Shown: piece by piece, positions 1-33,508 of the stretch
Numbering within the stretch: position 1 is the first letter of the stretch
Layout of the letters: every line of letters begins with the position of its first letter
Virus record (IMG/VR): IMGVR_UViG_3300015371_000111
Location: 1 to 33,508 of that record
DNA length: 33,508 bases
From: a virus
Reading direction: 5' to 3' (one strand)
The notes under the pieces: model-generated
The model's input: the letters and a program-made list of their open reading frames with translations, nothing else
The model's database searches: none
What the model was told of the DNA's origin: nothing
Translations under genes and position numbers: made by a program

Positions 1-44
1 ATCAGGGGGAGGTTGAGGCTTAATCTCCGGGGCCTCCCCCTGAT
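1..44. repeat. Perfect 12-bp inverted repeat (hairpin)
   Basis: ATCAGGGGGAGG at 1-12 is the exact reverse complement of 33-44, with a 20-nt spacer. There is no clear T-run on either side, so it is not a typical intrinsic terminator. It lies just before a tRNA gene and may be a processing or attenuation hairpin. The element begins at the window edge and could extend further. Confidence 0.6.
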
Positions 45-57
45 ACAATCTTCATTC

Positions 58-127
58 GTGCGGGTTTGCTTGGTAGCTGGCTGAGTCTCATAAGCTTTCG
101 CCTGGGGTTCGATTCCCCGCCCGCTCC
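58..127 (+). tRNA. tRNA-Met (CAT), degenerate
   Basis: Acceptor GTGCGGG (58-64) pairs with CCCGCTC (120-126) apart from one T-T mismatch. The anticodon loop CTCATAA gives CAT, and the T loop is TTCGATT between TGGGG and CCCCG. The D arm is short and the anticodon stem holds wobbles. CAT could also be a lysidine-modified Ile2 tRNA. It is the only CAT tRNA in the window and lies far from the main array. No CCA is encoded. Confidence 0.75.
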
Positions 128-133
128 TAAAAA

Positions 134-784
134 ATGAGCGCACATTTCTCAGATGATTTCGCCTGGGTGGTTCATACCTCCTTTACTTCCTTTAACATCC
201 CCTACGCGAAGCTGAAGTCTCTAGGGATTGACGGTGTTTATGTAACCCAGGATGATCCAGCTTGTTACTCGAAGCGTCAGGAAATCGTAAACGCTGGAAT
301 GAAGCCGGGGATTATGGTCAGAACCTTTGACTTCACTCCAGAAGCTACAGCGAGGCTTGCCGACATGGACTTGGATCGCTTCGCAAAAAACGATGGAGGA
401 CAGACAGCGGTTCTTCTGGACTACGAACCTGCCAACAGAGATTTCTATGTGAGGTTTGTTCAGGAGTGGAGAAAGCTACGTCCTGGGAGAGTAACCGACT
501 TCACCCCAGAACCTTTTAAGGGAGGAATCATGCCTCAGCAGTTCCTTTTGGACAACCGAATCTATCCACGGGTTCAGACTTACTTCGGAGATATGTCCCC
601 CGCCCAGTGGGATGAAGCGTATGAGGAATACCGCACAATCTTTGGAAGCGGTGTACGCTTGTTTATTGACGGCGGAAGAAAGACAAAACTGCCTGTCTTC
701 TTTGAGGGCAATCAGGTTCGGAACCTTCGCAGAGGAACCTGCGTCTGGAACACAAACCTTATGCGCGAAGCTGGTTTGATCTAA
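134..784 (+). CDS. TIM-barrel (glycoside hydrolase-like) protein
   Basis: This 216-residue protein alternates hydrophobic strands and helices as a (beta/alpha)8 barrel would: strands near GVYVT, PGIMV, AVLLDYEP, PRVQTYFG, VRLFIDG and a final GTCVWNTN. The acidic LLDYEP strand end resembles the active-site strand of GH18/GH25-like barrels, but I cannot assign a family or substrate. There is no signal peptide. The ATG lies only 6 nt after the tRNA-Met and has no visible Shine-Dalgarno site, so trimming of the tRNA 3' end could itself create a near-leaderless message. The next gene starts right after its stop codon. Confidence 0.6.
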   Translation: MSAHFSDDFAWVVHTSFTSFNIPYAKLKSLGIDGVYVTQDDPACYSKRQEIVNAGMKPGIMVRTFDFTPEATARLADMDLDRFAKNDGGQTAVLLDYEPANRDFYVRFVQEWRKLRPGRVTDFTPEPFKGGIMPQQFLLDNRIYPRVQTYFGDMSPAQWDEAYEEYRTIFGSGVRLFIDGGRKTKLPVFFEGNQVRNLRRGTCVWNTNLMREAGLI

Positions 785-1186
785 ATGGAAGTTTCAGCGG
801 TTAAGGTTGTAATCGGCAAACCTCCGAACTACCTGGAGATTGCAGAAAAGTTCACGCTCCCCGAGGGAGTTCTCTTCACTTACGGGGATACCGTCTATGC
901 CTCTCGATACCCCTCAGATCATGTAATCGTCCACGAGGCTGTCCATGTTCGCCAGCAGAACGGCTATCCCGAGAAGTGGTGGCACAATTACTTGAAAAGT
1001 CCAAGGTTCCGCCAGCAGCAGGAAGTAGAGGCTTATCGCGCTCAGTGGGATTACATTAAGCGCACTCGGGGTAGACAGGAGAAGAGAAACCTTTTGGAGC
1101 AGCTATCCCGAGACCTGGCCTCTCCTATGTATGCGCTAGGATTGAGCCGCAAACAAGCCAAGGAGCTAATTGACTATTCCACTTGA
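785..1186 (+). CDS. HExxH zinc-metallopeptidase-like protein
   Basis: 133 residues. HEAVH at residues 50-54 is a zinc-protease HExxH motif, and E82 in EVEAYR could be the third ligand. The layout (HE..H followed by Q, then an ExxAY helix) resembles small phage metallopeptidase-like families such as DUF4157 or SprT-like proteins. No secretion signal is visible, so a cytoplasmic or virion role is possible. The ATG directly follows the stop of the preceding gene, so translation is probably coupled. The gene overlaps the next one by 17 nt. Substrate unknown. Confidence 0.65.
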   Translation: MEVSAVKVVIGKPPNYLEIAEKFTLPEGVLFTYGDTVYASRYPSDHVIVHEAVHVRQQNGYPEKWWHNYLKSPRFRQQQEVEAYRAQWDYIKRTRGRQEKRNLLEQLSRDLASPMYALGLSRKQAKELIDYST

Positions 1187-1922
1187 CCATCTAAGCGCCA
1201 GCAGCCTGTCCCTCTTTCAAAGATGTCCAAAACAGTGGCAGGATCGCTATTTGCGCGGAGCTAAAAGCCCTGCTTCATCTTCCATTGTTATCGGCTCTGC
1301 CGTCCACCTAGGAGCCTCTCGCGTCCTCAAGGGAGAAGACCCTGGAACTTTCTTCGAAGATGCTGTTCTAAAGCATGAGGAAGACGGAGGAATTGACTGG
1401 GAGGGGAAAGACACTCCTTCTGGAGCTAAGACCTGGGCAGAATTCATGCTGCACTCCTACTGGGAAAGGATCGGTAAATACCTTGACGTGGCATCTACTG
1501 AGCAGGAAATCCTGGTTGAAGTACCGGGAGTGGATATCCCGATTCTTGGCTATGTAGACATCGAGCTAGAAAGCGGGAGCATTGTGGACATTAAGACCAC
1601 AGGTTACTTCAAGCGTTCTCCCACGCTTAACCCTGAGTGGAAGCTCCAGATGAACATTTACCAAATCGAGTATCCTGATCCAGGTGAATTTCACATTCTC
1701 ACGCGCTCTAAAGGCAAGCCTGTTGTCCTGCCTGCTTCTGCTGACGATCCTCTTTTCGTACATCCCCCTGATGTTTCACAGACGTTGGACTTTGTACGGC
1801 AGACTTTTTCCGTACTGAAGCATTATTGGGAGGAATGGGGAAGCGAGGTAGACTGGCCTGGGAACCTAGTTCATCCCTGGGCGGCTAAATACTGCGGAGT
1901 AGAAAGGTGTTGTCAGCGATGA
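1170..1922 (+). CDS. RecB/Cas4-family PD-(D/E)XK nuclease
   Basis: 250 residues with the ordered motifs of RecB/Cas4 exonucleases: GSAVH (H46), GYVD (D130), DIK (D140 and K142) and a Q-Y motif at LQMNIYQ (160-166). C19 plus C242, C247 and C248 could hold a 4Fe-4S cluster, as in Cas4 and AddB. The start is TTG at 1170, preceded by AAGGAG four bases upstream. It probably processes DNA ends during phage recombination or replication. The stop overlaps the next start as ATGA. Family assignment is firm; the role is inferred. Confidence 0.85.
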   Translation: MTIPLDHLSASSLSLFQRCPKQWQDRYLRGAKSPASSSIVIGSAVHLGASRVLKGEDPGTFFEDAVLKHEEDGGIDWEGKDTPSGAKTWAEFMLHSYWERIGKYLDVASTEQEILVEVPGVDIPILGYVDIELESGSIVDIKTTGYFKRSPTLNPEWKLQMNIYQIEYPDPGEFHILTRSKGKPVVLPASADDPLFVHPPDVSQTLDFVRQTFSVLKHYWEEWGSEVDWPGNLVHPWAAKYCGVERCCQR

Positions 1923-2083
1923 AAGAACATCCACTAGGAGCAGAATTTACTGTCCGTCTTCTGCCGCTTACCACAGACGGGCCTCTCGTCTCGGAGATTA
2001 AAGCTATTCTTCGCGGCGATGCCAAAGAAGACGAAGAAACAAATCCGAGCAGCCCTACACAGAGAATGGAGGAAACACTATGA
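1919..2083 (+). CDS. Small hypothetical protein (54 aa)
   Basis: The ATG at 1919 overlaps the nuclease stop (ATGA), and its own stop overlaps the start at 2080 (ATGA), a chain typical of this operon. The product is acidic toward its C-terminus, with no recognisable domain. Its last third overlaps the HNH gene in another frame. The linkage at both ends supports translation. Function unknown. Confidence 0.55.
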   Translation: MKEHPLGAEFTVRLLPLTTDGPLVSEIKAILRGDAKEDEETNPSSPTQRMEETL

Positions 2084-2306
2084 CTATTACGTTGAAATTT
2101 CCCCACGCGGCGAGTGTTGCGCGATATGTGGACGCCCTCCTAGAGACGGTGGCCGTAAGCTCGCAATTGACTCTGACCATAGAACTGACACGATCAGGGG
2201 GTTACTATGTGGTCAGTGTAACCGAAGGCTCAAGTTCTACCTCACTCCCGACTGGCTCAGAGCCGCAGCAGACTACCTTGAAAAACCCCCGTTGCAGGGG
2301 TTGTAG
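2019..2306 (+). CDS. HNH endonuclease, endonuclease VII type
   Basis: 95 residues with a basic N-terminus and the zinc-bound HNH core of T4 endonuclease VII-like enzymes: C34-x2-C37, the D51-S-D53-H54 catalytic segment and GLLC64-x2-C67-N-R. Such proteins resolve branched DNA or nick during replication and packaging. No Shine-Dalgarno site precedes the ATG at 2019, which lies inside the preceding 54-residue ORF, so start and expression mode are uncertain. It overlaps the 85-residue ORF at 2080 by 227 nt in a different frame. Confidence 0.8.
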   Translation: MPKKTKKQIRAALHREWRKHYDYYVEISPRGECCAICGRPPRDGGRKLAIDSDHRTDTIRGLLCGQCNRRLKFYLTPDWLRAAADYLEKPPLQGL

Positions 2307-2337
2307 AGAGGGGTATTCCTGTGATATGTGCGATTAA
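2080..2337 (+). CDS. Small protein with C-terminal Cys pairs, overlapping the HNH gene
   Basis: 85 residues in the frame +1 to the HNH gene. The ATG has a good GGAGG site seven bases upstream and overlaps the previous stop (ATGA). The N-terminal half has a plausible beta-alpha-beta pattern ending in a GGYYVVSV strand. The C-terminus carries CRGC and CDMC, which could bind zinc. Signals support expression, yet the conserved HNH gene in the other frame is the safer call. Function unknown. Confidence 0.5.
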   Translation: MTITLKFPHAASVARYVDALLETVAVSSQLTLTIELTRSGGYYVVSVTEGSSSTSLPTGSEPQQTTLKNPRCRGCREGYSCDMCD

Positions 2338-2346
2338 GGAGAAGAA

Positions 2347-2754
2347 ATGAGGGTAATCGTCTGTGGGTCTCGTTCTGTATGGCACGATCTAAAAGCCAGA
2401 AACGCTCTCTGGGAGAAGCTTGACGATCTTTGGGGTTGGCATGACATCGGAACGTCCTTTATCGTGGTTCATGGGGCTTGCCCTGAGTCTCCCGACGCAT
2501 GGGCGCAGGATTGGTGTGACCACAGACAGAAGGGCGCTGTTCCTCAGAGATACCCTGCCGACTGGACGAAGCATGGCAAAGCAGCAGGTTTCATCCGTAA
2601 TGAGAAAATGGCTGAAGCAGGCGCTGACCTTTGCATCGCTGTTTGGGACGGTTCGTCTAGTGGAACCCTGGATATGATCGAAAGGTCTATCGACCATGAA
2701 ATCCCTGTCCACATCATCCCGGCGAAAATCATTTCTCCAGTCCATGTGGGTTGA
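2347..2754 (+). CDS. SLOG/YspA-family nucleotide-binding protein (DUF2493-like)
   Basis: 135 residues. The N-terminal strand and loop MRVIVCGSRS, then VVHGACPES with W/H/R residues, RYPADW..HGKAAGFIRNEKMAE, and CIAVWDGSSSGTLDMI are the hallmarks of YspA-like SLOG Rossmann proteins. These bind nucleotides or ADP-ribose derivatives and are common in phages. AAGGAG lies just upstream of the ATG. It sits in the early operon between the HNH and HTH genes. Precise ligand unknown. Confidence 0.85.
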   Translation: MRVIVCGSRSVWHDLKARNALWEKLDDLWGWHDIGTSFIVVHGACPESPDAWAQDWCDHRQKGAVPQRYPADWTKHGKAAGFIRNEKMAEAGADLCIAVWDGSSSGTLDMIERSIDHEIPVHIIPAKIISPVHVG

Positions 2755-3034
2755 GGCCGAATCCCTGGCTGCATTTCTTCCGAACGAAACTGCCCATGCG
2801 CTTGAAAAGCGCACAGGGATTCCCGCTAAATACTTTCAGAGGATTCGCGGCGCGGAGGGAAGGAAGCACATAAGAGAGGATGTAGCCGATAGGGTTCTTA
2901 CCGCGTTGGGAAGGCCCGAGCTTTATCAGCTTCTGGAGCAAAAAAAAGGGCCGCTTTCGCGGCCCTTAGCAAAGCAGCCCTTAGGCTGTCTGTCCCTCTG
3001 CAATAAACAGTATAACCGACAGGAGACCAATTGA
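2744..3034 (+). CDS. Helix-turn-helix DNA-binding protein
   Basis: About 96 residues from the ATG at 2744; an upstream in-frame ATG at 2696 would add 16 basic residues and overlap the SLOG gene further. The core ALEKRTGIPAKYFQRIRG, then DVADRVLTALGRPELY, matches the compact HTH of phage repressor-like proteins. The protein at 3808-4122 has the same layout. The last 30 residues are encoded across an A8 run and a perfect hairpin (2940-2967). The stop overlaps the TTG of the next gene, which supports this reading frame. Role: transcriptional control, inferred. Confidence 0.7.
   Translation: MWVEAESLAAFLPNETAHALEKRTGIPAKYFQRIRGAEGRKHIREDVADRVLTALGRPELYQLLEQKKGPLSRPLAKQPLGCLSLCNKQYNRQETN
2940..2967 (-). 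terminator. A8 run plus perfect 9-bp hairpin; intrinsic terminator on the minus strand
   Basis: AAGGGCCGC (2946-2954), loop TTTC, then GCGGCCCTT (2959-2967). On the minus strand the stem is followed by eight T, a textbook intrinsic terminator. On the + strand no T-run follows. It lies inside a + strand coding region with no minus gene nearby, so it may block antisense transcription. Confidence 0.65.
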
Positions 3035-3786
3035 CACCCGACGAAAGTAAAGACTATGTAAAGAGTGAAGTACCGGTTCTCAACGCTGAAGAATGGCTTG
3101 ATTACCTGGATAACGAAGAAGCTGGAGAGGAAATCCCAGCCCCTCTAGGGATCATCCCTTTTCTGAAAGGGACTGTAACAGCCTTCGGGGCCGAGACAGG
3201 GGTAGGAAAGACCGCTTACGGCTTGCAGGCTGCTCGCTGGGTCTGTGAAGCCGGACACAGCGCCGCAATCATCACCCTGGAAATGTCTCCAGGGCTGCTC
3301 TTCCAGCGATTCGCCCCTCAGTTCGACAGCATCGAGGGAGCCAAAGACTGGATTAAGACTTATCACCTTCATGTGTCCAGGTCTTACCTGGACTTCAAAG
3401 AGGTAGAGCTAATCCTTCAGCAGGGAGACTTTGAGTTTGTGGTCATTGACCACATCCATGAGATTCCTTTCGACGGCCACGAAGACTTGGCTAAGAAGGT
3501 TAAGCGCATTGGTGCTTTGGCTACAGAGACGAACACAGCCGTGCTTATGCTCGCTCAGGTGAAGCAGCCTGATCCGATGATGCCTAATGCAGAGCCAGGG
3601 ATGTATGACTTCTCCTGGACTAAAGCTATCCCTGAGGTGGCAGGCCGTGCTCAGATTCTCTGGAGACCAGACCCAGGGTTCTCCAATCTGGAGCTTCGTA
3701 TGGTCAAGAACCGCTTTGGGCCGATTCAGAACGCTATTCCACTCTCACTGGACGTAAAAACAGTTTCCTTCAACCTTGGTCGGTAG
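3031..3786 (+). CDS. DnaB/RecA-superfamily replicative helicase-like ATPase
   Basis: 251 residues. Walker A is GAETGVGKT (residues 53-61), a LEM motif follows the second strand (83-85), Walker B is FVVIDHIHE with D140, and MLAQVKQP (Q176) is the sensor strand. This matches the DnaB C-terminal or AAA_25 RecA fold; no N-terminal DnaB primase-interaction domain is present, so it is a short helicase or RepA-like form. It probably acts at the phage fork. The start is TTG at 3031 with AGGAG upstream, overlapping the HTH stop as TTGA. HTH genes flank it on both sides. Confidence 0.8.
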   Translation: MTPDESKDYVKSEVPVLNAEEWLDYLDNEEAGEEIPAPLGIIPFLKGTVTAFGAETGVGKTAYGLQAARWVCEAGHSAAIITLEMSPGLLFQRFAPQFDSIEGAKDWIKTYHLHVSRSYLDFKEVELILQQGDFEFVVIDHIHEIPFDGHEDLAKKVKRIGALATETNTAVLMLAQVKQPDPMMPNAEPGMYDFSWTKAIPEVAGRAQILWRPDPGFSNLELRMVKNRFGPIQNAIPLSLDVKTVSFNLGR

Positions 3787-3807
3787 GTTTGTTAATATGA
3801 CGCAGAA

Positions 3808-4122
3808 TTGTCCGAGAAAATCCCCGGCAAATTGCTCAGGTCTATCTACGCCGAATGGGTGAGCGAATATGGCCCGACTTTTCCCCTCTACGGAAATGAA
3901 ACGGTTAGACACGACATTTCGGGGTCAGTTCGACCGTTACTCTCCTCAACGGAACTTCCGCATACCAGAGTCCTGGCTGAAGCCACTGGAATCCCCAAGA
4001 AAACCATCCAAAAGATTCTGGAGGATGATTCATTTGAAGTCGATTGGGAGATTGTTGATACACTTCTGTCGTCAATGGGGAAAACAGATGCATGGTGGAA
4101 CGAGCTAGTTGACTACTACTAA
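3808..4122 (+). CDS. Helix-turn-helix DNA-binding protein (second copy)
   Basis: 104 residues from a TTG at 3808; the true start is uncertain because no strong Shine-Dalgarno site is seen. The C-terminal half VLAEATGIPKKTIQKILED, then VDTLLSSMGKTDAWW, repeats the architecture of the HTH protein at 2744-3034 and of small actinophage regulators. The extra N-terminus is unrecognised. The stop TAA overlaps the ATG of the following 47-residue gene. Probably a regulator; target unknown. Confidence 0.65.
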   Translation: MSEKIPGKLLRSIYAEWVSEYGPTFPLYGNETVRHDISGSVRPLLSSTELPHTRVLAEATGIPKKTIQKILEDDSFEVDWEIVDTLLSSMGKTDAWWNELVDYY

Positions 4123-4265
4123 TGAGAGAAAAACAGCGAAGATACGAAGCTTCTGCAAAAGGAAAAGAGACTCAGAGAAGGTATAACAACTCAGCAAAGG
4201 GGTATCTCAGAAGCACGAAGCACGAAACGAAAAGGAGAAAAAATGGACTTGAAGACAACACTTAG
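4122..4265 (+). CDS. Small basic protein with duplicated RRY..SAKG motif
   Basis: 47 residues, strongly basic. It contains two copies of a QRRYxxSAKG unit. The ATG overlaps the previous stop (TAATG), and the gene overlaps the next start by 23 nt. Basic repeats of this kind occur in small phage nucleic-acid-binding or HNH-associated proteins, but no function can be assigned. Confidence 0.55.
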   Translation: MREKQRRYEASAKGKETQRRYNNSAKGYLRSTKHETKRRKNGLEDNT

Positions 4266-4443
4266 ACAGGTAAGGGCCGCAATGGTGGCTGAATTTGCTC
4301 TTAAACAGCGATTCGAAAGAATCGAGTGGGAAGAGAATGTGATGCACCCGGAGTTGGCTAGGATCGAAAGGGAGGCGGTTACAAGCCACGAACTTCCGGA
4401 GATTACCGTCAATGGATATTCAAGTCAAAAAGCGAAAGCTTAA
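4243..4443 (+). CDS. Hypothetical protein (66 aa)
   Basis: The ATG has AAGGAG seven bases upstream. The product is helical and rich in charged residues, with no motif I recognise. It overlaps the preceding gene by 23 nt and the following exonuclease gene by 32 nt, in keeping with the compact operon. Function unknown. Confidence 0.6.
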   Translation: MDLKTTLRQVRAAMVAEFALKQRFERIEWEENVMHPELARIEREAVTSHELPEITVNGYSSQKAKA

Positions 4444-4972
4444 AGTTCTCAGCTTCGATATCGAGAACCGCCCGCTGTCCTATTGGTATGACGGCAACTG
4501 CACCGCTGAGGTAACAGCGATTGCCGCAGGCTGGCATCACTCAAACAAGGTTTACTGCTGGGCTTTGGGAGAGGACGATCCTCTGACTATGATGGAGGAA
4601 TTCCTCGATCTTTACGACGACGCCGATATCGTAACCGGGCATTACATCCGAAAGCACGACTTGCCCATCTTGAACGGCGCTGCTATGGAAATGGGGCTTA
4701 TCCCGCTAAAGCCAAAGCTGACCGTGGACACAAGGCTTGACCTTACCCGCGTTGGTGGACTGGCTGCTTCTCAGGAAGCCCTTTCAGCGATGCTGGAACT
4801 GGATAACCCTAAGCATCACATGACTCAGAGCGCCTGGCGACAGGCAAACCGCCTGGAGCCGGAAGGGGTTTCACTTACGAAGAAACGGGTAATCAGTGAC
4901 GTGCTACAGCACAAAGAACTCTATGGCGCTCTTGCGCCTTATCTAAAGCGACCTAAGGTCTGGAGACCTTAA
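4412..4972 (+). CDS. DnaQ-like 3'-5' exonuclease (RNase H fold)
   Basis: 186 residues. LSFDIE (D16, E18) is Exo I; VTGHYIRKHDLPIL (D83) is Exo II; RVISDVLQHKELY (D163) fits Exo III. This is a stand-alone DEDD exonuclease of the DnaQ or family B polymerase proofreading type, with no polymerase domain attached. It may proofread or process ends next to the helicase and nuclease genes of this operon. A polymerase is not visible in the window. Confidence 0.8.
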   Translation: MDIQVKKRKLKVLSFDIENRPLSYWYDGNCTAEVTAIAAGWHHSNKVYCWALGEDDPLTMMEEFLDLYDDADIVTGHYIRKHDLPILNGAAMEMGLIPLKPKLTVDTRLDLTRVGGLAASQEALSAMLELDNPKHHMTQSAWRQANRLEPEGVSLTKKRVISDVLQHKELYGALAPYLKRPKVWRP

Positions 4973-4982
4973 AAGGAGGAAA

Positions 4983-5390
4983 ATGTACGACGCAGAAGGA
5001 AGACTCGATTGGAGCAAGGTCATTGTTTATGGCTTTGTCGCTTTTGTTTTGACCGTAGGACTTCTTCTCGGTATCGGCTTTGGCTGCAAGGCTTATGACC
5101 GTTATCAGAAGAGGGCCGACTCCAAGAACAACCTCTGGAAAGCTCAGTACGACAAAAAGATTCAGGTTCAGGACGCGCAGGGGAAAAAACTAGCTGCAAG
5201 TCTCTTGGCAGATGTCGAGATTGCAAGAGCAAAGGGTGTGGCTCAGGCCAACAAAATCATTGCTCATTCGATTACGCCTGAATATCTGCGGTATTACTAC
5301 ATCCAGACATTGGCTGGTCATCCTGGTCATGTTGTCTACATCCCGACAGAAGCAGGTTTGCCAATTCTGGAAGCCGGGAAAGGTAGATAA
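4983..5390 (+). CDS. Membrane protein with SPFH (prohibitin/stomatin)-like tail
   Basis: 135 residues. One transmembrane segment (about residues 13-35) is followed by a charged stretch. The helix ARAKGVAQANKIIAHSITPEYLRYYYIQTL matches the end of the SPFH domain of prohibitin and stomatin proteins. The SPFH core itself is reduced to a short linker. The Shine-Dalgarno site AGGAGG is very strong. SPFH proteins scaffold membranes; a phage role might be in membrane remodelling or blocking superinfection. The fold match is seen, the role is inferred. Confidence 0.65.
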   Translation: MYDAEGRLDWSKVIVYGFVAFVLTVGLLLGIGFGCKAYDRYQKRADSKNNLWKAQYDKKIQVQDAQGKKLAASLLADVEIARAKGVAQANKIIAHSITPEYLRYYYIQTLAGHPGHVVYIPTEAGLPILEAGKGR

Positions 5391-5666
5391 ATGACAATTC
5401 TTGAAGAAGCAGCGGCGGCGGTAGACGGCCCTCGCCAGGAGCATTACGGCCACCCTCATGATGATTTCACAAGAGTTTCTTCGGCTGCTAAGGCTCTAGG
5501 CGTTAACCCCCTTTCCGGGCCTCTGCACCACGCCCTCTACATGGTGTTGGTGAAGGTGCAACGCTTGGTGCAGACACCCGCACATCACGACTCCATCGTA
5601 GATGGAGCAGGCTATTTCAGAACCTACGAAATGGTTCTGGACGCAGAAAAGGAGGTAAGGATTTAA
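5391..5666 (+). CDS. DUF6378-like protein
   Basis: 91 residues. The order EEA...VDGPRQEHYGHPHDDF, then a helix with HHALYMVLVKVQRL, then HHDSIVDGAGYFRTYEMV matches the phage DUF6378 family, found near nucleotide metabolism genes. Conserved His and Asp residues suggest an all-alpha pyrophosphohydrolase-like fold, which is inference. The start follows the previous stop directly, and the stop overlaps the next ATG. Confidence 0.75.
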   Translation: MTILEEAAAAVDGPRQEHYGHPHDDFTRVSSAAKALGVNPLSGPLHHALYMVLVKVQRLVQTPAHHDSIVDGAGYFRTYEMVLDAEKEVRI

Positions 5667-6226
5667 TGGCTATTACCACTTCGAAAAAGTCCTCAGGCAT
5701 CTTCACTTTTAGCGGCAACATCATTGACCCTTTAAACCCACGCCCTGAGGACATTGACATTAGGGACATAGCAGGTTCGCTATGCAAGATGACCCGCTTC
5801 ACCGGGCATACCAAGGACTTTGAGGTTTACTCGGTAGCCCAGCACTCGGTTCTTGCCTCTGAATACTGCGAAATGTATCCAGCAGAAGGGCTGCTGCATG
5901 ATGCGGCAGAGGCTTACCTGGCTGACCTTGCCCGTCCTATCAAGGCGTATAAGGGCCTCGGAGAGGCTTATAAAGAGGTAGAAGCTCCGCTGGAAATGGC
6001 TATCGCGGAGAAGTATGACCTTGTCTACCCCTGGCCGAAGGAGGTAAAGGAAATCGACACGCGGCTTTTGGTGACGGAAATGCGCGACCTTATGCCCGGA
6101 GCGCTGGAGTCTGAATTCCTGGACGAAGACCTACGGAACATTGTCCCTCTGAAACAAACCATTGTTCAGTGGTCTCCCCGGCAGGCCCATGGGGAGTTCA
6201 TGGTACGGTTCTTAGAACTTCTATAA
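5666..6226 (+). CDS. HD-domain phosphohydrolase (5'-nucleotidase-like)
   Basis: 186 residues. H60 in YSVAQHSV, H78-D79 in LLHDAAEAYLADL and a later D (EIDTRLL) form the H...HD...D metal site of HD phosphohydrolases. Phage HD proteins of this size resemble YfbR-type 5'-nucleotidases that dephosphorylate dNMPs and help change nucleotide pools. Its neighbour DUF6378 and the UDG gene fit a nucleotide metabolism role. The start overlaps the preceding stop (TAATG). Confidence 0.8.
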   Translation: MAITTSKKSSGIFTFSGNIIDPLNPRPEDIDIRDIAGSLCKMTRFTGHTKDFEVYSVAQHSVLASEYCEMYPAEGLLHDAAEAYLADLARPIKAYKGLGEAYKEVEAPLEMAIAEKYDLVYPWPKEVKEIDTRLLVTEMRDLMPGALESEFLDEDLRNIVPLKQTIVQWSPRQAHGEFMVRFLELL

Positions 6227-6281
6227 GCTTTCCTGCATGAAGGCACACTTACGACAAATCAAAATATGTCATGGAGTTGCT

Positions 6282-6491
6282 ATGACCTTTTCCCCACAGA
6301 CCCCTCAAGAACTAAGGGAGCGGCGGCTTACGCACTGTGTGGAGTGCGAGCGCCCGTTTCCTGAGCGCGTTTCCGACGAGCGCGTGGCAGAGGAGTGGGC
6401 GGGGGCGGCGGATGACGAGATCGCGTACTGCTGCGAGTCGTGTGCCGATGACTTCGTCGTGGCGGTTTCCCCACAGAAGGAGACACCATGA
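6282..6491 (+). CDS. Zinc-ribbon protein (69 aa)
   Basis: I chose the ATG at 6282 (GGAG five bases upstream) over an upstream ATG at 6237. CVEC and CESC pairs, about 35 residues apart, form a four-Cys zinc ribbon. GC and codon use rise sharply here, starting the GC-rich cassette. The gene ends with VSPQKETP, a tail seen again in the next gene. The stop overlaps the next start as ATGA. Function unknown. Confidence 0.65.
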   Translation: MTFSPQTPQELRERRLTHCVECERPFPERVSDERVAEEWAGAADDEIAYCCESCADDFVVAVSPQKETP

Positions 6492-6721
6492 GCCCAAACG
6501 GCGCTCTCGATTACGCGCAGGAGCTTGTGCGGATCGCGCGGATGAAGCGCGGCTACAACGCCATAGGCGAGTGGGCCGGGGATCATCACTGCTCGACCGT
6601 CCTCGTTGCGACCGACGCCGACCCGGAGAAGTTGGCGGTGCTCCGCGCGTTGCATGAGGAGTGGTTCCCGGCTGCTGCTTCTTCTGTTTCCCCCCAACCC
6701 AAGGAGCAGGCCGATGAGTAA
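6488..6721 (+). CDS. Hypothetical protein of GC-rich cassette (77 aa)
   Basis: Starts by ATGA overlap with the zinc-ribbon gene, with AAGGAG upstream. The product carries an N-terminal helix and the segment STVLVATDADPEKLAVLRALHEEW, which has no family I recognise. The C-terminal VSPQPKEQ tail is nearly the same as that of the preceding gene. Codon use is GC-rich. Confidence 0.6.
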   Translation: MSPNGALDYAQELVRIARMKRGYNAIGEWAGDHHCSTVLVATDADPEKLAVLRALHEEWFPAAASSVSPQPKEQADE

Positions 6722-6881
6722 CAAGGTGCTGCCGTTTGCGCCGTGGGCAACTCCGTCCGAGCGTCGTGTCGCGCCGGGTGTGTACGTCACGACGACCTAC
6801 GGCTACCACGCCCTAGCTGCGCTTGTGTATGGCATCTGGCGCAAGTTGCGCGGCGACTCGTTTTGGAAGCCCGCGGCGTGA
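6714..6881 (+). CDS. Hypothetical protein of GC-rich cassette (55 aa)
   Basis: ATG at 6714, overlapping the previous gene by 8 nt, with AAGGAG about eight bases upstream. One moderately hydrophobic segment (YHALAALVYGIW) is followed by basic residues, so it could be peripheral to a membrane. The stop overlaps the next start as GTGA. Not recognised. Confidence 0.55.
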   Translation: MSNKVLPFAPWATPSERRVAPGVYVTTTYGYHALAALVYGIWRKLRGDSFWKPAA

Positions 6882-7030
6882 CCGCTCCTCCGTGTCAGCA
6901 CTGTGGTGGGGAAACACGGTTTCACTGTGTGTCGGGGACACTCACATGGTTCCGCTGCCACAGCGAGGCGTGTCCGGGCAACGACACGAAGAACTGGAGC
7001 TTGACCCCTGTAGCGAAGGAGGAGAAGTGA
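6878..7030 (+). CDS. Zinc-ribbon protein (50 aa)
   Basis: GTG start overlapping the previous stop (GTGA). CQHC, then C, then CHSEAC supply at least four Cys in 25 residues, like small treble-clef or zinc-ribbon proteins. It ends with SLTPVAKEEK, repeated at the end of the next gene. GC-rich codon use. Probably nucleic-acid or protein binding; function unknown. Confidence 0.6.
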   Translation: MTAPPCQHCGGETRFHCVSGTLTWFRCHSEACPGNDTKNWSLTPVAKEEK

Positions 7031-7155
7031 GGCGCTACGTTCCGCCGCTCTATTGCGATTGCGGCCGAACCTTCTGGACGTGGGAGGGGCTGGTGCGTTG
7101 CTTGAGGCGACACAGCGGGAGTTTGACCCCTGTAACCAGCAAGGAGACGAAATGA
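7027..7155 (+). CDS. C2H2/CCCH-like mini zinc finger (42 aa)
   Basis: GTG start in a GTGA overlap, with AAGGAGG upstream. CDCG, then a C and an H about 14-19 residues later, could form a single zinc finger. It ends SLTPVTSKETK, close to the preceding gene's tail. The small size and stop overlap (ATGA) fit the cassette. Function unknown. Confidence 0.55.
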   Translation: MRRYVPPLYCDCGRTFWTWEGLVRCLRRHSGSLTPVTSKETK

Positions 7156-7358
7156 GCGAGCCACGCATGTATCTACTCGATTGCGGTCACCCGACGTGGT
7201 TCGCGGCCACCATTGACGCGATTGGCCTCTGGGACGGTTGCCCGTCTGGTTGCGACGGGTGGCACCTCGTTGTTTCCGAGGCGACAGCGCGGGAGCAGCG
7301 GCGGCAGGAGTTGGCGGATGCCCTCGATTTCGAGCGGCTGATTCGGAACCAGTCGTGA
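7152..7358 (+). CDS. Cys/His-containing small protein (68 aa)
   Basis: ATG in an ATGA overlap, with AAGGAG upstream. LDCGHPTW, then CPSGCDGWH, could bind zinc; the C-terminus is a charged helix. This is typical of small phage zinc-binding ORFans. The stop overlaps the next GTG start as GTGA. Confidence 0.55.
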   Translation: MSEPRMYLLDCGHPTWFAATIDAIGLWDGCPSGCDGWHLVVSEATAREQRRQELADALDFERLIRNQS

Positions 7359-7804
7359 CGCTTGAACGCAGACAGGTGGAGCGGTTGTTGGCGCGTGTAG
7401 ACGAGTCCGAGCGCATGGGCCAACTGGAACTGACGTTGCCGAAGGTTCGTGCTCTCTGTGAGGGGTGGCTTGCCCAACAAGACGCACTAGAAGCAGCAGA
7501 GACGTGGCGCAAAGATGTGTGGCAACGCGCCGATGCTGCTGAGGCTCGGGTGGCTGCCCAGGAGCAGGGGCGGCGCGAGTTGACGGGCCGACTGTTCAGG
7601 GAACGCGAACGCTCTGACGCCCTTGCTGCGCGGGTGGCTGCCCAACAACGAGCCATAGATGAACTGGAGCAGGCGCTTGTCGGCGTCACGCAAGACCTTG
7701 AGGCGGCGTTGGAAGACGGAATGCTGCCCCGCAGCGATTACATCGAGGCGCGTCTTGCCCGGTGCCAGGAGGCGCTGTTGTCTATCAACGAGGAGCAGAA
7801 GTGA
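7355..7804 (+). CDS. Coiled-coil protein (149 aa)
   Basis: GTG start in a GTGA overlap. Almost the whole chain is heptad-like Ala/Leu/Glu/Arg sequence (AAEARVAAQEQ...DALAARVAAQQ), so it should form a long coiled coil. A near repeat of (A/L)xARVAAQ(E/Q)Q is visible. It is the last gene with the GC-rich composition. Possibly a scaffold or oligomerisation factor; no family recognised. Confidence 0.6.
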   Translation: MTLERRQVERLLARVDESERMGQLELTLPKVRALCEGWLAQQDALEAAETWRKDVWQRADAAEARVAAQEQGRRELTGRLFRERERSDALAARVAAQQRAIDELEQALVGVTQDLEAALEDGMLPRSDYIEARLARCQEALLSINEEQK

Positions 7805-8073
7805 AAAACCAAGAAGCCATAGGAGAAAGACTTCTCTGGATGAAAAAGGATTTTCCCAACAAGCCGATTACCGAATTGGCTGACATCCTCTTTGTCCAGA
7901 TCAGGGATGGATATGACCATCTTCCAGAAAACCCCAAACACGAATCAATGGGAACAGAGACAGCAGAGGTTTACCGACAGCACCTAAGGGAACAAGGGGA
8001 TAGATATTCATTGGAAATGTTGGAACACCTAGAGAAAGGTGTACCCCTTGCAGAAGACCCTGGCGGAAATTAG
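7801..8073 (+). CDS. Hypothetical protein (90 aa)
   Basis: GTG start overlapping the coiled-coil stop (GTGA). Base composition falls back to that of the rest of the phage here, so the GC-rich insertion ends at this junction. The product is helical and charged, with no recognised motif. It overlaps the UDG gene by 35 nt. Confidence 0.6.
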   Translation: MKNQEAIGERLLWMKKDFPNKPITELADILFVQIRDGYDHLPENPKHESMGTETAEVYRQHLREQGDRYSLEMLEHLEKGVPLAEDPGGN

Positions 8074-8617
8074 AGACCCTAAGTGTTCTCTTTGTCCTCT
8101 TCATCTAAAAGCGCGTTCGGTATGCGTACCCGGAGAGGGTCGCGCACAAATACCCGTGATGATTCTGGGGGAAGCACCGGGCCGGGACGAAGATCGTCTT
8201 GGGCGTCCTTTTGTGGGACGCTCAGGGAAGCTTTTAAGAACCTCTTTACAGAAAGCTGGTCTTCCACTGTCTCAATGCTACCTCACAAATTCGGTAAAAT
8301 GCTTCCCTGATGGAACTCCATCTAAAGAAGAGAAACTTGTGTGCGTCTCCAATTATCTTCGGAAGGAGATATTGCATTTACAGCCACGTCTCATTCTCAC
8401 TTTGGGAAACACGGCCCTCTCAGCGGTCACAACCTACTCCAAAATCGGAGAGGTTCGTGCTGAAATCCTTACCGCGCTTGTTCCCGGCAGGCCGCTGGTT
8501 TTCCCGACCTGGCATCCTGCGTACCTGCTCAGAAACCCTAAGGCTATGGCCGATTGGGAAGAAGACCTTCTCAAATTTGCAATCCTAGTTAAGCTGGAGC
8601 TAGGTCTTGGACTCTGA
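8039..8617 (+). CDS. Family 4-type uracil-DNA glycosylase
   Basis: 192 residues. C16-x2-C19, C88 and C102 match the four Cys that hold the 4Fe-4S cluster of family 4 UDGs. GEAPGRDED..GRPFVG (44-60) is motif A, CYLTNSVKC contains the conserved Asn, and WHPAYLL (H159) is motif B. It excises uracil from DNA, which may protect the phage genome or degrade host DNA. Start GTG at 8039, after GAGAAAG; a TTG at 8048 is possible. Confidence 0.88.
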   Translation: MYPLQKTLAEIRDPKCSLCPLHLKARSVCVPGEGRAQIPVMILGEAPGRDEDRLGRPFVGRSGKLLRTSLQKAGLPLSQCYLTNSVKCFPDGTPSKEEKLVCVSNYLRKEILHLQPRLILTLGNTALSAVTTYSKIGEVRAEILTALVPGRPLVFPTWHPAYLLRNPKAMADWEEDLLKFAILVKLELGLGL

Positions 8618-8933
8618 ACTTAGGCGGTATCTAAAAGCGGAAATCTCTCGCGTTCAGCTAGAGAGGTATCTGCGTGAGAAGAAAATAGAGCTAGAGGAAA
8701 ACGGCTATGCCCATGGGGAGCCGCGAACCTATAAGCGTGGATGCCGCTGTGACGAGTGCAGAGCGGCTATCGCCAGGCAGAGAGCAGATTCCCGAAGCAA
8801 GAGAAAAAGAGAGGTATCCCACGGAACCACAGCTATGTATAAATACGGCTGCCGCTGTCCCTCCTGTGTCGAAGCTAAAAAGGTCTATGACCATGCCTAC
8901 CGTGCTAGACTGAGAGGCCATGCCGAACCTTAA
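8607..8933 (+). CDS. Duplicated HG..YxxGCRCxxC motif protein
   Basis: 108 residues from a TTG at 8607. Two tandem units, HGEPRTYKRGCRCDECRAA and HGTTAMYKYGCRCPSCVEA, are separated by basic residues. This short Cys pair motif is common in actinobacteriophage proteins and may bind zinc and nucleic acid. It is one of the host clues. It overlaps both neighbours slightly. Exact role unknown. Confidence 0.7.
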   Translation: MDSELRRYLKAEISRVQLERYLREKKIELEENGYAHGEPRTYKRGCRCDECRAAIARQRADSRSKRKREVSHGTTAMYKYGCRCPSCVEAKKVYDHAYRARLRGHAEP

Positions 8934-9534
8934 GATTCAGCTTAATATCGGCCCAGAGCAGGCAGATAACTGTCACGGAAAGGCTCATAAGAGCCTTATT
9001 GTCTGGCATGAAACAGTGTCAGCACAGGCGGAGGGACTTAAAGACCTTAGGGCTATTTCTTCCTTCCTGGACAATCTTCAGTACGGCATCCACGGAATCG
9101 TGGACAATGAAGGAAACATTGCCTGGGCAAAAGGTCTAGGGCGCTGCATCTTCTGGCATACCTCTTCAGGCCGAGGAATGGTCAACACACGAGGAATTGG
9201 TATTGAGAATATCTCCAGAGTGATGATGGATTTTTCATCAAGAGCAGCAAGAATCAAGGCATGGCTGCACATGGACAAAGAAATTAACGCTCTGGCAAAG
9301 CTGACAGCAGCTATCTCTAATACCCATGGGATTCCTTTGAATGACTCAAACGGGGCTGTTCCTGGAGTAACCACTCATTGGGAGGTAACACACACTTATG
9401 GCATCGTGGGAGGACACGTCGATTGCCACCCTACTCACCTAGGGGGATATTTCCCCAAGCGGCTTGTCCTGAAGATTGCTAAGAGATATAAGCGTCTGGG
9501 CTACCGTCTTCCCCCAGCTTCTCAGGGCCTATAG
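8920..9534 (+). CDS. N-acetylmuramoyl-L-alanine amidase (endolysin)
   Basis: 204 residues, amidase_2/PGRP fold. LIVWHET (H30) supplies the first zinc ligand, GIGIENI the central strand, and THWEVTHTYGIVGGHVDCHP the later ligands (H166 and D168 or C169). It cleaves the bond between muramic acid and the stem peptide for host lysis. No signal peptide or obvious wall-binding domain is seen beyond a short basic C-terminus. Next to it are a small exported peptide and a convergent membrane gene, so the area is a lysis locus. Confidence 0.85.
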   Translation: MPNLKIQLNIGPEQADNCHGKAHKSLIVWHETVSAQAEGLKDLRAISSFLDNLQYGIHGIVDNEGNIAWAKGLGRCIFWHTSSGRGMVNTRGIGIENISRVMMDFSSRAARIKAWLHMDKEINALAKLTAAISNTHGIPLNDSNGAVPGVTTHWEVTHTYGIVGGHVDCHPTHLGGYFPKRLVLKIAKRYKRLGYRLPPASQGL

Positions 9535-9543
9535 GATGGAGCT

Positions 9544-9678
9544 ATGAAGAAAATCATCGCCCTCTGCTTCATTGTTCTCACTCTAGGCCCCTCTACAGCG
9601 TCGGTAGTCGCAGGCCCTAGTGACGGCGCTGATCTTCGCGCAGCTTCCTGGAACTGCTCTCCCTGCCCTCGCTTTTAA
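9544..9678 (+). CDS. Small exported peptide (44 aa)
   Basis: ATG at 9544 with GGAG nearby. The N-terminus MKKIIALCFIVLTLG is a classic signal peptide with likely cleavage near AS-VVA. The mature part is about 20 residues and contains a CSPC pair. A C at residue 8 does not fit a lipobox. It follows the amidase gene directly, so an accessory lysis or envelope role is possible. It ends in a 4-nt convergent overlap with the next gene. Confidence 0.55.
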   Translation: MKKIIALCFIVLTLGPSTASVVAGPSDGADLRAASWNCSPCPRF

Positions 9679-9863
9679 TCTTCATGCTCTACAGGTGTCT
9701 CTGCTGAGTAGGCTCCCCAGTGGCCTACGAAGTTAGCGTAAATAGAGACAGCCACCAAATAAGGAACCTGCCAGGATTTAGGGAGAAACCAAACCAAGAT
9801 CATCTGGCTAACCCAAAAGAGCATTAAAGCACCATGAATCCGCCTGCGATCTTTGGCTTTCAT
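9675..9863 (-). CDS. Two-TM small membrane protein (holin candidate)
   Basis: 62 residues with a basic N-terminus, two hydrophobic segments (about 12-28 and 33-50) and an acidic C-terminus, the layout of class II holins. Its start overlaps the upstream lysin stop as TAATG, so the two are co-translated. A holin would release the amidase or the adjacent lysin. Topology is seen; function is inferred. Confidence 0.6.
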   Translation of the reverse strand: MKAKDRRRIHGALMLFWVSQMILVWFLPKSWQVPYLVAVSIYANFVGHWGAYSAETPVEHED

Positions 9864-10744
9864 TACCTTCCTCCAGACAGTGTTCGATACAGCTTCATAA
9901 GCAGCTTTGGGTTTCCGCCTACGTCAATAGCCTCTCCAACAGGTCTGCCGTGGGACATACCAAGTCTTCGGTAGTGGTAGGAGTTCTTTACATGAACGGG
10001 GTCTTCATGATCCACATAAGGGTTCTCAGAGACCCTAAGGCCCAGTCTTTTAGCCAGGGCGATAGCCCTCAGCATCTGATTCAGGTTGGTAAAGGCAGCG
10101 TGAACGTGGTCTTCATGGTTAGGCACAGCCCCTACCTTCTGGCCGTTCTTTAGGGCTAGATTGCGGTAGAAGAGTTCTACAGGGCTAAATCCCCCACCCA
10201 TAGCTGGGGCACCCCCAGGGCGTCCGAGGGGCTGAGAAGGGCTTAGAGAGCCTCCTGGGGGCATCTGAGGCTTGAATAGCTCTGTGGGTAGCTGTCCTCC
10301 TGCAAGTACAGCCTGGAGCAAGCTGTTAGTATCCGTCTGTGGGGGGGCGGTTCCGACTCTTGTGGGAAGAACGGGTGCCCCCGCTCCCCCTCTTTGATAA
10401 TGAGCAATCGCTTTGGCGATTTCAGAGGCTGGGTCAGCAGGCCGCTCAAACCGGCTGACAATAGCCCTGATAGCCTCAGGCCCCTGGAGGTTTCCTGCTA
10501 CGCTTTTAATCCGTGAAAGAGCGTAAAGAAGACCAGGGCGAGACCAAGCCCAAGCATTGCGATTTCCCTGGATGCCGCGAGGAAAGGCACCACCTACATG
10601 GAGTTGGAACGGCCCGAAGGAAGTGCCACCGTCCCCCACTCGACCTGACAGACCCTCCTGTGCGGCTACAGACAACACCGCTCTTGGGTCTCGGATTCCT
10701 AGTTGTCGGGCCAACTGAATAATCAGGTTTGAACGAGAAGCCAT
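9863..10744 (-). CDS. Two-domain peptidoglycan lysin (lysozyme-like plus M15-like)
   Basis: 293 residues. The N-terminal SVAAQEGLSG (E30), then DGGTSFGPFQLH, fits a lysozyme-like or SLT catalytic core with E30 as acid. A Gly/Pro-rich linker (about 130-195) follows. The C-terminus has HVHAAFT and SYHYRRLGMSHGRPVGEAIDVGG, similar to D-Ala-D-Ala peptidase M15 zinc sites. Such fusions occur in virion-associated or entry lysins. A TAGAAT box sits 6 nt before the ATG, suggesting a leaderless message. Confidence 0.7.
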   Translation of the reverse strand: MASRSNLIIQLARQLGIRDPRAVLSVAAQEGLSGRVGDGGTSFGPFQLHVGGAFPRGIQGNRNAWAWSRPGLLYALSRIKSVAGNLQGPEAIRAIVSRFERPADPASEIAKAIAHYQRGGAGAPVLPTRVGTAPPQTDTNSLLQAVLAGGQLPTELFKPQMPPGGSLSPSQPLGRPGGAPAMGGGFSPVELFYRNLALKNGQKVGAVPNHEDHVHAAFTNLNQMLRAIALAKRLGLRVSENPYVDHEDPVHVKNSYHYRRLGMSHGRPVGEAIDVGGNPKLLMKLYRTLSGGR

Positions 10745-10750
10745 AGGGGT

Positions 10751-10756
10751 ATTCTA
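10751..10756 (-). promoter_or_regulatory. Leaderless -10 box TAGAAT for the lysin gene
   Basis: TAGAAT, 6-nt spacer, ATG at 10744. No Shine-Dalgarno site. Same geometry as the other leaderless starts in this window. Confidence 0.6.
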
Positions 10757-10831
10757 GTTTTGTGTATAGTGCTTGACTCAGTGGGACAGATTCATCAATC
10801 GCTTCACCGCACCTTGACAATCGGCGTCTTT

Positions 10832-10916
10832 GGAAGGAATCCCGCGTGGGCGGGAGGAGAGTTGCTACCTCTCTGCGGTCTTACCGGCCAGGTGGGTTCG
10901 ACTCCCACTCCTTCCT
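10832..10916 (+). tRNA. tRNA-Ser (GCT)
   Basis: Acceptor GGAAGGA pairs with TCCTTCC. Anticodon loop TTGCTAC. A long variable arm and T loop TTCGACT fit a class II serine tRNA. First gene of the array; no encoded CCA. Confidence 0.9.
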
Positions 10917-10918
10917 TT

Positions 10919-11003
10919 GGTGGGTCGCAAGGTCGGCGTGCTTATCGGTCTTGAAAACCGTGATGGGTTTCCACCCGTAGAGGTTCCATCCCTCTACCCA
11001 CCG
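10919..11003 (+). tRNA. tRNA-Ser (TGA)
   Basis: Acceptor GGTGGGT/ACCCACC, anticodon loop CTTGAAA, long variable arm, T loop TTCCATC and discriminator G, all as expected for serine. Confidence 0.9.
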
Positions 11004-11004
11004 C

Positions 11005-11076
11005 TCCCCCGTGGTCTAACGGCAAGGATTCCAGGCTTTCAACCTGGCGGCGAGAGTTCGATTCTCTCCGGGGGGA
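11005..11076 (+). tRNA. tRNA-Glu (TTC)
   Basis: Acceptor TCCCCCG/CGGGGGG, anticodon stem CCAGG/CCTGG with loop CTTTCAA, T stem GAGAG/CTCTC. Confidence 0.92.
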
Positions 11077-11080
11077 TCAT

Positions 11081-11154
11081 CTGACTGTAGCTTAGCCTGG
11101 GAAAGCACCTGCTTTGGGAGCAGGGGAGCGAAGGTTCGAATCCTTCCAGTCAGA
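11081..11154 (+). tRNA. tRNA-Pro (TGG)
   Basis: Acceptor CTGACTG/CAGTCAG, anticodon stem CCTGC/GCAGG with loop TTTGGGA, T loop TTCGAAT. Confidence 0.92.
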
Positions 11155-11159
11155 CCTTT

Positions 11160-11231
11160 GCGGGGCAGGTGTCATTGGTTGCACGTCTGCCTTCCAAGCA
11201 GCAGGACAGAGTTCGATTCTCTGGCCCCGCA
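11160..11231 (+). tRNA. tRNA-Gly (TCC)
   Basis: Acceptor GCGGGGC/GCCCCGC, anticodon loop CTTCCAA, T stem CAGAG/CTCTG. Confidence 0.92.
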
Positions 11232-11236
11232 TACAT

Positions 11237-11308
11237 TCCGAGATAGTTCAGCGGTAGAACGTCTCCCTGTTAAGGAGAATGTCCCTGGTTCGATCCCAGG
11301 TCTCGGAG
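11237..11308 (+). tRNA. tRNA-Asn (GTT)
   Basis: Acceptor TCCGAGA/TCTCGGA, anticodon stem TCTCC/GGAGA with loop CTGTTAA, discriminator G. Confidence 0.92.
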
Positions 11309-11339
11309 CTTGCTTCGCAAGATCAACGCGGAGCGTTTT
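11309..11339 (+). other. Two tandem mini-hairpins between tRNA genes
   Basis: CTTGC-TTC-GCAAG (11309-11321) and AACGC-GGA-GCGTT followed by TT (11325-11339). They lie between tRNA-Asn and tRNA-Thr and may guide processing or cause partial termination. Confidence 0.5.
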
Positions 11340-11411
11340 GGCCGCTTAGTTCAACAAGCAGAATACCTGTCTTGTAAACAGGGGGAGAGGGTGCAAGTCC
11401 TTCAGTGGCCT
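11340..11411 (+). tRNA. tRNA-Thr (TGT)
   Basis: Acceptor GGCCGCT/AGTGGCC, anticodon stem CCTGT/ACAGG with loop CTTGTAA. The T loop is TGCAAGT instead of TTCRA, which is unusual. Confidence 0.88.
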
Positions 11412-11413
11412 CT

Positions 11414-11487
11414 TGGGGGTTTGGTGATAAAGGGAGCATTTCGCGCTTGCAACGCGAAGGTCAGGGTTCGATTCCCTGAACCTCCAC
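11414..11487 (+). tRNA. tRNA-Ala (TGC)
   Basis: Acceptor TGGGGGT/ACCTCCA, anticodon stem TCGCG/CGCGA with loop CTTGCAA, T loop TTCGATT. It lacks the canonical G3-U70 pair at the usual position, though a G-T pair is present at position 4. Confidence 0.9.
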
Positions 11488-11492
11488 TCCAA

Positions 11493-11564
11493 TGTCCAGT
11501 ACGTCAGCGGGAGACTACCTCTCTTACAAAGAGGAGGACGCTGGTTCGAATCCAGCCTGGACAA
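11493..11564 (+). tRNA. tRNA-Val (TAC)
   Basis: Acceptor TGTCCAG/CTGGACA, anticodon stem CCTCT/AGAGG with loop CTTACAA, T stem GCTGG/CCAGC. Confidence 0.92.
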
Positions 11565-11566
11565 TA

Positions 11567-11641
11567 TGGCTCTCTAGCTTAATTGGGAAAGCTCCTGGCT
11601 CTTAACCAGGACGATAAAGGTTCAAAGCCTTTGGGAGCCAC
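11567..11641 (+). tRNA. tRNA-Lys (CTT)
   Basis: Acceptor TGGCTCT/GGAGCCA, anticodon stem CCTGG/CCAGG with loop CTCTTAA; T loop TTCAAAG. Confidence 0.9.
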
Positions 11642-11644
11642 TTT

Positions 11645-11716
11645 GGGCTGGTAGTTCAGCGGAAGAACAGCAGGCTTCGAACCTGTATGCCGGGGGTTCA
11701 AATCCCTCTCAGCCCT
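11645..11716 (+). tRNA. tRNA-Arg (TCG)
   Basis: Acceptor GGGCTGG/TCAGCCC, anticodon stem GCAGG/CCTGT with loop CTTCGAA, T loop TTCAAAT. Confidence 0.9.
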
Positions 11717-11726
11717 TGATTCACCT

Positions 11727-11798
11727 GGGTCTTTAGCTCAGTGGAAAGAGCAGCGGGTTTCTACCCCGCGAGCGAAGGTTCGATCCCTTCAAGACCCT
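11727..11798 (+). tRNA. tRNA-Arg (TCT)
   Basis: Acceptor GGGTCTT/AAGACCC, anticodon stem GCGGG/CCCGC with loop TTTCTAC, T loop TTCGATC. Confidence 0.92.
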
Positions 11799-11800
11799 TA

Positions 11801-11842
11801 TTCCACATATGTGGAACCATGTGGAGTTAATGTGGAATTAAC
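11801..11842 (+). repeat. Palindrome and three phased ATGTGGA repeats in the tRNA array
   Basis: TTCCACATATGTGGAA (11801-11816) is a perfect 16-bp palindrome. ATGTGGA recurs at 11809, 11819 and 11830, at spacings of 10 and 11 bp, about one helix turn. GTTAAT-GTGGA-ATTAAC is a further inverted repeat. It lies in the longest gap of the array. This geometry suits an operator. Confidence 0.65.
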
Positions 11843-11844
11843 TT

Positions 11845-11918
11845 GGGACTCTGGTGTAATCGGTAAGACACATCGGTCTGAAAAGCCGAAGGACTAGGTT
11901 CAAATCCTAGGGGTTCCG
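11845..11918 (+). tRNA. tRNA-Phe (GAA)
   Basis: Acceptor GGGACTC/GGGTTCC with two wobbles, anticodon loop CTGAAAA, T stem CTAGG/CCTAG. Confidence 0.88.
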
Positions 11919-11924
11919 CTTCAC

Positions 11925-11999
11925 GCATACCAGGCTAGCTGGTGGCTTGGCACCACTCTGATAAGGTGGCAGAGCTAGGTTCGATTCCTAGGGTATGCA
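11925..11999 (+). tRNA. tRNA-Ile (GAT)
   Basis: Acceptor GCATACC/GGTATGC, anticodon stem CCACT/GGTGG with loop CTGATAA, T stem CTAGG/CCTAG. Confidence 0.9.
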
Positions 12000-12001
12000 T
12001 T

Positions 12002-12073
12002 GCCTTCATCGTTCAGCGGCAAGGACATCCCCCTGTCGAGGGGAAGACCGGAGTTCGATTCTCCGTGGAGGCG
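12002..12073 (+). tRNA. tRNA-Asp (GTC)
   Basis: Acceptor GCCTTCA/TGGAGGC, anticodon stem TCCCC/GGGGA with loop CTGTCGA, discriminator G. Confidence 0.92.
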
Positions 12074-12076
12074 CTT

Positions 12077-12150
12077 GGGCTGTTAGCTTCAATAGGCAAA
12101 GCACGGGCCTTTTAAGCCATGAGTTGAGGGTTCGAATCCTTCACAGCCCA
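12077..12150 (+). tRNA. tRNA-Lys (TTT)
   Basis: Acceptor GGGCTGT/ACAGCCC. Anticodon loop CTTTTAA has only three firm stem pairs (GGC/GCC) and two mismatches, so the anticodon stem is weak. T loop TTCGAAT. Confidence 0.85.
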
Positions 12151-12153
12151 CTT

Positions 12154-12232
12154 GGGTATCTCGGTTCTGGTGAACCAGCGGGGCTGTAACCCCCGTGCCT
12201 CTGGTAGCGTGGTTCGATCCCACGGGTACCCA
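12154..12232 (+). tRNA. tRNA-Tyr (GTA)
   Basis: Acceptor GGGTATC/GGTACCC, anticodon stem CGGGG/CCCCG with loop CTGTAAC, and a long variable arm, as in bacterial tRNA-Tyr. Confidence 0.9.
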
Positions 12233-12233
12233 C

Positions 12234-12304
12234 TCCTCCCGACTCAGACGGCAAGAGGCGGGGCTGCAAACCTCGTTAACTCGGTTCGACTCCGAGGGGA
12301 GGGT
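12234..12304 (+). tRNA. tRNA-Cys (GCA)
   Basis: Acceptor TCCTCCC/GGGAGGG, anticodon stem CGGGG/CCTCG with loop CTGCAAA, T stem CTCGG/CCGAG, discriminator T as typical of cysteine. Confidence 0.9.
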
Positions 12305-12306
12305 CT

Positions 12307-12381
12307 GGGAATCTGAAGGGAATTGGTATACCTTCTTCTCTCAAAAAGAAGAGCTTGCAGGTTCGACTCCTGCGATTCCCA
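12307..12381 (+). tRNA. tRNA-Leu (CAA), short variable arm
   Basis: Acceptor GGGAATC/GATTCCC, D stem AAGG/CCTT with a leucine-like GAATTGGTATA loop, anticodon stem CTTCT/AGAAG with loop CTCAAAA. The variable region is only about five bases, unlike class II bacterial tRNA-Leu. Confidence 0.82.
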
Positions 12382-12392
12382 TAGCAAGACAA

Positions 12393-12467
12393 GGGCGGTT
12401 AACGGAAATTGGCAAACCTATCTGCCTTAGAAGCAGATGCTTCTGGGTTCGAATCCCAGGCTGCCCA
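12393..12467 (+). tRNA. tRNA-Leu (TAG), short variable arm
   Basis: Acceptor GGGCGGT/GCTGCCC with two wobbles, anticodon stem TCTGC/GCAGA with loop CTTAGAA, T stem CTGGG/CCCAG. The D loop (GAAATTGGCAAA) is leucine-like. The variable region is TGCTT, again far shorter than expected. Confidence 0.85.
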
Positions 12468-12468
12468 T

Positions 12469-12537
12469 AGAGTGAGCGTAGGTTGTGCCCATCGGTCTCC
12501 AAAACCGTATGGATAGGGTTCGAATCCCTACACTCTT
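12469..12537 (+). tRNA. tRNA-Trp (CCA), reduced D arm
   Basis: AGAGTG pairs with CACTCT, giving a clean 6-bp acceptor. Anticodon loop CTCCAAA, T stem TAGGG/CCCTA. Total length is only about 69 nt and the D arm is degenerate. Confidence 0.78.
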
Positions 12538-12542
12538 GCTTA

Positions 12543-12617
12543 CAGCGGGTAGACTAACTGGCCTAAGTCCCCTGGTTGTGATCCAGGTGAATGTTGGTTC
12601 GAACCCAACTCCGCTGA
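12543..12617 (+). tRNA. tRNA-His (GTG)
   Basis: Acceptor CAGCGGG/TCCGCTG, anticodon stem CCTGG/CCAGG with loop TTGTGAT, T stem GTTGG/CCAAC. Confidence 0.9.
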
Positions 12618-12689
12618 TCGTGGTTCGTCTAATCGGTAGGACGCTAGGCTCTGAACCTAGAAATCGAGGTTCGAATCCTTGACCATGAG
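12618..12689 (+). tRNA. tRNA-Gln (CTG)
   Basis: Acceptor TCGTGGT/ACCATGA, anticodon stem CTAGG/CCTAG with loop CTCTGAA, T stem CGAGG/CCTTG. Last gene of the array; it abuts tRNA-His with no spacer. Confidence 0.9.
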
Positions 12690-12692
12690 CTT

Positions 12693-12698
12693 TATACT
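12693..12698 (+). promoter_or_regulatory. Leaderless -10 box TATACT
   Basis: TATACT, spacer GAAGTC, ATG at 12705. It restarts transcription right after the tRNA array. Confidence 0.6.
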
Positions 12699-12704
12699 GA
12701 AGTC

Positions 12705-12914
12705 ATGGAAGAACTGGATGTAATTACATTCAGTGGGGGATCAAATCTAATGACCTTTACAGGGCCAGTGGAGATTCCCGTGGCTTTCACGCTTGTTCTC
12801 GCTGAAGACGCCGATAGAAATGTCTTGGAATCTGCTGTTAAGTCCCTAGGAATGTTCCTTTTCGGGGAAGCTGCTGCTAAACTAGAGGCTGAAAATGGGT
12901 TCGATGGATCGTAA
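12705..12914 (+). CDS. Hypothetical protein (69 aa)
   Basis: A soluble-looking small protein with two beta-rich stretches (VITFSGGSNLMTFTG; IPVAFTLVLAE) and a C-terminal helix. The ATG lies 6 nt after a TATACT box and lacks a Shine-Dalgarno site, so a leaderless transcript is likely. It is the first gene after the tRNA array and overlaps the holin candidate by about 20 nt. No family recognised. Confidence 0.6.
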   Translation: MEELDVITFSGGSNLMTFTGPVEIPVAFTLVLAEDADRNVLESAVKSLGMFLFGEAAAKLEAENGFDGS

Positions 12915-13143
12915 ATTTATCGTCGGCTTGATCCGGGTTTTTATCTTTGGATTTCTCGGAGTCTTTATCCCCGCTGTAGCGGGTGTTTCCGATTGGTCTA
13001 ATTACGAAGCTCTAAAGGCGGCTATTCTCGCCTCGATTGGTGGGGCTATCGCCGCTGGAGTAAAGGCTGCTGCGGATACCCTTACCAAGGGTGTTTCGCC
13101 TTTGCCGTCTAAGGGTATTCTTTCCCGTAATGTCGCCCCTTAA
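12895..13143 (+). CDS. Putative holin (two transmembrane segments)
   Basis: 82 residues; the ATG at 12904 is an alternative start. Hydrophobic segments lie at about 9-29 and 41-62, the second Ala/Gly-rich (AAILASIGGAIAAGVKAA), followed by a hydrophilic tail. This matches phage holins that permeabilise the membrane for the endolysin. A second membrane gene candidate lies at 9675-9863, so which one is the true holin is open. Confidence 0.6.
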   Translation: MGSMDRKFIVGLIRVFIFGFLGVFIPAVAGVSDWSNYEALKAAILASIGGAIAAGVKAAADTLTKGVSPLPSKGILSRNVAP

Positions 13144-13324
13144 AGGAACTAATCTTTCAACCCTGAACGAGCCTGGGCGAATGGAGTATGCTCAGTATCT
13201 TCTGGACTGGAACAAGAACTTCTTCTTCACGAGAGGACTTCCTATGACTTGGGAAGAATGGGTGCGGGATCAATTAAGAGCCGATATGGAGGCTAACCCA
13301 GCCCGCACCCAAGCTAAAGTATAA
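13130..13324 (+). CDS. Hypothetical protein (64 aa)
   Basis: ATG at 13130, overlapping the holin candidate by 14 nt in another frame. The product is soluble and Trp-rich near LLDWNKNFFFTRGLPMTWEEWVRDQL, as in small phage proteins that bind partner proteins. A TATTCT box lies 8 nt upstream. An internal ATG at about 13182 is possible. Function unknown. Confidence 0.55.
   Translation: MSPLKGTNLSTLNEPGRMEYAQYLLDWNKNFFFTRGLPMTWEEWVRDQLRADMEANPARTQAKV
13315..13320 (+). promoter_or_regulatory. Leaderless -10 box TAAAGT
   Basis: TAAAGT, spacer ATAAAC, ATG at 13327. It overlaps the end of the preceding gene. Confidence 0.5.
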
Positions 13325-13326
13325 AC

Positions 13327-13389
13327 ATGGAAGCTAATTTCTTCATCGGTCTCTGGGTTCTTATCTTTCTCGGCGGATTCTTCTCTTAA
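13327..13389 (+). CDS. Tiny membrane peptide (20 aa)
   Basis: MEANFF followed by a single hydrophobic segment GLWVLIFLGGFFS. There is a leaderless-type TAAAGT box exactly 6 nt upstream, and the stop overlaps the convergent gene by 4 nt. Its place after a holin candidate suggests a lysis accessory. Such short ORFs are easily missed by gene finders. Confidence 0.45.
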   Translation: MEANFFIGLWVLIFLGGFFS

Positions 13390-15599
13390 GGCCCGCTGAA
13401 AGGATCAGAGCCACCCCCGCCGAAAGGCGATTCTGTGCGTGGCTTAGACCGTGCTTTCTTTCTTCTATGCACCTTTCCTACTTTCTTCTCCCTCTTAGCC
13501 TGCTTGCCTGTTTCCTTTGTAAGTAGGGTTCGCGGGAAGAAAGCAGGGCCTGGGCCAAGTTCCATCATTAGGCGTTCCAGCAGGTCTCCTTCTTCGTAGG
13601 ACTTAACAGGAGGTCTGATTCCAGCAGACAGTCTCCAAAGGTCTGAAAGAGGAAGATTCGTTAGGAAGTCAAGAGCTTCTGCTTCCAGGTTCGACCTTCT
13701 GCCGACCACATTCCCGAGACGATCCTTGATGTTCATGTGTCGAAGCGGGTAGCCCGTCTGGATGTCCCTGCCGGTAGCCGCTCCGTGAATAAATCCAGGA
13801 GCAGGGCCGATTTCCTGAAGAATCGAAAGACCAGGACGTGAGCCTCCTCTTCTGAACATTTCAGCGCCCTGAGCAGATACTTCAGCAGCAGGCTGGAGAT
13901 TGTAAATGTTCGAAGGATTGAAGACAGCCTGCTTAGGCCCTGGCTTTGCGTTTGGATCTCCCGCTCCCTTCGGAACCAAATACTGCGCCCAGAAAGGAAG
14001 GTCTCCCAAAAGGCGATTCTGTTCTTCCTTTCCTTTCTTACCAATAGCAAGACCAGCAGCGGCCTGAATTGAATGTTCCGCAGGGAAGCGATAGCCATAG
14101 CGCAGAAGTGCTTTGAACATTGGGTAGAAGATCGGAACCTGAGACTTCATAAATAGCTGCTCTTTGTGGGAGAGTCTTCCGAAGTCTCCTACTTCTTCGT
14201 TGGCGCGAGTGGCGGTAGCCAAATCCTTAGGAGTAGGCTTACCGGCCTTTAGCCGGTTAACCATCTTCACAACATCAGCGTGGGTTGTGTAGCCAGCGTC
14301 TCTAAGGGCGTTGAGAGTCGAAAGAATTCTCACATGAGCTTCAGGAGCATTGGCAAGCCTTCCTGCCCTATTAACAAACTTTCCTTTGCCTCCGATTCTT
14401 GACTCGTTAAGAGAAAGAGCCTGCCCTTCTCCGGCGATGTTCTTTAGATCGTTGTAGAGAGATTTCTCGTTCTTCTTCAGGTGGCGAGCCTGCCTGATGG
14501 AAGCACCTGTAGCTGCCGGTCTATGCGCGAGCATAGTCCCTGTCTGAGTAAGGTTCTGGAGGTAATAGCGTGGTCGCAACCACATAGACATACGGATGAT
14601 GTCCATAGGAGCGTTTACGCCCTTCTCGATAAGGCTTTGCTTCTGATTTCTTACCTGCTTGACAGAAGGCATTGTTGTAGTCACCTTTCTCCCCGAAGGA
14701 AGAACGCTGGTAGAGACCTTCTTCGCATTCGGGTCTCTTAGCTGTCTGTGGAATCGCTCTGTCTGTGCCTCTACACGCTTAAGTGCTCCTTCTCGCGCTT
14801 TAGAGGAGTATCTAAGGGTTGCTTTCTGAATTCCTCTCACAGCAGGGTTAGGAGAAGCGGGAAGAGTTTTGTCCGTACCCGGAATTACCCGCTCGCGCGG
14901 AGCAGGGCGCTTGGAAGCGGCCTTTCCAGCCTGCCTAATTGTCTGCCTCAGGTTGTAAGCGCGGTTGAGATTGGCCCCGCCCTCTGTTCGGCGGATAAAG
15001 GACTTGGTGTTGGTCCTCTCAGCCTGGATATGACCGTAATTGAGCTTGTAGTCGTCCAGTTCCTTCCGGGTTACGCCGTATCTCTTCAGCATCTTCGCGT
15101 TCATAGGGCCTTTCATTCCTCTTTCGGCCTCATGCGCGGCTGCAAGAGCAGGGTTTACCCTTCCTTTGGATACGTCCCTTACCGCTCTTGCTGCTTTTCC
15201 AGCCGCCCCAATCCGTGCGGCGGCTCCTCCTCCTGCTGACAGCACCGCCAGAGCGTCCATAAGAGGGCCTGATACGTCTCCACCGCGTCCGAAGTGACGG
15301 TAAGACTCATATTCAGCTTTCGCAAGCGCAGAGGCAAGGCTTTTGGCACCTGACTTCTTGCCTCTGACCATTCCGAGGATTGACGAGTTTCCTAGAAAAG
15401 GATGCTTAAGGTCATGCCGAATGTCCTTGTAAGCAATTCGCCCAGTCATAGCGATGCCTGTAGGTACGCCGGTTACGCCGTGGTAAAGCCCTCTACCTGT
15501 CCCTCCCGCAACATGACCTACAGGTCTAAGAACATGCCTGGTTACAGGCCGGATAACCCTTTTCTTCAGGCGCTTGGTGATTCCTGAGTAAAAAGCCAT
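13386..15599 (-). CDS. Large basic internal virion protein
   Basis: 737 residues, very rich in Lys and Arg, especially at both ends, with Gly/Ala-rich helical stretches near 110-135 and 515-525. There is no catalytic motif. The size, charge and place at the end of the structural block fit an internal virion (ejection) protein of short-tailed phages, delivered with the DNA; this is inferred. A TAAACT box lies 7 nt before the ATG. Confidence 0.6.
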   Translation of the reverse strand: MAFYSGITKRLKKRVIRPVTRHVLRPVGHVAGGTGRGLYHGVTGVPTGIAMTGRIAYKDIRHDLKHPFLGNSSILGMVRGKKSGAKSLASALAKAEYESYRHFGRGGDVSGPLMDALAVLSAGGGAAARIGAAGKAARAVRDVSKGRVNPALAAAHEAERGMKGPMNAKMLKRYGVTRKELDDYKLNYGHIQAERTNTKSFIRRTEGGANLNRAYNLRQTIRQAGKAASKRPAPRERVIPGTDKTLPASPNPAVRGIQKATLRYSSKAREGALKRVEAQTERFHRQLRDPNAKKVSTSVLPSGRKVTTTMPSVKQVRNQKQSLIEKGVNAPMDIIRMSMWLRPRYYLQNLTQTGTMLAHRPAATGASIRQARHLKKNEKSLYNDLKNIAGEGQALSLNESRIGGKGKFVNRAGRLANAPEAHVRILSTLNALRDAGYTTHADVVKMVNRLKAGKPTPKDLATATRANEEVGDFGRLSHKEQLFMKSQVPIFYPMFKALLRYGYRFPAEHSIQAAAGLAIGKKGKEEQNRLLGDLPFWAQYLVPKGAGDPNAKPGPKQAVFNPSNIYNLQPAAEVSAQGAEMFRRGGSRPGLSILQEIGPAPGFIHGAATGRDIQTGYPLRHMNIKDRLGNVVGRRSNLEAEALDFLTNLPLSDLWRLSAGIRPPVKSYEEGDLLERLMMELGPGPAFFPRTLLTKETGKQAKREKKVGKVHRRKKARSKPRTESPFGGGGSDPFSGP

Positions 15600-15606
15600 T
15601 GCCTAC

Positions 15607-15612
15607 AGTTTA
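15607..15612 (-). promoter_or_regulatory. Leaderless -10 box TAAACT
   Basis: TAAACT, 7-nt spacer, ATG at 15599. Confidence 0.5.
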
Positions 15613-17070
15613 TTAGCCGGTATACCGCTGTCCGGTATATCTCTTCTTCTTGCTCTTGGTCTTCCCGTTTTGAGTAGGGCCTTCAGAACCGGCGATTACC
15701 CTTCCTCTCATGCGGTTGAGGATGTCCTGGCGAATGGCCTTTCCAGCCGGTGAGTTAGGAGCAATCCCAGCAGCCTGAAGAGCCTGATTGATTAGGGTTA
15801 CAGCCCTAGCCTTTCCTCCCATACCGGCGTCATAGCGAACCTGACCGTCAGGCCGGATAACCGCCGAGTAAGCAGCTTTGAGAGCGCGGTTTCTATCCGC
15901 TGAAGAAGGGGGCTTGTTCTGATTAGCAGCCTTAGCTTCCTTCGACGCCTGAGCGCGAATGTCAGCGGCTGTGACTGTAGCGTCAGCGCGTGTGGCCGCA
16001 GAAGTGACCGTAGCGTCAGCCCTAATCGAAGCAATGTCTTTCTGAGCCTGAATTTTGTTAGCTTCAAGCTCTGCCTTAAGCTTGTTTGCAGCTTTCTTGT
16101 CGCCAGAAGCAACCTTGATTTCCCACTGACGCTGAAGCAAATCCTGCTTCTTCCAGTAATTCTCCCAGTAACGGTCTTCATCGTCTTTAGCCTTCTGAGC
16201 CTTTTCAGCCTTTGTCTGTTCTGCCTTGCCCTGAGTGAACTCCCAATGAGCCTGGTCATAAGCATCACGCTCTGAAAGCCCCTGCTGGGTAAGCTCAAAC
16301 TGTCTGTCCAGGAATTCGCTCATAAGGTCTGCCTGGTCAGCGGCGAACTGCTGCTCAAGCTGCTGACGAACAATCGCAGGCTGTTTGTTCAGCCATGCTT
16401 CTTCTTCCGCTGAGCGTCCGATCAACGTCTGGATATCTCCTGTATTTCCGGCGTAGTTAGCTCCTCCCGCGCCGGAGTAATAATCAGCCACTTCCTTTGT
16501 CACAGGCTCAACAGCAGAACCAGGAGCGTTGATAAGCGCTAGGCGTTCCAAGAGGCTCTGTCCTGCTTCTGTTCCCTGCTTCTTAAGGCGGTTGGCGACA
16601 GCTTCGTTTACCGCAGCAGCCGCCTGCTCTGCGTGAGCGTAATTCGCTCGCATAGGAGCGACAGCATCGCCATAAAGCTTGCTTGCCGCAGCAGAACGTC
16701 CTTCCAAATTTGCTCTCAACTGAGCTAGCTGTTCATCCTTCATTCTTGAAAGCTGTGCCAGAAGCTCAGATGTATGGTCTTTGAACGGATAAAAACCGTC
16801 TCCGCTTTCTCCCTGACCTGAAGCGATTCCAGGCCTAGCTCCAATCCCAAGAGGATGGATTACCCCATTTGCGTCAGGCTTATAAATGCTCTTAGGAGCT
16901 AGAGCGGCTTTTGCCGCCCCTCCTAGATAAGTAGAGCCTCCTGGCGGAGTTGCCACGGAACCCCTGGCTCCGAGTCCCCCAGGTGTCCCTCCTGAGTCGT
17001 TTTGTAGCGCTCTCCAGTTAAACCGTCTCTTCGGCTTTCTGGAAGGCTTGGGAGTAAGCAGCCATGCCAT
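15613..17070 (-). CDS. Coiled-coil structural/internal protein
   Basis: 485 residues. A basic, Pro/Gly-rich N-terminus precedes a long helical region (about 100-390) with many heptads and a repeated RADATVT(S/A)A unit near 350-370. The extreme C-terminus repeats RYTG twice. It is probably a virion protein, perhaps an ejection protein acting with its large downstream neighbour. A TAGAAT box lies 8 nt before the ATG. Confidence 0.6.
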   Translation of the reverse strand: MAWLLTPKPSRKPKRRFNWRALQNDSGGTPGGLGARGSVATPPGGSTYLGGAAKAALAPKSIYKPDANGVIHPLGIGARPGIASGQGESGDGFYPFKDHTSELLAQLSRMKDEQLAQLRANLEGRSAAASKLYGDAVAPMRANYAHAEQAAAAVNEAVANRLKKQGTEAGQSLLERLALINAPGSAVEPVTKEVADYYSGAGGANYAGNTGDIQTLIGRSAEEEAWLNKQPAIVRQQLEQQFAADQADLMSEFLDRQFELTQQGLSERDAYDQAHWEFTQGKAEQTKAEKAQKAKDDEDRYWENYWKKQDLLQRQWEIKVASGDKKAANKLKAELEANKIQAQKDIASIRADATVTSAATRADATVTAADIRAQASKEAKAANQNKPPSSADRNRALKAAYSAVIRPDGQVRYDAGMGGKARAVTLINQALQAAGIAPNSPAGKAIRQDILNRMRGRVIAGSEGPTQNGKTKSKKKRYTGQRYTG

Positions 17071-17074
17071 ATTC

Positions 17075-17084
17075 CATAATTCTA
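17075..17084. promoter_or_regulatory. Divergent overlapping -10 boxes (17070- / 17089+)
   Basis: Only 18 bp separate the start codons of the divergent genes. CATAAT (17075-17080) reads toward the + gene and TAGAAT (17084-17079) toward the - gene; the boxes overlap by two bases. Confidence 0.5.
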
Positions 17085-17088
17085 GGGT

Positions 17089-18258
17089 ATGGCCTTTCTC
17101 TCAAACTATCTATCTGGAGGAAGATCGTCTGGACGCCCTTCAAGGCGAAGCTCCCCTTACCCCACCTACAGACCTTCATCTACCTATTCAGCACCTTCTA
17201 GGGCCTCTCAGAGCCGTCAACAGTCTTCTCCTTTCTCTGCCCAGGACTTCGCTCAGGCGCTTCTTTCCCAGCAGCAGGCAAGAAAGGTCACAACCCCTTC
17301 AGCCACTTTTGATAACTCATACGATTATGACCCCATTCTGGCAAGAATTCAGGCTTTGGGTTCAAAGTCTGTGGCTAACGCCCAGACCGAAGCTGAACAG
17401 CTTCGACGCAAGGCGGTTATCGACACAGGGGATACAGGAATTGCCTCAGAGCTTAAATTTGATCCGAATACCCTAAGTGCTGCTGGGCAGAATCCCGAAT
17501 CAATTCGCGCTCAGATCGCGCGGGAGTTTGCCCAGAAGCAGAAAGACTTGGAGGAAGCTTTTCAGTCCCAGAATCTTTTCTATTCGGGAGCTTACGCGGA
17601 CGAGCTTGGGAAGCTAGGACAGGGAAGAGCTTCCGCTGAAGCATCAGTGGGACAGCGGCTAAGAGACCTTCTGGCTGGGATTGACTCCGGAGTTTTGGAA
17701 TCTCAGGAGACAGCACGTCAGGCAGAGCTTGACGCTCAGTTGAACGAAGCTCTTATGAGTAAGTATTACGGTGGATCAACCACAGCAGGAAGGATGGGAG
17801 GAACCTCTGGAAGACTTGCTTATACCTCAGGAGCCGCAGAAAAGCTAGCCGGACTTGGGTTCTCTGACGAATCTGTCTACAGCGCGATTTCTTCTTATGC
17901 TGCCCAGCGAGGATGGACTCCTTATCTTGAAAACGGAGTTCCAGGAACTTACGGAATCCAGCACAACGGTGAATATGTAACCGGCCCTGATGGGCAGATT
18001 TACGTCTGGGTCAAGGTTGGTACGCCTACAGGAAACTCAACAGAGCTAATTCCGATTGGAAATGCTCCTGGAGCGCAGACTACTCAGACAGTAACAGCAC
18101 CTGTTCTAACCCCAGACCAGCAGCAACTTGCGTCTTCGACAGTCACCGGGGGAATTGACCGCACAGGGGTTTATTCGTCTCCCACAACTCTTCCTGCTAC
18201 TGACGATCCGCTTACTTATTATTTGACAGGCGGCGGGTCTTCCTACGGGCCTGTTTAA
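17089..18258 (+). CDS. Putative structural protein on the opposite strand
   Basis: 389 residues. A Ser/Pro/Arg-rich disordered N-terminus (1-60), a helical coiled-coil region (80-220) and a C-terminal domain with RGWTPYLENGVPGTYGIQ, which looks like a compact beta domain. Composition resembles the adjacent minus-strand virion proteins, yet it is coded on +. It has its own promoter and ends in a 4-nt overlap with the convergent tail fibre gene. Function unknown. Confidence 0.55.
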   Translation: MAFLSNYLSGGRSSGRPSRRSSPYPTYRPSSTYSAPSRASQSRQQSSPFSAQDFAQALLSQQQARKVTTPSATFDNSYDYDPILARIQALGSKSVANAQTEAEQLRRKAVIDTGDTGIASELKFDPNTLSAAGQNPESIRAQIAREFAQKQKDLEEAFQSQNLFYSGAYADELGKLGQGRASAEASVGQRLRDLLAGIDSGVLESQETARQAELDAQLNEALMSKYYGGSTTAGRMGGTSGRLAYTSGAAEKLAGLGFSDESVYSAISSYAAQRGWTPYLENGVPGTYGIQHNGEYVTGPDGQIYVWVKVGTPTGNSTELIPIGNAPGAQTTQTVTAPVLTPDQQQLASSTVTGGIDRTGVYSSPTTLPATDDPLTYYLTGGGSSYGPV

Positions 18259-19340
18259 ACACCCTTCAACACGTTCAAAATAGCTCGATGATTTCTAATT
18301 GAGTTGTTTGCATTAGCCGCAGACCAAGTAACTGTCAATGCCAGGTTTTTCAGAGAGGTAGTGTCCTCGGCGGCAGACCCTCCCATTGCTGCTTCGGCAA
18401 TAATTAGGTTTCCCGATCCCCAACCACCTGTCCCTGTCGAAGCGGCTGAAGAACCCTGCTGATTGGCAGAAAAAGAACCAACCAACAACTGAGAGTTAGT
18501 GGCCCCTGCATTTTGAATAGCAATACAAGCAGACCAAAATCCCCTGGCGGCACCCGAAGAAGGAATAGCACCCGAGGTTGCAGCCCAAATTGTTGTAGCC
18601 CCAAGCTTAACCTTCAGAGTAATTGTCGGAGTTGCCCCCGAGTTGTTTAGCCAATCCCCTTCTGCAAACAGAAGCGCAATCCCGTTCGGCCCAAGAGCAT
18701 TGGCGGGAATGTCAATATCTCCATTGAGAAGATCGGTTTCAGTTGTTGTGTTTACAACATCCTTCGTAGAGTTACGACGATCAGCCTGAACCCCTCCCGC
18801 CGCTGCCTGCCAAGTGAAATCGTCTCTAAGGAACTTAGTTCCGTCCGGAGTTCCTGTGATTACAGGGGTAGTCCTGTCAACTTCATTCCAGCTACTTCCG
18901 TTGTAAACGAATTCGATTTTCTCCCCAACGGCAAGAGCCAAATCAACCCCCCCGCGCAAAGAGAAGGGAGCGCCTGAACCCGCTCCAGCGTTATGGATGA
19001 TCGTTGCACTGGCAGCAGACTCGTTAGAAACAGTTAGTCTTACTCCAGACCCCTTTGTGGGCGCTCCAACCCGGCGCAAAGAACCTCCGCCAGTAGAAAT
19101 AACCAAATAGACCCCCACGGAGTTTCCCCCACCCCAGGAAATGTCGGTATTAGCCCCGGAAACCACATTCGTAGGTAGAACAACAACCAATCCGGTGATT
19201 TTTGCTCCGGAAATGGAGTTGAGGTTAGCGTCGTCAAGGTTTCCATTGAGCAGGGTCTGGAGTAGGCCGTAATTGCTCGCATGGAGAGCAGCAGCGATAT
19301 TCTGCCCTGAGAGAGGCAGGGGGAGGTTGATGGTTCCCAC
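18255..19340 (-). CDS. Tail fibre/receptor-binding-like protein
   Basis: 361 residues, rich in Gly, Ser, Thr and Asn with short beta strands. TGTPDGTKFLRDDFTW (about 163-178) is a motif common in phage tail fibres, where it links the shaft to the C-terminal receptor-binding head. The C-terminal half looks like a jelly-roll tip. The N-terminus is short and may attach to the tail hub encoded just upstream. GTG start, 6 nt after TAGAAT. Confidence 0.72.
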   Translation of the reverse strand: MGTINLPLPLSGQNIAAALHASNYGLLQTLLNGNLDDANLNSISGAKITGLVVVLPTNVVSGANTDISWGGGNSVGVYLVISTGGGSLRRVGAPTKGSGVRLTVSNESAASATIIHNAGAGSGAPFSLRGGVDLALAVGEKIEFVYNGSSWNEVDRTTPVITGTPDGTKFLRDDFTWQAAAGGVQADRRNSTKDVVNTTTETDLLNGDIDIPANALGPNGIALLFAEGDWLNNSGATPTITLKVKLGATTIWAATSGAIPSSGAARGFWSACIAIQNAGATNSQLLVGSFSANQQGSSAASTGTGGWGSGNLIIAEAAMGGSAAEDTTSLKNLALTVTWSAANANNSIRNHRAILNVLKGV

Positions 19341-19346
19341 GCCTAA

Positions 19347-19352
19347 ATTCTA
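19347..19352 (-). promoter_or_regulatory. Leaderless -10 box TAGAAT
   Basis: TAGAAT, spacer TTAGGC, GTG at 19340. Confidence 0.6.
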
Positions 19353-19357
19353 GGTGC

Positions 19358-20848
19358 TTAAACGTTACCCAAGTCCAGAGACTGAAGAATCACGCTGGAA
19401 AGAGTCCAGGCTCCCATTTCGGGGTTATTTACTCCTCCCAGGACGTTTCTCTTCAGTTTTGTGATTGAAGAAGTTTCAGAGACGGTGAAAGCCAGAGCCT
19501 TGCAGACTCCCACAGACCAATAAGCGGCCACGTCCTGATGTTCTGGGGTTGAGTAAATGACCCCAGGGGCGTCGTAGACAGAAGAAGGATCATCGTAAAG
19601 GAACCCTGGGTTAGCAATTTCGACGGGAATGGTTCTCATTACATCTGCTTCGTCATAGTTCTTCATCACCTGAGAAGTGAAAACACCCAGGCCGGTGTAG
19701 CGAATCTGTCGGATTCTTACCTTCTTTCCGAAGTTAGGCTCAACCCAGCGGCTTTGGAAAGCAGAGGTAATAGCCGTTCCATCGTCCGTTCCTCCAACAT
19801 GAGAGTTGTAGACCTTTCCGTTTACAGTCGGAGAGCCGAAAACCATATCCGTCTGATATCGGGAAATTGAAGCGTAAGCAGAAGCCGCCTTGTCATGCAT
19901 GGTAATCCATCCGTCCTGAGGGTTAAGTTCGAATTCAGTCGAATTGTTCGTCTCTCCGTAACGTGGAACCGAGAAGAAAAGACGGTCAGCGTATCTTCCA
20001 GCGCAGAGCAAATCAGGACGATCCTGATTCATTTGCAGCTTCTGGAAGAAAGTCTCGATAAGCCGAGACTCTTCCTTGAAGGGCTGGATTCCGTCTGTTG
20101 AGTAAATTCCCTTTGCTGAAATTGTGTATACACGTCCATAAGCCGAAACCCCGGCAATATTCGAACCGGCTCCGATGGATGTGTCGATTGTCTGGAAGCT
20201 TCCGGTTGAAGGGTCATTGATTCGATAAGCAGAGTCAGCTTTGCAGACGATCAATCCAGGGCGTCCAGCAATGTCCAGTCCTGATGATCCTGTCATAAGG
20301 GTAATTGCCGCTGAGTCTTTTTCCTTTAGGTCAACAAAAGCTGTTCCGCCAAAGTTGGAGGCGTTTCCGATATCGCTCTTCCACGCGCGGGCGGGAGAGG
20401 TAAGATCATCCACCCAGACACGGTTCTGCCAGGTAGCGCAAGTAGAAGCCTTTGTAGGCGCTCCAGTAGGGACAGTTACTGTGGTTCCGTTGTAGATGAA
20501 ACACCCGTCTACCGGGTGAGCGATGAAGAGGTTTCCGTTATGCTCGCAAAATCCGGCGCGGTCAGAGGTAGTAAAAGTCTTAAAAGATGCAGCCCCTTCC
20601 AGGTGCAAAGAAGACCCAATTTGTTCAACCACCTGATTTCGGGCAGCCCAATAGAAAAGGTTGATTACCTTTCCAGACCCCGCCACGGCATGGCGAGGCT
20701 GGTAGCCAAGACGCTTCTGAAGATAGCCTCTTTCGTCCAGGGTTACATTCAGAGAATAAGGAAACTCATGGTCAGCAAGCTCTGAAGGGGCGTCTCGTGC
20801 ATTAAGCCCTCCAGAGAAGTCCCTGAAGATGATTTCCTTGGCAGCCAC
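19358..20848 (-). CDS. Tail hub/stopper protein, gp10-like
   Basis: 496 residues. The N-terminus FRDFSGGLNARDAPSEL....SLNVTLDERGYLQKRLGYQ is typical of P22 gp10-like and related beta-propeller tail proteins that cap the connector in short-tailed phages. The rest has repeated strands as in a propeller. It lies between the adaptor and fibre genes, as in podovirus tail modules. GTG start, 6 nt after TAAAAT. Confidence 0.72.
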   Translation of the reverse strand: MAAKEIIFRDFSGGLNARDAPSELADHEFPYSLNVTLDERGYLQKRLGYQPRHAVAGSGKVINLFYWAARNQVVEQIGSSLHLEGAASFKTFTTSDRAGFCEHNGNLFIAHPVDGCFIYNGTTVTVPTGAPTKASTCATWQNRVWVDDLTSPARAWKSDIGNASNFGGTAFVDLKEKDSAAITLMTGSSGLDIAGRPGLIVCKADSAYRINDPSTGSFQTIDTSIGAGSNIAGVSAYGRVYTISAKGIYSTDGIQPFKEESRLIETFFQKLQMNQDRPDLLCAGRYADRLFFSVPRYGETNNSTEFELNPQDGWITMHDKAASAYASISRYQTDMVFGSPTVNGKVYNSHVGGTDDGTAITSAFQSRWVEPNFGKKVRIRQIRYTGLGVFTSQVMKNYDEADVMRTIPVEIANPGFLYDDPSSVYDAPGVIYSTPEHQDVAAYWSVGVCKALAFTVSETSSITKLKRNVLGGVNNPEMGAWTLSSVILQSLDLGNV

Positions 20849-20854
20849 AGATCA

Positions 20855-20860
20855 ATTTTA
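20855..20860 (-). promoter_or_regulatory. Leaderless -10 box TAAAAT
   Basis: TAAAAT, spacer TGATCT, GTG at 20848. Confidence 0.6.
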
Positions 20861-21460
20861 GGGGATGGGCCAAGAGGGATACGCTCCCATGAAGGTTCCC
20901 GAAGAAAGAAACTCTGCCTTCATATCATCCAACCCTTCCTTATATTTCGTCTCGAAAAGCTCTCCTGAGGGGTCATTTTCCTGAACCAAGCCCTCAGCAG
21001 CGGCTCCGTGAACCAAAACATAGTGCCATTCGCTGGGGAAAGCAGGAATGTCTCCATCTGCCGATAGAAGAGCAAAAGCTTTCTCAGAGACAACCTTAAA
21101 GGTTCTCTGAACGTCCTGAGGAGTATCGAAGTAGATTTTGTCTCCGATAATCGAGTAAGCAGAAGGAACCCCGTTGGTTGTGGATGAAATCGGATAAAAC
21201 TCTTCAGGTCTTACCGCTTTTAGCTGGGTGAAAGAGGTATAAGGAGCGTAAGAAATCGCCACAATATCCCCAATCGTCCCCAGGGAGACATTGTTAGAGC
21301 CATAAGCAGCTACAAGGTCTGTCTGCTGGAGCTTGAAAGTCCAATCTTCAGCGGCCCAGAGCCGCCCATAGCGGTAATTGATCCAATCCTTGGCTGCGGC
21401 CCTTTTGGACTCGTCAAAACGGTCAGAAAGGACTCGATTTTGGATGGTTACGAAGTCCAC
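20858..21460 (-). CDS. Head-tail adaptor protein
   Basis: 200 residues. An N-terminal helical pair (residues 1-42), a central beta region with LKAVRPEEFYPI and IGDKIYFDTPQDV, and a C-terminal helical bundle with a Trp (EWHYVLVHGAAAEGL) match the gp4/gp11-type adaptors that dock below the portal. It precedes the hub gene in transcription order. GTG start, 6 nt after TAGAAT. Assignment is by fold pattern. Confidence 0.65.
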   Translation of the reverse strand: MDFVTIQNRVLSDRFDESKRAAAKDWINYRYGRLWAAEDWTFKLQQTDLVAAYGSNNVSLGTIGDIVAISYAPYTSFTQLKAVRPEEFYPISSTTNGVPSAYSIIGDKIYFDTPQDVQRTFKVVSEKAFALLSADGDIPAFPSEWHYVLVHGAAAEGLVQENDPSGELFETKYKEGLDDMKAEFLSSGTFMGAYPSWPIP

Positions 21461-21466
21461 GCCTTA

Positions 21467-21472
21467 ATTCTA
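21467..21472 (-). promoter_or_regulatory. Leaderless -10 box TAGAAT
   Basis: TAGAAT, spacer TAAGGC, GTG at 21460. A second TAGAAT at 21485-21490 on + faces the divergent membrane operon. Confidence 0.6.
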
Positions 21473-21484
21473 GGCGTCCTGGCC

Positions 21485-21490
21485 TAGAAT
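21485..21490 (+). promoter_or_regulatory. Putative -10 box TAGAAT for the membrane-protein operon
   Basis: TAGAAT lies nine bases before the ATG at 21500. A second TAGAAT overlaps that ATG. Spacing is longer than at the other leaderless starts, so confidence is lower. Confidence 0.4.
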
Positions 21491-21499
21491 GAGACTAGA

Positions 21500-21679
21500 A
21501 TGTCTACATGGGAAACAGCCGAGAAAACATGGCCCTGGATTATCCGATTCGTCGGAGTGGCAATCGTGCTCTGGCAGCTTCTAGTCGATCAGGTGGACAG
21601 GCCCTACCTTCTGCTGCTAGCAGGGGGTATGTTGGGGCTAGAACAGGTCGTAAAAATTCAGGAGGCTTTGAAAAAGTAA
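21500..21679 (+). CDS. Small membrane protein (59 aa)
   Basis: ATG at 21500, divergent from the adaptor gene. Two hydrophobic segments (about 12-30 and 36-50) enclose the charged loop DQVDRP, and a helical KIQEALKK tail follows. An overlapping frame starting at 21508 is longer but reads as random sequence. First of three membrane genes in a + operon. Confidence 0.6.
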   Translation: MSTWETAEKTWPWIIRFVGVAIVLWQLLVDQVDRPYLLLLAGGMLGLEQVVKIQEALKK

Positions 21680-21681
21680 AA

Positions 21682-21789
21682 ATGGCTTGGAAAATCACAA
21701 CTAGACAGGCGGTTTACGGAAACCTTGTGGTTGCTCTTTATGTAGCTTTGGTAATCACGGGGACGGTACTATGGTGGCTACTGGGATGA
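21682..21789 (+). CDS. Single-TM peptide (35 aa)
   Basis: ATG at 21682, two nt after the previous stop. Basic N-terminus (MAWKITTRQ) and one transmembrane segment (VYGNLVVALYVALVITGTVLWW). The stop overlaps the next start as ATGA, which supports translation. Function unknown; possible lysis regulator. Confidence 0.5.
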   Translation: MAWKITTRQAVYGNLVVALYVALVITGTVLWWLLG

Positions 21790-22178
21790 ATCGCAAGCTA
21801 ATGGAGTTTCTTACCCCTGATAAACAGAGGAAAGTAATCGAGGTTTTGGTAGTCCTCAATGTAATCCTTCTCTTTTTGGGTGGAATCTCTCTCTACGCTC
21901 TTTCAAATGTTGCTCATACCAATCGAAAACTTGCCAAAGAGGGACAGCAGGCGCATGATGCTCTTTGTTCGATTAAGGGAGGAGTTCAGCGACGGGTAGA
22001 CAACGCTCAGAAGCTCCTAAGCGATAATCCCAAGGCTCAAACACTTGATGCAGACCCTGGCCCTCAGGTGTTTTTGGTATCCAGAGACTTGCTTAAAACC
22101 TCTCTAGCCAGAGACACTGAGAGCCTTAGGGCTTTTAAGGACTTCCATTGCACCGCAAAAGAGCAGGTTCGAACCTAA
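21786..22178 (+). CDS. Membrane-anchored coiled-coil protein (130 aa)
   Basis: ATG at 21786 in an ATGA overlap. A transmembrane segment at about 19-43 (VIEVLVVLNVILLFLGGISLYAL) is followed by a long hydrophilic helix with two Cys. The layout resembles spanin-like or antiholin-like phage proteins, but no family is recognised. With its two neighbours it forms a three-gene membrane cassette inside the structural block. Confidence 0.6.
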   Translation: MNRKLMEFLTPDKQRKVIEVLVVLNVILLFLGGISLYALSNVAHTNRKLAKEGQQAHDALCSIKGGVQRRVDNAQKLLSDNPKAQTLDADPGPQVFLVSRDLLKTSLARDTESLRAFKDFHCTAKEQVRT

Positions 22179-22182
22179 GGAC

Positions 22183-23097
22183 TTAAAACCGCCCAATCAC
22201 GATTGGCCCTACACGCCTTAGACTAGGAGCGGTAGCCCCTGCGCGGGTCATATGAAGAGCCACGTCTGTTTCACTGACAAGTCCCAGCAATTTGATCTTT
22301 TTTCGGCCAATTGACAGAGAATTGTCGGTTTCAAGAACAATCCCCAGGAGTCTTCCTCTTCCCCTGTTAAGCGATGGGGCAGAATCTGTCTCGATTACAA
22401 CCCCAAGGCCCTTTCTTTTGCTCGCGGCCAGGGCTAGAGCGGTATCCGCCTCAGTAATCAGCCCCATGGCCTTTGTTTTAAGGCGACTAAGGGCGAAAGC
22501 AGAGTCTGTTTCCGTTACCAAGCCTGTGGTTCTGCTTTTTCCTCTAGTCAGACCGAGGACGGTTGCTGTTTCTGTGACCAGCCCCAGGACAACATTGATT
22601 CCTGCCTTGGTGATATGCAGAGCCTCGTCAAGCTCTGTGACCAAACCAAGGATTTTGGCTTTAGCTCGCCCCAGAGGGAGCGCCAGGTCTGTCTCTGTAG
22701 GAAGCCCCAGGAGCTTTTTCTTGGCCTTGGAAAAAGCCAGGGCTGTGTCTGTCTCCAAAGGAAGACCAAGAGACTTAGCCTTGCCTCTCGTTAGGGCCAA
22801 AGCAACATCAGTTTCAGACGCAAGACCCAAAGAGCGGGTCTTCAGCTTGGTCAGAGCGAAAATTGAGTCTGTTTCTGTGTTTAGGCCAAGAGTTCTTGTG
22901 TGGCTGCGCGTAAGCGCCCCAGCAGAGTCGGTTTCGCTGACCAACCCCAGGGTTTTTGCCTTGCCGGATACAAGCCCAAAAAGAACATCCGTCTCGGTAA
23001 CAAGCCCAAGAGCAACAGTCTGTCCCGCTGCTGCGGCAGGCAAAGATTGTTCCCGTGGGAAAAGAGGCCCAGGGCCAGGAAGAAAGAGCCTTGCCAT
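22183..23097 (-). CDS. Protein of 13 tandem LGLVTETD repeats
   Basis: 304 residues, made almost wholly of about 13 copies of a 20-residue unit, LGLVTETDxAxALxRxKxK, from residue 29 to 290. The copies differ, so the array is old. Such units are found in phage structural proteins and probably form beta-rich or collagen-like fibres. A TAATCT box lies 7 nt before the ATG. The role is likely in the virion, perhaps a decoration or fibre; this is inferred. Confidence 0.65.
   Translation of the reverse strand: MARLFLPGPGPLFPREQSLPAAAAGQTVALGLVTETDVLFGLVSGKAKTLGLVSETDSAGALTRSHTRTLGLNTETDSIFALTKLKTRSLGLASETDVALALTRGKAKSLGLPLETDTALAFSKAKKKLLGLPTETDLALPLGRAKAKILGLVTELDEALHITKAGINVVLGLVTETATVLGLTRGKSRTTGLVTETDSAFALSRLKTKAMGLITEADTALALAASKRKGLGVVIETDSAPSLNRGRGRLLGIVLETDNSLSIGRKKIKLLGLVSETDVALHMTRAGATAPSLRRVGPIVIGRF
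22230..23015 (-). repeat. Diverged tandem repeat, about 60-bp period, 13 copies
   Basis: Encodes the LGLVTETD units. Copies keep Gly, Glu-Thr-Asp and basic positions while third bases vary. Confidence 0.65.
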
Positions 23098-23104
23098 TGG
23101 CTAA

Positions 23105-23110
23105 AGATTA
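23105..23110 (-). promoter_or_regulatory. Leaderless -10 box TAATCT
   Basis: TAATCT, 7-nt spacer, ATG at 23097. Confidence 0.5.
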
Positions 23111-23665
23111 GTTCATCGCATAGAAAAGCGCCCACTGGGTAGTCCAGGAGCCAGCAACGCTCAAAGTTTTACAAAGATTCAGGGTTTGGTTGACAGAATG
23201 GTCAAAAGCAGCGGAAGTTCCGCCGAATGTCAAATCAAGACCTGAGTTAGCTGTGGCGGCAACTCCTCCGGACTGGAAGAAGCCTGTTCCCTTGATGGTT
23301 GCGTTGTTGCCCCCAGGATCACCCGTGGTAAGTACCGTCAGGACAAAGCGCAAAAACCACGGCCCGGACAGAGAGGAAGCAGGAACCGTCTGAGCAATGG
23401 AAGCACCTAGGGCAGTTCCTGTAGTCCCGTTTGTGGTGCTGATAAACGGGGAAATCGTCAAAGCTCCTGTAGAGGCTGTGGTAATTAGGCCACCGGCCTC
23501 AACCACATAGACCTTGCCAGGCCGAGGGTCATAGCCTGGAATCACAAAATACCTCAGCGAGTTAGAGACGATGTTGGTAATCGCGGTAGCGGTGTTAGCC
23601 GCTAGAGGGTCTGTAATCGCAGGCTCTGTAAGAAGCCCGCCGTCCTGGAGATATTGTCTTGCCAT
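23108..23665 (-). CDS. Beta-rich virion-surface protein (185 aa)
   Basis: Gly/Thr/Ser/Ala-rich with regular short strands (YFVIPGYDPRPGKVYVVEAGG, GPWFLRFVLTVLTTGD), typical of minor tail or capsid decoration proteins. No catalytic motif or known family. It lies between the repeat protein and other beta-rich genes. A TAATTT box lies 6 nt before the ATG. Confidence 0.55.
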   Translation of the reverse strand: MARQYLQDGGLLTEPAITDPLAANTATAITNIVSNSLRYFVIPGYDPRPGKVYVVEAGGLITTASTGALTISPFISTTNGTTGTALGASIAQTVPASSLSGPWFLRFVLTVLTTGDPGGNNATIKGTGFFQSGGVAATANSGLDLTFGGTSAAFDHSVNQTLNLCKTLSVAGSWTTQWALFYAMN

Positions 23666-23671
23666 TCCTAG

Positions 23672-23677
23672 AAATTA
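23672..23677 (-). promoter_or_regulatory. Leaderless -10 box TAATTT
   Basis: TAATTT, spacer CTAGGA, ATG at 23665; a TATAAT begins two bases further upstream. Confidence 0.5.
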
Positions 23678-23689
23678 TAGGCCCCCTAT

Positions 23690-24397
23690 TTAGGCCATGA
23701 AGGGAACGGCTCTGAAGACGGGCCTGGAGCGTGGAGCTTCACGGTAATTTACGATCATCGCGGTGCTGACATCTGCGGTTGATGTCCAGTTGAACGTCTC
23801 GCTCTGCGTTCCCGGAGACACAGGGAGCTTATAAGCGGCCAGCCCTGACCGAGAAGCACCCACCTGTTGGCCTGTCGTAAACAAAGAGTAAGAGGCCGCA
23901 GTTACCGTAGCCTCGACGCTGCCCACGATGATCCCAGCAAATGCTAAATCATCCACGCCTGTTGAGGTGGCATTTCCTGTAACCCCGGACAGTCCGGAGG
24001 CGTTGTTGGTCGCGGCTGACCCATCAACCCGTCCGCTAATTTGATGTCCGGAAAACTCTTCGACCCACCAAGCGGTTGTAAAGGAGGTCATTCCAACGCC
24101 TCCCGTGAAGGTTACGGTGATGGTGTCGCCTGACTGAAGCGTCCCTACATTCTGTACCGTGGACGCGATCAGAGCGTTGTTGTTCGTCGCCCCTGACGGC
24201 CCCCTGTCTACTGTCCAGGTATTTCCACGCGAGTCTGTGACCGCCGCAGCAGACGGCTGAGTGGTCTGCCTACACAGGAAAAAAAGAACCACAAGGTTTT
24301 TGGGGTCGGCGGTAGCGGTGAGGCTGAATGTGGCTGTGGTGTCGCTGACACCATTGGCTTTGTTGGCCGCAAGTTCTCTGACGTAAGCGATTGCCAT
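23690..24397 (-). CDS. Beta-sandwich surface protein (235 aa)
   Basis: Contains VTDSRGNTWTVDR and many alternating strands, the pattern of Ig-like or lectin-like sandwich domains found on phage tails and in cell-surface proteins. The start overlaps the stop of the upstream glycoside hydrolase gene (TAATG), so the two are translated together and may form one surface module. No enzyme motif seen. Confidence 0.6.
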   Translation of the reverse strand: MAIAYVRELAANKANGVSDTTATFSLTATADPKNLVVLFFLCRQTTQPSAAAVTDSRGNTWTVDRGPSGATNNNALIASTVQNVGTLQSGDTITVTFTGGVGMTSFTTAWWVEEFSGHQISGRVDGSAATNNASGLSGVTGNATSTGVDDLAFAGIIVGSVEATVTAASYSLFTTGQQVGASRSGLAAYKLPVSPGTQSETFNWTSTADVSTAMIVNYREAPRSRPVFRAVPFMA

Positions 24398-25332
24398 TAG
24401 CTTACCGCCGTTTTATAAGCGTCCCTGGCGGGCTTGGGAGTTCCGTTAGTGTGATAAAGGCCGTAATTGTTCTGATCGTTGGTTCCTCCTGTGGCCTTGT
24501 CGATCCCCGAGTAAAAAGCCTGCAACTTGATCCTAGGCTGCGTCTTCATGTAGGAAATTCGCTTCGTCACCTCGGTAGCCTGTACGGCCTCGGCTGTAGC
24601 GTTCAGCGTGTAGTAGCCCCACTCGGTGATCCATACGTCCGCTGTCGGCTGAACCGCCATGAGTTGTGGCAAAAGAGTGTCCCACGCCCAATCACCATAA
24701 GCATGGAAAGCGAAAGCATCCACAGCCAGGTCTTTGATTCCCTGCATAAAATCAACAGCCTTGATATGTGATGCGTCGGTGACTGAATATTGAGCCAATC
24801 CTCCTGAGGCAATTTTAAGAGCAGGATCACTCCTGAGAACTAAGATGGCCGCGTTGGCTTTAATTTTGTAGTCAGAAATATTCGGGACACCCCCGTATTG
24901 CCCCTGCCCGTTCATTTCATTGCCTAGCTCCACATAATTCACATCCAGAGCTAGGATTTCATTGGCCCACGCCTGCACCTGAGCCACCGTGGAGGTGGCT
25001 TTAATCATCAAAATAGGGATCACCTCAAGCCCAGCCGCTTTTGCAGCGGCGTAAGCCAGAGCGAAAGGAGTCCCTGAACCCGAGGAGTAATCCCAGCGAA
25101 CGAATTTAGCTCCAGCGTCCTTCATCTTCTGGCAATAATCTGAATATTTAGCGCCGTAATTATCCCTGATAAAGGCAGGGGAACCTCCTGCGATCCCGTG
25201 GAGAAGGCCCGTCACCGGAGGAGGAGGGGGTGGGGGAGGCGGCGGAGGTGGAGGCGGCGGCTCCACGGGAACATCCACGATCTGATCCAAGAGCGCCTTA
25301 GCCTGCGCGACCAATTCTGAGTTCGTAGCCAC
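24397..25332 (-). CDS. Glycoside hydrolase (clan GH-A) with polyproline hinge
   Basis: 311 residues. A 24-residue N-terminal helix, a run of 15 prolines (25-39), then a TIM barrel. VELGNEMNG (E139) is the acid/base site and VWITEWGYY (E237) the nucleophile, as in GH5, GH39 and related clan A families. H210 in AFHAYGDW fits the active site. It probably digests a host surface polysaccharide as a virion depolymerase tethered by the rigid hinge. GTG start, 6 nt after TAAACT. Confidence 0.8.
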   Translation of the reverse strand: MATNSELVAQAKALLDQIVDVPVEPPPPPPPPPPPPPPPVTGLLHGIAGGSPAFIRDNYGAKYSDYCQKMKDAGAKFVRWDYSSGSGTPFALAYAAAKAAGLEVIPILMIKATSTVAQVQAWANEILALDVNYVELGNEMNGQGQYGGVPNISDYKIKANAAILVLRSDPALKIASGGLAQYSVTDASHIKAVDFMQGIKDLAVDAFAFHAYGDWAWDTLLPQLMAVQPTADVWITEWGYYTLNATAEAVQATEVTKRISYMKTQPRIKLQAFYSGIDKATGGTNDQNNYGLYHTNGTPKPARDAYKTAVS

Positions 25333-25338
25333 TCAGAT

Positions 25339-25344
25339 AGTTTA
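25339..25344 (-). promoter_or_regulatory. Leaderless -10 box TAAACT
   Basis: TAAACT, spacer ATCTGA, GTG at 25332. Confidence 0.6.
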
Positions 25345-25812
25345 GGAGGCCCTGTAAAGACCAGCAGCGTTGATTGTGGCTGTTACGTCAGAGCCGTCCG
25401 GGGTAATAGCGAAGTCGTATTGAGCCAGAGGCATAAGCTGGGAGTTGGTAGGTGAACCGACAGAGGCGTAGCAAAGAACCAAGTCTGTAACTGTCCCTGC
25501 TGAAACCGCCGTCCAGACGAAGGTAGTCGCCGTAACCGAAACGTCATAAGAGTCGTTTCCATCGTTAGGGGCTGGGAAGGCAAGATCAGTGTCTGTGACC
25601 GTCTTTCTGTTCCAGCCAGAGGCAGACCTCTCGGTAACTCCCGCCGTGATAATGGCCGCGAAGTCGTCCAAGTCCTTAAGGGTGGCATCTGAAACAGCCG
25701 CCACGTCAACCGGGATAAGAACCAAGGTCGCAGCGGCAGGGTCATTTGCGTCCACGCGATTGAATAGCTCTACGGTTCTGCCTTTGCCGATGTTGTAGGC
25801 GAAATCTGCCAC
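25342..25812 (-). CDS. Phage structural protein (decoration/tail type, 156 aa)
   Basis: The N-terminus MADFAYNIGKGRTVELFNRV, then SDATLKDLDDFAAII, LTD-like TDTDLAFP, a YD strand, and C-terminal PLAQYDFAITPDGSDVTATINAAGLYRAS are hallmarks of a widespread phage structural family seen near capsid or tail genes. The GTG lies 6 nt after TAGAAT. The exact virion position is unknown. Confidence 0.7.
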   Translation of the reverse strand: MADFAYNIGKGRTVELFNRVDANDPAAATLVLIPVDVAAVSDATLKDLDDFAAIITAGVTERSASGWNRKTVTDTDLAFPAPNDGNDSYDVSVTATTFVWTAVSAGTVTDLVLCYASVGSPTNSQLMPLAQYDFAITPDGSDVTATINAAGLYRAS

Positions 25813-25818
25813 ATCTGA

Positions 25819-25824
25819 ATTCTA
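25819..25824 (-). promoter_or_regulatory. Leaderless -10 box TAGAAT
   Basis: TAGAAT, spacer TCAGAT, GTG at 25812. Confidence 0.6.
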
Positions 25825-25827
25825 GAT

Positions 25828-26211
25828 TTAGCCGTAAAAAGCGATTCTCACATCGGCCACCGCAGAGGAGACCATTTTGAAGTCTGGAGTGGGTTCTGAG
25901 TCATAAAGCAGCCATTCGTCGGCCTTAATAGGGAATCCGTGGGAAAGAGTAGGGGTGTCTCCTGGGAAGTCAGTCCAGAAGATGTCTGCCGTCAGAACTC
26001 TGACGTGCATCCTTTTAGCCCCTGCGGGGATAGATGCCAGAGGGACAGCAGAGGCTCCTACTGAATACTCCTGATGCCCCAGCGGAGTAACAGGGGCCGC
26101 AGAGAAATATTGGGCGTAAGCTTTGTTCGCTTCGTCAGAGGAAAGGAAGTCCAGATCGCGGAAGCGCATACGCACTCCACCCATGCCTGTGGTTACTTCT
26201 TTATCGGCCAT
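25828..26211 (-). CDS. Structural protein (127 aa)
   Basis: I chose the start MADKEVTTG at 26211 over the upstream ATG at 26247, because a TAAGAT box lies 7 nt before it and the longer start has no signal. The product has SVGASAVPLASIPAGAKRMHVRV and WLLYDSEPTPDFKMV, patterns of small beta-sandwich head or tail decoration proteins. Divergent from the next gene. Confidence 0.6.
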   Translation of the reverse strand: MADKEVTTGMGGVRMRFRDLDFLSSDEANKAYAQYFSAAPVTPLGHQEYSVGASAVPLASIPAGAKRMHVRVLTADIFWTDFPGDTPTLSHGFPIKADEWLLYDSEPTPDFKMVSSAVADVRIAFYG

Positions 26212-26214
26212 GCC

Positions 26215-26224
26215 TACAATCTTA
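26215..26224. promoter_or_regulatory. Divergent overlapping -10 boxes (26211- / 26228+)
   Basis: TACAAT (26215-26220) serves the GTG at 26228 on +; TAAGAT (26224-26219) serves the ATG at 26211 on -. Both have 7-nt spacers, and the boxes share two base pairs. The whole intergenic gap is 16 bp. Confidence 0.55.
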
Positions 26225-26227
26225 GGT

Positions 26228-26578
26228 GTGACTATCGAAACAGACATCCCCGCTGACGGAGAAAGAGAAATCGCGGCTGAGGTAGCTCATAGAGCTATGG
26301 TTGCCGGTTGGGAAAAGGCAATTCAGGACGTAGGCCGTGAGAAGGGACTAATGTCCTTGGTTGTCGAAAGGATTCTGGACAAAGTAGCCAAAGACCAGGG
26401 CAAGCGTGACCCTTCAGGACGTATTGACGAACTTGGGGACTGGCTTTTGCACAGACGCAGGGAGCGGTCTGATTTGGTGCGCGGCAGCAATTCTCTCCAC
26501 AAGCTTTCGCCTGGACTCCGGGCTTACATGCACAAGAAGCATCCACACCTTAGTCCTGATCGAGAGAGAAAACCCTAG
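26228..26578 (+). CDS. Hypothetical helical protein (116 aa)
   Basis: GTG at 26228 with a TACAAT box 7 nt upstream; upstream in-frame ATGs would extend it over the divergent gene. Helical and charged, with a basic C-terminus (AYMHKKHPHLSPDRERKP). No family recognised. It overlaps the convergent structural gene by 29 nt. Confidence 0.55.
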   Translation: MTIETDIPADGEREIAAEVAHRAMVAGWEKAIQDVGREKGLMSLVVERILDKVAKDQGKRDPSGRIDELGDWLLHRRRERSDLVRGSNSLHKLSPGLRAYMHKKHPHLSPDRERKP

Positions 26579-26930
26579 AGTCGAAAGTCTGACCTGTGAC
26601 CACAGAAGGGTTGATCCGGTAGTAACGATAAAACTTTCCTAGGTCTGTTTTGGCAAAATGAAGCTTTCTGCCTGTGGTTGTATAGACAAAGGTCTGAGCG
26701 GCTGTTTCCGCGTCAAAGGCTACTGAGGTAACAGTAAACCAGTTAGTGCCGTCCAGACTCCCTTCTAGCGCGTAGGTTCCTGTGGTTCCCGCCACTGTGA
26801 TGTTGATTTCCCAAGCGATTTCATCGAAGTCCCCTCCGGCCTCAAAAAGAGGGTCTGCCAGGGTTCCGGCAGGAAGAATTGCTGTGGTAGTTGCGCCAGC
26901 GTGAAAGTTACGGGAGATAAGTGAAGCCAC
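26550..26930 (-). CDS. Structural protein with Ig/discoidin-like fold (126 aa)
   Basis: GTTGTYALEGSLDGTNWFTVTSVAF and FYRYYRINPSVVTG match the strand pattern of small beta-sandwich phage proteins (F5/8-like or Ig-like), where SxDGxxW is conserved. Probably on the head or tail surface. GTG start, 6 nt after TAAAAT. Confidence 0.65.
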   Translation of the reverse strand: MASLISRNFHAGATTTAILPAGTLADPLFEAGGDFDEIAWEINITVAGTTGTYALEGSLDGTNWFTVTSVAFDAETAAQTFVYTTTGRKLHFAKTDLGKFYRYYRINPSVVTGQTFDSRVFSLDQD

Positions 26931-26936
26931 AAGCTT

Positions 26937-26942
26937 ATTTTA
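26937..26942 (-). promoter_or_regulatory. Leaderless -10 box TAAAAT
   Basis: TAAAAT, spacer AAGCTT, GTG at 26930. Confidence 0.6.
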
Positions 26943-26971
26943 TAGGGGCCGACCCTCCGGTCGGATACGCC

Positions 26972-27169
26972 TCAGAGAGGCCAGTTCTCTACGTCGAAGA
27001 GAACCATTGTTCTTCTGCGGGCGCTGCCCGATCTATGAAACTCTCTGGCAGCGTCTTCGTACTTCTGGGAACTCTCTTCTCTGCGCTGCTCTTTAAGAGC
27101 GCGGTTGTTTTTGGCTGCCTTCTTCAGCATATCCCTAACCATAAGGTCTTTGCGGTCTTCCTGATGCAC
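26972..27169 (-). CDS. Small charged helical protein (65 aa)
   Basis: Highly charged (DMLKKAAKNNRALKEQRREESSQKYEDAAREFH), so a helical or coiled nucleic-acid or capsid-binding protein. I chose the GTG at 27169 because a TATTCT box lies 6 nt upstream; an upstream GTG at 27184 abuts the ncRNA terminator. The + strand ORF over it looks like a shadow. It follows the ncRNA and capsid gene in transcription order. Function unknown. Confidence 0.5.
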   Translation of the reverse strand: MHQEDRKDLMVRDMLKKAAKNNRALKEQRREESSQKYEDAAREFHRSGSARRRTMVLFDVENWPL

Positions 27170-27175
27170 CTTCCC

Positions 27176-27181
27176 AGAATA
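27176..27181 (-). promoter_or_regulatory. Leaderless -10 box TATTCT
   Basis: TATTCT, spacer GGGAAG, GTG at 27169, directly after a terminator. Confidence 0.5.
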
Positions 27182-27184
27182 CAC

Positions 27185-27206
27185 AAAAGCCCCCCGAAGG
27201 GGGCTT
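27185..27206 (-). terminator. Intrinsic terminator, 8-bp stem with TTCG loop
   Basis: On the minus strand AAGCCCCC-TTCG-GGGGGCTT followed by TT, making a TTTT run with the stem end. It ends the candidate RNA and any read-through from the capsid gene. Confidence 0.8.
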
Positions 27207-27482
27207 AAAAGTGCCGGTGGGAGGATTGGCTACCTCCAAGTCGCTCACCCATGCTTAGCATGATTAAGCGCTACGACAACCAACGTCTCGGGCTTTGCGG
27301 CCCATCACAAGGCGTCACTCGCGCAAACGAGCTAGCTATGGCCCCGGCGGTCGGTGCCCCGCTGTACCTTCGCCTTCACACCTTGCTCCGCTGTGCGTTA
27401 CCTCCTTCCCTCCCTGGGCGACCAGGAGGGGCGCTTGGCTCCGCCACACCGTTGCCACCTTGGGGAGCTACCCCGCAGCGAC
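27207..27482 (-). ncRNA. Candidate structured noncoding RNA, novel or unidentified
   Basis: About 280 nt of GC-rich sequence with no good ORF, between a TATAAA box (27494-27489) and a strong terminator, on the capsid strand. Local hairpins on the minus strand include GGGG-TAGCT-CCCC, CCCTCCTGG-TCGC-CCAGGGAGGG (one bulge), CTCG-TTTGCG-CGAG, GGGC-CGCAAA-GCCC, CATGC-TAA-GCATG and GGAGG-TAGCCAAT-CCTCC. It lacks tmRNA and RNase P signatures that I know. Could be a member of a large phage RNA class or new. Confidence 0.6.
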
Positions 27483-27488
27483 AGAGCA

Positions 27489-27494
27489 TTTATA
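27489..27494 (-). promoter_or_regulatory. -10 box TATAAA for the candidate RNA
   Basis: TATAAA on the minus strand at the edge of the GC-rich region, downstream of the capsid gene. No convincing -35 box. Confidence 0.45.
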
Positions 27495-27544
27495 CCACAT
27501 CCTTAGGAAGACAAACCTGCGACTTGTAAGGATTCTGTTAGGGC

Positions 27545-28744
27545 TTAGGCTGCCTGGTTTAGGGCAGGTACTCGCACGAGAGCGTTAGGCTCGTGGACAC
27601 CAAGCTGAACTCGGTCAATCAGCCAAGCTTCAACAGGCTGGTTGCGGTTGAACCGCTGGAACTTAGAGCCAGTCAGATCGTCCCAATCAGGCCCCTGACC
27701 CATTCCGTAGAAGGTCACGGCTGACTTGTTGACTCCAAGAACTTCTCCCGGAGGCATATCGTCTTCAGGAATCAGCGGTGTTCCGCGATAGTCAATTCCT
27801 TCCCATCCTGTAGCCAGGCGGGTGTACTTCACGTCCCAGCGGAACTGAGCCAGAAGTGACTGTGAGAACTTGTCTGCGGCAGCCGGGTCAGCTAGCCAGA
27901 AGTCAGGAGTCTTACCTGAAGAGGTTCTAACTCGTCGGTAAGCACCGTCCATGATCGCAATTGAAAGGTCTGCGGCTCCCGGTGCTGTTCCTCGTCCTTC
28001 GATTCCTCGCCACTGTACGACTGTAGCTCGGTCGATACCTTCGAAAAGTCCGGTTGTCGAGAAGACCTGGCGGAGACCCTGGATAGCGTTTCCGTAGGTT
28101 CCTTCCATGTAGATACCGTGGGTTGCGCCAACCGATGTGAAGGAGGCGTCGAACGTAACAGTACCCGCGACAGGATCGTTAGAAAGAATTGTTCTGGCCG
28201 CTGAAAGGACAGTACCGTTGGACTTAAGGAGAATGTCAACGATTCGGCCCGGATAAAGCTGGTAGAAGTTGGCTGCTGTACCTACAGTCTGAGTAGCTGA
28301 GGTAGCGCCTGTGGTGATTGTTGCCAGGAGGCCGTCGCCGGTTCCCAGGATCATTTCGTTCTCCATTCGCGCCATGGCTACCTCAGCCTGCTCCATGTGG
28401 AGCTTCAGCGCGTCCCCCGCAGCCACGAAGTCGTTTGACTTCGATGCCATCATCAGGTCTGGAGAAAGCTCGATAGCGTGACCAACTCGGGCCAAAGGGA
28501 TGAACGCTGCTTTGTCATCAAGCTGACGAGCGATGTTCGGCCCTGCTGTTTCAGCAAATCCACCTGTTCCCTGCTTTACCGTCAAAAGCAGCGGAACACG
28601 AACCTGAAGCCCAGCGAAGTTTCGCCGCTTGGTATTTCGCTTCAGTTCGTCAAGCGCAACTGTTCTCTTCGGAAAGTTCTCCTGGAAGGGAGCGATCATA
28701 TCCGTAAGGAAGTTGGATAGTGATGAAATGCTTTCGGCGGTCAC
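27545..28744 (-). CDS. Major capsid protein (HK97-fold type)
   Basis: 399 residues. An N-terminal helix, then KRRNFAGLQVRVPLLLTVKQGTGGFAE, a long spine-helix region with MEQAEVAMARMENEMILGTGDGLLATI, and a P-domain ending GTPLIPEDDMPPGEVLGVN....FNRNQPVEAWLIDRVQLGV are typical of HK97-like major capsid proteins. It has no N-terminal scaffold or protease domain. GTG start with TATGAT 8 nt upstream. The gene before it encodes a proteasome-like peptidase. Confidence 0.82.
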   Translation of the reverse strand: MTAESISSLSNFLTDMIAPFQENFPKRTVALDELKRNTKRRNFAGLQVRVPLLLTVKQGTGGFAETAGPNIARQLDDKAAFIPLARVGHAIELSPDLMMASKSNDFVAAGDALKLHMEQAEVAMARMENEMILGTGDGLLATITTGATSATQTVGTAANFYQLYPGRIVDILLKSNGTVLSAARTILSNDPVAGTVTFDASFTSVGATHGIYMEGTYGNAIQGLRQVFSTTGLFEGIDRATVVQWRGIEGRGTAPGAADLSIAIMDGAYRRVRTSSGKTPDFWLADPAAADKFSQSLLAQFRWDVKYTRLATGWEGIDYRGTPLIPEDDMPPGEVLGVNKSAVTFYGMGQGPDWDDLTGSKFQRFNRNQPVEAWLIDRVQLGVHEPNALVRVPALNQAA

Positions 28745-28752
28745 TAGGAGGA

Positions 28753-28758
28753 ATCATA
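28753..28758 (-). promoter_or_regulatory. -10 box TATGAT for the capsid gene
   Basis: TATGAT, 8-nt spacer, GTG at 28744; no Shine-Dalgarno site. Confidence 0.5.
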
Positions 28759-28771
28759 GAAAACCCCCTAG

Positions 28772-29401
28772 CTATTTGTTCAGGATTTCTTTGGCGATTT
28801 CTCTTTCAGCCTGAGAGAACCTTACGGTCTCTACCGAGGTAATGTCTCCGCCCACGAAATTAGTGAATTCTGTAGCCGCTTTAATCCCCGCGATAGCGAT
28901 GTCCTCGATGTCCTGATTCTCCACAGGGAAAATGCTTTCGGGGTCTTCCAGCATCGAGCGCATAGCCCCGATAGCTACCTCTTCTCCTGACCCCACGGCA
29001 TCAAAGGGGTATTTATGCTCTGCCACCTGAAAATCCCCGTCCACCGTAAAAAGTCTTCCTCTCACCGCCAGAAGAAAAGCAGACTCGTCCAAATACTCCA
29101 CGCCCTTAAGGTCGAAGAGCGCGCCGTGGGCATAAAGGACGGATTTCAGGTGGGGGATGAATCTTCTTACCGCCCAGTACCTTTCATCTGTTCCCAGAGG
29201 GGGGTCTTCCAGATGGTCGGCAACCTCATATTCAAGGATGTCCATAAGCCGTGCAGAACCACACCCGGCCACGGCAAGAATCTCGCTGAGAGCAACTGTC
29301 TTAGGATTCAGATGTTTGCGATTGCCGTTGAAGGTTGAACCCTGAGAGTCCCCCGCTAGCAGGACTCCTTCGGTTCCTTTAACTCCTACTACAACTGTCA
29401 A
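28772..29401 (-). CDS. Proteasome-beta/HslV-like Ntn peptidase
   Basis: 209 residues. Removing Met1 leaves a Thr1 start. Counting from it, D17 (LLAGDSQGS) and K33 (LNPKTVAL) take the exact places of the proteasome triad. VAGCGSARLMDIL, YPFDAVGSGEEVAIGAM and GGDITSVETV are the expected later strands. It would be a self-compartmentalising peptidase. Its place directly upstream of the capsid gene is that of a prohead protease, so a role in capsid maturation is possible; alternatively it modifies host proteolysis. TTG start, TTGA overlap with the previous gene. Confidence 0.82.
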   Translation of the reverse strand: MTVVVGVKGTEGVLLAGDSQGSTFNGNRKHLNPKTVALSEILAVAGCGSARLMDILEYEVADHLEDPPLGTDERYWAVRRFIPHLKSVLYAHGALFDLKGVEYLDESAFLLAVRGRLFTVDGDFQVAEHKYPFDAVGSGEEVAIGAMRSMLEDPESIFPVENQDIEDIAIAGIKAATEFTNFVGGDITSVETVRFSQAEREIAKEILNK

Positions 29402-29556
29402 GTGGCTTTCCCCCAGTTCCTCTCGGCCTTCGCTCTGATTCTACCAACACAGTCGCCGGGGATGTGGTAGTTCCTCTTGGAGAAGGAGGAGTAAACATAC
29501 TGTCCCGCTTCAACATCCTTCTTGGAAATCTTCCGCTCGCAGATAGCGCACTTCAT
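29398..29556 (-). CDS. Small zinc-ribbon-like protein (52 aa)
   Basis: Too short for routine ORF calling. MKCAICERKISKKD starts with a CxxC pair; a third Cys (GDC) follows near residue 37. The ATG overlaps the previous stop as ATGA with AGGGAG upstream, and its own stop overlaps the peptidase TTG as TTGA, so translation of the peptidase is coupled to it. Function unknown; could bind the peptidase or DNA. Confidence 0.6.
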   Translation of the reverse strand: MKCAICERKISKKDVEAGQYVYSSFSKRNYHIPGDCVGRIRAKAERNWGKAT

Positions 29557-29735
29557 AAAGGTCTCCCTTCATAAGGACTTCCTCGTTTATGCCCCCTAGG
29601 GCCGAAGCGGTTAATCATCTTCAAATCAAGCCACCAAAACCTAAGGCGATGCCAGAGGGACAGGTTTAGCTCAGGGTCTCTGTGGCGGCGATAAAGCAGC
29701 GCCTCGTCAAAGTCCTTGAACTCTTCATATCCCAT
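29553..29735 (-). CDS. Hypothetical protein (60 aa)
   Basis: Charged and Trp-rich (LSLWHRLRFWWLDLKMI), with a basic C-terminus. The stop overlaps the zinc-ribbon start as ATGA. GAGG lies eight bases before the ATG. Not recognised. Confidence 0.55.
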   Translation of the reverse strand: MGYEEFKDFDEALLYRRHRDPELNLSLWHRLRFWWLDLKMINRFGPRGHKRGSPYEGRPL

Positions 29736-29757
29736 GGTCTTAACCTCGTCCAGAGGA

Positions 29758-29790
29758 GTAAAGGAAAAACCTCCTTTACAATTCCTTTAC
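29758..29790 (-). repeat. Hairpin and extra repeat upstream of the 60-aa gene
   Basis: GTAAAGGA (29758-29765) and TCCTTTAC (29772-29779) form an 8-bp stem with a 6-nt loop; TCCTTTAC recurs at 29783-29790 and could pair instead. Alternative pairing of a Shine-Dalgarno-like AGGAGG suggests translational control. Confidence 0.4.
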
Positions 29791-29993
29791 AACTTAACGT
29801 CTCCCTGGATCGCCTCCAATCCTCGCACAAATGCATCTTTGCAGGAGTGGCTGCAAAAAAGCAAATTGTCCCACTGATCCGAGTCCTTGAAACGTACCTT
29901 CAGGGGCAGCGCCTGGGGTACGTCCACAGGATGAACAGCGCACCTGGCGCATAAACCTTCAGGCATAAATACATCCACAGGGCTTACATACAC
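29787..29993 (-). CDS. Zinc-ribbon protein (68 aa)
   Basis: CARC (about 15-18) and CSHSC (about 47-51) flank a beta segment, a zinc ribbon of FYVE or MYM-like type. A TATTAT box lies 6 nt before the GTG, so the mRNA is likely leaderless. First gene of the peptidase-capsid transcription direction. Role unknown. Confidence 0.6.
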   Translation of the reverse strand: MYVSPVDVFMPEGLCARCAVHPVDVPQALPLKVRFKDSDQWDNLLFCSHSCKDAFVRGLEAIQGDVKL

Positions 29994-29999
29994 AGAGAG

Positions 30000-30005
30000 A
30001 TAATA
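30000..30005 (-). promoter_or_regulatory. Leaderless -10 box TATTAT
   Basis: TATTAT, spacer CTCTCT, GTG at 29993. Confidence 0.6.
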
Positions 30006-30314
30006 CCCGAACGTATAAAGGATTAAACATTGTCAAATAAGGGCATAAAGGGCTTATTTAAGCCAAAAAAATTGTTGCGGGTAGGGCTCACTACGTTCGC
30101 CGGGTGGGCGAAATTCTCGGGTCTTTTTCCCTTGCTTTGATATTCGGATTTGACACCTGATTAGCGCCTGAATAAAACCTGAATAAAAGGCGGCTTTATC
30201 TTAGCTTTTGCCGCCCTGATTACCCAGCTAAATACCGCGCCGCAATGCGGTAGCTAAGGCTGGACATTGGCTATGGATTTTTAGGTTTGCGTGGCTGTAG
30301 GGTTGGGCCGCCCC
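30006..30314. other. Noncoding region with hairpins and direct repeat
   Basis: No convincing ORF. It holds AAATAAG/CTTATTT (30034-30061 area), the direct repeat CCTGAATAAAA twice in tandem (30166-30188), GGCGGC/GCCGCC and TACCGC/GCGGTA hairpins, and a TTGACA followed after 17 bp by TAAAAC on +. AT-rich and repeat-bearing, it could hold an origin or an operator. Nothing can be assigned firmly. Confidence 0.45.
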
Positions 30315-30509
30315 CTAGACAGGGATAGCCACCTCAATTCCCTCTTTATATTCAGCGAGATAGCCCCGCATTATTAGGTCTCTCTGGGTACGATCCTCCA
30401 CCCAGTCGAAGAGGGAGAAATTAGGCTGTCTCCCCAGCGCTCCAGCGCAGAATCCAAGAGTCTTAGCGCATTCCTCTACTGCTTCGAAAATACCCTCAGA
30501 CATAATCAT
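30315..30509 (-). CDS. Hypothetical protein (64 aa)
   Basis: The ATG overlaps the amidotransferase stop (TAATG), with an in-frame ATG two codons later as an alternative. GAGGAAGG lies upstream. Mixed helical sequence with two Cys and an acidic tail; no recognised domain. Last gene of the amidoligase operon. Confidence 0.55.
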   Translation of the reverse strand: MIMSEGIFEAVEECAKTLGFCAGALGRQPNFSLFDWVEDRTQRDLIMRGYLAEYKEGIEVAIPV

Positions 30510-31567
30510 TAGGCTTTACCTTCCTCTAGAGTCGTCTGGATTCCTGCTTCCTCTGCCCACTGGAGACAGGCGTCACAGAGGAATGAGCGGATGCCGAACG
30601 TGTAATAAATGCCGACATCATCCGCAAGGAAATAATCTCCGCAATCCTCACAGCGCTCGACATCCACCGCTACCTCTTCGACTTCCCCTGTCTTAGCGTC
30701 CCAGACTCTTGCCTTAGTCTCTGACTTTTCCACCGCTTGATTCAGGGCAAGCGGCGTCTTCTTGGGTGAGAATCCCTGGGAATCTACAGGCTTAAGGTCT
30801 TCCTTATCGTCATCCCATTTATTCCAGTTGTAGGAATAGCTTTTGAAGCGCTTCAGCCCGACATTGAAGAAAACCCTCAGAGGCTCTTTCTCCCTGCCGT
30901 AAATCCAGCCCGAACCCTCAGTTAGATATCGGAACTTGTTATCCGCTGGGGGCGTCCCCAGCACAGCCTGCCAAGCGTCTTTGATTGCGAAAGACGTAGA
31001 GGCAAACACAAGCAGATCACGCGTCTGGACATAGACCAAAGGAGAGTCATTCCCCCTGGCCAGGATTAGCTCCTTGGGTCGCCTTACGTTGAGCATGGCT
31101 ACAGCCATAGCACCGTCAAGCTCTGAGAAGCATCCTGGGGCTTTCTCCCAGCCGCTAGCGGCTACCAGAGCAGGGATAGCCTCTGAGTCCACCTCTCCCC
31201 TGCGCGTCTTCCCAGTGGCCGTGAAGACGGAATCGTCATTCCAGATGTGACCGTTATGCACAGCGAAGATTCCAGCGGTTTCCACGGGGTGATTATTCTC
31301 AGGAAAAGCAGGCTTACCCTGGGTTGCCCAGCGAGTGTGCATTAGCACCGTTCGAGAATCGTCAGAGATTTTGGCTCGATGCTTATTGAAGTAAAACGCT
31401 CTACATGATGCCTTCTGCAACTGAACGTCGCCAATATCATTTATGGCGACATATCCGCAAGCATCACCTCCCCTAGAGTCGATGCCGTTAAGCAATTCCG
31501 CCGCAAAGTCATCAAGCAGCGGGAAAGGCTTATTTGTGAGGCGATAAATCCCGGCAATCCCGCACAT
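30509..31567 (-). CDS. Class II glutamine amidotransferase with C-terminal zinc ribbon
   Basis: 352 residues. MCGIAGIYR places the Cys2 nucleophile at the N-terminus after Met removal. RGGDACGY, HTRWATQGKPAFPENNHP, FAVHNGHIWN and DGAMAVAML are the GATase2 motifs that hydrolyse glutamine and pass ammonia on. A linker (about 235-305) leads to a zinc ribbon (CEDC...CDAC), an unusual addition. The amidoligase gene lies upstream in the same operon, so it may supply ammonia or act on the same product. GGAGG lies upstream of the ATG. Confidence 0.85.
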   Translation of the reverse strand: MCGIAGIYRLTNKPFPLLDDFAAELLNGIDSRGGDACGYVAINDIGDVQLQKASCRAFYFNKHRAKISDDSRTVLMHTRWATQGKPAFPENNHPVETAGIFAVHNGHIWNDDSVFTATGKTRRGEVDSEAIPALVAASGWEKAPGCFSELDGAMAVAMLNVRRPKELILARGNDSPLVYVQTRDLLVFASTSFAIKDAWQAVLGTPPADNKFRYLTEGSGWIYGREKEPLRVFFNVGLKRFKSYSYNWNKWDDDKEDLKPVDSQGFSPKKTPLALNQAVEKSETKARVWDAKTGEVEEVAVDVERCEDCGDYFLADDVGIYYTFGIRSFLCDACLQWAEEAGIQTTLEEGKA

Positions 31568-31648
31568 TTAGACCAACCTCCAAATTTCCCAGATGATTAC
31601 CAGACTATTGATCCAAGTAAGGGCAATAAGCAATTGAAAAAACCTCAA
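31568..31648 (-). CDS. Tiny membrane peptide (26 aa)
   Basis: TTG start overlapping the amidoligase stop as TTGA, AAGGAG about ten bases upstream, and TAA directly before the amidotransferase ATG. The product MRFFQLLIALTWINSLVIIW is one transmembrane helix followed by a short basic tail. Its exact fit between two coupled genes argues for translation. It could anchor the amidoligase system at the membrane. Confidence 0.5.
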   Translation of the reverse strand: MRFFQLLIALTWINSLVIIWEIWRLV

Positions 31649-32709
31649 TTTAAGACCAACTCCTTAAGCGAGGAATTTTCCACGCAGTAGAGGATATTCT
31701 CCCGCTCTTTATCAGTGAGGGGGAGCCGATTGAAGATGACATCCAGGTTCCGCTTAGAGCGCTCTTTATGCTGCTTGGGCAATTCCGCCATTCGCGTCCA
31801 TGAAAATGGCCTATCGAAAGACCTTGCCAAGCGCTTATTGGCAAACTCAACCATTGCAAGCGAAAGAGCCGAGTAAGCGTGAATCTTTCGCAGATTGGCT
31901 GTAGCGTTAAATACGCGAAATTCGATAGTGCATTTAGGAAGATTGCAGCGGCAATCCTCCCATGCGGCAAACTCAAAAGCACCGCATCGGCAGTAAGAGC
32001 GAGCATTGAGGAAATTGGAGAAATTCAACCCGTTACGTCCGCTGGAAAGACCGCTGCCAATTTGTGCCTTGCCTTGCAATCCTTTCCTGACAGCAGGAGC
32101 ATAATCGTCATAGGCCACTAGCGTCCTATGCGTAGACCAATTAGCAGCAGCGAGCCGATAGATTGTGTCTTCGAGGTAGTTCCACAAGTGGTAGAGATTC
32201 TCCACTTGATTCATGCCGTAGCCCTTTGCGTCTACATGGATGTGAAACCCACAGCGCATATCCAGCTTGGAGACTCCAGACTTAATAGCGTCTCTCACAA
32301 TGCCGAGGGCTTCCTCTGCCTTAAGCGCCATAGCGGGATCGGCCAGGGCAAGTTTGGAGTAAATCACCTCTCCGTTAACCGTTGAATCGCGCTCAACGGA
32401 AACAAAAGAGTCTGAGGAGTAGTGATACTCGACAGGCGCGGAATGGGACGAAAACCCTGCTTCGTACATTGCGGCTGCAATGTCATTGCGTCCAGCTCCC
32501 ACCTCTTGCTCCCAGGAGATAAGCCTGGACTTTCTTCCCTCAATCTCCGGAAGTAGCAGCGCCGGGGGAGTGGAGATATCTCCCGCAAAGTCGTAGCGCT
32601 CCTCTTGTTCCTCGGCGCGGACATCCTCTGAGTCTTCCCCGTACTCATAATCGTCAGGATCAGGTTCAGGGTCTGACCCGTACCAGTTGCCGTAACCGTC
32701 ATAAGGCAT
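31645..32709 (-). CDS. Amidoligase (glutamine synthetase-fold COOH-NH2 ligase)
   Basis: 354 residues. An acidic, Tyr/Asp-rich N-terminus (1-45) is followed by ISWEQEVGAG (the ExE strand of Amidoligase_2), a DSS-like SSDSFVSVERDSTVNGEV segment, and CGFHIHVDAKG, the signature CGxHxHV motif. Later SGLSSGRNGLNFSN and CTIEFRVFNAT (E, R) complete the ligase site. The family forms amide bonds between carboxyl and amino groups of peptides or small molecules using ATP. A Cys cluster CRCG...CRC may bind metal. AAAGGAGG precedes the ATG. Confidence 0.8.
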   Translation of the reverse strand: MPYDGYGNWYGSDPEPDPDDYEYGEDSEDVRAEEQEERYDFAGDISTPPALLLPEIEGRKSRLISWEQEVGAGRNDIAAAMYEAGFSSHSAPVEYHYSSDSFVSVERDSTVNGEVIYSKLALADPAMALKAEEALGIVRDAIKSGVSKLDMRCGFHIHVDAKGYGMNQVENLYHLWNYLEDTIYRLAAANWSTHRTLVAYDDYAPAVRKGLQGKAQIGSGLSSGRNGLNFSNFLNARSYCRCGAFEFAAWEDCRCNLPKCTIEFRVFNATANLRKIHAYSALSLAMVEFANKRLARSFDRPFSWTRMAELPKQHKERSKRNLDVIFNRLPLTDKERENILYCVENSSLKELVLN

Positions 32710-32720
32710 TGCTTCCTCCT

Positions 32721-32894
32721 TTAGGTTCCCTGTGGGTTGAAACTAAGCTCAACCCTTTTTACTAGGACAATACAGCCGTAAAGATCTGCGAAAAATTCCC
32801 TATCCTTTGCAGCTTGTTCGGCATCGTAAACCGTTGCGAAGTGAGCACCGTCTTCACTCACAATCCGAAAGGCTACGGTTTTCTTTTTATCCAT
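32721..32894 (-). CDS. Small hypothetical protein (57 aa)
   Basis: ATG at 32894 with GGAGGGAG upstream; ends 11 nt before the amidoligase ATG. Predicted beta-alpha-beta fold: KTVAFRIVSEDGAHFATVYDAEQAAKDREFF. It leads the amidoligase operon, so it may be the substrate or a partner, but nothing shows that directly. Not recognised. Confidence 0.6.
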   Translation of the reverse strand: MDKKKTVAFRIVSEDGAHFATVYDAEQAAKDREFFADLYGCIVLVKRVELSFNPQGT

Positions 32895-33199
32895 TCTCCC
32901 TCCTTAACCCTGAATGGCTCTAGGAAGCGCTCACAGGGCTTCTAAGCGCTTCCTCCAGTCTTCCTAGGGTTCCTACTTAATCCAGCATCCCCGGCCCATC
33001 CGAGGCGACAGGCAGGGCTTAACCCTCGCTTCCTGTTAGCTGGACATAGAGGGGCGTCGCAGGTTTCCCTCTAAGACTTGACCGCTGGGGGAGCCGTGGC
33101 AGTAGCTCAACCCCCTGCGGGGCAGCGAGAATATGAGTCGCAGACTCAATATTCCAAGAATCTCACCCTCTCAAACCTCTAAACCCCGCTGCTAGAATC

Positions 33200-33220
33200 A
33201 AAAAACCCGCTATTTGCGGG
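33200..33220 (-). terminator. Intrinsic terminator on the minus strand
   Basis: CCCGC-AAATA-GCGGG followed by TTTTTT on the minus strand. It would stop minus transcripts entering from the right of the window. Confidence 0.65.
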
Positions 33221-33415
33221 AATTTCAGCAAAGTCCCTGCTAATGCCCATAACTACAGTTTCGGTAGTGATTTCAACGGGTACAAGAAACCGAACGTTCG
33301 TTAGGGCGAACGTAGGTTCGCTCCCCTGGACGGGGGTCATAGCGTTTTAGCTATACATAGCATCTTTGCTATTGGCGGAGGGGTGAGGGGTTAGAGACGG
33401 ATAGCAGCATCGTTT

Positions 33416-33421
33416 TAGAAT
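33416..33421 (+). promoter_or_regulatory. Leaderless -10 box TAGAAT
   Basis: TAGAAT, spacer GTTGTT, ATG at 33428. Confidence 0.6.
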
Positions 33422-33427
33422 GTTGTT

Positions 33428-33508
33428 ATGCGTTCTATCCCTATGCCGAAACAGATCAAGTTCCTTACCGCTCTGTCGGGAGGTAATTCTGTTACCAAGG
33501 CTGCGAAG
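33428..33508 (+). CDS. Putative terminase small subunit, partial (5' end only)
   Basis: 27 codons before the window ends. IPMPKQIKFLTALSGGNSVTKAAK fits the N-terminal HTH of phage terminase small subunits, which bind the packaging site and recruit the large subunit. A TAGAAT box exactly 6 nt before the ATG marks a leaderless start. Assignment rests on 27 residues, so it is tentative. Confidence 0.55.
   Translation, partial: MRSIPMPKQIKFLTALSGGNSVTKAAK

Follow-up and report, generated by a model that had tools for sequence, protein, structure and literature searches.

The stretch of DNA analysed here (the window: the 33.5 kb virus record IMGVR_UViG_3300015371_000111 over its full length, with a GC content of about 52%) carries on its left arm (0.1–9.7 kb) replication and recombination genes, with matches to a RecB/Cas4-like exonuclease, a DnaB-like helicase, a uracil-DNA glycosylase and an amidase. 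The virion genes extend from 9.8 to 30 kb, mainly on the − strand, and a glutamine amidotransferase and an amidoligase are found beyond 30 kb. Within the virion module, PHROGs matches identify the major capsid protein and a virion structural protein (Table 1), the remaining genes being assigned from their location or from homologs in the corresponding module of relatives. Of the 23 predicted tRNA genes, 22 form a single array at 10.8–12.7 kb. Many neighbouring genes lie on the same strand and 9–20 bp apart. One clear intrinsic terminator (27206–27187, − strand) is located past the capsid gene and is directly followed by a possible start at 27169; for the spacer at 27.2–27.5 kb, considered as a structured RNA, we found no Rfam match, no phage match and a folding no better than that of shuffled sequences.

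A preliminary description of this sequence had listed 13 starts with TANNNT placed exactly 6 nt upstream, and a base-by-base check found every one of them correct. The cases at 13327 and 33428 are weaker, since the first opens an ORF of 20 codons and the second an ORF that runs off the window. Spacers of 7–8 nt had been described as well, and these hold for 15599, 23097 and 26211 (7 nt) and for 17070 and 28744 (8 nt), but not for 26228, which reads CAC and is no start codon.

Table 1. Candidate promoter elements (hexamer, nucleotides to the start codon, start and gene) and reference regions of the window
Feature	Position	Strand	Remarks
Left arm, replication/recombination genes	134..9678	+	Contrast set; most starts have a Shine-Dalgarno site or overlap
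TAGAAT + 6 nt, ATG, gene 9863-10744	10745..10756	−	Conserved in G001 (spacer 8) and G002 (spacer 6)
TATACT + 6 nt, ATG, gene 12705-12914	12693..12704	+	Directly past the tRNA array
TAAAGT + 6 nt, ATG at 13327	13315..13326	+	Weak case; ORF of 20 codons (MEANFFIGLWVLIFLGGFFS)
TAAACT + 7 nt, ATG, gene 13386-15599	15600..15612	−	G001 ortholog: TAGACT + 6
TAGAAT + 8 nt, ATG, gene 15613-17070	17071..17084	−	Orthologs: TAGAAT + 8 (G001), TAGAAT + 7 (G002)
TAGAAT + 6 nt, GTG, gene 18255-19340	19341..19352	−	G001 ortholog: TAAGAT + 6
TAAAAT + 6 nt, GTG, virion structural protein gene 19358-20848	20849..20860	−	G001 and G002 orthologs: TAAACT + 6
TAGAAT + 6 nt, GTG, gene 20858-21460	21461..21472	−	G001 + 7, G002 + 6
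TAGAAT + 6 nt (TAGAAT-GTCTAC-ATG), gene 21508-21789	21496..21507	+	Added to the list of the preliminary description
TAATCT + 7 nt, ATG, gene 22183-23097	23098..23110	−	Overlaps preceding stop codon
TAATTT + 6 nt, also TATAAT + 8, ATG, gene 23108-23665	23666..23677	−	
TAAACT + 6 nt, GTG, gene 24397-25332	25333..25344	−	Overlaps preceding stop codon
TAGAAT + 6 nt, GTG, gene 25342-25812	25813..25824	−	
TAAGAT + 7 nt, ATG at 26211, gene 25828-26211	26212..26224	−	
TAAAAT + 6 nt, GTG, gene 26550-26930	26931..26942	−	
TATTCT + 6 nt, GTG at 27169	27170..27181	−	Gene uncertain; directly past the intrinsic terminator
Major capsid protein gene	27545..28744	−	PHROG major head protein, E=7e-29; TATGAT + 8 nt, GTG start
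TATTAT + 6 nt, GTG, gene 29787-29993	29994..30005	−	
Amidotransferase/amidoligase side, Shine-Dalgarno-led	30315..32894	−	Contrast set
TAGAAT + 6 nt, ATG at 33428	33416..33427	+	ORF open at window end

Among the 22 curated virion-module starts, TANNNT occurs at spacer 6 in 11 (shuffles: mean 0.45, maximum 4) and at spacers 6–8 in 16 (shuffles: mean 1.38, maximum 7); P≤5e-4 in both cases, which is the floor of a test with 2000 dinucleotide shuffles. As a reader of the sequence could choose start codons that suit the motif, we also ran a motif-blind scan of the window, in which ORFs were picked by length, the motif was ignored and spacers 0–29 were counted. Here spacer 6 was found for 9 of 44 genes compared to 0.96 per spacer (binomial P=4e-7). 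The counts against shuffled controls and in related genomes had both been proposed in the preliminary description, together with the claim that the spacing pattern goes beyond chance, and the shuffle test, the motif-blind scan and the two relatives described below all agree with it. Six of the 22 virion-module genes (17089, 21771, 24397, 29401, 29556 and 29735) lack the element, so that some genes are probably translated from longer mRNAs.

Alignment of 43 sites yielded the shared element (C)TA[A/G]A[A/C]T. The hexamer is preceded by C in 28 of these sites and has A at position 4 in 30, compared to 26% and 18%, respectively, of all TANNNT across the window and its relatives; both preferences lie outside the search criteria, with the reservation that some of the 43 are chance matches. 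No −35 or other upstream signal was detected in the 32 bases upstream of the aligned sites. Within the window, CTA[AG]A[AC]T occurs at 12 sites, nine of which have a same-strand gene start 5–9 nt downstream.

The element is distributed unevenly over the gene modules. TANNNT at spacer 6 is found for 11/22 virion-module genes but for 1/21 left-arm genes (Fisher P=0.0015), whereas Shine-Dalgarno-like sites precede 2/22 virion-module genes, both of them without TANNNT, compared to 9/21 left-arm genes (P=0.016). On the amidoligase side, a Shine-Dalgarno site precedes four of five genes, and TANNNT at 6–8 nt is absent from all five. The contrast drawn in the preliminary description, with Shine-Dalgarno use commoner in the left arm and on the amidoligase side, is thereby borne out. 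The separation of left arm and virion genes is not absolute, as TANNNT at spacers 6–8 is slightly overrepresented in the left arm (4/21). Given these contrasts and the confinement of nearly all spacer-6 genes of one relative to its virion module (see below), the split between replication and virion modules is real; that it might correspond to early versus late expression is plausible. Start codon usage differs as well: the 16 TA-led virion-module starts comprise 8 ATG, 8 GTG and no TTG, and 4/21 left-arm starts are TTG. The first base of a transcript is normally a purine, and the absence of TTG is expected if transcripts begin with the start codon itself.

Through the capsid protein we reached two relatives, G001 (16.3 kb, 74% capsid identity) and G002 (41.7 kb, 64%), in which gene order is partly rearranged relative to the window and proteins are mostly 22–75% identical. 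Both peak at a spacer of exactly 6 nt (6/16 genes, P=1e-7 in G001; 9/55 genes, P=9e-10 in G002), and in G002 the spacer-6 genes lie nearly all within the virion module. The three genomes are homologous, so the tests are not fully independent; their divergence is large, however, and the conserved placement of the element, which is retained in orthologous genes despite strong protein divergence, therefore argues for selection. Upstream of the capsid gene itself the spacer varies, being 8 in the window and 9 or 11 in G001, with no clear element in G002. Searches with other virion and replication proteins led to the same two contigs only, and the protein of gene 19358-20848 alone as query to none. 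The spacer-6 peak was absent in capsid relatives at about 40% identity and in glutamine-amidotransferase relatives (L011-L019), which confines the trait to a narrow group. A search of the collection for CCTAGAATNNNNNNGTGGCT returned 49 contigs, of which only three, similar to each other and unrelated to the window, gave a hint of a few leaderless genes.

The middle and late promoters of the Thermus thermophilus phage phiYS40 reportedly consist of a single −10-like element without a −35, the early genes of this phage having different promoters. Using the annotated starts of 158 phiYS40 genes from three stretches, we found spacer 6 for 27/158 genes against a background of 4.7 (P=2e-13); as this peak lies at the same spacer as in the window, it calibrates the counting method. 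A published account of this phage (PMC3594737) describes its middle and late mRNAs as mostly leaderless, and IF2 as raised and IF3 as lowered during infection. In both the window and phiYS40, one class of genes has a −10-like hexamer at a spacer of exactly 6 nt, but the two differ in GC content (52% versus 33%), in the context of the consensus and likely in host. No BLASTP match with E<=0.001 to phiYS40 was found for ORFs covering about 142 of its 152 kb, so that the putatively leaderless virion genes of the window look like an independent case, judged by protein similarity. This rare strategy is already known from one unrelated Thermus phage, and the window is a clear new case of it, not a new mechanism. 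Thermus phage P23-45, examined over the 40–84 kb half of its genome, has mostly Shine-Dalgarno sites, no spacer-6 peak and, in the half compared, no protein similarity to the window.

Actinobacteria and Deinococcus-Thermus commonly possess leaderless genes (PMC3160421), and in Deinococcus radiodurans substitutions identified TANNNT beside ORFs as the −10 of leaderless genes and showed that it must lie at a set distance from the start codon (PMC12340547). The genes described here resemble such TA-led bacterial genes (PMC3160421, PMC12340547) in their ATG/GTG starts, in the lack of a Shine-Dalgarno site and in the position of the first T, which at spacer 6 is −12, the distance (about 12 nt) by which TA-led leaderless genes are recognised (Zheng et al. 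2011). Unlike those, they are phage virion genes, with a higher TA-led share (16/22), inner bases that vary less and a C in front of the hexamer. The element at 17071..17084 sits in an 18-bp divergent gap opposite gene 17089-18258 (+), and 19 bp separate the divergent starts 17070 and 17089 (20 bp in the matching G001 pair), an arrangement reminiscent of bidirectional bacterial promoters, which have a pseudo-symmetric −10 and start sites about 18 bp apart (PMC10268837). The gap differs from these in that TAGAAT + 8 on the − strand is faced by only an imperfect CATAAT + 8 on the + strand. The actinophages Hiyaa, GiKK and Percastrophe are partial homologs, with some proteins similar to those of the window and, in Percastrophe, a large tRNA array as well; none of them has a comparable spacer-6 peak.

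Several explanations other than promotion of leaderless genes were considered. Counts can be biased when a reader picks start codons selectively, and the ORFs at 13327, 33428 and 27169 are doubtful, but chance combined with such picking is practically negligible as an explanation, given that the motif-blind scan peaks only at 6 and that two other genomes have the same spacer. The TA might alternatively derive from an upstream stop codon (TAA/TAG), the fixed distance then reflecting a coupling of termination and reinitiation that involves no promoters. Three of 16 hexamers (20848, 23097 and 25332) do overlap an upstream stop codon. We rejected stop-codon overlap as the cause of the pattern because the other 13 do not; moreover, several hexamers lie in divergent gaps or past tRNA or noncoding DNA, with no same-strand upstream ORF within 40 nt, and the fixed T at position 6, the A at position 4 and the preceding C would be left unexplained. 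We regard this explanation as very improbable.

A reading that accepts the hexamers as promoters holds that expression of the late genes comes chiefly from a single long transcript or a few of them, to which internal leaderless starts merely add. The close spacing of many same-strand neighbours and the virion-module genes without an element would fit, and we consider it a possible, if unlikely, account: with Shine-Dalgarno sites in only 2/22 genes, a long transcript would offer ribosomes few places to bind, divergent genes require separate promoters, and a strong terminator lies past the capsid gene. It is still less likely that the element is read late in infection by a phage-coded or modified polymerase or sigma factor rather than by the unmodified host enzyme. 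Such a factor would be compatible with the preference of the element for the virion module and with the C and A that are fixed in it, but the hexamer is of the ordinary −10 type, and neither a sigma factor nor a polymerase was found among the scanned proteins of the window and G002, both contigs being possibly incomplete.

The motif, its exact spacing, the few Shine-Dalgarno sites, the lack of a −35, the conservation and the module bias are facts at the level of the sequence, and −10-only promoters that yield leaderless mRNAs for most virion genes are very probably what explains them. The majority of virion-module genes would then possess a minimal promoter of their own, made up of the −10 element (C)TA[A/G]A[A/C]T without a −35, at 6 (sometimes 7–8) nt from the start. 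From a bacterial −10 element, transcription starts about 6–7 nt past the hexamer, so that +1 coincides with the start codon when the spacer is 6 nt. An RNA polymerase carrying a primary-type sigma factor would accordingly initiate at the first base of the ATG or GTG, or 1–2 nt earlier, and ribosomes would bind the 5′-terminal start codon of these leaderless or nearly leaderless mRNAs without a Shine-Dalgarno site, while the replication and amidoligase-side genes would make use of Shine-Dalgarno sites and gene overlaps instead. The positions of transcription start, leaderless translation and the polymerase used are what we infer here. The leaderless character proposed in the preliminary description is supported by the exact spacing, the two relatives, the −10-like consensus, the few Shine-Dalgarno sites, the purine-only starts and the signature shared with phiYS40. 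Its description of the genes as individually promoted also finds support, in the sense that most of them have their own promoter-like element; each element may drive its own gene, and operon read-through may occur in addition.

The nearest named relatives of several proteins, namely a small protein with paired Cys motifs (8607-8933), a DUF6378 protein and one virion protein, are mainly from actinophages, in a phage collection that is itself rich in actinophages. Scans of the species-genome collection with the capsid alignment and with protein 5666-6226 found no relative. An actinobacterial host seems somewhat favoured by these similarities, and if the host is indeed of this kind, leaderless translation would be unsurprising for the cell.

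Tentatively, a phage group unrelated to phiYS40 may have independently evolved the combination of Shine-Dalgarno-led replication genes with leaderless, individually −10-promoted virion genes, in which a change in host initiation factors or polymerase in the course of infection would switch on the whole virion module at both transcription and translation, though we consider this scenario doubtful as it stands. The TANNNT spacer profile provides a simple test for finding such phages in metagenomes and helps to fix start-codon calls in their genomes. Our data suggest that leaderless expression of a virion module extends beyond a single Thermus phage, having arisen in one or more unrelated groups whose host probably belongs to a different phylum. 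These phages offer a natural system in which to ask whether phages time gene expression via the differing initiation-factor needs of leaderless mRNAs.

The divergent genes on either side of positions 17071-17088 are separated by only 18 bp and have in common a near-palindromic -10 element (CATAATTCTAG / CTAGAATTATG). The same divergent arrangement is found in the related contig G001, where ACCTAGAATGATTCTAG lies within a 19-bp gap; 17071-17088 might act as a bidirectional leaderless promoter. Elsewhere in the window, a 20-codon ORF at 13327-13389 (+) (MEANFFIGLWVLIFLGGFFS) encodes a small hydrophobic peptide, and its ATG is preceded by TAAAGT at a distance of 6 nt. When the capsid frame of the second relative, G002, is aligned to other capsid starts, it begins with ATA (L002 10001, i.e. 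G002 37246), immediately 3' of an in-frame stop; this ATA could be a rare start codon or a sequencing error.

A GC-rich, apparently noncoding stretch of ~340 bp (27185-27545, -) separates the capsid gene from the gene that follows it; this stretch ends in a strong intrinsic terminator and may represent a phage RNA. For this stretch, an Rfam search gave no match, no phage match was found, and its folding was no better than that of shuffles.

The 33.5-kb contig also carries an array of 22 tRNA genes (10832-12690, +), similar to that of Streptomyces phage Percastrophe; no tRNA genes were detected in the two relatives (G001, G002).

Other genes of the window
Gene product	Position	Strand	Remarks
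Glutamine amidotransferase and Amidoligase_2 protein	30509-32709	-	the two genes adjoin; together possibly a peptide or surface modification pair
HslV-like peptidase family protein	28772-29401	-	PHROG 1040; directly upstream of capsid gene; possibly a capsid maturation protease
Virion-module protein	24397-25332	-	long polyproline stretch, then glycosyl hydrolase catalytic core domain

Outside these relatives, a gene preceded by CCTAGAATGTCTGG-GTG is common to three viral contigs from the collection search (L057 7720, L035 2670 and L055 1910), which are similar to one another, unrelated to the window and also share a few other starts with TANNNT + 6 nt. These contigs may constitute a further phage group with leaderless genes.
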